This document shows positions 1 through 64,000 of a stretch of DNA of 64,000 bases, piece by piece. The notes under the pieces are model-generated. The model did not search any database, was not told where the DNA came from, and saw only the letters and a program-made list of their open reading frames with translations. The DNA is from Sphaerolaimus hirsutus (taxonomy: Eukaryota; Nematoda; Chromadorea; Monhysterida; Sphaerolaimidae): NCBI GenBank assembly GCA_964036195.1, contig OZ038450.1, forward strand, positions 23,899,208 to 23,963,207, in the 5' to 3' direction. How positions within the stretch are numbered: the first letter of the stretch is position 1; each line of letters opens with the position of its first letter. A program made the position numbers and the translations under genes.

Positions 1-1063
1 AATAAAAATAAAACATGAATGAAATTAAAATTAAATTAAATTTTAAAGAAATTACTACAATTTTAGTAAAAATAATTTTACTCAAACCAATCCTGTTCAC
101 AAATTAAAATTAAAATTAAAATATAATGGAAAATTGAAGAATAAATAAGAATAAAATGAAACATGAAAACAAATAAAAATAACATAATATTTTAATAAAG
201 TTTTTCTACAATTTTAGTAAGAATAATTTTACTCAAAACAACCCTGAGTGTAAACTTGATACATTTAGAGATGTCTGTACATCTTTTGAAAAAGCAGTTT
301 AAAAAAGCAAGGTCATAAAAAGAACCGATTTTTACATCCTTAGTGCCCATGCCATGCCAACTGCTTAAATTATGTCAATTCCACTTCAATTGGTCAACTA
401 TTATATGGTTGACCACCTTAGTTGCTTTAATTACTTTGATTCAATTCAGTTAACTATTCTATGGTTGACCACCTTAGTTGCTTTAATTACTTTGATTCTA
501 TTCAGTTAACTATTACTCATAGTCATAACCATATCTGGGAGCTTTTAAAAACAGTTTTCTGAATACAATTTCAAATTTTCACCTCATGCTGTCAAATTTG
601 CAAATATTTTTCCCCTTCCAAGACATTTTCCTGTTTTTGTGCACTAGTCTGTGACTTGCCGAAATCAACAGTACATCTACTGCGCTTAGCTGTGTGAAAT
701 TTTGCATTTGCAAACACACGTGCACTAGCACCAACTACACACAATAAAACTAGGGCACCCTCTAGCACCCACAAATAGGTACGCAAATACCAACTCTAGA
801 AATAATTGTTTATGGCCTCACAGAAGTCACACAACAGCAGTGTCAACTTATAATGCTATCCCATGGCTCCACAGCCATTATATGACAATAGATAACATCA
901 CAAAATACTGTCACCTGTCTGATATACATGTATATGTTGTCTCATGACCATATTCAGGAGCTTTTAAAAATGTTTTATTTTTTTTAAAATGTTTTATTTA
1001 AAAAAAATATTTTTTTTAAAAACAGGGTCGTCAAAAAACTTTGTTATACTGTACACCAGATAC

Positions 1064-1305
1064 CATTTTTCCTCAAATTACCCCCAAGGAGTTTATGTTT
1101 TCATAGTGGAAGTTCTGAGGGAATTTCAAAGTGGTGTTTATTATTTAGATAAATTTTCATGAACTCCCAGTACTTATTTGTTGTTTGTAACATATGCAGA
1201 CATGAGAAAATGCAACAATAACGGCCACTGGGGGTACTACAAGGCATGGAGGGGATGAATTCTTAGTGGCCATTTTGAAGGGGGGGTATTTCAAGGAAAT
1301 ATGGT
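1064..1305. mobile_element. C-rich TA element, short degenerate copy
   Basis: This runs from ACCATTTTTCCTCAAATTAC to GTATTTCAAGGAAATATGGT. The same copy lies at 3655-3897 in the next macrorepeat unit, so it was inserted before the duplication. Confidence 0.6.
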
Positions 1306-1359
1306 AGTTATTTTGAAAGTTAAAATTGGCAAAAAGGTCACAAAGAAGTGTGTATTGAG

Positions 1360-1667
1360 CAGGGTTAGCAAAATCTCAGATAAAAATAAAATGGAAAATT
1401 GAATACAGAATACAGAATAAGAATACAAAGTAAAATGAAACATTAATAAAATTAAAATAAAATAAAAAAATAAAAAATGCTACAATTTTAGTAAAAATAA
1501 TTTTACTCAAACGAATCCTGTTCACGAACTAAGATAAAAATAAAAATATAATGGCAAATTGAAGAATAAATTAGAATAAAATGAAACAAACAAAAAATAA
1601 TGATAAAATAAAAGTGTAATTTAGTTTTAGTACGATTTTAGTAAGAATAATTTTACTCAAACCAACC
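1360..1667. mobile_element. Dimeric CAGGGTT-type MITE
   Basis: It starts CAGGGTTAGCAAAATCTCAG and ends ACTCAAACCAACCCTG. An internal CGAATCCTG near 1515 divides it into two similar AT-rich halves. The CAGGG...CCCTG termini match the elements at 39009 and 62685, which have 8-bp TSDs. No clear TSD is visible here. Related copies are at 3952, 12540 and 54983. Confidence 0.55.
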
Positions 1668-1984
1668 CTGAGTGTAAACTTGATATATTTATAGATGTCT
1701 GTACATCTTTTGAAAAAGCAGTTTAAAAAAGCAAGGTCATAAAAAGAACCGATTTTTACATCCTTAGTGTCCATGCCATGCCAACGGCTAAAATTATGTC
1801 AATTCCACTTCAATTGGTCAACTATTTTATGGTTGACCACGTTAGTTGCTTTAATTACTTCGATTCGATTCAGTTAACTATTCTATGGTTGACCACCTTA
1901 GTTGCTTTAATTACTTCGATTCTATTCAGTTAGCTATTACGTGGGTGTGGGTGCATGCCACCACAGCACAGGGTCACACCAGGT

Positions 1985-2157
1985 GCCAGTTCCACATGGA
2001 GAAAAAAAATGGCAAATGCAAAGGGAAATTTCTTTTTAGTTTTTTTTTCCTTTTTACTTGCCATTTTTCTTCTCACTTCACTTCTCACTTCTCATTTTAC
2101 TTCGCATTTGCCACCTTTCTTCTCACTTCTCCACTTGCGGAACTGGCAACAGATGAT
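1985..2157. mobile_element. Foldback MITE with GCCAGTTCC ends and TTCTCACTT array
   Basis: The left end GTGCCAGTTCCACATGGAG pairs with the right end CTTGCGGAACTGGCAAC. The interior is an iterated TTCTCACTTC-like word. Another copy is at 13143-13319. The GTTCCGCAAGT termini are shared with 33496-34143 and 34482-35256, which carry quite different internal words. Confidence 0.5.
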
Positions 2158-4281
2158 TGCAACACACCAATAAAATCCCTACAAAAATAACTCTGATGAA
2201 TTGTTTTAACCAAAATTGTTACACAAACAGCTACTTCAGCAAGTTTCAGTTAAAAATCGATTTTTGCTGCACTCTTTATCAAAAAAATTTCATCATTTTT
2301 GCAAAACTCACCTTGAAACTGCATTGGCGCCCTTTTAGGACTGCATGCCACCGCCAGGAACCAAGGGCACCACAGGTAAACGGCACCAAGTGCCAATGGT
2401 GAAAAATGGTCATTTGAAAAACGGGAGGGGGGAGTTTTTTGAGGGGGAGGGGCATTTTTTCATCAGAATATTAAGTAAAACACATGATCAATACATTGTA
2501 TAAATAGTATAAGTCAGTATAGAAATTCATTAATTCATGCAATGCAATGGATAATAAAATTTCCAATAAAATGGAAAATTGAAGAATAATACAAAATAAA
2601 ATAAAACATGAATGAAATTAAAATTAAATTAAATTTTAAAGAAATTACTACAATTTTAGTAAAAAGAAGATTACTCAAACCAATCCTGTTCACAAATTAA
2701 AATTAAAATAAAAATATAATGGAAAATTGAAGAATAAATAAGAATAAAATGAAACATGAAAACAAATAAAAATAACATAATATTTTAATAAAGTTTTACT
2801 ACAATTTTAGTAAGAATAATTTTACTCAAAACAACCCTGAGTGTAAACTTGGTACATTTAGAGATGTCTGTACATCTTTTGAAAAAGCAGTTTAAAAAAG
2901 CAAGGTCATAAAAAGAACCGATTTTTACATCCCTAGTGCCCATGCCATGCCAACTGCTTAAATTATGTCAATTCCACTTCAATTGGTCAACTATTATATG
3001 GTTGACCACCTTAGTTGCTTTAATTACTTTGATTCAATTCAGTTAACTATTCTATGGTTGACCACTTTAGTTGCTTTAATTACTTTGATTCTATTCAGTT
3101 AACTATTACTCATAGTCATAACCATATCTGGGAGCTTTTAAAAACAGTTTTCTGAATACAATTTCAAATTTTCACCTCATGCTGTCAAATTTGCAAATAT
3201 TTTTCCCCTTCCAAGACATTTTCCTGTTTTTGTGCACTAGTCTGTGACTTGCCGAAATCAACAGTACATCTACTGCGCTTAGCTATGTGAAATTTTGCAT
3301 TTGCGAACACATGTGCACTAGCACCAACTACACACAATAAAACTAGGGCACCCTCTAGCACCCACAAATAGGTACGCAAATACCAACTCTAGAAATCATT
3401 GTTTATGGCCTCACAGAAGTCACACAACAGCAGTGTCAACTTATAATGCTATCCCATGGCTCCACAGCCATTATATGACAATAGATAACATCACAAAATA
3501 CTGTCACCTGTCTGATATACATGTATATGTTGTCTCATGACCATATTCAGGAGCTTTTAAAAATGTTTTATTTTTTAAAAAATGTTTTATTTAAAAAAAA
3601 ATATTTTTTTTAAAACAGGGTCATCAAAAAACTTTGTTTTACTGTACACCAGATACCATATTTCCTCAAATTTCCCCCAGGGAGTTTATGTTTTCATAGT
3701 GGAAGTTTTGAGGGAATTTCAAAGTGGTGTTTATTATTTAGATAAATTTTCATGAACTCCCAGTACTTATTTGTTGTTTGTAACATATGCAGACATGAAA
3801 AAATGCAACAATAACGGCCACTGGGGGTACTACAAGGCAGGGAGGGGATGAATTGTTAGTGGCCATTTTGAAGGGGGGTATTTTGAGGAAATACAGTAGT
3901 TATTTTGACAGTTAAAATTGGCAAAAGGGTCACAAAGAAGTGTGTATTGAGCAGGGTTGGCAAAACTACAGAAAATAATAAAATGGAAAATTGAAGAATA
4001 ATACAAAATAAAATGAAACATTAATAAATTTAAAATAAAATTAAATAAATTAAAAATTACTATAATTTTAGTGAAAAGAATTTTACTCAAACCAATCCTG
4101 TTCACAAACTAAAATAAAAATAAAAATATAATGGAAAATTGAAGAATAAATTAGAATAAAATGAAACATAAAAATATAAATAAAATAAAATTTTAATAAA
4201 GTTTTACTACTATTTTAGTAAGAATAATTTTACTCAAACCAACCCTGATTGTAAACTTGGTAAATTTAGAGATGTCTGTAC

Positions 4282-5430
4282 CAACGATGGGTAAGTTCTC
4301 AAAAAAAAAACACTTTCTGTGTTTTGAGTTTTTCAAAAATGAATACCTGTGTTTTGAGTTTTTTTCTTGAAAAAAACTTGAGTAACTCTGTTTTTATTTC
4401 TGTGTTTTTTGTAAAAACTCAAGTTTTTTGAGTTTTTTCTAAAAAAACTCAAGTTTTTTCCAAAAAATTCGAGTTTTCCCCCAAAAAATTTTGATTTACA
4501 GCATTTCGATCTGGAAACAGTAGTTTTCTTATAAAATATTGGTTTTGCACATGTTTTAACCCCACATAACATTTGTGTATTCATTCAAGTGTCAAAAAAG
4601 TCCTTAAAAATGTCCACAATGAGGACATCAACATCACAACACCAGCAACAAAATGCCCAGAAACGACAATTTACACAGTACTCCAGAATTCTTCAATGGA
4701 TGTGCACTGTATGGAAGACTACGGAATTGATTTGAACTACAACTACCATATTACCTCGAAATACCCACATGGGCATTATTATTTTGTCAGAAAGTTTTGT
4801 AAGGATCATAGAAAATAGTAGGCATTTACATACCCAAAACAGGTTACAAATGCGTACAAACAGGATACATTTGAAATAAACATGTAGTCAGCTACACAAC
4901 CTAGTACAGTCTATGTGTAGCTGCGATACATGATGTACATCATTGGATACATGATGTACATCATCCCGGAGGGGGGTATTTCGAGGGGGGCGGGGCTTAT
5001 TATTTCACCAGTCCATATTGAGGGGAGTTAATTCAAGGGGGGGTTTATTCAAGGTAATAAGGTATACTTAAATGTCAAAACTTAAATTGTCAAATCCACC
5101 ATGAGATGTGCATGCCATCTTTAATTTCTTTTTTTGTACCATTATAAAATATGAATACATTATGTACATATTTACATACTATAGATGCTTATCTTATCTT
5201 GTTTAGTTTAACTGAATTAATGTGCATTCAACCACTTCGCTGAAAAAAACACACAAACTCAAAAAACTTTTCTGTGTTTCCGTGTTTCTGTGTTTCTGTG
5301 TTCTCCAAAAAAAAACTCATTTGAGTTTTGAGTTTTTCAAAATTTATGAGTTTCTGTGTTTATGTGTAAAACAAAAACACAGAAACTCAATGAGTTTCTG
5401 TGTTCAATTTCTGTGTTTTTTCCATCGTTG
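4282..5430. mobile_element. hAT-like non-autonomous element, CAACGATGG family, copy 1
   Basis: Termini are CAACGATGG and CCATCGTTG, flanked by a perfect 8-bp duplication GTCTGTAC (4274-4281 and 5431-5438). The undisturbed target is visible in the other macrorepeat units as GATGTCTGTACATC (e.g. 271-286). The interior is full of alternating AAACTCAAG / TTTTGAGTTT words, and a C-rich TA element sits at 4744-5064. No transposase is seen. Confidence 0.85.
4744..5064. mobile_element. C-rich TA element nested in the CAACGATGG element
   Basis: It runs from TACCATATTACCTCGAAATA to GGTAATAAGGTA, with TA at both flanks. It contains the GATACATGATGTACATCAT palindromic block that marks one subfamily, also at 20860, 41520, 44880 and 56350. 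Confidence 0.7.
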
Positions 5431-5640
5431 GTCTGTACATCTTTTGAAAAAGCAGTTTAAAAAAGCAAGGTCATAAAAAGAACTGATTTTTACATCCTTA
5501 GTGCCCGTGCCAATAGCTTAAATTATGTCAATTCCACTTCAATTGGTCAACTATTATATGGTTGACCACATTAGTTGCTTTAATTATATTGATTCTATTC
5601 AGTTAGATATTACGTGGGTGTGGGTGCATGCCACTGCAGC

Positions 5641-6790
5641 CAACGATGGGTGAGTTCTCAAAATAAAAACACTTTCTGTATTTTGAGTTTTTCAAAAATG
5701 AATATCTGTGTTTTGAGTTGTTTTCACGAAAAAACTTGAGTTTCTGTGTTTTATTTCTGTGTTTTATTTCTGTGTTGTTTTGAAAAAAACTCAAGTTAAA
5801 AAAAACTCAAGTTTTTTTTGGTATAAACTCGAGTTGTTTTACAAAAAGTTGCATTTTACAGCATTTTACTGTTGATACAGTGATTTTCTTATCAAATATT
5901 GGATTTGCATACGTTTTGTCATGTATTGGAAAATTTTCATTAGTTCACTGGAGGTAGTTTCAAATGGGTGACCACTACCTTTGACAGCTTAGGAAGTGAG
6001 GAGCCCTCAGCTCAATTGTGTGAGCTAGCAGACCCTGGTGGACACTCCTCAACACTTCGATCACAGTCCCTAATATTGTCAAAACCACCAGGAGATACAG
6101 ACACCATTATTTTTGGATACTTGTTTCATTGTTTAACTTGGATACTACTGCAAATCCTCGAATAAGATCCCCCCTCAAATAAGTCCCCCCTCAAATAAGT
6201 CCCCCCTTGAATAACTCTCCCCTGTTGGCAAGGCGAGAAAGAAATAACTCCACCCTCAAATAAGTCCCCCCTTTGAAAAACTCCCCCCTCCAAAATGTCA
6301 GAGGAAAAAATAACTCCCCTGGGGTCTTATTCGAGGATTTCGGCTATGTAGATATTTACACACTATACATGCATACCTTATGTATGCACATACACACATT
6401 GTTCAGTTCAAATTTTGTGCCTTCAATTGCTTGGATAAAAAAAACTCAAAAAACATTTCCATATTTTCTGTGTTTCTGTCTTCTCCAAAAAAAACTCATT
6501 TGAGTTTCCATGTTTTTCAAAATTGTTGATTTTCTGTGTTTCTGTGTTAAACAAAAACACGGAAACTATACATACATGCACACCTTATGTATGCACATAC
6601 ACACATTGTTCAGTTCAAATTTTGTGCCTTCAATTGCTTGGATAAAAAAACTCAAAAAACATTTCCATAAAAAAAACTCATTTGAGTTTCTGTGTTTTTC
6701 AAAATTCTTGAGTTTCCGTGTTTCTGTGTTTAACAAAAACACGGAAACTCAATGAGTTTCCTATTTAATATGTGTGTTGTTGCCATCGTT
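5641..6790. mobile_element. hAT-like element, CAACGATGG family, copy 2
   Basis: It begins CAACGATGGGTGAGTTCTC and ends near GCCATCGTTTG. The interior GAGTTTCTGTGTTT words match copy 1. A TSD was not found, so the right edge may be damaged. It holds a C-rich element (about 6150-6343) and an internal duplication of about 206 bp (6360-6465 repeated at 6566-6668). Confidence 0.65.
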
Positions 6791-6894
6791 TGTGGTGGGT
6801 AGTGATGTTAAAGGCACCGGGAAATATGGAACCGCCCTGCACAGGCACCTCTCCCATCTCGTGAAAAGGGCACCTGGCATGCCCAGTTCCCATG

Positions 6895-7150
6895 CCAACT
6901 GCTTAAATTATGTCAATTCCACTTCAATTGGTCAACTATTATATGGTTGATCACCTTAGTTGCTTTAATTACTTTGATTCTATTCAGTTAACTATTACTC
7001 ATAACCATATCTGGGAGCTTTTAAAAAACAGTTAAAAATGCTTTTTTAATGTTTCTTTTTAAAGAGGTCTTCAAAAATTTTTTCTCCATTTTTTTCACTA
7101 TTTTTAATGCATGTGCATCTGAGCAAGTAATTTACATGCTTCTGTGTTTA
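6895..7150. repeat. Macrorepeat, continuation of copy 3
   Basis: The sequence resumes with TGCCAACTGCTTAAATTATG and GGTTGATCACCTTAGTTGC, as at 357-470. It ends at GTGTTTATCCATG, which parallels 16975, where a different sequence follows. Confidence 0.7.
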
Positions 7151-7425
7151 TCCATGTGCCGGAAACGCGTAGTGTTTCCTGCGCGTTTATCACAGCATGC
7201 CCGCAGAAATCACAAGCGCTTTAACGGGTGCACACTAAAGTGTTTGCAGGGGGGAAACCCTTTAGCGTGTGTGGTTCCTGGGTGGGAGTCACGCAACACA
7301 TGTGCCACCTGCGCGCTTGCTGGGGGGAGATGCTTTAAGCGCACGTGTCTCCCAAGTTGCAAACACTTGAAGAAAACATTGGCTGCGTGTTTGCAGCCGG
7401 GAACCCCTTTAACAATTTATTGATA
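7150..7425. repeat. GC-rich repeat with AAACCCTTTA words, copy 1
   Basis: This island of higher GC contains repeated GGGAAACCCTTTA, GTGGTTCC and CATGTGCCAC words. A diverged copy is at 10020-10290. No coding potential is recognised. Confidence 0.5.
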
Positions 7426-8285
7426 AATATTGGGTGCTGCAAAATTTTTGATGCTCTGATAATGCAGGGTGGCCCAAAGATTTTGATGTTTTTTATCTTT
7501 ATTTTTTAAAGTTTTTGTTTGATGTGTGACAGTGTAGAACATAGGTTGTTGTTAATATGTATTTACATTTACTCAAAAATATGAATACTGGAGTACCCTA
7601 CGTTATACTAGAGTAAATATGTTAACATTCCCTCTGAAAAATGTACCTGTAATCAGTTTTACATATAAAAAAACAAAAATTCATAATTGTTGATTAGTAA
7701 AAATACATAACACCTTTTTCCTTTCACACAAAACTACCTGCAAATGTTCATGAGTCACTTAGCCACCCTGTATTATTGATCAAATGGATAAAACAACATG
7801 CCTATGTACATATCTCCCTTTATGAGTGTCTGAATGGAAGGACTATTGACATTTTTGAATGCAGTGTGGCTCAGGATAGAAATGAGTTATCACAATTTTT
7901 AAATTTTTATTTTTACTGCAAAAAATTTTTTATGGAAATATTTAGCAATAATGTTTGTGTTTTTTTTCAATATAAAACCAAGTTTTCACATTTGAATAAA
8001 TAGTGTTATCCTGAATAGGTACACTTATCTCACTGAACTGACCACACAGGATGTGTGTAACAGTGATTTTTATTGAACGTTATTGAGCCACTCTGTATTT
8101 ACTTAGCGCTGTTGCAGTTAATCAATACTGGGAACCTTTGAAAAATTGCGGCCAACTTCAAATTAAATGTGTCAACTACACATTAGCTTTCAACTGAATT
8201 TTCATTATTGCTACACTCACCAATTAACTGATTTAATTTTTAAAATTACGTTAACTCATAAAATAGTCTTCAACACTTTACATTT
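7425..8285. other. AT-rich stretch without recognisable feature
   Basis: The sequence is unique or degenerate and AT-rich, with only short frames. A possible weak element end, GCAGGGTGGCCC, is at 7464. I see nothing else supportable. Confidence 0.4.
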
Positions 8286-8490
8286 GAGTTTACTGGAATG
8301 AGTTATTTTTACTCTACGTCAACTGCAGTTGTTGAACACCTAATTCCAGTAAACCCAAATGCCATTCAAATTGATTTTTGAGTTTACTAAGTTTTAATTT
8401 TGCTGACAGTAAACCAGTGTGTAGTTTTACAGTTTTTCATCATAATATTTTGTTTTTACCATGGAATAATAATATCAATACGCTATTCCC
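8286..8490. repeat. Fragment of GAGTTTACTG / CAGTAAACC MITE
   Basis: GAGTTTACTGGAATGAG and CAGTAAACCAGTGTG match, in altered order, the more complete palindromic element at 9530-9715. Confidence 0.45.
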
Positions 8491-8542
8491 AGTTCACAGA
8501 GCTGAGCGGCAGCCCGGCGGCAAATACAAAGTCGTATCCAAG

Positions 8543-8653
8543 TTGCCGCGCAGCCCTGTGAACATGCCACAGCTACTGCGGCCAGCGCGACGCAATCTTT
8601 GCGTGTCGCGCTGGACGCAGTAGCCGCGGCATGTTCACAGGGCTGCGCGGCAA
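8543..8653. repeat. GC-rich hairpin with 53-bp arms
   Basis: The arm from TTGCCGCGCAGCCCTGTGAA is repeated inverted after a 3-4 base loop (GCAATCTTTGC at 8592-8602), with only a few mismatches. It could form a stable cruciform or RNA hairpin. It belongs to an outer TIR element with ends near 8489 and 9255 (TTCACAGAGCTGAGC / CTCAGCTGTGTGAA). Confidence 0.75.
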
Positions 8654-8691
8654 ACTTCACAGCACCTGTGTTCTTGCCGCTGAGCTGCGGC

Positions 8692-9236
8692 CATAGGGGA
8701 TTTTGGGGTTAGCATTTTGGGGGGGTCAACCTGCCGGCGCGTGCTAATAACTCTGGAACCGCTTTGCGAAAAATGTTGAAATTTGGATATGATCTAGTTA
8801 TAGGTTGGGGCTATGCACAATTTTGACGATTTATTTCTACGACCCCCCAGACCGGAGATAGGGCAGGTCTATAAAAACACTGTCATTTGCGTTTTTTTGG
8901 GTGTCGCCGAGAACATGCAAACTTTGAACTTTGAATAGCTTGGTCATTTGTGAACCGATTTTAGTCATTAAAATGTTAAAATGATCACAAATGTTCGGAG
9001 ACTTCATTTCTGAGGTCAAATCGGAGATACACATTTGTTTATATATCGATTTAGCCCAATTTCGAAATACAAAATTTCTGCAAAAGTTTGCTTTTTGAAC
9101 ATGCTATCCTATTCTCCTGATCGAGAGAAACTCATTAAAACTTCAACATTTTTCGCCAAGCGGTTCCCGAGTTATTAGCACGCGCCGGCAGGTTGACCCC
9201 CCCCCCCCCAAAATGCTAACCCCAAAATCCCCTATG
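8692..9236. mobile_element. 545-bp MITE of the CAYAGGGGATTTTGG family
   Basis: The ends CATAGGGGATTTTGGGGTTA and AACCCCAAAATCCCCTATG are inverted. The flanks GCTGCGGC (8684-8691) and GCTGTGGC (9237-9244) are a 7/8 duplication. It shares termini and internal modules with the 7.8-kb element at 26560-34374 and looks like a deletion derivative of it. Confidence 0.8.
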
Positions 9237-9529
9237 GCTGTGGCTCAGCTGTGTGAACCAACCGCAGTGCCCTAGATGTGTGACACTCTGTGTTCTCTGC
9301 AATTGAGTCATAGAGTGCGTTATTTCCTAGCTTTTGTAGATACTCCGCGCGAGTGGTGTAGGTCGATATTCTGTATCATTTCTAGTGTAGGCTTGCAATC
9401 ATTTTGTCACCTGATGTGTTGCTTGCTAAATATTTGCGCCATTTCTAAATATTTTTTCTTCCCAGTTTCAATATGTCATAGCCTCATCTATTCTGAATTT
9501 GGTCCCAAATGCTGCGTTAATACTGCTGC

Positions 9530-9715
9530 GCACACTAGTTTACTGTCAGATTTTGGTAAACTCACAAATCGGTTTTGTACGCATTTGAGTTTACCAGAAT
9601 GAGGTGTCTGTCAACTGCAGTTGATAGGGACTAAGAATAACTCATTTCAGTAAACTCAAATGCATTCAAAGCAGATTTATGAGTTCACCAAGATCTGTCA
9701 GTAAACTAGTGTGTG
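9530..9715. mobile_element. Small palindromic MITE, CACACTAGTTTACTG ends
   Basis: CACACTAGTTTACTGTCAGA at the left is the inverse of TCTGTCAGTAAACTAGTGTG at the right. The arms carry iterated AGTTTACC / GGTAAACTC words. Confidence 0.65.
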
Positions 9716-10019
9716 TACACGCAATGCATATTTTTACCATTTTTATTTGCCACCATGTATGTATGCAATGTAATATGTAATGCGTTATTATATTTACTCG
9801 GTGGACTTCACACTTAGTCTGGAAACCTACCATAACCCATCTGAATATTCAACCAAAAGTGTACAGTTTTTTCATCATAATATTGCGTTTTTACTATGAA
9901 ATAATTAATTCTGAAATTTATCATAAGATTTTATTCATTCAATTATGGTCGTACTCTGCGCATAGATTGTGGTCCACTGAGTAAATTTATATAATCAATA
10001 ATCAATAATTTTTTAATCA

Positions 10020-10290
10020 CTCAACGCACGTGATTCGAGCGCGCTTATGATTTTCTTAAAGCGCTTGCGGTCATGGAAACACTTTAGCAGAGGGTTTCCA
10101 GACGGCAAACACTCTAGTGTGTGCGCGCCTGCATGTTTATAATTTCGGGAACCCCATTAAGCGTCGTGGTTCCGTGATTGGAGTCGCGTGCATGCATGTG
10201 CCACTGTGCGCTTGCTGATTGGTAAACCCTTTAAGACCACGCGTAACGCGTTTATGCCTTAAAGGGTTTCCGTTGCGGCCAGCCTGCCCG
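10020..10290. repeat. GC-rich repeat with AAACCCTTTA words, copy 2
   Basis: It is a diverged copy of 7150-7425, with shared words GGGAACCCC, GTGGTTCC, GGAGTCGCG and CATGTGCCAC. Confidence 0.5.
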
Positions 10291-11157
10291 GGGGGGGGAT
10301 ATCATCACTGAATCTGCCAAGTGGGGGTTAAAATTTGATGGTGTGTGTGCAAATTTGATAGTGGGGAGTGAAAATTTGACCTTAAAACTAACTTTTTGTC
10401 ATCCTTTGCCTCTCCTGGATGCAAAAAATAGTGTAAATTTTAAATTTTATTTTGGTAAAGTTTTTCCTGTGTGTACAGATGTGTGGGGGAATGTATTTAA
10501 AATGTGTGAAATTGTTTTCTGTATACAATGTCAAATTTTCACCTCCTGCTGTCAAATTTTCACCCCCACCATGCAGTTTCAGTGACTATACACTGATTCT
10601 TTACACGTCCAGATTATAATGGCCAGACAAAAAACAAAAAAAGTTTTATGGGAGGGAACCCTGTGGCCGCAGGGGTGCAGCCATGGGGGTCCCCCTGCTG
10701 GTGCAGATAGGTAAATGTTGGGGCTACCCAACAATACAATTGGATTGGCTCCAATCATTACTGGAGCAGAGATATCATTATTTGAATAATTTTTTTTTAT
10801 TGAAATCCAGATTATATTGGCCTAGTCTTTATATCAATTTTGCATGTAAAATCATTCCATACTTTTGACACTTAGACACAATATCTATTGCTGTTTCCTT
10901 TTAGAGAACACACTCACCTTAATAAAGAGATAAGAAATTTCTCAAAAACAGTTTTATCAACTACACAAAATCAAAATCAAAATAAAACATTAATTTTATA
11001 TGGGTATTTCTTAATATTAACATTAATATTTCTAAAACTGTACATGAAGTGCCTGTTGTGCGTACTAGTTTTCGTTGTCAGGAACTAGAAGTACCAATAC
11101 CAGGCCCATATTATCACTCAAAAATTTTACACAATTTTGCCATCTTACATTTTGTAA
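10291..11157. other. AT-rich stretch without recognisable feature
   Basis: It includes two similar TCAAATTTTCACC segments near 10532-10565. No support for a gene or a bounded mobile element was found. Confidence 0.35.
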
Positions 11158-11810
11158 CTAGTGGCACTTGTAACCATACAATCTTTTGGCATTCTGAAGT
11201 GTGTAAAATAGCACATTCTGATGGTCACTTTCCAGTTCAATTGGTTCACTATTAGTTGGGTGCCCACTAGTGATGGCCAGCACTTTTTCAACCACTTTAT
11301 TCAAAAAAGCACAAGGCTCATGGCACTTTTTAATGATAAGCACTGGCAAAAATTTGCTCCAGAAGTTTTCTTTGGATTTTGGTTTTGAGGTATTTTGAAG
11401 TATTTCTGTTAGGTTGGTTGGTTGTGTGTAGGGTGTCATAATATCTTTAGGGAAAATTGAAGAAAGATTGCAGAAATTTTGCCAGAAAAATTTGTGTGAT
11501 TGAAGGAAGGTTTTGCTCTGATTGTAGTAGTTATACTCAACCCTGGACATCAAGTGCAACTACTACAAGATTAGGATCAAGAAAAATCAACACAAGACAG
11601 AATTTACTGCACTTCACCAGCTCTTTGGGTGGGAGTGCATGCTGTTTGGATTGCAGGGTGCGCCTGTGACATGAATGGATCTTGATGGATCACAAGGCAT
11701 TCTGCCATGCTTATTTGGATAATATTTTTGCTTCCACCACTTGATGAGCCTATTGAGCACCTTATGGACGTTATCTCCCCCATGTGCAAAGTGGGTGTGT
11801 GACTTAATCC
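11158..11810 (-). pseudogene. Possible minus-strand coding remnant, unrecognised
   Basis: From 11810 downward the minus strand is open for about 60 codons (for example HGGDNVHKVLNRLIKWWKQK) and ends in a stop near 11618. In another frame 11559-11158 is open for 133 codons. A sequence resembling a splice acceptor (CACTTGCAG) precedes the first segment at 11811-11819. The frame change and stop suggest a decayed gene or transposon fragment, but composition alone could also give such openings. It abuts the plus-strand exon candidate at 11818, so both readings cannot easily be right in full. I do not recognise the protein. Confidence 0.25.
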
Positions 11811-11817
11811 CTGCAAG

Positions 11818-11902
11818 TGTTATTTTTTGAAGAAAATAATCCAGTAGCCACGTGGGTGTTAAGACAAAAGTGCACGCAGCCTACACAGAGCCGCAGAATA
11901 CC
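11818..11902 (+). CDS. Candidate exon 1 of an unrecognised multi-exon gene
   Basis: The 85-bp segment follows ...CCTGCAAG and ends at a strong donor, CC|GTAAGT. Read with two leading and two trailing bases, it is open for 27 codons (VLFFEENNPVATWVLRQKC and onward). The two trailing bases CC join in phase to the single leading A of the candidate exon at 23541, giving a proline codon. The acceptor is weak (AAG, poor pyrimidine tract), and a minus-strand open stretch abuts it, so this is the least secure exon of the chain. The intron that would follow is about 11.6 kb and filled with repeats. Confidence 0.4.
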
Positions 11903-12340
11903 GTAAGTACACATATCACCAGAATAGGGATGGCCAATGTTTTTTTAAACTGTTTTATTTATATAAAAAATATTTATAAAAACAAACCAGAGGCATCGAA
12001 ACTGTTTTTTTTTAAATAAAAAACATCAGCCAAAATTTCAGTTACACATTACCATTGGTGATGGTTTTCATTGGTTTTGAGGCATTTTTAGTGGGAAGGC
12101 ATCCATTTGTTCATGCTATTGTGTTATAATAAGCCGTGATATGTTAGCGTAGTATATAATATCCAGTCAATGTGCCACCATATACTTGTACAGTGTGAAA
12201 AATCACTGACAATGTATTAGCCTTCTATTGTAACCTAATGTAAGCACTATTCCATGCTCAATTTCACTTAATGCAACAAACATTTGACAAAAGGCAATTC
12301 GCATAATGAGTCAACAAAAAACAAATATTGTTGACAGAAA
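11903..12340. other. Intronic AT-rich stretch, nothing bounded seen
   Basis: There is a TTTATAAAA-rich imperfect inverted region near 11940-12020. No element ends or coding signal were found. Confidence 0.35.
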
Positions 12341-13397
12341 TAACCACTTATAACTATATCCCATGGCTCCACAGCCATTATATGGCTATATATAACATAA
12401 CAAAGTACAGTCACCTGTCTGATATACCTGTATATGTTGTTTTATAACCATATTTGGGAGCTTTATTTGTTAAAAAAAAAGTTTTATTTGTATTGAGTGT
12501 GTATTGAGCGTATATATTGTATTGTATATGTGTATTGAGCGGGGTTAGCAAAATCTCAGATAAAAATAAAATGGAAAATTGAAGAAGAATACAACATAAA
12601 ATGAAACATTAATAAAATTAAAATAAAATAAAAAAATAAAAAATGCACAATTTTAGTAAAAAGAATTTTACTCAAACCAATCCTGTTCACGAACTAAAAT
12701 AAAAATAAAAATATAATGGCAAATTGAAGAATAAATTAGAATAAAATGAAACATAAAAAATAATGATAAAATAAAAGTTTAATTTAGCTTTACTATGATT
12801 TTAGTAAGAATAATTTTACTCAAACCAACCCTGGGTGTAAACTTGATATATTTATAGATGTCTGTACATCTTTTGAAAAAGCAGTTTAAAAAAGCAAGGT
12901 CATAAAAAGAACCGATTTTTACATCCTTAGTGTCCATGCCATGCCAACGGCTAAAATTATGTCAATTCCACTTCAATTGGTCAACTATTATATGGTTGAC
13001 CACCTTAGTTGCTTTAATTACTTTGATTCGATTCAGTTAACTATTCTATGGTTGACCACCTTAGTTGCTTAAATTATTTCGATTCTATTCAGTTAGCTAT
13101 TACGTGGGTGTGGGTGCATGCCACCGCAGCACAGGGTCACACCAGGTGCCAGTTCCACATGGAGAAAAAAATGGCAAACGCAAAGGGAAATTTAGTTTTA
13201 GTTTTTTTTTTTCCTTTTTACTTGCCATTTTTCTTCTCACTTCACTTCTCACTTCTCATTTTACTTCGCATTTGCCACCTTTCTTCTCACTTCTCCACTT
13301 GCGGAACTGGCAACAGATGATTGCAACACACCAATAAAATCCCTGCAAAAATAACTCTGATGAATTGTTATAACAAAAATTGTTACACAAACATCTA
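12341..13397. repeat. Macrorepeat, later copy, left part
   Basis: 12355-12470 matches 870-975, and 12540-13395 matches 1360-2230. At 13396 the copy is broken by the TA element at 13398-15954 and resumes at 15957. Confidence 0.85.
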
Positions 13398-14030
13398 AAC
13401 TGCGTTCGGATCAAGTCCGGCAGTCACTTTTTGAACGGACTCATGACGTTATAACTCATGCCATGGGGGGAGTTAAGAGCTGAAATTTGGGGGCAATATA
13501 GCCGACATTCCCCCCCTACTATACACCAACGCAGCTGTGACGGCGACCCGTTTTAGTGACGCGAAAAAAAATTGTGCGGTTTTCGCTGTCCGGATCAAGT
13601 CCAGCACCCACTGGTTCTTCACCACTTCGGGTGCCATAACTCCAGATACATGATCAGGATGACTCTGGAACTTAGGGGGATTAACTGTGACATCCACCGC
13701 TTACTGTACACAGGATGCCGAGCGCCACCGACACACAATAAGTGCCGCTCGCCGTGTATCATGTGTTTTTTTATGGACCCACTGTCTGCATCCGGTCCGG
13801 CACCCGATAACTTTTTTTCAGAAAGAAGTCAAGTGACCCCTGAGTTAAATCAGCAACTTCTGTAAATTCTGCTATTCTTGACGCGCCCTGAAGCGACCAT
13901 GTACAGCGTCACTGAATGGTTTCCACCTGCACAATTGATGGGTATTTGACTTTACTTTAGGTATGATAATGTAAAATTTAACAACCATACTGTTATCATG
14001 ATATTTACAGTAAACAGTTTTTGTTTGTAT

Positions 14031-15492
14031 GTTTTACAATTCTGCAGTACCATACCATACTGCAGAAAACAGCGAAATTTCCTGTCCAGTGCTGATCAAC
14101 AGAATTACTGACCTCCCTTGAGTTGCATACTTAAAATACACTTTAAATCGATTTTTTGTTAGACACTTTAAAAGTTGGTTTAGAATGCCCTCTTGGGGAT
14201 AGTTTAAGGTATAAAGTTGTGTAAAAGACCTTACTCCAAAAATGCCCTGCTTAAGAATTTTAATGGGGGTCAATTTGATGATGTCACCTATGACATCATT
14301 GTGGTACAAATCTCTACTGCAATGATGTCATAGGTGATGTCATCGCATTGAACCCCATCAAAATTCTTTAGCAGGGCATTTTTGGGGTAAGGTCTTTTAC
14401 AAAACTTTATACCTTAAACTATCCCCAAGAGGGCATCGTAAACCAACTTTTAAAGTGTCTTACAAAAAACCGATTTTAAGTGTATTTTTGTGTGCAACTC
14501 GAGGAAGGTCAGAAGTTCACAGTGGACCAGAGTTGTGCAAATACTGGTATTTTTGGAAAACGTAAACGTAAACGTAAATACCTTTTCCAAATAAAAAGTA
14601 TAAATACTAAAACGTAAGGTATTTTTAAAATACCAAGGAATACGTAAAAAAAACGTAAACGTAAAAAATTTTACACACCATATTTGCCATTGTGCTTTGG
14701 AATATACCATTTTTTTCACCTTCAGGTGGGTCAATCATTCCTACTGCACCACTTTCTGTAGTAAGTGTGGCTAAATCCAACTAACGCTGGTGATTCTGGG
14801 GGAGTCCCAGACCGTGTAAAATGCCTTGTAAAATGTCAAATGGCATGCAAAGTTTCTAAAGTCTTGCAAAGTGCCCTGGAAGGTGGCAAATCTTTGCCAT
14901 TTTGCTTGGCATTTTACATGACTTTTGACATTTGCATGAAATTTTACATTTTACAGGGCATCCTACAGAGTCTGGGATTGGCACCAGAGCTTGCACTCGC
15001 CCTGCCAGTTTCAAAACATGTACTACTCACAGTGTTGCAAGTGGCGTTGTCGGAATTCATCACAACAAAAATTATAAACGCAACGCTCCAGAAACAAACA
15101 AAAAGGTTTTTGTGTTCAGCTTTTGAACACATTTATGAATATGTAACCCGTATTCCATGTGCAAGCGTGCAGTCACTTTTTGCATACACTACATTTTTGT
15201 ATGTATACATGTTACGTTAATTATGCGGCTGCAGGTGGTGCACCCCATTTGAACATGTGCACATGTGAACGATCACAAGTTTTTTTACGTTTTCCCTAGT
15301 ACCTGGGTATTTTGGTCAGGAAAACGTAACAAAACGTAATGGTATTTTTGGAAAACGTAAACGTAAATGTAAGTATAAATACCCGAATAACCGGGTATTT
15401 CGGGTAAACGTAAATACGTTTTTCCAACTCTGCACTGGACAGGAAATTTCACAGCATTGTACAGTATTGTATGGTACTGTAGGAATGTAAAT
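14031..15492. mobile_element. Palindromic element split by a hAT-like insertion
   Basis: The left end TTTTACAATTCTGCAGTACC pairs with the right end GGTACTGTAGGAATGTAAA. The arms meet near 14310 in a near-perfect inverted repeat (ATGATGTCACCTATGACATC and its inverse). Removing 14528-15432 restores arm symmetry, leaving an element of about 550 bp. Confidence 0.8.
14528..15432. mobile_element. hAT-like CAGAGTTG element, 905-bp subfamily, copy A
   Basis: Ends are CAGAGTTG and CAACTCTG. Flanks CAGTGGAC (14520-14527) and CACTGGAC (15433-15440) match in 7 of 8 bases. The terminal regions are arrays of ACGTAAACGTAAACGTAAA words. It also carries an internal palindrome of TGTAAAATGTCAAA words (about 14803-14985). 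A close copy is at 42830-43744. Confidence 0.85.
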
Positions 15493-15956
15493 ATAGCATA
15501 AACTAGCCATTTTTCTTGATGAAAATCCAGGAGTGTCAATCAGCCTGGATGCGGACAGTGCGTCTATAAAAACGCATCATACCGGGCGAGCGGCACTTAT
15601 TGTGTGTCAGTGGCTCTCGCCATCCTGTGTACAGTAAGAGGTATGTCATTTTTAACCCCCCCCCCCAAGTTTCAGATTCATCGTGTTTGTGTATCTGGAG
15701 TTACGGCCCCCTAAGTGGTGAAGAACCACTGGGTGCCGGACTTGATCCGGACAGCGAAAACCGATCAATTTTTTTCGAATATACGGCAACTCACAATAAA
15801 ACGGGTCGCAGTTGCATCTGCGTTGGTGTATATAGTAGGGGGAATGTCGGCTAAATTCCCCCCAAATTTCAACTCTCAACTCCCCCCATAGCGTGAGTTG
15901 TGGCGTCAGAAGTCTGTTCAAAAAGTGACTGCCGGACTTGATCTGAACGCAGTTTA

Positions 15957-16985
15957 CTTCAGCAAGTTTCAGTTAAAAATCAATTTTTGCTGCACTCTTT
16001 GTCAAAAAATTTCATCATTTTTGCAAAACTCCCCTTGAAACTGCATTGGCGCCCTTTTAGGACTGCATGCCATTGCCAGGCACCAAGGGCACCACAGGTA
16101 AATGGCGCCAAGTGCCAATGGTGAAAAATGGCCATTTGAAAAACAGGAGGGGGGAGTTTTTTGAGGGGGAGGGACATTTTTTCATCAGAATATTAAGTAA
16201 AACTCATGATCAATATATTGTATAAATAGTATAAGTCAGTATAGAAATTCATTAATTCATGCAATGCAATGGATAATAAAATTTCCAATAAAATGGAAAA
16301 TGAAGAATACTACAAAATAAAATAAAACATGAATGAAATTAAAATTAAATTAAATGTTAAAGAAATTACTACAATTTTCATAAAAAGAATTTTACTCAAA
16401 CCAATCCTGTTCACAAATTAAAATTAAAATTAAAATATAATGGAAAATTGAAGAATAAATAAGAATAAAATGAAACATGAAAACAAATAAAAATAACATA
16501 ATTTTTTAATAAAGTTTTACTACAATTTTAGTAAGAATAATTTTACTCAAAACAACCCTGAGTGTAAACTTGGTACATTTAGAGATGTCTGTACATCTTT
16601 TGAAAAAGCAGTTTAAAAAAAGCAAGGTCATAAAAAGAACCGATTTTTACATCCTTAGTGCCCATGCCATGCCAACTGCTTCAATTATGTCAATTCCACT
16701 TCAATTGGTCAACTATTATATGGTTGACCACCTTAGTTGCTTTAATTACTTTGATTTGATCTAGTTAACTATTCTATGGTTGACCACCTTAGTTGCTTTA
16801 ATTACTTTGATTCTATTCAGTTAACTATTACTCATAGTCATAACCATATCTGGGAGCTTTTAAAAACAGTTTTTTTGAAATGTTTCTTTTTAAAGAGGTT
16901 GTAAAAAAAATTTTCTCAATTTTTTTCACTATTTTAAATGCATGTGCATCTGAGCAAGTAAATGCTTCTGTGTTTATCCATACAT
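15957..16985. repeat. Macrorepeat, later copy, right part
   Basis: The sequence resumes at ACTTCAGCAAGTTTCAG, as at 2234, and runs through the AAAATTAAATT and GGTTGACCACC blocks to GTGTTTATCCAT. Confidence 0.85.
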
Positions 16986-17400
16986 ACAGACTTCTGCCTG
17001 GCAGGAAGTTTTTGAAAAACTTTATTGCTTGTAGATATAGTAAATTCTCACTGAGGTGCTTTGCTACTGATGATGACCCGAGCAATATGGGTCGCACATA
17101 GCATTTATTTCCTATTTTATAATACTACACAGACTTCTGCCAGGCAGGAAGCTTTTACTAAACTTTATTGCTGATTGCTGCCGGGCAGGTAGTTTAAAAT
17201 TAGAACTCTATTAATGTGCATCTGGACGGCCCAGGACCAGTGCACAAGTAAACTCAGTGCACAAGTTACCCCGATGCACAAGTCTACTCAGTGTATGACC
17301 CCTGTACTTGTGTACTGGGCCAGGCAGATTCTTGTGCTCCGGGTGCATGAGCACTTGTGCACTGGGCAAGTGTAAGTGCCCCAGCTGGTGCACAAGAATG
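16986..17400. repeat. CAGACTTCTGCCxGGCAGGAAG and GTGCACAAG repeat clusters
   Basis: Three related segments (16986, 17128, 17173) contain CTGCC(T/A)GGCAGGAAG, itself a short inverted repeat. From 17210 to 17400 the word GTGCACAAG or its inverse recurs about eight times in both orientations. Confidence 0.55.
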
Positions 17401-17925
17401 GGGGCCCAGAAACAAAAACTAGTGATGGGAAAAACGCCAACACCATGATTTTGGCATCAATGCCATGGCACTTTCATCTTCTTTTAAAAAAACATATTTT
17501 AATAACCTGTTTCTTTGAAAAAAAAACAATGTTTTTTTATGAAAAAAACATTGAAATACATATTTTTAAGGAATTTGAGATTTATGTGACTGGTCTGCTG
17601 ATCATTAACAATGGCAAAAAAGATTCGAAAATTTGAAAACGTTTACGTATTTTCGGATTTTTTTGGAATTTTCGAATTTTTATTTCACTCCTAGAAAAAA
17701 CACTTAAAAATCGATTTATTTTTTTTAAAATTTGAAAATTTGAAAATTCAAAAATAGTTTTTGAATTTTTCAGGGAATTCAATGCAACAATACTCTTAAG
17801 TTCAACGTGTGTAATAAATCGACAATTGATACGCAGCGCGTATGAAAAAGGGAAACGCTAAGCGGCGTTTACACTTTCACGTGTGCCGACAAAAATTTTC
17901 TGGCTTTCATGTCATGAAAATTGAA

Positions 17926-18380
17926 TACCGTATTTCCTGGAAATACCCCCGGGGGGTTTATTTTTTCAGAGTGAGAATTTTGAGGGGGGTTAAACGAAAG
18001 GGGGGGTATTTCGAGGGGGGGGGTTATTATTTCGCCAGAAATTTTTTGAAAACCAAGTACTAAATTGTCGCCTGAAACGTACGCGTACGTCAAACTTGCA
18101 ACAAAAATCGCCATTTATAAGACTCTAAAGACTTGTATAAGTGTGTAGACGTAAAATCACTGTTCTCACATAACAGAGTCATCGTTTTAAACGTGTGTTT
18201 TGCATTACCCAGATGACAAACCGCAGCCTTTGTCATTTACGTTCTCTATACACTAAATTTGGGGGGGGGGTATTTCGAGGGGGGGGTTTATAAGTTCATA
18301 GTGTCCATTTTGAGGGGGGGTATTTCGAGGTGGGGGGGGGTATTTTGAGGTGGGGGGGGGTATTTTGAGGAAATACGGTA
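17926..18380. mobile_element. C-rich TA element
   Basis: TACCGTATTTCCTGGAAATA at the left and TTGAGGAAATACGGTA at the right, with TA on each side. Inside is the subfamily mark ACTTGCAACAAAAATCGCCA and G/C-run words GGGTATTTCGAGGGG. Confidence 0.8.
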
Positions 18381-18442
18381 TTTGTTGTGTCTGACATGTG
18401 TTTTTTGGAAGGCATTCAGCCCCAGGGAAAATGATGCCGCAT

Positions 18443-19125
18443 TGTGCCTCACACACTAGTTTTCACCATGACTTCAGTGAAAACTACAGTATGTCCTCGA
18501 AATACCCCCCTCGAAATACCCCCCCTCGAAATACCCCCCTCAAAATGGGCACTATGAATTTGTGGTCCGGGAAATGCATAACAGACGTTAAAAACACTTA
18601 CTGTGTTACGTTAGAACATCGTTTATACCATCTACATCCTTATATAAGGCTGTAAAAACTTATAAATGGTGGTTATTGTTGCATTTTTCACGTTTTTCTC
18701 TCAAAATTTTCACTCTAAAAAAAATAACCCCCCAGGGGGTAATTTGAGGAAATACAGTAGTGATGTAAAAGGCCCTGGCGCTGGCGCCTGGCGCTACTGC
18801 CAAAGCAAAAAGCGCCATGGTGCTTCTGGCACTTGGCGCCATTATGCTCTGGCACCATTGGCGATTGGCGCTAGGGGTCAGAATGCGCCATAGCGCTTGG
18901 TGCCAAAGTTCTGGCGCTTTTCACATCACTAGTGAAAACTGAAAAATTTTCAAATGTGAATTAATCATCACAGTGGAATGATTCAATTTAATTTTAATTA
19001 ATGAAAGTTTAAATTAAAACATTTGAAAACAAAAGCACATTTAGCATACAGTAACCTAAATGTTGCCATGATGTCAGTTCAGTTTTCACCCATGTCACCA
19101 TGAAAACTAGTGTGTGTAGGGCCAA
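18443..19125. mobile_element. CACACACTAGTTTTCACC element with two nested insertions
   Basis: CACACACTAGTTTTCACCAT is inverted at the right end as CACCATGAAAACTAGTGTGT. It contains a C-rich element (18485-18759) and a GGCGCC-type element (18758-18931). A compact 208-bp relative is at 34790-34997. Confidence 0.7.
18758..18931. mobile_element. TAGTGATG element with TGGCGC array
   Basis: Ends are TAGTGATGTAAAAGG and CTTTTCACATCACTA. The interior is saturated with TGGCGCC and GGCGCTTGGCGC-like words. Confidence 0.7.
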
Positions 19126-19491
19126 TGTGCAAACACGCAATGCACTGGTCCCCATAACTGGTCCCCATAACTCCTTCCTTCCACCATTTTTAATGCTTAA
19201 TTATGGTGAAAATAAGATTAAAAAGTGATAAACATTAAAACAGTCCAAATTCTGTGTTTTAAGCTTCGGATTCAATATTCTTCAAAAAAAAAATTGAAAA
19301 GTATTTAAAAAAATTTGAAAAATAGCCAAAAAAATTCGAAAATTGCCAAAAAAGATTCAAAATTCAAAATTCAAAAATTTAATTCAAAATTCGAAAAAAA
19401 ATTTGGAGAAAAATTTGAAAATTTGAAAATTCATTTCAGAAAAAAAACATTAAAATTTAAATACTTTTTTTCCGACAGTTTGCCATAGTTA

Positions 19492-20510
19492 CTGATCATA
19501 GCTCTTGTGTGATCAAAAATGCATGCTTCAGTGCTCACAAAATTTTCACTCGTCTCCCAAAATTTATGCTCTGGTGCAACACTGTCTACAGAAGGTGACA
19601 AACACACATACTGCCTAGACATAAGTATTATTTATTGTAGTTGAATTCATTTTCATCTATTCATTGTAATCTAAATGTTATATCAACTTCATGACATTTT
19701 TTTGGATCAGTGTCAACATTGTCAGGCAAAAACCTCGAGTCTTGAGTTTAGGCCATATTTTTTTGGTTGAGTCAGTCGAGTCAAGTCAGCACCCAATTTT
19801 ACCCTCGAGTCACGAGTTGAGTCGAGTCGAGTTTGAGCCCTAACCCACACTCTACAAATTTACAATTTTCATCATAAACATGTATTTAGCTTATGACTCA
19901 AAAATTTGTCACCTTCACTATTTGCGTGAACTCTCAAACACCTTATTTATCTTACAGTTCAATACAAACAAGAAGCAGGGAAAACCTTGAAAAATAGCAT
20001 TTATTTTATTCTGATAAGTATTCAGAATATAATCCTAGCAAAACTGGTGACAAGCTATGCTGAAGAAAAAAATAGAACATTTCTGTAGCAAGGGATGGTA
20101 AGTCTACTGGGTTTCAAGGGGCTTACATTCATAATGACAAGCACTTTTATGGTGTTCTTTATATTCCTTCATACAAACAGAGTTGTGCCAAACTTTTTTG
20201 AAAGAATGTGTGAGTGAATGATGATTGTCCAATGCAGAGTTGTTATAAGCACTGAACATTTCTAAAAGCATGTGTACAGGTAAATACATTGATTTTTTAC
20301 CCATGCTCATAAAATACCTAGGTAAAATATTTTGTCCCTGTACCTCGGTGAAATTGCGTAAAAGTATTTTTTCTACATGGAAACAAAAAATTGATATTTT
20401 GCATGTATTTTATGGGATGTGGGTATCAATCTAGGTAGAAAAATCTAAGTTCAACCAATGAATTTTATTTATCAGTGTAGACAATGCAAAATAAGCAATG
20501 CCGGTGCATA
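19492..20510. other. Intronic stretch; GAGTC-rich patch at 19732-19850
   Basis: GTCGAGTCAAGTC and GAGTTGAGTCGAGTCGAGT words form a short degenerate array at 19732-19850. The remainder is AT-rich with no recognisable gene. Confidence 0.4.
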
Positions 20511-20730
20511 CCATATTTTCTCAAAATACCCCGAGGGGGTTTACATTGTCAGAGTGCAAATTTTGAGGGAGTATTTCAAGCGGGGATACTTTTTGTGTCT
20601 TTTGAATCTCTTGAATTATCTGAAATACTCTAAAGTACCCAGTAACTCAAGAAAAAGTATGCATACAGATGGGTACTGGTACTATTCAAGTATTGTACCC
20701 ATGATTATTTACGCAGTAACAGTACTTATG

Positions 20731-22599
20731 CATACCGTATTACCTCGAATTACCCCCCCCCCCTTGAATTAACCCCCCTCAAATGAACCCCCCCCCCCTC
20801 AACAAGGGCTGGATAAATAATAAACCCCCCTCGAGATACCCCCCGCCCTAGAATGAAGTACATCATGTATGCACTGTACATGATGTAAACACCTTCCCGG
20901 ACAAGTTCACCACCAATTTTTTTATTTCACTTCGAATGCAATATCTCCGTTCATGGGGGTGTTATAAAGCTGAAACTTTGTATATATAAAGTTGTAATAC
21001 CCCTCTACTACCCAACAATGGGGGAGGTGCGGCGACTCACTACAGGCCCTCTATGCAACATTTTTTTTTGTGTTTTTGGTGTCCCAATCATGTTCACCAC
21101 CCACTTGATTGGCTACACTACGAGAGACATATATCCAGCTGTGATGGCGATATGAAGCTGAAATTTGGGGGATGTCTTGCCAACAACCCCCCTCACAATA
21201 CACCAGTGGTGCGGCTGCCGACGACCCACTAAAGAATGGGTCACTGCATAAAAAGTTGACCATTTTCTAAAAACAGCCCAAGTGTCCCAAAACAAGTTCA
21301 TCACCCAACTGCATCAAAGAAATGTTGCAACAACATACCTAATATAAAACTAAATCGGGTTGGAACCCTAGTTCAGCCAAAAAATTTTTTTTCAGTAGGG
21401 CACCCACCCTGTCCCATAAACGGTAAATCAAAAATTTCACTTTAAACCAATTTTTTGTTTCACACTTAAAAAGTTGGTTTACAAAGTTCACTAGAGAATG
21501 GTCTAAGGTTCAAAGTTATGTAAACAACAAATCCTCTCAAATGGTTCCATAAGGAAATTTATTTGGGGTGAATGAAAAAGTGAAAATTTTGTCAAATTTT
21601 GTTCCTGCAATGACATAATTTTGACATCATAGAATTCACCCCAAGTAAATTTCCTTATGGAAGCATATTAGCGGTTATGTTGTTTACATAACTTTGAACC
21701 TTAGACCATTCTCTAGTGAACTTTGTAAACCAACTTTTTAAGTGTGTAACAAAAAATTGGTTTAAAGTGAAATTTTCAATCTACCGTTTATGGGACAGGG
21801 TGGGTGCCCTACTGAAAAAATTTTTTTTGAACTATGGTTCCAACCCGATTCAGTTTTATATTAGGTAGGTATGTTGTTGCAACATTTTTTTAAATGGAGT
21901 TGGGTGATGAACTTGTTTGGGGACACTTGGGCTGTTTTTAGAAAATGGTCAACTTTATATGCAGTGACCCATGCTTTGGTGGGTCGTCGGCAGCCGCCCC
22001 ACTGGTGTATTGTGAGGGGGGTTGTTGGCAAGACATCCCCCAAATTTCAGCTTTATACCACCATCACCGCTGGAGATATGGCATTTGTAGTGTAGCCAAT
22101 CAAGTTGATGGTGAACTTGATTGGGACACCAAAAATGCCAAAAAAAATGTTGCATATAGGGCGACCCACCCTGTAGTGAGTCGCCGCACCTCCCCCATTG
22201 TTGGGGAGTAGAGGGGTCTTACAACTTATTATATACAAAGTTTCAGCTTTATAACGTCCCCATAGACGGAGGTATTGCATTCGAAGTGAAATAAAAAAAT
22301 GTGTGGTGAACTTGTCCGGGAAGGTGTTTATTAATTGTGACCAAAGTGCATCGCAATTAGGTACACAATGAGACTACTTTGTGTAGCGATGCACGTTGAT
22401 AAATATGTCCTAATATATCCTGTTTGAATGCATTTACTACCTGTTTTGGGCACGTAAATGCCTACTCTTTACTACACTACTTACGAAAATTTCTGACAAA
22501 ACATAAAAAAAAACCTCGAATAAACCCCCCTCGAATTAAACCCCCTCAAATTTTGCTGGCGAAATAATAAACCCCCATGGGGATATTTCAAGGTAATAC
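20731..22599. mobile_element. C-rich TA element interrupted by a 1.44-kb palindrome
   Basis: It begins TACCGTATTACCTCGAATTA and ends TTTCAAGGTAATACGGTA. Removing 20888-22328 joins CATGATGTA to TTAATTGTGACC, which matches uninterrupted copies (e.g. 41534-41550). Confidence 0.8.
20888..22328. mobile_element. Long palindromic TA element (arms about 690 bp)
   Basis: AACACCTTCCCGGACAAGTT is exactly inverted at 22309-22328, with TA at both flanks. The left arm (20888-21573) and right arm (21634-22328) are near-perfect inverses around a spacer of about 60 bp. Each arm has three tandem modules starting near GTTCACCACC or GTTCATCACC (20903, 21091, 21297), followed by AGCTGAAA(C/T)TT. The module design is shared with 13398-15954. 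No transposase is seen. Confidence 0.9.
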
Positions 22600-22642
22600 G
22601 GTATTTCAGTGTGAACGTAAATACGCACTATCAACCCTGGTG

Positions 22643-23462
22643 CAGAGTTGTTAAAAGGTACGTACGTTTACTCGAAAAATACGCGTACGCGAGTACGCGG
22701 TAAATACGTTTACATATACTTTTTAAAAAAGTAACGTACTCACATGTACGCGTACAATTTTGAGGCATACGCGTAAAGAAAATGTATTTCTGTGAATTCA
22801 ATTTGGCACATATTTATAAGGTGACTACGCTGCAATTTACTATATTTCCTCGAAATACCCCTGGGAGTGATTGTTTTATAGTGAAAATTTTGAGGGGAGT
22901 TGAACAAGGGCGGGTGTTTCGAGGGGTTTTTTTACTTCGCCAGAATTTTTCAGAACTCTCAGCACTAATTCGTTCTTTGTGACATACGCTGAGGTAGAAA
23001 AATGCAACAACGTATGTTTAGATTCATGTATAAGAGTATTTTTATTGACTTACATATAGGTATATGTATGTAAATATAGATAGTATATACTCTGTTCTAA
23101 CGCGACTTGGTCATTGTTTAAACATGTGTTCTGCATTTCACAGAACACAAACTGAAGGTTTTAATATTTACGTTCCATTTACGTTCAATTTGGGGGGGGG
23201 GGCTTTTGACAGGGGGTCAATTATTTAATTCGTAGGGCCATTTTGAGAGTTGTATTTCAAAAATGTACCCAGTTCTACATATTCTATGAAGAAAAGTGCT
23301 CGCTTTTGCATTTTAATGGGAAAAAAATTTGTACTCACATTTACGCGTGCGTACGAGTAAAAAATAAGTATTTTACGTTTTCGATACTTTGTGGTGAGTA
23401 AAAAATAAATACTTTACGTTTAAATATACTTTTAAAAAAGTTCAGTAATTCTAACAACTCTG
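22643..23462. mobile_element. hAT-like CAGAGTTG element, 820-bp copy C
   Basis: Ends are CAGAGTTGTTAAAAGG and TTCTAACAACTCTG, with a perfect TSD CCCTGGTG (22635-22642, 23463-23470). GTACGCGTACGCG-like arrays lie at the ends and a C-rich element fills the centre. It is nearly identical, in inverse orientation, to 57514-58333. Confidence 0.93.
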
Positions 23463-23540
23463 CCCTGGTGCAGTGATGTTTTAGGTTTTGTCTGAGGGAT
23501 ACATAATCAATTTAAATAATAAATATATTGTTCCTTGTAG

Positions 23541-23730
23541 AAAAATTACAGTTCCAATGGCGTTTCAAATTCCGTATGGACTTAATTTGCATGGGGCTTG
23601 TAGCTCTGTGTTCTATCAAGCTTACACTATACCAACAAAATGTTTCAGGAAATCATACGATGCCCTTTGCCAGTTGCCCGCTGGCTCATTTTCTCTCACC
23701 AAAGCTGCAGGTCTACTGCTATACATACTG
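23541..23730 (+). CDS. Exon 2 of the unrecognised multi-exon gene
   Basis: A good acceptor (ATTGTTCCTTGTAG) is followed by one leading base and 63 open codons, including FQIPYGLNLHGACSSVFYQA and later SLTKAAGLLLYIL. The donor is CTG|GTGAGT. Base composition is more balanced and the codons less repetitive than in the surroundings, and the region is not one of the window's repeats. The leading base completes the codon begun at 11902. The exit is at a codon boundary, matching the exon at 37447. The family is not known to me. Confidence 0.72.
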
Positions 23731-23875
23731 GTGAGTGTCAGGGTGCCAACCTTCTGTTTTCCATTTCCATCTCCGTGGGAATTTTTGTTTACCTTTTGGC
23801 TTTCCGTTTTTTTGGCAGCTGAAATTTCTTTACGTTTATATTTTCCGGCAGCTGAAAAATGTTCACAGCTCCTCG

Positions 23876-24157
23876 AGCGGGGGGGGGGCTAAGCCCCCCC
23901 CCCTAAAATTTTTTCTACAGAGTGACGGAATGGCATTTTGGCACTGGTGCCATTCGTAGGCGCCACGCCATGGCGCCATTGGCGTTGGCGCTGGCACCAA
24001 AACCCACTGTATATGTATGAAAATATACATACATATGCAGCAACATGAACATTGTGATGACATTTTCAGGGATTTGCCTCTACAGAGGGCCTATCCGCTG
24101 AAAATACTTGTGTTGTGGAGAATTGCGCACTTGGGCACAATATTTTTAATGCAAACT
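23876..24157. repeat. Intronic G/C runs and GGCGCC fragment
   Basis: A hairpin-like G11...C12 pair (CTAAGC loop) lies at 23879-23903. A partial GGCGCC/TTGGCGC array with an inverted CACTGGTGCCATT follows at 23930-24000. Confidence 0.5.
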
Positions 24158-25400
24158 AGTGATGGAAAAGCGCTACAAAAAATTGGTGCCTGGCGCCAAA
24201 GGGCGCCAGAGAAAATGGCGCCAGGCGCCAATGGCGCCATCTGAAAAAATGGCGCCGGGCGCCACAGGGCGCCAGAAACAATGGCGCCAGGCGCCAAAAT
24301 GGCGCCAACAATAAAATACACTATTTCAGCATGTATATCATCACAGAATCATTTATAGAAGAGCAATGTGTTATATTTACCATTTTTCTGATGGTGAAAA
24401 GCAACAGAACTCATTTTATCATGAATATAATATAGACTTTCTCTTGAAAATACACCTACGTGTTTATGATTTTTTGAACAAATTTTGTGGGGTTAATTCA
24501 AGGGTTATTCGAGAGAGGGTCTATAATTTCGCCAGAATATTTATGAAATAATAATATCTATTCTGTAGCATACTCGGACGGTCAGGCGCAGAAAAATGTA
24601 CACAATAACAAAAATGCATAAAGTGCCTAAAGACATTGCTTAAATAATTGCAAAATTCCCCCTCTTTAACAATTCCCCCTGTTTGATGTCTGGGCGAAAA
24701 ATAATGCATCCCCCTGAATAATCCCCCCCTTTATGCATAATATCAATTTGTTGTGTCCAATTTGTATAAAAATAGCATGTTTACCCTGAAATACTATTGC
24801 TCGAATCGCCCCCTCAAAATATGCAGAAAAATATACGGCCAGGGGTCCTTCAGGTAATACGGTATTTACCGATGTAGGTAGACCACCCCGCCCTTCCTAA
24901 TTTAACTGCCATGTTTCCTCAAATAAACCCCCTCAAAATACCCCAAAATCTGAGCGAGCTGGTGAAATAATAAATCACCTGAGATTATTTCAAGGAAATA
25001 CAGTCCATTGTAAATAAATAGGTAATCAATGATCAATTGTTGCAGTTTATGTGGTATAAAACATCCAACACGAACCCAGAGTTGCAATGCTAACAAAAAG
25101 TTAGAAATGTAGATGTGTTAAAAACCACCTAGGTAAATGATATTATTCATCAGATTAATAGCGAAAAATATAGCCGTTCATCCCGACATCTTGGCGCCAT
25201 TTTTGGCGCCATCAAAAACAATGGCGCCCGGCGCCATGTTGGCGCCACGAAAAATAGCGCCAGGCGCCAAGGGCGCCATGGCGCCATCCAACATAATGGT
25301 GTCAGGCGCCAGATGGCGCCACAGAAAAGGGCGCCAAGCGCCAATGGCGCCCTTTGGTGCCATCAAAGGGCGCCAGCGCCATGGCGCCATTCCATCACTA
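24158..25400. mobile_element. hAT-like TAGTGATGG/GGCGCC element, large copy
   Basis: Ends are TAGTGATGGAAAAGCGC and GCGCCATTCCATCACTA, with a perfect TSD ATGCAAAC (24150-24157, 25401-25408). Both ends are arrays of GGCGCC words spaced by A-rich or short linkers. The centre holds two degenerate C-rich fragments (about 24420-24860 and 24905-25003). A sister copy with other insertions spans 41915-44463. Confidence 0.9.
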
Positions 25401-25440
25401 ATGCAAACCTTAAAAATTCAATGTCATGTCACATCTTCCG

Positions 25441-25800
25441 TGACTTTTCTTGTCTCACCCTGGGAAGGGGGGGTGGGGCTGCCGCCAAGGACGTACGCAG
25501 GGGGAGGGGGGGTGGGGGTGGGGTGTTGTGGGGCGGGGGGTGCGGTCGCCCCCCCCCCATTTGGGGGCTGGACATAAAAATTTGCCAGAAATGGCACTCT
25601 TCTGAAGCGATTTTGTACATTTGTTACTGGATTTGGGCAAGTTAGAACGTATTGTTTACTCTTAGTCATAACTTCCAGAAAATAACTGACAAAATCACAA
25701 CCCCCCACTCGAATAAGCCCCCCCCCCCTCGAAGTACCTCTCCTCACAATTTCCAGTCTGAAAAAACCCCTGTGGGTATTTCGAGGAAAAACATAAAATA
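25441..25800. repeat. G-rich tract and C-rich element fragment
   Basis: 25461-25545 on the + strand has many runs of four or more G, a likely G-quadruplex former. A C-rich TA-element fragment lies at about 25690-25800. Confidence 0.5.
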
Positions 25801-25982
25801 TTTTTCACAATCTCATTTGTTTGCATGCTAGAAAAGAAAGTGCCAGCAGTGCAATCTCTGTTGCAGGTGACTCCATTGGCTGCTATCTGGATTTGGTCGC
25901 TGTACTCTGTCAGTGATGTGCGCATTGCAAATTTATTGGCAAGTTATATAATTATTTGGAATCACTTTCTGTAAATGTGATA

Positions 25983-26460
25983 CATAGTTGTTTATGTGTA
26001 TTTACTTTTACTCAAAATGTACGCATACTCGAGTGCTGAGTAAACATGCATATGCATATGAAAAAAGTATCAGTACTCGCCTGTATACTTACTTTTTGAG
26101 TGTACTCGAGTACAGTAGAGTAATTTTTGTACAGAAAGAGTTATTTTGCCATTTGAGACCCCTGCTTTCCATAGACAATACTTATAAATATAAATAAAAC
26201 ACCTTTCTGTTGTCCATGGTCAACATTCATAATGCTTGTACAAGCTTACATTATATGAGAACTATGCATAATGCTTACATTATACAAGAACAAAATACTT
26301 GCATTTACGCTTTCTGGGAAAAAGTATTTTACTTTCATTTACTCGCAAGTAAAATAAACGAAAAATTACTTTATGCTTTCTGTATTCGGGGTTGAGTAAA
26401 AGCAAAATACTTGATGCATATGCATACTTTGTAGAAAGTTCGGTATTTTTAACAACTCTG
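25983..26460. mobile_element. hAT-like CAGAGTTG-family element, 478-bp copy F
   Basis: Ends are CATAGTTGTTTATG and TTAACAACTCTG. Flanks ATGTGATA (25975-25982) and ATCTGATA (26461-26468) match in 7 of 8 bases. The interior has ACTCGAGTAC/TTTACTC words. Confidence 0.8.
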
Positions 26461-27150
26461 ATCTGATAGTTTAAAAATGCACTTATACAAAAACACATAT
26501 TAAAATATAAAGTGAAAAACACCAGTCTGTCAAAATCAGGGTTCAAATGGAACCACAGCCACAGGGTATTTTTTGGTTAGCATTTTAGGGGGGGGGGGTC
26601 TCCACTTTTGACGTGTATATAGCTTGGTAACCACTGGGTGAAAAATGTTGAAATTTGAATATAATATAGTTCCGGGTCGGGGCTGTGACCAAATTTTTTG
26701 AAATTTTTCTACGACCCCCCAGACTGGAGATAGGGGGGGTCTATAAAAAATTGTCCCATGCGAAATTTTTAGGTGTCGCGCAGAAAATGCTAACTTTTGC
26801 ATATTTGCAACTCATTTATTTGGTAACCGATTTTGGTCATTTCACTTTCAAAATGCTGACAAATGCTTGGAGAGTTCATTTCTGAGGTCAAATCGATGAT
26901 ATACATATGTGTATACATCGATTTGGTCTGATTTCGAAATGCAAAATTTACGGAATATGTTAATTTTTGAACATGCTATCTTATTCTCCTAATTGAGTGA
27001 AACTCAAAAATAACAAAAATGAGATCAATATCTCACTCCGATCAAAAGTTATAGCACTTCAAACTTTTCCCTCCCATCCACATAAATCACCACATGGGAA
27101 ATGATGCACGCAACTTCAAAAGTCAATATCTCAACCGTTTTGTCAGATAT

Positions 27151-28941
27151 TTTACGTTTTTACTAATTTTACTAGTTTCCGTTTTTTTACCACAAAATAC
27201 GCCACTCGTTGGACAGCAGCGGCGGAGAATTGGGGTTTCCGGTCCCTTTGCGCTAAATGTGTGTGTAATTAAATAAATGGTTGTTTTTATGGTACGGGGA
27301 TTTTACACGCAAATCAGGAACAGCACCAGTACCCCTTGGGGTCCTGGCAAGTTACCGAGGACGGACACGGCAACTTACCAATCCCTTTTGTAATTGCAGC
27401 CGGCGTTTTACTTCAATTAGTCGTTAATAAAATTGAAATTAATAAACCCAAATTCAAATTCAAAGCAGTTAGTATGCTTCAGGGGGACCAAGTTGATTTT
27501 CACGGGAACTTTATTTAGCGATTTAGTCAGAGTCAATTTCACAATAGCACAAGTGAGTCGTAAAAGCTCTAGTGGGTGAAAAAAATGCAAAATCCGCGCG
27601 TTTTATAATCACCAAAAATCTACCATATCATAACTGAATACTAATTCTGAGACATAACAATTTGACCATAATTAAAAATTATAAGGCAAAACTTTGATCA
27701 CTGGAAAAAAACAAACAGTATAGCATATAAGGCGTGAGAAAATTAGGTAAGTGCTGGGAAAATAACAAAATAAAACAAGCTGATTAATGAAACGTAAATT
27801 TAATCAATCTAACATAATTAAATATCTCAGTGGTGAGTGTCATAAACTGGGCTTTTAATCAACAGTTACGGTACAATTCAGAACAGGTGGTGTGACACTA
27901 TGTTATCACCCTGCGCCGCTTTAGGCAAAATATTTTATGGCGCGCCTGACCAAGGCCACTGAAAGAAATTCTCATTGCGGGGGTTTATTCAAGGTTATTT
28001 CATTGCCAGGTAAGGGGTGGGAACTTCGGGCATGAGCACACGCTACAAGGACACTAGCACTTTTGATTTCACCAATCACCCTAGGTGACGGGAATAATTA
28101 ATTGGCACTGCTGTGCTCTTCACTATATGCTGTGCTCTGCACGTGTCTTGTAGATGCATGTTGACAATAATTGCCTTTTGCCACTTTCCCGCCCATTACC
28201 TAACCCTAAGTAAAATGCACCTGGCCGGGGAAATTTCCGAATGTTATCTATCGGGGTGCTACAGAGTGTTTAACAAAGTGCACACCTTTAACTTAGCGAG
28301 AAATTTCAAAGCCTTTCTAGCCCATTTTCAGACACTACACCTTTTTGAACAAATTATGTAAACTAATCAAAAATGGAAATTTGGAATAATCTGTCTAAAC
28401 GTACATTCAAACAAAAACAGAAGTAATCACTTGAATTAAATGCGGGTAGAAACCAATTTAATTAAGCAAAAGGAAGAATTCAAAACAATTAAAAATTACA
28501 TGGGGATGATAACGTAATTAACGGAAAAAGATACTAATTAATTTCATGGCCGCAGTAGTTTCCATTCGGGCGTACCGTCCTGGGGCTGCAGCCTCGTTGG
28601 CGAATTGCAGTGCACAGCGAACCTCGCGTTCACTGTGACTTCCCTGTGCACTGTGGGTCTTCATTCGGTCACATATGGTCGTTTTCGAGTCGTCGGAGTG
28701 TCTGCACAAAGTTATCGTTACGTTTTTACGCATGACTGACTAGCCATATTTACACCTACAGTTTCTTGGCCGATTTTCTTCAATGAAGACTTAATTCACA
28801 TGCTAGTTTCGACCCATTTTGCTAGACTAGCATTTCTAGCTGAGCTGGGTCTCCTCAGTAGCAACTCAGCAAATATACTTAAAACCCGAAGCTTAACAGC
28901 ACATAGATAAATAACTGACATAACCAGCCACTTCCCCACAT
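27151..28941. other. Interior of the composite, no recognised gene
   Basis: The sequence is not one of the window's repeats. A frame of 60 codons at 27336-27518 (+) and one of 71 codons at 28518-28733 (-) have plausible composition but no family I recognise and no supporting signals. Confidence 0.3.
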
Positions 28942-28993
28942 TTACCACACTCTGTGGTCAAAATAAAACCAAATTAACCCTCCACAAACCTGA

Positions 28994-29217
28994 TTATTTT
29001 GTCTTTTTGCCTCCCCTTGACTTTGAGCCGGCGAATTGAATTGCCGTTTGCCCGCGCGGGTGCCACCACGTTGCCACGCACCGCCACAATGTGCGTTGCC
29101 ACATTGACCGGCGGCGCCACGTTGCACGCCTCCACCACGCTGTATGCCGCCACGCTGCACGCCACGATGCTGTCCACCACCCTGGTTGCCATGGTTTTGG
29201 CCACCGCGGGGTGACAC
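28994..29217 (-). CDS. Possible RGG-rich open frame
   Basis: The minus strand reads GGQNHGNQGGGQHRGVQRGG-like residues, an arginine/glycine-rich stretch of about 75 codons. It begins just after a TGA and has no ATG. It ends near CAG|GTTTGT, which could be a donor. The DNA is a degenerate repeat of a 12-bp QRGG-type unit, so it may be a minisatellite rather than a gene. Confidence 0.2.
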
Positions 29218-29480
29218 TCAAGCCATGCCTTAAAAAGCACTCTTTACATCTTAAAGAACCACGTACATTGTACTGAAGGCAGTTGACATTTTCAACTCAC
29301 TTTTCAACTGGGCGTCAACTGCTTAAAATATGGTACACCTGCACGTCGTAACGTGGAGACAGGTAGTTCACCTCGCCCGAGAATCTGCACCGGTATTTTT
29401 AATTTAAAAATGCTGTATAACCCAGTCGTACTTGTGTCTACTGAGTGGTGGCAACTGTCCGAAATTCAAACATAAGTGTA

Positions 29481-32293
29481 TTACAAGGCAACCACTGACT
29501 TTTGCATAACAGAAATGATTTTGTTATCAAAATCCTCGATATTGAAAATGTCATATTTGATCAAAGAATCACCATGGAGAATTCCGAAGCCCTGGATAGC
29601 CTGTAATACACTCCTAAGATCAAAACCGTTCCGCACCATACCTTCACAAATACTCAATGATTGTCTCAAAAAATCTTGTAATTTTGTGCATGAACGTACA
29701 TACCTAATCAAAGCTCCCACAATCACTGCTTTACACAGTTTTGAAGACACATTTGACTCTGCATGAATAAATTTCACCACTTGAAATGGAAATAAATCAC
29801 ATTTATCAAACGTTCTAACGTACATCATAGTCTCACCAAACACTATTTCCATATCCAGAAAAGCGCATTTTCATGTATTGGGATCTGACACTTGCTCAAG
29901 TATTAACTCAGGGGGGTAAATATCCTTGGCATATTTTTCGAAATCGGGTAGGTTAAAGTACACACAATTGTCCACATATCTATATACGTGGCGAAACATG
30001 TGTGCCCTTGGTTCCCTAGAGATTTATTTCATGAACTTAAACTCATATGCGGCTAAAGTTAAGTCTGCCACTGGGGGGCTGTGTGCCCCCCCCCCCCCCC
30101 CCCCGCTGGGATACCGCACCATTGTCTGAAAATGCACCCCACAAATTCAACATATGATTCCTCAATACTTTCTGTAATCACCTGCTTAATGTCCTGTGAA
30201 TTAAGCGATACAATTGCGTTATCATTTTTAACATCATTCACACTCAGCGATTTACAAAATACATTGAGTACTTTATTTCTAATGAGCAAATCCACTATGT
30301 AAAAAAGCCCATTATACACCACGGAAAATGGCAGTGTAGGAAACAGTGTTGTAAAATCTGAAGTGGCCACATGGGACACTTCTTTACCTAACAACTCAGA
30401 GAAATGAGTTTGAGCTTGTATCGTACTGTTAACACTCCAGAACATACGGACTCCCGTAGTTTCGAAAGCGGTGTCACAGTAGGCCTGTAACCCCTTCCTC
30501 AAAAACGCCAAAATATCCAACACCAAGTAACACAGTGGTTTTATAGTAGAAAGGCATCCACCGGACACCATTCTAAATTTTTGAGGTGACTTATGAAGTT
30601 TCGGGGTACAAAAAAGTACCAGAAACCAATCACTTATGTTTTCCAAGCGATAACCCATACTGCATGCATAATAACTTATGTCTTTTTATAATTTCAGGGC
30701 CAGTATCTACTAAGGTACCCACAAATTCATAGGTTTTTGACCTAAAAAACTTTTGAGTATCACTATTATATCCCAAATCCCTTGCCAACACAGATAAATA
30801 AAGTTTTTTGCATATAAAGCAAAAATTCAAGGCGGCTTTATCCACTGGTGTGATAACAAACCTCTTTTGAAGTCTCCGTAGTGCCGGATGGACTTGCCCT
30901 AAATCTACCCCTCGTTCTGTCAGTGGGATTGAGAACACTTTTTTCTTCAACTCAATTTTGAATTGCGTAACAAAGTCATTAACAAAGGTACCAGTTTTAG
31001 CTTTTTGTTTCATATAACTCAACAAACTACCTAGGTTCATAACCACAGCCTGAAAAACCATATTATGGTTATCAGCTATAGGTAATCTGAACTTTGAACC
31101 CTTTTCAAAAAGTTCGCGTAAAGTGACATTTTCCACAATACGCAAGTCACCAGTTATTATGTGCCCAATCGGCTCATAATTCCATTGTGAATTCACACAA
31201 TCACAGGACATATTTACCAACTCATGCAGCTCATTTTGGGTTAAATTTCGCAGAATCCTATTATAATTACACAATTTTAGGCTCACCGGAAGGTCATATT
31301 TGTAGGTCACTGAAACATTGTTTGTGAACCTACCCAAACTATTCGGCAGTGTTTTGCGAACATTCACACTTTCCAACAAATTTTTCATGTTAAGTTTATC
31401 CATCAGCTTACATGGGAATGGCAGTACCCATCTAAATTCCGGTACTGGTTTTTTATCACGCAGTCTTAAATTCAGGGTTAATACCCCAAGGAAATCAAAC
31501 AGGTCACTGTTTGCAGTTCCCTTAGCTTTAATTGCACTAATCATTTCAGACCATTTTGATATGCTTGTCAAACACATCCACCGAAACCACACACTTAAGT
31601 TTCGGTATCTAGAGGGTGATGGGACCACTTGAAACTTTTTAACCAGGCCATCACAAGATACCTTATCAGATGTACCGGTACCGCTCCCCCGCGAGTGTGG
31701 GAAGCGCGGAACCGGCGCGTCATATTATGGACTCTTTTTTAATGTACCCATGTCAACCTTAGTCAAGTTTCCAAAACCCCGTATTTTGTCATTAAGACCT
31801 AAGGGGTAACACCGTAACACGTATTCAAAGTGACACACATTGCATGTTCCCAATCTAATAAAGTGCTTTCCTCACACTTTCTTATTATTCTAGCTGTAAA
31901 GTTCTCCTCACCACACTTTGTAAAATGTCTATAGATAAGTTGTGACCCCTTCTTCCTGATCAAACGTAAATGCTCATACATACGTTGCTTAAAAGCATGT
32001 TTGGTTTTACCAACGTACTGTGCATCACATTTTTTACACATCACCAGGTAGACCACATTTTTACTAAGACAATTATAGATAGTGTTGTCCCGCCTTATTG
32101 CAAACTCGCGATTCGTCACTGTGCTTTTGAACTTTAATCTTTTATCGATAATTGGACAGGCTTTACAACCTGTCTTATTACATCCCATCATACCTATACA
32201 TTCATCTTTTTTCACAAAGATAAAATGATCATAATATTTTATAATAATTGTCAATTTATCTATATATTTTTTCATCATGGTAATTACACACAA
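29481..32293 (-). pseudogene. Degenerate Penelope-like retroelement, N-terminal GIY-YIG (Naiad type)
   Basis: Reading the minus strand, 32293-31799 encodes a GIY-YIG endonuclease: VVYLVMCKKCDAQYVGKT (residues 80-97), Arg104 and Glu149, with the CCHH set C86, C89, H108, H123. One frame change and a TAA (about 31725) lead into a linker and N-terminal RT region (31628-30630) with a CxC pair (SCDC, residues 141-144). After another frameshift come PKLHKSPQKFR, motif A (SDFTTLFPTLPF) and motif B (GIPAG). A run of 19 C on the + strand (30086-30104) breaks motif B. Motif C then reads YRYVDN, so the second catalytic Asp is replaced, and stops lie near 30025 and 29872. The endonuclease-CxC-RT order is the one published for Naiad/Chlamys elements, the reverse of canonical Penelope. 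This copy is inactive. Confidence 0.88.
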
Positions 32294-32649
32294 GTATTCA
32301 CATTATTTTATTGTATGGAAAATCTGATTGAATATGTAGAACATGAATATGTAGAACATGAACACGATGAACATGAAATATTCAGGTTATTCTGATCATT
32401 TTAAGTGTTCATTGACGAAAATCTACCAAGAAACAACTGAGATATGGGCTTTTGAAGTTAATCATTTCCCATGCGGTGATTTATGTGGATGGGAGGGAAA
32501 AGTTTGAAGTGCTATAACTTTTGATCGGAGAGAGATATAGATCTCATTTTTTTATTTTTGAGTTTCTCTCGATCAGAAGAATAAGATAGCCTGTTCAAAA
32601 AGAAAATTTATCCATAAATTTTGCATTTCGAAATCAGGCCAAATCAATA

Positions 32650-33357
32650 TACCGTATTTACTCGAAATACCCCCCCCCTCGAAATACCCCCCCCCCCCTC
32701 AAAATGGGCACTATGAATTTGTGGTCCGGGAAATGCATAACAGACGTTCAAAACACTTACTGTGTTATGTAAGAACATCGTTTATACCATCTACATCCTT
32801 ATATAAGGCTGTAAAAACTTATTAATACCTAGGCTGTAAAATACCGTATTACCTCGAATTAACCCCCCCCTTGTATTAACCCCCCCTCGAAATACCCCCC
32901 CCCCCCTTAATTTCGGCTGAGGAAATAATAAACCCCCCCCCCCTCGAAATACCCCCCTAAATTTGAATGTAACGTGAACGTACATGACAAATACCGCAGT
33001 TTGTAATCTGTACAATGCAGAACACACGTTCAAACTGATGATTAAGTGACGTTAGGGAAGGGTTTTTTGTGTATGTACAGTTATATATGCCTATAAACGC
33101 ATATACATCTATGTAATTGTTCAATTTTTCTACGTCTGCGTATGGGGAATTTCCGAAAATTTCTGGCGAAATAATAGACCCCCCCCCTCGAATAAACCCC
33201 CCCTCGAATTGTCCCCCCTCAAATTTTGCTGGCGAAATAATAAACCCCCTGGGGGTATTTCGAGGTAATACGGTAAATGGCATTTTTCTCGTTTTTCTCT
33301 CAAAATTTTCACTCTGAAAAGATAAACCCCCCGGGGGTAATTCAAGGAAATACGGTA
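32650..33357. mobile_element. C-rich TA element with a second one nested inside
   Basis: The outer copy runs from TACCGTATTTACTCGAAATA to TTCAAGGAAATACGGTA. The inner copy (32842-33275) starts TACCGTATTACCTCGAATTA and ends TTTCGAGGTAATACGGTA. The outer copy without insertion is comparable to 18485-18759, which gives the empty site. Confidence 0.82.
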
Positions 33358-33495
33358 TACTCAATTGTGTATCGCCGATTTGACCACAGAAATGAACTCT
33401 CCAAACATTTGCGATCAATGTAAAAGTTAAACGAGAAAAATCGATAGAGAAATCACTGGGTTATTGTGGTGCAAATTTTGCATACTCTGGTGCCG

Positions 33496-34143
33496 GTTCC
33501 GCAAGTGGACAAGTTAAGAGTTAAAAGTTAAGAGTTGAGTAAAAAGACAAATGGCGAGTTAAGAGTAAAGTTAAAGTTTAAGAGAAAAGTTAAAGTTTAA
33601 GAGAAAAGTTAAAATTTAAGAGAAAAGTTAAAAGTTGAGTTAAGAGTTAAAAGTTGAGTTGATAGTTAAGAGACAAGTGGAAAATGATGGTAAAAAAATA
33701 TAAAAAAATAAAAATATGAAATTGGTATCGATACGGCTGTTCGCTGGCATGATGCCAATGTTGTATGCACGTCATTTGAAAATAACGTATCCAAAAAAAT
33801 TATCGCTAAAAAAAGAAAAAATCGCCGAACGTTGTTTCGAAATGGCCGTGCGGGGACAAAGTATGATTGAAGATCAGCGTATCGCGCTTCTGCAACGAAT
33901 GACCCATTTGTCTTTTAAATCAACTTTTAACTCATCTTTTAACCTTTAACTCAACTCTTAACATTTAACTCAACTTTTGACTCAACTTTTAACCTTTAAC
34001 TCAACTCTTAACTTTTAACTCAACTTTTGACTCAACTTTTAACCTTTAACTCAACTCTTAACTTTTAACTCAACTTTTGACTCAACTTTTAACCTTTAAC
34101 TCAACTCTTAACTTTTAACTCTTAACTTGTCTACTTGCGGAAC
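33496..34143. mobile_element. Foldback element with TTAAGAGTTAAAAG arrays
   Basis: Ends GTTCCGCAAGTGGACAAG and CTTGTCTACTTGCGGAAC are inverted, and the flanks TGGTGCCG/TGGCCCCA are similar. The left side is a tandem array of AGTTAAGAGTTAAAAGTTGA words. The right side is the inverse, with an 84-bp higher-order period of TTTTGACTCAACTTTTAACC. A unique core lies at about 33715-33910. Confidence 0.8.
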
Positions 34144-34481
34144 TGGCCCCAGATCGACACCCAAAAAATCGCAAATTAACACCTTTTTATAAACCACCCC
34201 TATCTCCAGTCTGGAGGGTTGTAGAAAAATTTCAAAAAATTTGGTCACAGCCCCAACCTGGAACTGTATTATATTCAACCTTCAAATTTTTTCACCCAGT
34301 GGTTACCAAGCTATAAACACGTCAAACGTGGAGAACCCCCCCCCCCTAAAAGGCCAACCCCAAAATCCCCTGTGACCACAGCCCGGGTAGATGGTTTGAA
34401 CAAATTCTGGGCCTGCGTCTGTCCTGGTCCCGTTCCCAGTCGCACCCAATGCACCCAATTCCAGTACTAATCCTGGGCCCA

Positions 34482-35256
34482 GTTCTGCAAGTTGTGGAGT
34501 AAAAAGTAGAGTAGAGTAGAATGGAAAATGGCGAGTAAAAAGTAGAGAGTAAAGTAAAAAGTAGAGTAAAAATTGTAAAGAGTAAAAAGTAAAGAGTACG
34601 AGGGAAAACGGAAAATAACGATATAATGTTATTTTAAAAAATGAATTTGGATGCCCTAGAGTGCATCGTGTCCAACGGCGATCCCAAGGAATTGGAGTGG
34701 AACGTACCAGTTTTCCAGTTGCGTTACAACTTTGGAACCAAAAATGTATCCAAAAAATATTGCTCAAAAATGGAAATACCTCAATGTGCCTACACACACT
34801 AGTTTTCACCGTGACTTCGTGTGAAAACAGAAATTTTTTTGAATGTAATTTAATGAACACGATTTGATTTCATTTAAATTAATGAAAGTTAATTTTGAAA
34901 CTAAAGCACACATATAGCATACAGAAAAGTAGGCTGGATGTCGCCATGTCGCCATTTCAGTTTTCACATCGGTCACGGTGAAAACTAGTGTGTGTAGGGC
35001 CATTATGTCAACTTGGCAGCTGGCAAAAAATTCAAAATCCAACCTCTCTAGATCCGAGATCATTTTTCCTTTTTTTATTTAAAAAAAGCATTGTATCGTT
35101 ATTTTCCGTTTCCCCTCTACTATTTACATTTTACTCTACTTTACACTTTTTACTCTACTTTTCAATTTTTACTCTACTGTTTACTTTACTCTCTACTTTA
35201 AACTCGCCATTTTCCATTTTACTCTACTCTACTTTTTACTCTACAACTTGCGGAAC
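34482..35256. mobile_element. Foldback element with GTAGAGTAAAAAG arrays
   Basis: Ends are GTTCTGCAAGTTGTGGAG and CTACAACTTGCGGAAC. The arms of about 130-150 bp are arrays of AGTAGAGTAAAAAGTAGAG and its inverse. The core is unique apart from a 208-bp MITE (34790-34997). The termini are the same as those at 33496, but with a different internal word. Confidence 0.78.
34790..34997. mobile_element. 208-bp CTACACACACTAG MITE
   Basis: CTACACACACTAGTTTTCAC is exactly inverted at the right end (34978-34997). It is nested in the preceding element. Confidence 0.75.
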
Positions 35257-35283
35257 TAGCCCCAGGTCCCAGTCCCCAGAGAA

Positions 35284-36403
35284 AACATTCCAGTCCCAGT
35301 CCCAACCACCCAGTCCCAGTCCCAACCACCCAGTCTCAGTCCCAACCACCCAGTCCCAGTCCCAACCACCCAGTCCCAGTCCCAACCACCCAGTCCCAGT
35401 CCCAACCACCCAGTCCCAGTCCCAACCACCCAGTCCCAGTCCCAACCACCCAGTCCCAGTCCCAACCACCCTGTCCCAGTCCCAACCACCCAGTCCCAGT
35501 CCCAACCACCCAGTCCCAGTCCCAACCACCCAGTCCCAGTCCCAACCACCCAGTCTCAGTCCCAACCACCCAGTCCCAGTCCCAACCACCCAGTCCCAGT
35601 CCCAACCACCCAGTCCCAGTCCCAACCACCCAGTCCCAGTCCCAGTCCCAGTCCCAACCACCCAGTCCCAGTCCCAACCACCCAGTCCCAGTCCCAACCA
35701 CACAGTCCCAGTACCAACCACCCAGTCCCAGTCCCAACCACCCAGTCCCAGTCCCAACCACCCAGTCCCAGTCCCAATCACCCAGTCCCAGTCCCAACCA
35801 CCCAGTCCCAGTCCCAGTCCCAGTCCCAACCACCCAGTCCCAGTCCCAACCACCCAGTCCCAGTCCCAACCACCCAGTCCCAGTCCCAACCACCCAGTCC
35901 CAGTCCCAACCACCCAGTCCCAGTCCCAACCACCCAGTCCCAGTCCCAACCACCCAGTCCCAGTCCCAACCACCCAGTCCCAGTCCCAACCACCCAGTCC
36001 CAGTCCCAATCACCCAGTCCCAGTCCCAACCACCCAGTCCCAGTCCCAGTCCCAGTCCCAACCACCCAGTCCCAGTCCCAACCACCCAGTCCCAGTCCCA
36101 ACCACCCAGTCCCAGTCCCAACCACCCAGTCCCAGTCCCAACCACCCAGTCCCAGTCCAAACCACCCAGTCCCAGTCCCAACCACCCAGTCTCAGTCCCA
36201 ACCACCCAGTCCCAGTCCCAACCACCCAGTCCCAGTCCCAACCACCCAGTCCCAGTCCCAACCACCCAGTCCCAGTCCCAACCACCCAGTCCCAGTCCCA
36301 ACCACCCAGTCCCAGTCCCAGTCCCAGTCCCAACCACCCAGTCCCAGTCCCAACCACCCAGTCCCAGTCCCAACCACCCAGTCCCAGTCCCAACCACCCA
36401 GTC
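35284..36403. repeat. 20-bp minisatellite, about 53 units
   Basis: The unit CCCAGTCCCAGTCCCAACCA repeats with few changes. At four places (about 35633, 35809, 36038 and 36309) two extra CCCAGT hexamers are inserted. Because 20 bp is not a multiple of three and the unit lacks stops, long frames are open on both strands. These are artefacts of the repeat, not genes. Confidence 0.97.
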
Positions 36404-36426
36404 TTAGTGTGAGTGCAAGTACTTAG

Positions 36427-36740
36427 TACCATATTTCTCCATTTATAACACCTGAGTGTTATACAAAATTGAAGCAATTTTCAGCAAATTTTTTTTATAA
36501 CTTGTATAACACCTGGGTGTTAGGTCAACGGGTGTTATACATGGAAACATTATTAACACAGTATTTAAGAAGTTAAACATTAACATGGTAACAAAAACAC
36601 TTTATTAACATTATATTTATGACTATTAACATTAACGCGGTAACAATAGCACTTTACTAACATTATTTCATTTTCTACGAACATCCTTACATATTTTTTT
36701 GGTTCAACGCGCAGCTAATTCAATGGAAAAAAGTTGAATA
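36427..36740. mobile_element. Partial TATAACACC-type TACCGTA element
   Basis: It begins TACCATATTTCTCCATTTAT and carries TATAACACCTGGGTGTTA words. The right end is lost at the next element (36741). A complete relative is at 46632-47053. Confidence 0.65.
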
Positions 36741-37407
36741 TACTGTATTACTTCGAATTAATCCCCCCTTGAATTAAGCCCCCTCGAATTAACCCCCCTC
36801 AAATTTTGCTGACAAAATAAAAAAAAACCATGTGGGTATTTCGAGGCAGAGTTGTTATAAATACTGAACTTTTTTCAAAGTATGTGTATATGTCAAATAC
36901 TTTGTTCTTGCTCACCCCCGAATACAGAAAATGTAAAATACTTTTTTTACCTGTACTCATGAGTACATGTGAGTAAATTACTTTTTTTCCCAGGAATATG
37001 TATAATTGAGTACTTTTTTCCTACGAAAATGTAAAAGCGAGTACTTTTCTTCATAGAATATGTAAAAGTGAGTACCTTTTTCATAGAAAATGCAAAAGCT
37101 ACTACTTTTTAGATGTCAGAGCGAATTTTACACTGGAAGACATAATAGATGTCATTTTTAAGCGATAATTTAGTATTTTTTGGAAAAATGGTGCAATTTT
37201 TTCAAGATTTTCTTATTTTTTCAACAAAAAATTGCGATTTTAGCAATGAAAAATACATTTTCTGTCCACGTGTATTTTTCAAAAATACGCATACAGGTGA
37301 GTACAGGTACTTTTTTTAAAGTATATGTATATGTATTTACAAAGTATGTATTTTTCAAGTAAATTTGTAAAACCATTTTAATAACTGTGTTTCGAGGTAA
37401 TACGGTA
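36741..37407. mobile_element. C-rich TA element split by a hAT-like insertion
   Basis: It starts TACTGTATTACTTCGAATTA and ends TTTCGAGGTAATACGGTA. The insertion is at 36847-37389. Confidence 0.8.
36847..37389. mobile_element. hAT-like CAGAGTTG-family element, 543-bp copy E
   Basis: The left end CAGAGTTGTTATAAATAC pairs with the right end TTTTAATAACTGTG. The TSD TTTCGAGG is perfect (36839-36846, 37390-37397) and lies inside the terminal motif of the C-rich host element. Confidence 0.88.
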
Positions 37408-37446
37408 AGTATGATACAGATTTATTTAATCAGTGAAACTTCATAG

Positions 37447-37560
37447 GGAAGGCTGGACTATCATCAACCATGGGACCACATAACATGTGCAGCATACAAT
37501 CACATGGCAACTGGGCATGAAGCATACAAGTACCACTTTGCTATAGACCACATATTCATG
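37447..37560 (+). CDS. Exon 3 of the unrecognised multi-exon gene
   Basis: Preceded by ...AAACTTCATAG and followed by ATG|GTGAGC, a strong donor. The 38 codons are open from boundary to boundary, for example PWDHITCAAYNHMATGHEAY, with many His, Tyr and Ala residues and non-repetitive codons. Only this frame is free of stops. Entry and exit at codon boundaries match exon 2 and exon 4. It lies just downstream of a C-rich element nest and 841 bp before exon 4. Confidence 0.75.
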
Positions 37561-37847
37561 GTGAGCTCAATTGGAAGATGAACTTTAAGCAGGAGTATGC
37601 AATGTAAAATACATTCCTGGGTATCTTGAGTATCCTGGGTATTTTCAAACCATACTTCCTCTAGGGGGTTAACTCTTTTGTGAGCACAATTTGAACTTAG
37701 CTCTGATAGCTTGGATTCCTAAGCCCTAAGCAGGGCATGTGTTGGCACAAAAAATAACATGGTAGTCTTGATCTGTCACTAGCACACCTGGCACTTGGCA
37801 CTGGGGGTTGGAAAAGTGCCATAACACTTTTGGTGTTTGGCAACTGG

Positions 37848-38330
37848 AGAGACAGTCCCGGACCTTGTAAAAGACCATGTCCAGTGTAAAATTCCCTGTA
37901 AAATGTCAAAAGTTGAAACACTTTGTGCGGGATACCCGGAATGTTAACAGCGAATGTCTGATGATAAATGTGAATGTGATGTCTTCTCTGATTGGACATG
38001 AAAATTAAGTAATATGAGGCCCACTGCGGCACATTGTGAGTAGTGATGGAAAGGCACTGTGATGCTGCGCACCCAAGGGCACCAGCACCGGTGCTGGTGC
38101 GGTGCGATGCCCTTTTTCGAAGGTGCCCTGGCGGTGCCGGTGCCATTTTTTTAGAATAGCACCGGTGCCGGCGCGGTGCGGTGCCATTTTTTCCGGTGCC
38201 TTTTCCATCACTAAGTGAGCATCAGTGCCAGCAATAAACTAGCACTCGGAGACCAGCGCTCTACACTTTTTGCATTTTTGGAAAAATGACATTTGACATG
38301 TTTACAGGGTCTGGGACTGGCCCCTGATGA
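37848..38330. mobile_element. CCCGGACC(C/T)TGTAAAA palindromic element with nested insert
   Basis: AGTCCCGGACCTTGTAAAAG at the left is the inverse of TTTACAGGGTCTGGGACTGG at the right. TGTAAAATGTCAAA words fill the ends. It contains a TAGTGATGG element (38041-38213) with a GGTGCCGGTGC array. Confidence 0.65.
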
Positions 38331-38401
38331 CTTGATACTTGACCACCTACAGAATAGGCGTATGATGTGCATATAACAAATTCCAGTGTTGTCGCTCGCA
38401 G

Positions 38402-38527
38402 AAGGAACTGCAGCTGAGTGTTGCGGAGGTTGATGCGTTGGCAGAGTTTGAAAAAAGTGGACACAAAGCTATGCCCAGGGAACCCATGCTTTCCAAGCTA
38501 CTGCAATATGAGACTAAGCTCATCCAG
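38402..38527 (+). CDS. Exon 4 of the unrecognised multi-exon gene
   Basis: The acceptor GTTGTCGCTCGCAG and donor CAG|GTATTA bound 42 open codons, including LQLSVAEVDALAEFEKSGHK and MLSKLLQYETKLIQ. The composition suggests an amphipathic helical stretch. Phase is 0 on both sides, consistent with exons 3 and 5. The following 9.7-kb intron is made almost entirely of nested TIR elements. Confidence 0.78.
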
Positions 38528-38678
38528 GTATTATTTGCATGGGCCCGACGCGTTATTTCTCTCCAAAGTAAATTAGAAACTGAAATAATACTAAATCCAT
38601 ACTTTTTCTCACAAAATGTCTTCTCCTTTGAATGTTTATTTACCTATTCATTTTCCTTATAAATGATGCCTTTTTAGC

Positions 38679-38925
38679 TATACTCGGCGGACATGATACT
38701 CTGCCCTCGCACTTATTTATGTCTCACGTTGGAATTGTGCCAATGATGATAAAGCATGCGATTTTTTTATAAAAGGTGAAAAAATCATTGTTGGGTTAAC
38801 GTTAACGTTTAGCATTATAACAACGATTACTTTTTTTAAACTTTTTATGAAAATCGCATGCATAAAAGATCGTTGGCACGCTTCCAGCGGGAACCATGCG
38901 TGCAAGGTGTAAAGTAACTGGATTA
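38679..38925. mobile_element. TATACTCSGxGxACATGATACTC MITE
   Basis: GCTATACTCGGCGGACATGA opposite GTGTAAAGTAACTGGATTAT. GGCACGCTTCCAGCGGGAAC and a GTTAACGTTAACG core mark this family. Relatives are at 40068-40565 and 42494-44140. Confidence 0.55.
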
Positions 38926-39008
38926 TAAACACAGACTATTTTACAGAATTAAATCTTACAGAACATATCTTCTCTCAAATTACTGAGTCCTTGACTGTTC
39001 CTTAGCAG

Positions 39009-40038
39009 CAGGGTTGGTTTTATAAAATTCATTTTAGTAAAATTGTATAAAAATTGTATAAAATTTTATTTTAATTTTATTCTTGTTTCATTTTATTTTA
39101 TTTTATTTTATTCCCAAAAGTCATTAATAAAATAAAATGACACATTTTACAAACTTTTTACAACAATTGTACAACAATTTTACAAAAAAATCAGAATCAT
39201 GCATGCAAGGCCAGAAAAATGTTATACTTAGACTTATACATGAAAAACCTGTGACAAATTTTTCCCTTACTTTTGAAAAGTTGCATGCAGTATGTATTGT
39301 TAGCTAGCTGCAAGTGTAAAGTTACAATTGTTGATAAGAATGGTTAGCATTTTCAGTTGAAGGACTAGTGGAGTGTGCTGGGCACATTTGTAAAATGTAA
39401 TGCAACTTGTTGATTGTCATGACAAATGTAAAGTAAAGTGTCAATTGTCATGCAAAATGTCAAGTGTCATGTCAAATTTCAAGCAAAGTGGCAATTGTCA
39501 TGACAAATGTCATGCAAAGTGTAAATTGTGTATCCAAATCTTGTGTTTTTGTATCCATAGTATATTTTGTATCCAAATCTTATGTTTTTGTATCCAAATG
39601 TTCACATAAGATTTGGATTGAACAATAACATAAGATTTAGATATAAAACATAAGTTTTGGACACAATTTGCTTGACAATTGATACTTTATTTTTCACATG
39701 TCATGACAATTTACACTTTACCTTACATTTGTCATGACAATTGACACTTTGCATGACATTTTACATGACATTTGACACTTTACACTTGGGACTGCTCCCA
39801 GCTCCATGAATATACAGGTAGAAACTCAAGCAACGAAATAATATTTTACAAAAAATATGAATTTTTATACAATTTTACAAAAATATGAATTTTTATACAA
39901 TTTTACAAAAAAATTGCAAAAATTTGAATTTTTTTTACAATTTTTATTTTTATTCTTATGTTTTCCATTTTATTTATTTTTTATTCTTGATTATTCCCTT
40001 TTATTTTTTTTTATTTTTCTGTGATTTTGCCAACCCTG
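39009..40038. mobile_element. hAT-like CAGGGTTGG element, 1030-bp copy
   Basis: Ends are CAGGGTTGGTTTTATAAAA and TTTTGCCAACCCTG. Flanks CTTAGCAG (39001-39008) and CTTAGCAA (40039-40046) match in 7 of 8 bases. The centre is an array of GTCATGACAAATGTCATGC and TATCCAAATCTTATG words in both orientations. The sister copy is 62685-63681. Confidence 0.88.
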
Positions 40039-40067
40039 CTTAGCAAAATTTCAGCAAAATTCGTTTT

Positions 40068-40565
40068 TATACTCCAGTGACATGACACTCTGCACGCGCA
40101 GTTATTTGTGTCTACGTTGGAAGCGTGCCAATGATAATTGAAGCAAGCGATTTTTGCAAACATACCCGAGAAACAAATTCAATGTTGTGAATACGTTAAC
40201 CTAAAATCTTATAAACTCCAACCACTTTACACCCTGCACGCGTGGTTCACGCTGGAAGCGTGCCAACAATTTTTTTACGCATGCGATTTTCATAAAAAGT
40301 TGAAAAAGTCATCGCTGTTATAACGCTGTACGTTAACTCATTCACAACAATCATTTTTTCATCTTTTATACAAAAATCGCATGCTTTATCATCATTGGCA
40401 CGCTTCCAAAGTGAAACATAAATGAGTGCGAGGGCAGAGTATTAGGTACGCCGAGTATAACAGCTTTATTTTTCGATTTTTATGAAAATTGCATGTGTTA
40501 AATGTGGTTGGCACACATCCAACGTGAACCACGCATGCAAGGTGTAAAGTTACTGGAGTGTACTA
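40068..40565. mobile_element. TATACTCCAGTGACATGACAC element cluster
   Basis: Left end TATACTCCAGTGACATGACA; right end GGTGTAAAGTTACTGGAGT. Internal GGAAGCGTGCCAA words occur in both orientations, suggesting two nested or fused copies. Confidence 0.6.
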
Positions 40566-40574
40566 ATAAAATTT

Positions 40575-41382
40575 TACCGTATTACCTCGAATTATCCCCC
40601 CCCCTTGAATTAACCCCCCCCCCCTTCGAAATACCCCCTAAATTTCGGCTGAGGAAATAATAAACCCCCCTCGAAATACTCCCCCTAAAATTGAGTGTAA
40701 CGTGAACGTACATGACAAATACCGCAGTTTGTGATCTGTACAATGCAGAACACATGTTAAAACTGATGATTAAGTGACGTTAGATAAGGGTTTTTGTGTA
40801 TATACAGTAATATATGCGGGGCAGGCCTGATACGCACATCTGCCCGATACGCACATTTGCCCGTTTTTTTCACTTGACACTTTTTCAAGTGATTTTCAGA
40901 TATGAGTAAAGTGAAAAAAGTTGCGCAATGACATTAGTGAACTTTTTACCCTTCACTCATATCTGAAAATCACTTGAAAATGTGTCAAGTGAAAAAAACA
41001 GTGAAAAATAGCCACTTTTCACTGTTTTTCACTTGACACATTTTCAAGTGATTTTCAGATATGAGTGAAGTGAAAAAAGTTCACTAATGTCATTGCGCAA
41101 CGTTTTTTCACTTTACTGATATCTGAAAATCACTTAAAAAGTGTCAAGTGAAAAATACGGGCAAATGTGCGTATTGGGCAGATGTGCGTATCAGTGCACC
41201 CCCATATATGCCTATAAACACACATAAATCTATGTGATTGTTCGATTTTTCTACGTCTGCGTATGGGGAATTTCCGATAATTTCTGGCGAAATAATAGAC
41301 CCCCCCTCGAAGAAAACCCCCCCTCGAATTATCCCCCCCCCCCTTAAATTTTGCTGGCGAAATAATAAACCCCCTGGGGGTA
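40575..41382. mobile_element. C-rich TA element with a palindromic insertion
   Basis: It starts TACCGTATTACCTCGAATTA. The right end is cut by another C-rich element at 41381 (GGGGGTACCGTATTACC). The insertion is at 40818-41203. Confidence 0.75.
40818..41203. mobile_element. 386-bp palindrome-of-palindromes, GATACGCACA ends
   Basis: Flanked by a perfect 8-bp duplication ATATATGC (40810-40817, 41204-41211). The empty site is seen at 33078-33095. Ends are GGGGCAGGCCTGATACGCAC and CGTATCAGTGCACCCCC. The whole element is an inverted repeat centred near 41010, and each half is itself a hairpin built of TTTCACTTGACA and GATTTTCAGATATGAG words. Confidence 0.9.
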
Positions 41383-41900
41383 CCGTATTACCTCGAATTA
41401 ACCCCTCCTTGAATTAACCCTCTCCCTCGAATTAACCCCCCCCCCCCTCAAAATGGGCTGGGGAAATAATAAACACCCCCCCTCGAAATACCCCTCCCCC
41501 TCCCTGGAATGAAGTACATCATGTATGCAATGTACATTATGTACTAATTGCGACCAAAGTGCATCGCAGCTATACTCCAGCGACATTAAACCTTACAATG
41601 AAATATACCATATCCCATTTGAATAAAAGAACAACCATAAAAACCATAAAGCAATTTGATAAATATACCGAAAAAAATTTTATGTTCAATTTTTTATTCT
41701 GATGGGATATGGTAGATTTCATTGTAAGGTGTAATGTCGCTGGAGTATATATATATATATATATACAGTTAAATATGCCTATAAAAACTTATACGTCTCT
41801 GACATTGTTGTATTTTTCTACGTCTAAGTATGGGGCATTTCCCACAATTTCTGGCGAAATAATAGACCCCCCGAAATTTCTGGCGAAATAATATTTAATA
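41381..41900. mobile_element. Recombinant C-rich element with nested 182-bp palindrome
   Basis: The left half is of the ACATCATGTATGCAATGTAC subfamily and the right half of the TTCTACGTCT(A/G)(A/C)GTATGGGG subfamily. At 41566-41749 lies a palindromic MITE with TATACTCCAGCGACATTA ends, followed by an (AT) run and later by a (TAA) run at 41898-41912. Confidence 0.65.
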
Positions 41901-42041
41901 ATAATAATAATAAAATGGCGCCAACATCAAAATACACTATTTCAGCATGTAAACATCATGGAATCTCATATAAGAGCAAAGTGCTATATTTACCATTTTT
42001 CTGATGGTGAAAAGCCACATAAACTCATCATGAACATAATA

Positions 42042-42437
42042 TACCATATTTCCTGGAAATACCCCCAACCCCGGGGAGGTTTATCATTTTGTCAGCAAAG
42101 TTTCAGGGGGGTAAATTCAAGGGGATCTAATTTGAGGACGGGGTTATTATTTCCCCCAGAATTTTGTCCAACTCCCAGTACTTATTCGTTGTTTGTAACC
42201 TACGCAGACAGAAAAATGGAACAATAACTGACATGTATGAGCGTCTATAGTAGTCTTAATATAGGTGTATATAGTAAAGTTATACCCTGTCCTAACCTAA
42301 CTCAGTCATTGTTTTTATGTGTGTTCCGCCTTACACAAACTGCAGTTTCGGGTTGGGGTATTTCGAGGCTTTATTTTTGCACAAGTTCGCTCAGACTTGG
42401 GGAAAATTTGAGGGGGGTATTTTGTGGAAATACGGTA
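42042..42437. mobile_element. C-rich TA element
   Basis: From TACCATATTTCCTGGAAATA to TTTTGTGGAAATACGGTA, with the usual TA flanks and the AACCTACGCAGACAGAAAAA subfamily core. Confidence 0.75.
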
Positions 42438-42743
42438 TATGAAATGTATGTAAATAAACAATCAATGGTGATTGGGCTGGGAATAAATTATTATAGGTAT
42501 ACTCGGAGTACATGATACTCTAGCCTCGCACTGATTTATGTCTCGTGTCGGAAGCGTGCCAATGATTGTTAAATCATGTGATTTCCATAAAAAGATGGAA
42601 CAATTATCGATGTGAATCTGCTAATGAATAACATTAGAGCAACAATCAATTTTGTCATCTTTTTATGAAATACGCACGCGTTAACCATCGTTGGCACACT
42701 TCCAGCGGGAACCACATGTGCAAGGTGTAAAGTAACCGGAGTA

Positions 42744-44129
42744 GGGCCAGGCTCATTACGCACAGAAACCCGTTACGCACACGCGCCCGTTACGCACAGA
42801 ATCAAAACCCGCCACGCACAGACGCCCGTCAGAGTTGTGCAAATACTGGTATTTTTGGAAAATGTAAACGTAAACGTAAATACCTTTTCCAAATCAAAAG
42901 TATAAATACTAAAACGTAAGGTATTTTTAAAATACCAAGGAATACGTAAAAAGAAACGTAAACGTAAATTTTTTACTTACACACAGTATTTGCCATTGTG
43001 CTTTGGAAAATACCATTATTTTCACCTTTATATGGGTAAATCGCTCCATCTGCACCACTTTCTGTTTTAAGTGTGGCGAAATCCAACTACGCTGGTGATT
43101 CTGGGGGAGTTCCAGACCCTGTAAAATGCCTTGAAAATGTAAAATGACATGCAAAGTGTCTAAAGTCATGCAAAATGCCCTGGAAGGTGGCAAATCTTTG
43201 CCATTTTGCTGAGCATTTTACATAAGTTTTGACATTTGCATGAAATTTTACATTTTACAGGGCATTTTACAGAGTCTGGGATTGGCACCAGAGCTTGCAC
43301 TCGCCCTGCCAGTTTCAAAACGTGTGCTTTGCACAGTTGTTGCAAGTGCGTCTTCAGATCAGAATTCATCACAAAAAAAATTATAATGACAAGGCTACAC
43401 AAACAAACAAAAAGTGTTAAGCATTTGAACACATTTATGAATATCTACCCAGTATTCCATGTGTAAGTGCAAGCGTGCAGTCACTTTTTACGTTTATGTT
43501 AAATATTTACGTTTGTGCAAAAACACAAGAATATTGTTGGCTGCAGGTGGTGCGGCCCATTTGAACATGTGCATGTGTGAATGATCACAAGTTTTTTTAC
43601 GTTTTCCCCAGTACCCGGGTATTTTGGTGAGGAAAACGTAACAAAACATAATGGTATTTTTGGAAAACGTAAATGTAAACGTAAGTATAAATACCCGAAT
43701 AACCGGGTATTTCGGGTAAACGTAAATACGTTTTTCCAACTCTGACGCCCGTTACGCACACAACTGGGCCCTGTCGGACAAGTCGGTTATCTGAGTTCAG
43801 GATTTTCATGTGTGTTGAAGTAGTTGACACCTGAAATTTCATCAACTGTTACAGCTGTTTTCTACATATTTTACATTCGCAATTGCGAAAGTCAAATATG
43901 TAGAAAACAGATGTAACGGTTGGCAAAATTTTGGGTGTCAACTACTGCTATACATAGGGAATAGAATAGAAGAGAATGTGAAAAATCACATAAACTTTGT
44001 AGGCACAGAAACTCGGCACACACATGGCATCAGCTATGTGCGGGCCGAGTTTCTGTGCGCAGCGTATTAACTTCTGTGCGTAACGGGCTTCTGTGCGTGC
44101 CGAGTTTCTGTGCGTACAGCTACAGGCTC
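42744..44129. mobile_element. TTACGCACAGAA-array element split by a hAT-like insertion
   Basis: The left end GGGCCAGGCTCATTACGCAC pairs with the right end GTGCGTACAGCTACAGGCTC. ACCGGAGTA is repeated on both flanks (42735-42743, 44130-44138). Both ends are arrays of (CG)TTACGCACAGAA(A)CCCG units, and the core holds a hairpin around 43877. It is related in design to 40818-41203. Confidence 0.82.
42830..43744. mobile_element. hAT-like CAGAGTTG element, 915-bp copy B
   Basis: Ends are CAGAGTTGTGCAAATAC and TTTTTCCAACTCTG, with a perfect TSD ACGCCCGT (42822-42829, 43745-43752). It is a close copy of 14528-15432. Confidence 0.93.
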
Positions 44130-44756
44130 ACCGGAGTATACCTAGTTTAGGTGATTGACATCTTTTTCAGTTGTGGGGGATATTGGAACATTTGCAGTTT
44201 ATTTACATGGTATAAAACACTGAACGTGAAGCAAAACTTGCAATTTCAGAAAAAAATACAAAGGTAAATGTGTTAAACACAACCTAAATGATATCATTCA
44301 GCAGATTGGGCATATGAATATGAAAAAATATAGTCACTTATCCCAGCACCTTGGCACCATTTCTGGCGCCATCCAAAACAATGGCGCCGGGTGCCAAATT
44401 GGCCGGCCGCCAGATGGCGCCACAGAAAATGGCGCCAAGCGCCAATAGCGCCATTCCATCACTAGTCCCAACTATTCTGCACGCTAGTGTATAGGCTTTT
44501 TCGAGGTATGCAATGAAGAAAGGGGGAACAACTACATGAACTAGTGATTTTTAAGGTGAAAATATGTAATAAAGGTGTAAAAATAACAATGAAAGCAACA
44601 GCATGAAAGCAACATCCCAGACCCTGTAAAATGCCCTGTAGAATATGTCATGTAAAAGACCCTGTAAAGTGTCATGTGTATCAATATTTTATGTTTTTGT
44701 ATCAAAATCTTACATTTGGACATACAATTTCAATACAAAAACATGATATTTGTAGA

Positions 44757-46391
44757 CCGTATTACCTCGAATTAACCCCCCCCCCCCCCCTTGAATAAAC
44801 GCCCCTTGAATTAACCCCCCCCCCCTCAAAATCGGCTGGGGAAATAAAAATCCCCCCTCCATAATGGTGTACATCATGTATGCAATGTATGTACATGATG
44901 TATTTATTACTGCTAATTTGCATCACAGCTACACATGTTACTAGTTTGTAACGATGGCAAACGGTCGAAAAAAAAGTATTTAAATTTTTAAGTGTTTTTT
45001 CTTAAATGAATTTTCGAATTTTCGAATTTTTCTTCAAAATAATTTTCAAATTTCGAATTTAATTTTCGAATTTCGAATTTTCGAATCTTTTTTGGCAATT
45101 TTCGAATTTTTTTGGCTAGTTTTCGAATTTTTTCAAATAATTTTTGAATCTTTTTGGCAAAATATTGAATCTTAAGCTTAAAACACAGAATTTGGACTGT
45201 CTTCATGTTCTGCTCAGTTTTTATAACCTTATTTTTACCATAATTTAGCATTAAAGATGGTGGAAGGAGTTATGCATACCAGTGTGCTGCTTCTTCATTT
45301 AATTAACACATTGGCACATTTTATTCACCAACACAGCGAAGGCAATAAAAAGAACAATTGAAAAATTGGCATCAAATAAAAATTCAGCTTAAAAAAATTG
45401 GTATCAAATACTGTATTTCCTTGAATTAACCCCCCTGCTGGCTGCCCCCCGTGTTTTTTTTCAGAGTGGAAACTTGGGGGGGGGGGGGGTAAACGAGGGT
45501 GGGTATTTCGAGGGGGGGTTATTATTTTGCCAGAAATTTTTCAAAATCCCAGTACTAAATTGTTGTTTGTAAGTAACACAGATGTCAAAAAATGCAACAA
45601 AAACTGCCATTTATAAGACTCTATAGACTAACACACGCACACACCTGTTGTAACACAACACAGTCAGTGTTTTTGGCATGTGTTCTGTGTTTCCAAGATC
45701 ACAAACCACATTCCGTTCTCTACACACCAAATTGGGGAGGGGGGGGGTTTCGAGGGGGGTTTATCAATTCATAGTGTAAATTTTGAGGGGGGTATTTCCA
45801 GGAAATACGGTACAAAAAACGGATGTGTTGATGTCCGCCTCTTCCACCGCAGATGACATTTCAACGTTTTTTTTGTTTCGTTCCGCTTTTTCATACGCGC
45901 CCTGTATCAATTGTCAATTTATATAGCACGTTGAGCTTAGGAGTGCGTTTTGATGCCTTGAATTGACTGAAAAATTCGAAAACTATTTTCGAATTTTTGA
46001 ATTTTCGAATTTTTGAATTTTTTGAAAAATAAATCGATTTTTAAGTGTTTTTTCTAGGGGCGAAATAAAAATCCGAAAATTCCGAAAAAATTCGAAAATT
46101 CGAAAATGTTTTCGAATTTTCGAATCTTTTTTTGCCATCGTTACTAGTTTGTGTAGGTAATATCTATGTATCTACGTTTTTATGTCCAAATAAACACTGT
46201 TTGGACGCATTTATTACCTGTTTTGGGTATGCAAATGCCTAGTTTTTACTACAGTCCTTACGAAAATTTCCGACGAAATAATAAAAACCCCTCGAATAAC
46301 CCCCCCTCGAATAACCCCCCCTCAAATAAACCTCCTCAAATTTTGCTGGCAAAATACTAAACCCACATGGGGGTATTTCGTGGTAATACGG
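44757..46391. mobile_element. C-rich TA element with hAT-like and C-rich insertions
   Basis: It starts CCGTATTACCTCGAATTAAC and ends TTCGTGGTAATACGG. Removing 44949-46143 restores a copy like 56107-56485. Confidence 0.78.
44949..46143. mobile_element. hAT-like TAACGATGGC family, copy 2
   Basis: Ends are TAACGATGGCAAAC and TTTGCCATCGTTA, with a perfect TSD CTAGTTTG (44941-44948, 46144-46151). Arrays of TTTTCGAATTTTCGAA flank a nested C-rich element (45409-45812). Confidence 0.9.
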
Positions 46392-46408
46392 TACTATAGA
46401 ATAAGATC

Positions 46409-47290
46409 TACCGTATTTCCTCGAAATACCCCCCCCCCCTCGAAATACCCCCCCCCTCGTTTGACCCCCCCCCCCCTCTCGGGACCACTATGAAACAATC
46501 ACCCCCCCCCCCTCGAAATACCCCCCCCCAAATTGAGTGTAAAGGGAACATACATGACAAATACTGCAGTTTGTGTTCTGTGTACTGCAGAACACACGTT
46601 AAAACAATGTCGGTGTCACGTTAGAACAGTGTACCGTATTTCTCCGTTTATAACACCCGGGGGTTATACAAAATCGGAGCAATTTTCAGCGAACTTTTTA
46701 AAACTTGTATAACACCCGGGTGTTAGGTCAATGGGGTGCTACACATGGAATTTACATTCAACCAAACAAAACATCAAAAAGAGCATAAAAATTACCGTAT
46801 TCTTTCATTTTCTAAATACAAACACCCCTGCATATTGTTTTGGTTCGCAGCGCGCAGCTAATTCAATGGAAAAAATATGTGTGGTGCACGTGCTGTGCCG
46901 CGGAATTACAATGAGTGGCGCCAGATACAGTATTCAAACCATTCAATTTGAGCCATTTTTGAAAATTTGTATAGCACCCCCGGGGTGCTATAAAACTATA
47001 TAACACCCCGGGTGTTATGCACGGGGGGGTGCTATAAACGGAGAAATACGGTACATACCATCCACATACTAATATTAGTCTACAGAACCTTATAAATGGC
47101 GGTTTTTGTTGCTATTTTCGACGTCTGCGTACGTTTCAGACGACTATTTCGTACTTGGTTTTCAAAAATTTTCTTGTGAAATAATAACCCCCCCCCCTCG
47201 AAATACTTCCCCCCCTCGTTTAACCCCCCTCCCTCTCGGGACCACTATGAAACAATCACCCCCCGGGGGGTATTTCGAAAAAATACGGTA
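46409..47290. mobile_element. C-rich TA element with nested TATAACACC element
   Basis: The outer element runs TACCGTATTTCCTCGAAATA to TTTCGAAAAAATACGGTA. The inner element (46632-47053) has ends TACCGTATTTCTCCGTTTAT and AAACGGAGAAATACGGTA and iterated TATAACACCCGGGTGTTA words. Both use TA. Confidence 0.82.
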
Positions 47291-47309
47291 GATGCGCATG
47301 ACACTTTAT

Positions 47310-47612
47310 AGGGACTTTTACATCATACACGACATTTTACACATTCGTTTACAGGGTATGGAAATGGCCCCAGTCACCAGGTTCTTCCAATTGACTGGTG
47401 AAACATAACCATCAGGAACGGAAATTTAAAAAAAATATGGAATTTTACAAACATTCAAATTTGAAATTGAAATTGCTAAAATTGAACAAAAATTTGAATT
47501 TTTGTGAAAAATTTATTTCCATTTTATTTATTTTCCATTTTATCTTATTTTATTTTATTCTTCAATTTTCCATTTTATTTTTTTCTAAAATTTTGCCAAC
47601 CCTGTTCATTAG
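47310..47612. mobile_element. Remnant of a CAGGGTTGG element
   Basis: The right terminus ATTTTGCCAACCCTG and AT-rich TTTTATTTTCCATTTTA words match 63580-63681. A TTTACAGGGTATGG fragment is at 47351. The left end is not found. Confidence 0.45.
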
Positions 47613-47727
47613 TTTAAAAACAAAAACAGTGAAAAAACAGTGTCACTCAGGAGAAAAATGGTGTTAAACAGGATAAAATTATACCTGAAAAAGAAAAAGT
47701 AAGGTACTGTCTGTGGTAAAAGCAAAC

Positions 47728-48145
47728 TACCGTATTTTCTTGAAATACCCCCCGGGGGTTTATTGTTTCAGAGTGAGAATTTTGAGGGGGATATTTCGAG
47801 GGGGGTAATTCGACGGGGGGTTTTTATCTCGCCAGAAATTTTTTGAACACCGAGTACCAATTTGTTGCCTGTAACGTATGCAGACATATAAAAATACGAC
47901 AATAACCACGATATATAAATAAGAGTCTACAGACTTAAACAAGTATGTAGATGGTAAAAACCACATCATAACGTAACACAGTCATTGTTGTTAATGTGTG
48001 TTATGCATTGCCAGTTCACAAAACGCACCTTGAGTCATGTGCGTTCTATTAACACTCAATTTGGGGGGTATTTCGAGGCCATCAATTCATAGTGCTCATT
48101 TTGAGGGGGGGTATTTCGAGGGAGGTATTTCGAGAATATATGGTA
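47728..48145. mobile_element. C-rich TA element
   Basis: From TACCGTATTTTCTTGAAATA to TTCGAGAATATATGGTA. The core GTATGCAGACATATAAAAAT is the common subfamily mark. A separate C-rich fragment follows at 48180-48240. Confidence 0.75.
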
Positions 48146-48260
48146 CTGTATTTACGTACCTGTTCTGAGCTGGGGCGCTGGAGGTATTTTGAGGGGGGGG
48201 GGGGTTAATTCAGGGTATGTCAAGGAAATACATAAACTTGCATTGTTTGCAATTGTGCAG

Positions 48261-48390
48261 ATTGTCAACAAGCTTGATGCAGAGCTCAATGATGATCCGG
48301 ATGGTGAGAAGATGAAGGAAATTATCAACACATCCCCAATTCTCGCAGCAGGCAGACCTGACAATGCCACAATCATCTTCTACAATATAG
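48261..48390 (+). CDS. Exon 5 of the unrecognised multi-exon gene
   Basis: The segment follows GCAATTGTGCAG and ends ATATAG|GTAGTT. Its 43 codons plus one base are open and clearly non-repetitive, with an acidic patch (LDAELNDDPDGEKMKEI) followed by AGRPDNATIIFYNI. The other two frames contain stops. The trailing G joins the leading CA of exon 6 to give Ala. Confidence 0.75.
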
Positions 48391-48637
48391 GTAGTTCTCT
48401 GCATAATAATTTCAGAATAACAGAAGAATCAGTTCAGATATCGGTTAACAGTTCCTCAAATTTTTGGTTCCATGCTCAGTTCTGGTTCTCAAGTTCAGCT
48501 TATGTTCCATTCTTTTGGTTCCAAAATGTCCAAAATTTCAGTTCTGGGTAATAAAATAATCAGGTATATGGTAATAATTGCCTGAATAACATTGCAAGAA
48601 CATAATGATGTAGTGTTGAGAGTATGGAACCTATTTC
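48391..48637. repeat. Intronic GGTTC-word stretch
   Basis: GGTTCC/TTCAGTTCTGG words recur at 48450-48550 and again at 50372-50480, bracketing the hAT-like insertion 48638-50371. The insertion may therefore lie within one GGTTCC-rich repeat. Confidence 0.45.
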
Positions 48638-50371
48638 CAGAGTTGGAAAAACGTATTTACGTTTACCAAAAATACCTGGTTATTTGGGTATTCATACTTA
48701 CGTTTACGTTTCCGTTTTCAAAAAATACAATTACATTTTGTTACGTTTTCCTGGCCAAAATACCTGGGTACCAGAGAAAACAAAAAAAACGTTATTTGAG
48801 AAAACATTTAATAGCTTATTCTCAGAAATGCACTTTCAAACAATGTGTAAAAGGTCCCAAAGGAATAGACATTAGACAGAATGCTTTCAGTTCACCCTCC
48901 GCAACACTCACCTATGTAAATATGTACACAAAAAATACCATTTAGGTATTGAAAATATTAGAACTGAATTGAGGTGGGTGTTCATTTGTTTGGGGATTGA
49001 GGTGGGCCTGTGTGATCGTTTTGTGAATGCTAATTTGGTGCACGCTGGTTTTACCCATTAATCAAATGTCTTCAAAATAAATTGCATACTGAACTATCAA
49101 TGAATGAGTCTGGTGATGACGACAATAAATGCACAATGCAACAAAACGACATGTCATCACCGTGACATCCCAAAACCAGGTGGTGATGATCACAGCATCA
49201 CTGTCTCATTTTTCATTCCTCCAAAAATTCACTATTTTTCATCCCTCTAGATAAAATAAAAGCAGCTAATGTGGGTGGAGATCATAGGAACAACCGTGAT
49301 GTTGTAAAAACATGGCTTTTTATCTCCTCTCTAGTGATGGAAAAGCGCCAGAAAAAAGGGCGCCAAGCGCCAATGGCGCCATGGCGCCATTCAGAAAGTG
49401 AGCGCCAGGCGCCAAGGGCGCCACAGAAAAAGGGCGCCAAGCGCCAAGGGCGCCATGGCGCCATTCGAAAAGTGGGCGCCAGGCGCCAATGGCGCCACGG
49501 AAAGAGGGCGCCAAGCGCCAATGGCGCCATGGCGCCATTTGAAAGTTAGGGCGCCAGGCGCCAAGGGCGCCAGGGTAAATAAGTACGTACAATACCCTGT
49601 GTGTGCTAGAAGTGTTTTTCCAGCACTGTATTGCACAAATTCACTTCCGTATTCACATGCTTCAGGATGAAATCAACAAAAATCAACAAATCAACAACTA
49701 GCAACAATTTTTGAATAAAATCGTACTTCCACTTGACATTCAGTTCAAACATAATTAAAATTTCCATTCGACATAACAATCTGTTTATTTATGAGTTTGC
49801 AAGTTTGATGGTTCATCATTCTTAGCTTCTGATCGGTCAAACGCTCCGTTGATGAACCGTTGGACAAAAAATTTCAATCCAATGTCACTACTTTGTCCAT
49901 TTTTCTGGTGAATTTCCGTTATCCACTGACGCGCTTTTGTACTTTTTCTCATTTACGAGGCACTCACGTTGAAACCCTGCTGGCGCCATTTTGGCGCCCT
50001 TCTATGGCAGGGCGCCAGGCGCCAAGGGCGCCACGGAGAAAGGGCGCCAAGCGCCAAGGGCGCCATGGCGCCTTTCAGAAAATGGGCGCCAGGCGCCAAG
50101 GGCGCCACAGGAAAAGGGCGCCAAGCGCCAATGGCGCCATGGCGCGGCGCCCTTTGGCGCCCTCAAATGGCGCCAGCGCCATGGCGCCATTCCATCACTA
50201 CTCCTCTCACAGTGGAAGCACTTAATAAAATTTTTACATTTACATTTTATTTTACGTTTTCCGAGGTATTTTAAAAATACCTTACATTTTAGTATTTATA
50301 CTTCTGATTTGGAACAGGTATTTACGTTTACGTTTACGTTTTCCAAAAATATCAGTATTTGTACAACTATG
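48638..50371. mobile_element. hAT-like CAGAGTTG element, copy G (inverse orientation)
   Basis: CAGAGTTGGAAAAACGTATT at the left and GTATTTGTACAACTATG at the right match the right and left ends of copies A and B, inverted. No TSD was found. The interior carries the element 49332-50200. Confidence 0.7.
49332..50200. mobile_element. hAT-like TAGTGATGG/GGCGCC element, 869-bp copy
   Basis: Ends are TAGTGATGGAAAAGCGCC and GCGCCATTCCATCACTA, with a perfect TSD CTCCTCTC (49324-49331, 50201-50208). Both arms of about 240 bp are arrays of GGGCGCC(A)AGGCGCC words. The centre is unique. It provides the empty site for the insertion in 57239-58955. Confidence 0.93.
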
Positions 50372-50499
50372 GTTCTCAGTTCCGGTTCTGGTATTTTCTT
50401 CAGTTCCATTTTTCTGTTCTCGGTTCCAAAATATGCTTGGAACTGCGGTTTGGTTCAATTTGGTTCGGGTTGGTTCAGGGTCCCAACCATATATAGCCC

Positions 50500-51310
50500 A
50501 AATACAGCTTTTAAAGATTCAAATATTTTTTTTAAGTATTTCAAAAATTCAAAAACTACACAAAAAGTTTTGAAAACTGCCCAAAAAGATTCGAAAACTA
50601 TATCCGAAATTTGAAAAGTAATTTGGGGAAAAATTCAAAAATTTAAAAAGTCATTTAAAAAAAACACTTAAAAATTCAAATACTTGTTTTCGGAGGGTTT
50701 GCAATTGAGGCGTTTGGTTCCAAAACTCGATAAAGACCAAAGTGGAAAAAATGAGTTAGGTGCGGATCTGATACTTACATACTTTTTTCTTCAAAATAAA
50801 AAAAAAATTACGTAAATATCTCATACCGTTCCCGATATACAGATACATCGATTTTTGAAAAAAAATGCAATTATTTATCCGAAACTGGATATCCCTACAC
50901 CAAAATAAGTAAATGTTCACTCGAAACTCGATATATCCAAAAAAAATTCTTCATGTTATTCACTCGAAACTCGATATTTCCACTGAAAAAAACTTTGCAT
51001 CCGAAACTCGTTATAAATTTGAAGGAGACCGGCTGAATCCCCATACAACAATGAAGTTTGCATCCGAAACTCGTTATAAAATTTTGTTAGTAAAATTTGT
51101 TGCCCTAATTACATTCTAATGGGCGAGAACTCGGCCGTAAAGTAAACCCGGCCGTAAAGTAAATCCGGTCGTAAGGCATAGTTGTACAAACGTATTTACG
51201 TTTACTCGATGAATACGTATACGCGAGTGCTGCGTAAATACGTTTACATTTCCTCCCGAAAAAATACCGGTACTCACTCACTCGGGTTTACTTTACGGCC
51301 GGACCATCCC
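50500..51310. repeat. Repeat remnants: TTCGAAAA, GAAACTCGATAT and GGCCGTAAAGTAAA
   Basis: 50500-50720 resembles a decayed TAACGATGGC element. 50885-51090 has five CGAAACTCG(A/T)TATA words. 51132-51302 has GGCCGTAAAGTAAA twice and its inverse TTTACTTTACGGCC, around a fragment with CAGAGTTG-family words (51180-51282). Confidence 0.5.
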
Positions 51311-51591
51311 CGTCTAATGGACCTAACTCTGGCCATATTTGCTGGCCAGAGGATTATAAATATGGAAAATGTAGAGAAATTCGTTGGCTTTTCAAAAAGT
51401 ATTGGGCAAGGGTTTTCACTCAAAGCGTCTCAAGCTCAAAGTACGCAGGCTACTATCAAAGTTTCAAATGCAATTTTCACAAAACTGAAAAACATGAGTT
51501 ACTTACAAAACTGAGTTATCGAGTTACGGAAGCAAACTCCTCCATTGTCAGTTGACTGGCATTTTGCTCAAATTTTTTAAATGAATTTCAG

Positions 51592-51771
51592 CATTCTTCC
51601 ACATCATGAATGGAATTTACAACAATGCATACACACATAAAGAAAATTGTAAAATCACGTTTTCTTTGCACCGATTTGACACTGTTCTTGGATATGATGC
51701 AGCAAAATTATGTCCACTTATTTGGCCGCGTGATACATTCACATTGAGAGATGGCAGCTTACCATTCCCAG
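51592..51771 (+). CDS. Exon 6 of the unrecognised multi-exon gene
   Basis: Acceptor AAATGAATTTCAG and donor CCAG|GTATGC. Two leading bases, 59 open codons and one trailing base. Residues include FHIMNGIYNNAYTHKENC, LHRFDTVLGYDAAKLCPLIW and TFTLRDGSLPFPG. This is the longest and most convincingly coding stretch besides exon 2. Its phases fit exons 5 and 7. An ATG inside (51606) is not needed as a start because the frame is open back to the acceptor. Confidence 0.82.
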
Positions 51772-51921
51772 GTATGCTTTTTCAACTGCACTTACCACAA
51801 TATACATGAACCCTCCTCTACTTCTAGAGGTATAATAATGACTAGAATAAATTATTTCAAGACATGAAATTTCAAGTTTCATTTATAATTATTTATCTTC
51901 CAGTGGTGCGTGTCGAACGAC

Positions 51922-52759
51922 TAACGATGGCAAAAAAAGATTCGAAAATTCGAAAATATTTTCGAATTTTTGAATTTTTTTATAATTTTCGAATTTTTAT
52001 TCCACCCCTGGAAAAAAACACTTAAAAATCGATTAATTTTTTAAAAAATTCGAAAATTCGAAAATTCAAAAATTCGAAAATAGTTTTCGAATTTTTCAGG
52101 GACTTCAAGGTGACAAAAAGCGATCTTAAGTACAGCGTGCTAAATAAAGCGACAATTTATATGGGGTGGGTCTGAAAAAGTCTCGTGTAACAAAAAAACA
52201 AACATTGAAACGAAAAAAACGTGTAATGAAAAAACATTGAAATGGCATCCGTGAGGACAGCAGCGGACTCCATCTATTTATGATATCTATTTAGGAATGC
52301 AGAGAGCCGCCCAAACAATTAGAACCGCGGCGCTTTACTTCCGCGGATAGAGACTCCGGTCCATCAAAAAAATCGCTCGCGGGTCTTCCGAGGGGAAGTC
52401 ACACAAACATTTTTGGAAGGCATTCTGCCCCAGTGAAAATGGTGCAAACTGGTCCACATAAGTGTTTCTACCATTTATCATGTTTAAGTGATATAAAATT
52501 GTCATGTCATGCTTCACTTACAGTGAAATTAAGGTAAAAAGGGGCTCCAAACATGAAAACAGCCTTCAAGTGTTTTAAGCTTCAAATTCAATCTTTTTCT
52601 GAAAAAATTCGAAAATTGCCAAAAAAGATTCGAAAATTCGAAAATTAAATTCGAAATTCGAAAATAATTTTGAGAAAAAATTCGAAAATTCGAAAATTCA
52701 TTTTCGAAAAAACACTTAAAAATTTAAATACTTTTTTTCTGGGAGGTTTGCCATTGTTA
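51922..52759. mobile_element. hAT-like TAACGATGGC family, copy 3
   Basis: Ends are TAACGATGGCAAAA and TTTGCCATTGTTA, with a perfect TSD CGAACGAC (51914-51921, 52760-52767). TTCGAAAATTCGAAAA arrays lie at both ends. It is the least interrupted member, at 838 bp. Confidence 0.93.
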
Positions 52760-52834
52760 CGAACGACTGCGCTCACAGACTGTTGTAAAGTTCCAAATGT
52801 TGAAATAGAGAAACAGGTCAATTATAAATTATAA

Positions 52835-53283
52835 TACCGTATTCCCTCGAAATACCCCCTGGGGGTTATATTTTCAGAGTGAGAATTTTGAGGAGGGGGG
52901 GGTAAACGAGGGTGGTTATTATTTCACCATGAATTTTTTGAACTCCCAGTACTTATTTGTTAGTGTAACGTACGCAGACGTAGAAAAATGCAACAATAAA
53001 TGCCATGCACAAGAGTCAGTAGACTTATAAATAGGTATGTAGATGGTATAAACCATGTTAGGACGTAACACAGTCATTGTTTTTAACGTGTGTTCTGTAT
53101 TGCCCGGATCACAAACCGCAGCTTTTATTATTTACGTTCTCTTTACACTCAATATGGGGGGTATTTCGATGGGGGTTTATAAATTCATAGTGTCCATTTT
53201 GAGAGGGTGTATTTAAAGGGGGGTATTTAGCGGGGAATATTTAGATGGGGTATTTCTAGGGGGTATTTCGAGGAAATACGATA
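52835..53283. mobile_element. C-rich TA element
   Basis: From TACCGTATTCCCTCGAAATA to TTTCGAGGAAATACGATA, with the AACGTACGCAGACGTAGAAA core. Confidence 0.78.
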
Positions 53284-53376
53284 TGTAAGTAATGGTTGTC
53301 GTGCTGACAGGTGGAACAACGCACGCGTGAACAGAATGCATTTGAACTTTTTGACTGGTCGCCTTCATAATTTCAG

Positions 53377-53542
53377 CCGATGAAAATGGCCATGCGAAAC
53401 TGTGTCTGAAGTGCTATGCACTGAGAGAGTTCTGGCTGGAGACTGTGGACAGTCGATCGGACATGCGCGGGCGGCCGGCCGTGGTGCTGCGCTCGCTGTG
53501 GATAGCCGTCGCTCTGTACCACGAACGATCCCACTTGGGAAT
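53377..53542 (+). CDS. Exon 7 of the unrecognised multi-exon gene
   Basis: After the acceptor TTCATAATTTCAG come two bases that complete the codon from exon 6, then 54 open codons, among them DENGHAKLCLKCYALREFWL and VVLRSLWIAVALYHERSHLG. Local GC content is far above the flanks, as expected of an exon. The end is uncertain: exon 8 needs two trailing bases, which fits AT|GTTGGT at 53543, a weak donor. TTG|GTTATT at 53547 is an alternative that would need another exon in between. A TGTAAAGTGTCAAA repeat begins just downstream at about 53560. Confidence 0.7.
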
Positions 53543-53561
53543 GTTGGTTATTTCACTCTGG

Positions 53562-53697
53562 GGAACTCCCAGACACTGTCAAGTGCCCTGTAAAGTGTCA
53601 AATGGCATGCAAAGTGTCTAAAGCCATGTAAAGTGTCAAATGGCATGCATTACCCTTGATATCCTACTTTTGATAACTCAATGTGAAAAAACATGGC
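53562..53697. repeat. CCCAGACACTGTCAAGTGCCC repeat fragment
   Basis: GGGAACTCCCAGACACTG and TGTAAAGTGTCAAATGGC words are of the palindromic family seen at 14803, 37848 and 43108. Confidence 0.5.
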
Positions 53698-53705
53698 ATT
53701 TATAC

Positions 53706-54406
53706 GATTCCAGGTATTCTTCCCTCCATGGACATCTTACCTTCAAGAGGTATGATGTCCGCGGGGACATCATATCTCCGCGGTCATCATACCTCCAATA
53801 TATTCGACATATGGAGCTATAATGTCCGCGGTATAAACACTAGTAAAATGCATATATCTGGGACATTATAGCTCCGCGATAAATGACCAGCTTATTTGTG
53901 CACAAACTTGTGAACATGGCGCCAAGGTGCCCTGCCGCTTTTTGAACTTGCGGTGGGGCCGTGATGCCTATGCTTGATGTCAAAAAAGCGGACCAGATGC
54001 GTGTGCCTCACCTGTGTGAACCTCATATTTGGACATGCACATGATTAAAAAATGCGTGTTTCCAAGCTTTAGGCACACACAACTTTTGAATACAGGTGCG
54101 TTCTGTACATGGGTGCGTTTTGTACAAGGGAATTCAAGTTCAATGGCCAGTGTAGTATGTGGGCCAAAATTTACAATTTGAATCCATTGTGAATTGCCAA
54201 ATGCCCCCATGTACAGAACGCATCCATGTACAGAACGCACCCATGTACAGAATGCCCCCATGTACAGAACGCATCCATGTACAGAACGCACCCATGTACA
54301 GAATGCCCCCATGTACAGAACGCATCCATGTACAGAATGCATCCATGTACAGAACGCACACCTTCAGAAGGTAAGATGTCCACGGAGGGAAGGTTTCCGG
54401 GGACCC
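53706..54406. mobile_element. 701-bp TIR element with GGAGGGAAG ends
   Basis: CTTCCCTCCATGGACATCTT at the left is inverted as AAGATGTCCACGGAGGGAAG at the right. Flanks ATTTATAC (53698-53705, 54407-54414) are a perfect 8-bp duplication. It carries a 17-bp array (54201-54360) and inverted copies of the same unit near 54098. Confidence 0.8.
54201..54360. repeat. 17-bp tandem array with a three-unit higher order
   Basis: The unit CCATGTACAGAAYGCNY occurs about nine times. The last bases cycle through CCC, ATC and ACC, giving a 51-bp higher-order period. Frames such as MYRTHPCTE arise from the repeat. Confidence 0.85.
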
Positions 54407-54414
54407 ATTTATAC

Positions 54415-54924
54415 ATGATATATTACTTTGTGCATTCATAAGCATACGTGTTTGGCTACATCATACACTTTTTGTTGGCTTCAGCCATTTTTTATGGGAT
54501 CACAAATACCTCAAAAAGAATACCAGATGATCGAAAAATATCGAAAAAATGGTCGATATTTGATATCGATATTCAATATTTTTTCAAAATTTTCAAAATC
54601 AATATTCGATATCTGATATTCAATATTCTATACGATATATCGTCCCAACCCTAGATGAACATTCATAACATGCAATGTTTTTCACCAAAAGAATTACCTT
54701 TTATGAATTTACACTCAACACATATAGCATTTTGCTTGCACAATCAAAAAATGCCAAAGGAATACAAAGCGTAGCGTTTCATCAGCAGAATGGCCAACTG
54801 GATTTTTCTATTTAAAATTGTACCACATCAATGAGGTATTTCCTTGAATTGACCCCCACTCCATCTGTCAGGATTAGCAATGTAAAAGCGCGTGAGACAC
54901 TGAAAAGCCGAAAAAAACATTTTC
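54415..54924. other. AT-rich stretch with ATCGATATTC words
   Basis: 54530-54645 contains many overlapping CGATATT/AATATCG words, a degenerate palindromic array ending CCCAACCCTAG. No gene is seen. Confidence 0.4.
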
Positions 54925-55391
54925 ACAGCGATCCACCCTGTAGTGAGCCGTTGTGCATCCCCCATTGATGCAGAGTAGGGGGCAGTGTTGGCAAAATCTC
55001 AGGAAAAAAATAAAAATAAAATACAAATATAATGGAAAATTGAAGAATAAAATTAAAAAAAGTAAAATAAAATAAAATGAAACATGAATAAAATAAAAAT
55101 AAAATACAATTTTGATACAATTTTACTACAATTTTTGTAAAAGGAATTTCATTTAAACCAATTCTGGTCACAAACTAGAATAAAAAATAAAAAATGGAAA
55201 ATTGAAGAAAAAAAAAATAAATGAAAAATTGAAGAAAAAAATACAATTTTTCACAATTTTACTACAATTTTAGTAAAACGAATTTAACTAAAACCAACCC
55301 TGTGGTTTTTTAAATATGACTATATAACCACCGAGTATCAGCTTTACACACCCCCACTGCAAAAAAATTGGTTTGTGAAGTGTGGTGAAGC

Positions 55392-56795
55392 TAACGATGG
55401 CAAACCCTCTGAAAAAAGTATTTAAATTTTTAAGTGTTTTTTTTTCTAAAATGACTTTTCAAATTTTTGAATCTTTTCTGAAATGACTTTTTGAATTTCG
55501 TATTTAGTTTTCGAATTTTTTAATTTTTGAATCTTTTTAGGCACTTTGAATTTTTTTGGGTAGTTTTCGAATTTTTCAAAATATTTAATTTTATCAAAAT
55601 TTTAAAAATCAGGGTCAATGTGTACAAATTGGTTGCACAGCAGCCGCATTTCCTCGAAATCCCCCTTGGAAAACCCCCTCAAAATGGCCACAATGAACCG
55701 ATAAACCCCCCTAGAAATAACCCCCTCATTTACCCCCCCCTCATAACTTACACTATGAAAAATTAACCCCCAGGGGGAATTTTGGGGAAATACGGTATAA
55801 AACGGTAGTACGGAAATACGGTATATAGAAGCATATCTGAAATTCGTTTCATGTACTCAAGTACTTTGAAAAAGTATACATAAACACAAGTACAGGTGTG
55901 TTTTTCAGAGGAAGCATAACTGTATTTACTCAGGTACTCAACTATACATATTTTCCCAGTAAACTTAAATACTTATACTCCAGTACAGAGACAATACGTC
56001 TACATTTCCTATCTACGTATACTTTTTGAAGCATGTGAGTACAGTAAACGTATTTTATAGGTCTTTTATACAAACTTTTGAAAGACACAGAAGGGGAAAA
56101 TGAAGATACCGTATTACCTCGAAATACCCCCATGGGGGTTTATTATTTCGCCAGCAAAATTTGAGGGGGGGTTTATTCGAGGGTTTTTTTTTATTATTTC
56201 GTCAGAAATTTTTGTAAGGATCGTAGTAAAAAGTAGACATTTGCATACCCAAAACAGGTAATAAATGTGTCCAAACAGGATATATTTGGACATAAAAACG
56301 TAGACAGCTACAGAAAATAGTCTATGTGTAGCTGCAATGCAAATTAACAGTGATATACATCATGTACATTGCATACATGACGTATTTATTATGTACATGA
56401 CGTAAATCATTCCGAAGGGGGGGGGTGGTATTTCGAGGGGGGGGGTTAATTCAAGGGGGGGGGGGATAATTCGAGGTAATACGGTAATATGTTTAAAATA
56501 TGTTTATCGCGGCCACCATTTCAACGTTTTAACCGCTTTTTCAATGTTTTTTTTAACTGTTCAGACGCAATACAGATCAATTGTTGATTGATTGACCACG
56601 TTAGGCTTGAGAATGTACATTGTGGCCTCGAATTGCCTGAAAAATTTGAAAAGTCTTTTTGAATTTTTGAATTTTCGAATTTTTTTTGAAAAATGTATGT
56701 ATTTTTTCACTGCATGCTCAAAAATTCGAAAATAATTCCAAAAAATTCAAAAATTCGATTTTTTTCGAAATTTCAAATCATTTTTGCCATCGTCA
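55392..56795. mobile_element. hAT-like TAACGATGGC family, copy 4
   Basis: Ends are TAACGATGGCAAACCC and TTTTGCCATCGTCA, with a perfect TSD GGTGAAGC (55384-55391, 56796-56803). Confidence 0.92.
56107..56485. mobile_element. C-rich TA element, uninterrupted reference copy
   Basis: From ACCGTATTACCTCGAAATAC to ATTCGAGGTAATACGGTA with the CATCATGTACATTGCATACA core. It is useful as the empty version of 20731-22599 and 44757-46391. Confidence 0.82.
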
Positions 56796-57238
56796 GGTGA
56801 AGCGGGCTGGATATGTGTGAAGCTGCCTATGTGAAGACATTTCCACACACTTTGACACACATCACGAAATTTGTAGTGAGTTTTCTTCAACACACTTCAA
56901 CGCGCATCACACACCCATTTTTTGCTGTGCCCTACGGCGGGAGGTAGGACATCTGTAGTGAAATCCAATGTAGGGTATGCTGGACCTGATTGGGGAGGTT
57001 TTTATTTGACCCTGTGCTGCTTGGCTCATAAACCCGTTTGGCATATAGACCCGGCAGGCGCGTATTTCTACCCGCTTGGCACGTAAACCCGGCGGGCACG
57101 TAAATACACAGGGAAAAGTACCTTGCTGACAACTCGCTGCCAGTTCACTTGCCAAGCAGCAAAAATCAGGCCTACCTCGCTGACTATTTTTTTGCTGACA
57201 AGTCTTTCACCTAAATTTTTTTTATATTTAGTCAGGTC

Positions 57239-58955
57239 TAGTGATGGAAAAGCGCCAGAAAAAAGGGCGCCAGGCGCCAATGGCGCCATGCGGCCATTGA
57301 GAAAGTGGGCGCCAAGCGCCAAGGGCGCCACAGAAAAAGGGCGCCAAGCGCCCGGCTAAGGGCGCCATGGCGCCATTCGGAAAGTGGGCGCCAGGCGCCA
57401 AGGGCGCCATGGCTCCATTTGAAAAATAGGGCGCCAGGCGCCAAGAGCGCCAGCATGAATAAGTGCATAGAATACCCTGTGTGCGCTAAAAATGTTTCTC
57501 CAGCGCTGTCGTGCAGAGTTGTTAGAATTACTGAACTTTTTTAAAAGTATATGTAAACGTAAAGTATTTATTTTTTACTCACCACAAAGTATCGAAAACG
57601 TAAAATACTTATTTTTTACTCGTACGCACGCGTAAATGTGAGTACAAATTTTTTTCCCATTAAAATGCAAAAGCGAGCACTTTTCTTCATAGAATATGTA
57701 GAACTGGGTACATTTTTGAAATACAACCCTCAAAATGGCCCTACGAATTAAATAATTGACCCCCTGTCAAAAGCCCCCCCCCCCAAATTGAACGTAAATG
57801 GAACGTAAATATTAAAACCTTCAGTTTGTGTTCTGTGAAATGCAGAACACATGTTTAAACAATGACCAAGTCGCGTTAGAACAGAGTATATACTATCTAT
57901 ATTTACATACATATACCTATATGTAAGTCAATAAAAATACTCTTATACATGAATCTAAACATACGTTGTTGCATTTTTCTACCTCAGCGTATGTCACAAA
58001 GAACGAATTAGTGCTGAGAGTTCTGAAAAATTCTGGCGAAGTAAAAAAACCCCTCGAAACACCCGCCCTTGTTCAACTCCCCTCAAAATTTTCACTATAA
58101 AACAATCACTCCCAGGGGTATTTCGAGGAAATATAGTAAATTGCAGCGTAGTCACCTTATAAATATGTGCCAAATTGAATTCACAGAAATACATTTTCTT
58201 TACGCGTATGCCTCAAAATTGTACGCGTACATGTGAGTACGTTACTTTTTTAAAAAGTATATGTAAACGTATTTACCGCGTACTCGCGTACGCGTATTTT
58301 TCGAGTAAACGTACGTACCTTTTAACAACTCTGCTGTCGTGCACACATACACTTATTTATTCACATTCTCCAGGATGTAATCAATGAAAACGAGACTAGC
58401 AACAATTATTTGCATAAAATCATTCTCACACTTGACATTCAACTCGAACACAATAAAAATTGTCATTTGACAAAAACAATGCATTCACTTGAAATGTTTT
58501 CTTGAAGTGACTAAAATGTAATTGTGACGATTTGGATCCACATATTTACGAGTTTGCAACGTTCAACTGTCCACCACTCTCAGCTTCCTATCCATCAGAC
58601 GTGTCTGATGAACTGTTGAACGAAATATTTTCATCCACTCGCATCCTTTCATCCATTTTTATTGAAAATTTCGATTTTTCACAGACACGGTTATTTTATT
58701 TTTTCATTTAAACAACACTCACTGTGAAACCCCGCTGGGGCCATATTGGCGCCATTTTAGGGCACGGCGCCAGGCGCCAAGGGCGCCATGGGAAAAAGGC
58801 GCCAAGCGCCAAGGGCGCCATGGCGCCTTTCGAAATGTGGGCGCCAGGCGCCAAGGGCGCCACAGAGAAAGGGCGCCAAGCGCCAATGGCCCCATGGCGC
58901 GGCGCCCTTTGGCGCCATCAAATGGCGCCAGCGCTATGGCGCCATTCCATCGCTA
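57239..58955. mobile_element. hAT-like TAGTGATGG/GGCGCC element with nested 820-bp hAT-like copy
   Basis: Ends are TAGTGATGGAAAAGCGCC and GCGCCATTCCATCGCTA, with a perfect TSD GTCAGGTC (57231-57238, 58956-58963). Without the insertion 57514-58333 it is about 890 bp and collinear with 49332-50200. Confidence 0.93.
57514..58333. mobile_element. hAT-like CAGAGTTG element, 820-bp copy D
   Basis: It has a perfect TSD CTGTCGTG (57506-57513, 58334-58341). It is the same length as 22643-23462 and, in the long segments I compared, differs at only a couple of bases after inversion. Confidence 0.95.
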
Positions 58956-58963
58956 GTCAGGTC

Positions 58964-59371
58964 CCAAGAAAAATGAAATGTCAAATGAAAAATTTAAAAC
59001 ATTTATTTTTTATTATTTTGGTCATGTGACAAGAAAAGTGAAATGACAAATGTGAATATTTTTTGGGGGGGATTCATTTTGGTCAATTGACAAGACAAAT
59101 TATGTGGCAGTCGAAAAATAAAAAATATTTATCAAAAATAAAAAAATATTTACAGAAACTGCACTGCTGCTGGTTGGTGAAATTACTCAAATACTTAGGT
59201 ACCTGCACACTTCATCACTTAAATACAGAACAGAACAGTATAACAGATGTTCAAAATGCTAGCAGAACACTGGAGCTTACAATGAGTACATACGTAAATA
59301 AATACAGGTTACTCTATTTTGCAAAAAATACAAATTTTGTAAGCTGGAAGCAAATACCATAAAGGTATACA
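58964..59371. other. Intronic AT-rich stretch, nothing supportable
   Basis: AAAAATATTTA-type low complexity, then ordinary sequence. A 99-codon open frame (59063-59362) lacks splice or family support. Confidence 0.35.
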
Positions 59372-59783
59372 TACCGTATTACCTCGAATTAACCCCCCCC
59401 CCTCGAAATACCCCCCCTAAATTTCGGCTGAGGAAATAATAAACCCCCCCTCGAAATACCCCCCCCTAAAACTGAGTGTAACGTGAACGTACATGACAAA
59501 TACCGCAGTTTGTGTTCTGTACAATGCAGAACACACGTTAAAACTGATGATTAAGTGACGTTAGGGAAGGGTTTTTGTGTATATACAGTTATAGATGCCT
59601 ATAAACACACATACATCTATGTAATTGTTCGATTTTTCTACGTCTGCGTATGGGGAATTTTCGATAATTTCTGGCGAAATAATAGACCCCCCCCTCGAAT
59701 AAACCCCCCCTCGAATTATCCCCCCCTCAAATTTTGCTGGCGAAATAATAAACCCCCTGGGGGTATTTCGAGGTAATACGGTA
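59372..59783. mobile_element. C-rich TA element
   Basis: From TACCGTATTACCTCGAATTA to TTTCGAGGTAATACGGTA. It matches the inner element 32842-33275 and the interrupted copy 40575 closely, and serves as a full-length reference. Confidence 0.85.
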
Positions 59784-59892
59784 TATATTCTTGATCAGAA
59801 AAATATGGCAAATCGATCGAATGAGCTAGTAAAAACTAGTAAAACTTATCAACTTTTGACATATTTAATTGACTTTTACTTAGTTTAACACT

Positions 59893-60228
59893 TTATAAAT
59901 ATCTAAACAGAAAAAGTTTTAATGTATAGATTATTGTTCTGCATGAAATTACGGTTTTAATGAATGTAACTACATGTCCCAAACTTCGAAATGTAACTAC
60001 ATGTCTACCAGAACAAATTCTACAGCGAAATATACATGTGCCAATAAAATGCCTAAATTCCTCAATCTGTGCTGCGGGCTTTGGGGGGATTCTTTGCCCT
60101 GAGCCTGACTGGGCTGTGTCGTCATCTGACATTTTGGTTTTGCACTCTTTGGTGCGCAGCCGATGATTTTCTTGCGCTTTTCTTATCAGGGTCGCTTTCT
60201 TGACACCTGGGTTAATTTTTGAGTTTGC
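59893..60228 (-). CDS. Unrecognised 112-codon open frame
   Basis: The minus strand from 60228 is open for 112 codons after a TAA. It includes the charged stretch KKATLIRKAQENHRLRTKEC, then MSDDDTAQSGSGQRIPPKPA, with an ATG at 60132. This first half looks protein-like, while the second half (below about 60040) is weaker. An upstream TTTAAG could be an acceptor. It may be an exon of an opposite-strand gene, a retrocopy or a transposon fragment; I cannot tell which. Confidence 0.35.
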   Translation of the reverse strand, partial: ANSKINPGVKKATLIRKAQENHRLRTKECKTKMSDDDTAQSGSGQRIPPKPAAQIEEFRHFIGTCIFRCRICSGRHVVTFRSLGHVVTFIKTVISCRTIIYTLKLFLFRYL

Positions 60229-60239
60229 TTAAATTTAAC

Positions 60240-60900
60240 CGTATGGTCACCATGGTTAGCACATGGTTTATACCATCATGTGACCATGTGACCTGCACGC
60301 ATGGCAGCAGAGCACTGCATGGGCAGTCTCACTGCCGTGGTGCAAGATGTGTGATTTCCGAAAACCAGCACATGGATGTCAAGCGAGCAGGGGGCTGGGC
60401 ATTGTAGGCTCATTGTTCCGGGTTCAAACCATCGCCATGTGACACGTGATGTCAAAATAGTAGCATCTCAAGTTCATATAAATCCAGGGTTGGGAATGAA
60501 TTAGGGAAAATGTAAAAACGAACAACTGATTTTACGCTGCACAACAACTGCAAAACTGTGCAATCGTATGGCGTGCTGTATAGGCAGCGCAAGGTCCCAA
60601 TTTGTGCTTGTGACATTCACAATCACATTGGTCAAAATTGGATCTTATAGTTATGGCAATTTTCTAGGTAAACAAAGGTATTTCTGCTTGTGACACCGAA
60701 AATTCTGCTTGTGACATTCACAAGCGCACAAGCACTTATGCCGCCTATGGCGTGCTGTAACACCAAAATTGCAGGTTTGGCTACATCATTCACCTACTAG
60801 CCAACAACAGTCATTCATTTTAATGTGTGTTATGCATTGCCAGATCCCAAAACACACCTTTTTCATGTACATTCTATTTACACTCAATTTCGGGGGGTTA
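60240..60900. other. Intronic stretch; single pol III B-box-like motif
   Basis: GGTTCAAACC occurs near 60420 without a well-placed A box or tRNA fold. 60600-60750 has three TTGTGACATTCACAA-like words. No gene is called. Confidence 0.35.
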
Positions 60901-60929
60901 TTTTGAGGGGGTATTTCAAGGAAATATGG

Positions 60930-61371
60930 TACCGTATTACCTCTTATATAAGGTATACATTATATTGTTTTCGTCAGATTTTTAGAACCAAAAGTTATAC
61001 CTTGTATTAGAGGGTACCTTATATTAGAGGATACCTTCAATTTTTTACGCCAGATTTTCATCTGGTCAACAACTCAAAGTTTCTCGTCGAGTGAATAGTG
61101 CCGCTGTAAACTGACACACTTTTCAGCAGCGGAAGTTGACAAAGAGTCATTGCACTTCGGCACCATTTTCATCATTTACCGCCATGTTTAGCAACCGTTT
61201 TTATTATATTGCATGTTTTGGCCCGCAGCCAGCTGTGTTTTATCAGAGGTATGCCTTATATTAGAGGGTACCTTATATTTATTTCATTGCGTTCAAAATA
61301 GCCAAAGTTATACCTTATATTAGAGGGTACCCTATATTAGAGGGATGCCTTATATTGGAGGTAATACAGTA
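60930..61371. mobile_element. TACCGTATTACCTC element with TTATATTAGAGGGTACC array
   Basis: Ends are TACCGTATTACCTCTTATAT and TATTGGAGGTAATACAGTA, with TA flanks. The word CCTTATATTAGAGGGTA recurs about six times. It shares terminal bases with the C-rich family but not its internal word. It is nested in a C-rich element (about 60800-62236). Confidence 0.8.
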
Positions 61372-61431
61372 TTTACTTTCTTATGGTATTCATTCATAGT
61401 GCCCATTTTGAGGGGGGTGTTTCGAGGGGGG

Positions 61432-62206
61432 CACTGCAAAAAAATAAGTTTGTGAAGTGTGTGAAAGCGCACTCTGTGATGGCACTTCAACTCACTTCCA
61501 CACAGTTCATGAAGTTTTCAGTTAAGTGTCTTCCACTCACTTCACCTAGCTTCACAAAGCCTTATATTTCGTGAAGCGCACTTCCCGACGCTGACACTTC
61601 TACACACATCAAACTGATGCCGAGTTCCAGTGGAAGCGTTGTGACACTTGGTGAAGACACTTCAGAAAAAAAGAGATTTTTGAAGGCACTTCACATACAA
61701 TAATCACAGTGAAGACACTTGCAATTGTATTTTACTGCAAAAAATGATTCAAATGCCAAGGATGGATGGATGGGCATGTGTGCCATATAGTTCAATGAGC
61801 CATGTTTAGTCACATTTCACACTGCTTTATTTAGGTACTATTTACCACCTCCCATTATCTTGTCACACATAAAGTTTTTTTCATATGTACCTTATCGTCG
61901 CATCCTCATAATAAAGTTCTGAAGTCAATCAGCATATTAATACTAAAATTACCACACTTTTTTTCATGTGAAGTGCCTTCACTACAGCTCCGACATTGTG
62001 AAGACACATCACAGTGGGACGTCGGAAGAGAAAACTCTTCACCAACATTGTGCAGCTTCGTGAAGCATTTTCCTATGTGAAGTGTCTTCACAACTATTTT
62101 TGTGAAGCGTCGGGAAGCGCGGACCAGCGTCGTGAAGCGTCGGGAAGCAAACCGTGAAGGCACTTCAAGAAGCTTCACGACGCATCACACACCTATTTTT
62201 TGCTGT
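61432..62206. mobile_element. CACTGCAAAAAA/GTGAAGC element, copy 2
   Basis: Ends are CACTGCAAAAAAATAAG and CCTATTTTTTGCTGTG, inserted in a G run of the C-rich element. GTGAAGCGTCGGGAAGC and CACTTCAC words in both orientations fill the arms. Confidence 0.8.
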
Positions 62207-62279
62207 GGGGGGTGGGGTATTTCGAGGAAATACGGTATTTACTTTCACCTTTTATCTAATGTAAATACCTTCCACTCAG

Positions 62280-62391
62280 ATACAATGCAGATGTAATGAC
62301 AACAGGAGTAATCAATGCATATTATCCTGAATTAGTGTCATATGTGAGGCCGTGGTCAGAGGTAGCTCTGGTTGATTCATTTTTTCAACAG
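62280..62391 (+). CDS. Exon 8 of the unrecognised multi-exon gene
   Basis: Acceptor TACCTTCCACTCAG and a very strong donor CAG|GTAAGC. One leading base and 37 open codons, including ADVMTTGVINAYYPELVSYV and ALVDSFFQQ. The other two frames have stops. The entry phase requires a preceding exon with two trailing bases, which exon 7 can supply only through a weak donor. The exit is at a codon boundary, so further exons should lie beyond the window. Confidence 0.78.
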
Positions 62392-62661
62392 GTAAGCAAT
62401 AATTTTGATTGGATGACTGTGTATGTTCAGTGACAATCATTGATTGACACCTGGAAGCATGCATTCGCTTCAATTTTAGGAACCTTCAAATATTTGAGCT
62501 GTAGCACACTTTTTAGAGCAGGCTGGCCACTGATGCATTGTATTTCTGGGGAGGGGGATTAATGACAGTTTCTGAATGGAAAATGTGAAACACTTGCAGC
62601 ATTTGAATTAATAAAATGCAATTGTTTGGGGTAAAGATTGCATTTCATGAAAAAAATTTAA
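62392..62661. other. Intronic stretch, no feature seen
   Basis: Ordinary AT-rich sequence after the donor of exon 8. No element ends were found. Confidence 0.4.
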
Positions 62662-64000
62662 TATACCGTAAATGCTCTAATAAGCAGGGTTGGTTTTATA
62701 AAAATCATTTGTATACAAATTGTATAAAAATTGTATAAAAATGTATTTTATTTTAATTTTATTCTTGTTTCATTTTATTTTATTTTATTCCAAAATAATA
62801 ATAAAATAATAAAATGTACCATTTTACAAAAAATTTACAAAAATTTTACAGAAATTTTACAAAAAATCAGAATCTTGCATGCAAAATCAGAAAAATGTGA
62901 TAGTTAGACCTAAACATGAAAAACGTGTGACAAACTTTTCTATTACTTTGCAAAAGTTGCATGCAGTAGGTATTGTTAGCTAGTTGCAAGTGTTAAGTTA
63001 CAATTATCAATAAGAATGGTTTGCATTTTCAGTAGAAGGATTACTGGAGTGTGCTGGGCGCATTTGTAAAACATCATGCAAAGTGTCAATTGTCATGACA
63101 AATGTAGTAAAGAGTCAATTGGCATCTCAAATGTCAAGCAAAGTATAATTGTCATGACAAATGTCGTGCAGAGTGTAAATTGTGTATCTGAATCTTATGT
63201 TTTGGTATCCAAACCTTATGTTTTGGTATTCAAATCTTATGTTTTTGTATCCAAATGTTCACATAAGATTTGGTTACAAAAACAACAAGATTTGGACACA
63301 AAAGATAAGATTTGGATACAATTTGCTTTACAGTTTCAACTTATTTTTGTCATGACAAATGACACTTAACTTAACATTTTCATGAAAATTGACACTTTCC
63401 ATTCCATTTCATATGACATTTTGACACTACATGGCTTGGGACTGCCCCAGCTCCGCAAATGAACAGGTTGAACTATAAACAACAGAAAAAATTTTTACAA
63501 AAAAATATGGATTTTTATACAATTTTTACAAAAATATGAATTTGTATACAATTTTACGAAAAATTTACAAAAATTCAAATTTTTATACAATTTTTATTTT
63601 TATTTTATTTTATTTTATTCTTCAATTTTCCATTTTATTTTTATTTTATTTTTATTCTTTTCTGAGATTTTGCCAACCCTGCTAATAAGGCGACGGTCGG
63701 TTTATTGTTTTCAGCACATTTTTGGGGGTCGCATTATTGGAGAGGTCGCTTTATTGGAGAGGGTCGTATTGTACTTTTCAAAAACTCAACAACTCAACTT
63801 TTCATTTAACGCATATGAGCATGGCACCGTAAAGCAATAGGTAATCACATCAAAGCCACAAAATTCTCAAAATACTTATTATTCGGGTTCAACGATATCA
63901 ATTAGCGGCATCCGAAGATTGTGACATCGTTTTTCTTTTTTTTAATTTTTATTTGGGGGTCGGATTATTGGAGGGGGTCGGATTATTGGACAGGGTCGCT
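62662..64000. mobile_element. TACCGTAAATGCTC element, left part, split by a hAT-like insertion
   Basis: It starts TACCGTAAATGCTCTAATAA and continues after 63689 with GGCGACGGTCGGTTTATTG. GGTCG(C/G)(A/T)TTATTGGA words recur about five times up to the window edge. The right end is not in view. Confidence 0.65.
62685..63681. mobile_element. hAT-like CAGGGTTGG element, 997-bp copy
   Basis: Ends are CAGGGTTGGTTTTATAAAA and TTTTGCCAACCCTG, with a perfect TSD CTAATAAG (62677-62684, 63682-63689). The interior has the same GTCATGACAAATG and TATCCAAATCTTATG arrays as 39009-40038. Confidence 0.93.

Follow-up and report, generated by a model that had tools for sequence, protein, structure and literature searches.

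Repeated words near the ends of nested, probably transposon-derived elements in a 64-kb window of Sphaerolaimus hirsutus

Introduction

A stretch of 64,000 nucleotides from contig OZ038450.1 of the nematode Sphaerolaimus hirsutus (here called the window) raises the question of whether many families of small inverted-repeat elements share one end architecture shaped by one process. The original prediction held that a family-specific word is repeated many times in both orientations between the terminal inverted repeat (TIR) and the core, and that this extends over families with different termini. We find this observation to be largely real, with a breadth smaller than first stated. Small cut-and-paste DNA transposons without genes have probably piled up in the window, nested in one another, and the words they carry are putative subterminal transposase-binding sites.

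Insertion units and their families

All ten predicted words lie in elements bounded by inverted repeats, at or no more than 14 bases from the predicted places. Exact 8-bp target site duplications (TSDs) were found in 14 elements, compared with 19 of 200,000 random position pairs, and related empty sites are visible for K, L, and F2. We call hAT-like those families with 8-bp duplications and the tips TARYGATGG, CAGAGTTG or CAGGGTTGG; in this set the duplication is exact in A1-A3, B1-B4, F1, F2, G1, and O2 and matches at 7/8 in G2 and O1. The tips seen in hAT-like elements are TAGTGATGG, TAACGATGG, CAGAGTTG, and CAGGGTTGG, the hAT consensus being of the type TAG/CAG..G. Only F1 and F2 are assigned a strand.

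GGCGCC occurs 102 times in the window, and 87 of these copies fall within three hAT-like elements, predicted at 24158, 49332, and 57239 and found at 24157, 49332, and 57239. A1 (24157..25400; tip TAGTGATGG; TSD ATGCAAAC) has 25 copies near both ends, A2 (49332..50200; TSD CTCCTCTC) has 34, and A3 (57239..58955; TSD GTCAGGTC), inside which F2 is nested, has 28. The outer quarters hold 25/25, 30/34, and 28/28 of them, respectively, and A2 contains a higher-order tandem array of 74 bp × 3.1 at 89%.

Words of the TTCGAA type had been predicted at 17606, 44949, 51922, and 55392, where four elements with exact 8-bp duplications start to the base: the hAT-like B1 (17606..19491; TSD CTGATCAT), B2 (44949..46143; tip TAACGATGGC; TSD CTAGTTTG), B3 (51922..52759; TSD CGAACGAC), and B4 (55392..56795; TSD GGTGAAGC). 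C1 copies lie inside B1, B2 (45409-45812), and B4. GCGCCA is the most enriched 6-mer of B1, an effect of the short A-type element (about 18758-18931) that the tested segment includes. Another short A-type element is nested in I, and a search for target duplications gave no clear TSD for these short elements.

Among the remaining 8-bp-duplication elements, F1 (22643..23462, minus strand; tip CAGAGTTGTTA; TSD CCCTGGTG) has no strong word and runs opposite to F2 (57514..58333, plus strand; TSD CTGTCGTG), which differs from it by 2 substitutions in 820 and has a related empty site in A2. G1 (42830..43744; tip CAGAGTTG; AAACGTAA words; TSD ACGCCCGT) is nested in L, and a second G copy, G2, lies at 14528..15432 (TSD 7/8). 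L itself (42744..44130; TTACGCACAGAA words; TSD CCGGAGTA) has a related empty site near 40540. Its first limits, 42756-44122 with the TSD CAGGCTCA, were dropped on the basis of related flanks near 40540 and 38900; the shuffle, word-count and end-position tests below use these older limits. The hAT-like O2 (62685..63681; tip CAGGGTTGG; TSD CTAATAAG) has a sister, O1 (39009-40038; TSD 7/8), with GTCATGAC words in its core. In P1 (61432..62207; tip CACTGCAAAAAA) GTGAAG words are spread throughout the element, and a G run obscures its TSD.

The TA-flanked families comprise C1 (for example 59372..59783; tip TACCGTATTACCTC; CCTCGAATTACCCC words; other copies at 17926-18380, 32842-33275, 45409-45812, 47728-48145, 52835-53283, and 56107-56486), C2 (46632..47053; tip TACCGTATTTC; TATAACACCCGGG word pairs), and C3 (60930..61371; tip TACCGTATTAC; ACCTTATATTAGAGG words). 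TA stands at both outer ends while the bases beyond vary. The predicted starts at 46632, 60930, 61432, and 42744 were thus all right. Ten to 12 of 12 tip bases, TA included, are common to C1, C2, and C3, and their insides are unrelated. An autonomous copy with a DDE/D transposase for C1-C3 was not present in the window. The ten words, supposed to belong to different termini, fall into just five tip groups, and the breadth was overstated because families share tips.

Foldback-like elements and 17-bp units

Long inverted arms together with internal tandem repeats, the foldback criterion, characterize H1 (33487..34152; TTAAGAGTTAAAAGTT words) and H2 (34473..35265; AGAGTAAAAAGT words), whose arms align over 174 columns at 82% and 122 at 90%, respectively; K (40818..41203) is self-inverted (444 columns at 90%). 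Foldback elements of the FB/Galileo type have TSDs of 7-9 bp. K, with two GATACGCACATCTGCCC-type words per end, has an exact 8-bp TSD (ATATATGC) and related empty sites in C1 copies, and no TSD was found at either H1 or H2. The arm units of H1 measure 19 bp on the left and 50 bp on the right, and higher-order tandem copies are present in H1 (50 bp × 4.2 at 96%) and J (51 bp × 3.0 at 98%). J (53733..54378) is bounded by the inverted tip CATCTTACCTTC, with a 17/51-bp CCATGTACAGAACGCA array at one of its sides; its 7/8 duplication TCCATGGA/TCCACGGA was rejected as a TSD, since it is close to a palindrome and belongs to a more extended inverted repeat.

Element I (37853..38319) has a real inverted tip, CAGTCCC[GA]GACC (CAGTCCCGGACC and CAGTCCCAGACC), and few TGTAAA words (just 4 in 298 bp); a target duplication search found no TSD. 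A tip pattern for H and I, built after seeing the sequences, matched 15 times with ≤2 mismatches, compared with 2.04 expected. Four matches are exact, all at H1 or I ends; positions 1980-2152 and 13143-13316, which belong to no named H or I element, account for 4 of the 15. Comparison of the insides of H and I (191, 62, 19, and 3 of 200 shuffles) had little power, as one of two I-I control pairs failed (36/200).

Units near 17 bp were also seen in K, L, Q (51123..51312; GCCGTAAAGTAAACCCG-type units; TSD TCTAATGG), S (about 17206-17325), J' (about 54096-54363), R (about 57010-57110), and C3, with a shared CCC tail noticed by eye. For S and J' the best duplication is 7/8, and for R none was found. 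A single 17-bp clade was considered and rejected because, when 21 pairs were compared circularly, the only ones to stand out were K-L and L-R (12/17 each, 0.5% of shuffled pairs) and Q-R (11/17, 2.1%).

Word excess, position, and orientation

Of the word predicted in about 25 copies, CTCGAAATACCCCC, 23 exact copies were counted, 14 on the plus and 9 on the minus strand. Other long words are degenerate repeats, since their exact copies in the window are few (TTATATTAGAGGGTACC, 2; TTACGCACAGAA, 3; GTAGAGTAAAAAG, 2; TATAACACC, 7; TGTAAAATGTCAAA, 2, one of them at its predicted locus).

The words were expected to exceed their frequency in shuffled sequence. At k=8, all 100 dinucleotide shuffles were outscored by 30/37 element segments, but also by 7/19 controls, stretches of 800 bp each whose lengths were not matched to the elements. 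F1, P2, I, and the C1 copies at 42042, 1061, 3654, and 4744 fell below this threshold. A k=8 score above 10 separates the two sets better, with 14/37 elements and 0/19 controls, although M is among the 14 only through nested G2. The top control scored 8.9 at k=8 and 10.5 at k=6, the latter from a control holding GGCGCC words. Words crowd near the ends in 18/28 elements at p<0.05 (uncorrected) and in 22/28 by median, and these shuffle and position counts include several copies per family, which are not independent. In K, O1, P1, F2, B1, and M the top word shows no such closeness to the ends, with nested elements disturbing the test for B1 and M; in O1 the word sits in the core.

The left and right ends carry the same word in A, B, G, H1, H2, K, L, and C3. 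By top word, subterminal repeats occur at both ends of A1-A3, B2-B4, G1, and G2 and not of F1, F2, and O1. The prediction of both orientations describes H1, H2, and K (inverted), L (nearly so), and B, C2, and P1 (mixed or palindromic), but A, G, and C3 have mainly one orientation at both ends.

How the arrays change

Unit-sized indels separate copies in one A pair and in 3/3 C1 pairs, as anticipated if array length varies between like copies. No indel of ≥6 bp was found between F1 and F2 (0.2% diverged), in four G-end comparisons (1.4 to 11.8%), or between the right ends of A2 and A3 (7.7%), so the arrays are not altered at every transposition. They change stepwise and separately at each end.

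Three processes had been proposed, one of which would act on all families. Slippage fits the unit-sized indels in A and C1 and the unequal arm units of H1, as does unequal exchange, with the restriction that it does not act at every transposition. Under purely neutral slippage, words beside the tips would multiply through replication slippage or unequal exchange and serve no function, like other simple repeats. This would account for the over-represented words in the seven controls, for tandem repeats being common outside the elements, for array lengths changing by units and for the higher-order tandem copies in H1, J, and A2. We nevertheless regard it as unlikely, since the same word stands at both ends though the arrays change separately there, as the differing unit lengths of H1 illustrate, words lie near the ends in most elements by median and every control scored below 10 at k=8.

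Foldback replication, the second process, would template one arm on the other during transposition or repair and so spread words to both ends. The long inverted arms of H1, H2, and K are what it would produce. Left and right GGCGCC arrays, however, match in direct rather than inverted orientation (alignment scores 108/37 in A1, 232/52 in A2, and 149/37 in A3), which argues against such copying. With palindromes masked, A2 (86/22) and A3 (51/19) remain direct and A1 (21/22) does not. C3 words likewise keep a single orientation at both ends, the tip excepted, and the H1 arms are unequal in unit length. As a common process it is already contradicted for A2, A3, and C3, and overall we consider it very improbable.

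Selection for arrays of putative transposase sites, the third process, fits both the data and the hAT, Galileo, and CACTA precedents.

Tips and words

Observed directly are the elements as units of insertion, their tips and target duplications, the excess of words close to the ends, and the unit-sized indels between copies. The arrays themselves are most likely subterminal repeats that bind transposase, a known kind of structure, in hAT-like and other DNA transposons that are non-autonomous. For the TA-flanked families (tip TACCGTATT) a mode of action like that of the hAT-like ones is probable, but less well supported. Each family's word would be the site for the DNA-binding domain of its own transposase, and the outermost tip would be the catalytic recognition sequence. 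Having many sites may help with synapsis or specificity, as proposed for Galileo, and arrays could grow by slippage or unequal exchange and be retained through selection on mobility.

Less ordinary is that some families have the same outermost tip but unrelated words. We tentatively suggest that the ends are in two parts, a conserved catalytic tip and an exchangeable word array, the latter perhaps swapped wholesale for an unrelated word in several tip groups. Candidate groups, on the same tentative footing, are TACCGTATT (C1, C2, and C3), TARYGATGG (A and B), and possibly CTGGKGCCRRTYCC (H and I). If true, this would amount to a recognition code by which the many families in the same genome stay apart, and the division into tip and word stated for CACTA would extend to TA-flanked and hAT-like elements. 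One genome would then offer a natural series of transposons that agree in tip but differ in binding word, which could be used to test how transposase specificity changes, why subterminal sites multiply, and how a gene-less element comes to depend on one particular transposase for its movement. In annotation, clustering on the tip would define the larger group, and clustering on the word the family.

Comparison with known systems

A Pfam scan of 23 of the 80 ORFs in the window revealed no transposase (BED or RNase H-like domains). The window also contains a reverse-transcriptase-like ORF, for which a protein search returned 7 distant proteins. The B-end and C1 tip patterns had no match in viral contigs, nor the C1 pattern in genome contigs; a single TAGTGATGGAAAAGCGCC match in one IMG/VR contig (L001) was taken as chance from its context. 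Limited literature searches for word arrays in miniature or TA-flanked elements returned at most four papers, which does not prove absence.

Sea-urchin TU elements, by their general description, are alike in having 8-bp TSDs and short tandem units in their arms.

Subterminal repeats are named a defining feature of hAT elements, with 17 and 18 copies in Tgf2 (PMC4890040). Hermes has 17 and 14 motif copies, with BED domains binding a quasi-palindromic pair cooperatively (PMC10368747), and the motif of Herves differs (PMC3143072). The hAT-like families here resemble these three in their 8-bp TSD, short tip, family-specific word at both ends, and quasi-palindromic pairs (PMC4890040, PMC10368747, PMC3143072). 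Unlike in Hermes, Tgf2, and Herves, no transposase is seen here among the scanned ORFs, and unlike in the hAT precedents, the A words are palindromic and form higher-order arrays of 74 bp. They also keep to one main direction at the two ends, in contrast to Hermes, whose words are described as mostly opposite between ends (PMC10368747).

Long arms with internal tandem repeats are shared with Galileo and Tetris (PMC3688188, PMC4079207). In Galileo, the arm tandem repeats hold extra THAP-domain sites (PMC3688188), and in Tetris, unit number varies, unequal crossing-over has been suggested, and units share sequence with the tip domain (PMC4079207). The units here are mostly 6-50 bp, compared with about 220 bp in Tetris (PMC4079207), and the A and C3 arrays, unlike those of Galileo and Tetris, are not inverted. 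The tips are also not CACTA, though P1 begins CACTG, and 8-bp TSDs or TA flanks set these elements apart from that group. Repeated subterminal words in direct and inverted order are nevertheless found in CACTA (En/Spm) elements as well (PMC2613891), in which, within species, the words diverge and the tips are kept (PMC2613891).

Results

Element limits were defined by inverted tips and target duplications; the window was also compared with itself, tandem structure was listed, and the ten words of the original prediction were counted exactly. All results come from this single window. Exact 8-bp duplications flank 14 elements in the 64-kb window: three hAT-like elements with GGCGCC words (A1, 24157–25400; A2, 49332–50200; A3, 57239–58955), four hAT-like elements with TTCGAA words (B1, 17606–19491; B2, 44949–46143; B3, 51922–52759; B4, 55392–56795), F1 (22643–23462), F2 (57514–58333), G1 (42830–43744), K (40818–41203), L (42744–44130), Q (51123–51312), and O2 (62685–63681). 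G2 (14528–15432) and O1 (39009–40038) match at 7/8. Random position pairs match at 8/8 in 19 of 200,000 cases. Related insert-free sequence is present in the window for K, L, and F2, making their duplication directly readable. No clear duplication was found flanking the inverted-tip elements H1 (33487–34152), H2 (34473–35265), I (37853–38319), P1 (61432–62207), and J (53733–54378) or the short A-type elements. The tip of the TA-flanked families C1, C2 (46632–47053), and C3 (60930–61371), TACCGTATTWCYYC, has 36 matches in the window with at most one mismatch (0.11 expected).

Nesting is common to several families: F2 lies inside A3, G1 inside L, and K inside a C1 copy, while B1, B2, and B4 each contain C1 copies; by eye, P1 also lies within a C1 copy and B4 within a P copy. 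The two F copies differ at 2 of 820 bases, which points to recent transposition within this genome. At 41860–44466, pieces of a further GGCGCC element, with its right end near 44464, flank a C1 copy and L on both sides.

In each of 37 element segments the 6-, 8-, and 10-mer in greatest excess on either strand was determined, and the search was repeated on 100 dinucleotide shuffles of the segment. The predicted word arrays are real and were well seen. The 8-mer excess surpasses all shuffles in 30 of 37 segments; the exceptions are F1, P2, I, and four C1 copies (at 42042, 1061, 3654, and 4744). Among 19 controls, each an 800-bp stretch, seven also surpassed every shuffle, one of them (at 23500) containing GGCGCC words. 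Effect size separates elements from controls better than this pass/fail measure: 8-mer scores exceed 10 in 14/37 elements vs 0/19 controls, where the top score is 8.9 (10.5 and 9.8 at the other word lengths). In M, one of these 14, the word derives from nested G2. The excess is strongest in A, H1, J, B3, H2, K, G1, B2, and L; GCGCCA occurs in 28, 42, and 33 copies in the A elements against 1.1 to 1.8 expected.

Position was tested in the 28 elements that were long enough and had at least four copies of the top 8-mer. The median word position falls in the outer half in 22 (sign test p = 0.004, with copies of one family taken as independent), and 18 give an uncorrected KS p < 0.05. The other ten are B1, M, F1, F2, K, P1, O1, N, C1 copy 32842, and C2 copy 36427; nested elements disturb the test in B1 and M, and the enriched word of K is located in the core. 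The words are accordingly placed between TIR and core in A, B2–B4, G, H, L, J, and, in part, C, but not in P1, F, and O1.

Many families bear words, but the breadth of the original prediction, in which at least a dozen TIR families each had their own word, is reduced, since tip sequence sorts its ten words into five groups: TARYGATGG (A, B), TACCGTATT (C1, C2, C3), GGGCC (L), CACTGCAAA (P), and CTGGKGCCRRTYCC (H1, H2, I), the last of which is weaker than the others. Over the first 12 bp (TA included for C), C1 and C3 are identical and C2 matches each at 10/12; A–B and F–G match at 9 and H1–H2 at 10, and three between-group comparisons gave 4, 4, and 6. The insides (bases 15–160 of one end, one copy per family, 200 shuffles) are no closer than shuffled sequence for C1–C2, C1–C3, and C2–C3 (163, 200, and 129 shuffles as good) or for A–B (79). 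They are related for F–G (1 shuffle as good), H1–H2 (0), and a control of two C1 copies (0).

Foldback replication was among the common processes named in the original prediction. Left and right A arrays align better directly than inverted (108/37 in A1, 232/52 in A2, 149/37 in A3), and with GGCGCC masked the preference is kept in A2 (86/22) and A3 (51/19), though not in A1 (21/22). GGCGCC is a palindrome; its directional half-word GCGCCA lies 94 times on the plus and 36 times on the minus strand over the six A arrays, with a plus majority in each. Words are also plus at both ends of C3 (one exception, in the left tip), near both ends of C1 copies 59372 and 32842 (right tip excepted), and, for the most part, at both ends of G. 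Words are inverted in H1, H2, and K, nearly so in L (one plus word inside), and mixed in B, C2, and P1. No single copying geometry explains all of these orientations, and foldback copying as the common process is unsupported.

The way arrays change is consistent with local slippage or unequal exchange that works on the two ends independently and not at every transposition, given the units of the H1 arms and the indels between copies. The left arm of H1 has a 19-bp unit repeated 3.9 times, the right a 50-bp unit repeated 4.2 times (96% alike). Left arrays of A2 and A3 differ by 32 bp, a single gap in one alignment that is split differently in another, local one. All three C1 pairs differ in length by 14–18 bp at 3.2 to 9.7% substitution, and three of six B comparisons have 6–10 bp indels, one (TTTCGAA) plainly a word. 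Indels of at least 6 bp are absent from the right arrays of A2 and A3, from F1/F2, from four pairs of G ends, and from one C2 pair.

Other repeats were also seen. A minisatellite of about 57 copies of a 20-bp unit, CCAGTCCCAGTCCCAACCAC, adjoins H2 (35290–36403). A larger repeat whose internal units measure 56 bp lies at 1–4281: positions 1–1704 recur at 2595–4281 (95% identity), with more pieces at 12529–13397 and 15955–16873. The two halves of an inverted repeat of 1,445 bp (20886–22330) pair at 89%, and no 8-bp duplication was found around it. Broken ORFs of reverse-transcriptase type occupy 30059–32293, presumably a Penelope-like element. One has a GIY-YIG domain, the sole domain in a Pfam scan of 23 of 80 ORFs (90 aa or longer, excluding ORFs with a start at 35200–36450); the neighboring ORF has seven distant protein relatives, two of which carry a reverse-transcriptase or GIY-YIG domain. 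By these ORFs the window appears to be eukaryotic.

Discussion

The simplest reading is that the words are putative transposase-binding arrays of non-autonomous elements. Subterminal repeats have been named as a feature that defines hAT elements (PMC4890040). Hermes is described with a motif in 17 and 14 copies, mostly in one direction per end, and its BED domains as cooperatively binding a quasi-palindromic pair (PMC10368747); Herves is reported with a motif of its own (PMC3143072), and Galileo with extra THAP sites within tandem repeats (PMC3688188). For Tetris, a varying unit number and sequence common to units and tip domain are described (PMC4079207), and for CACTA elements, tips kept while words diverge inside one species (PMC2613891). 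The anatomy of these elements is mostly of a known kind; less ordinary are the split between tip and word among the TA-flanked families and the GGCGCC arrays, which are palindromic and run in direct orientation.
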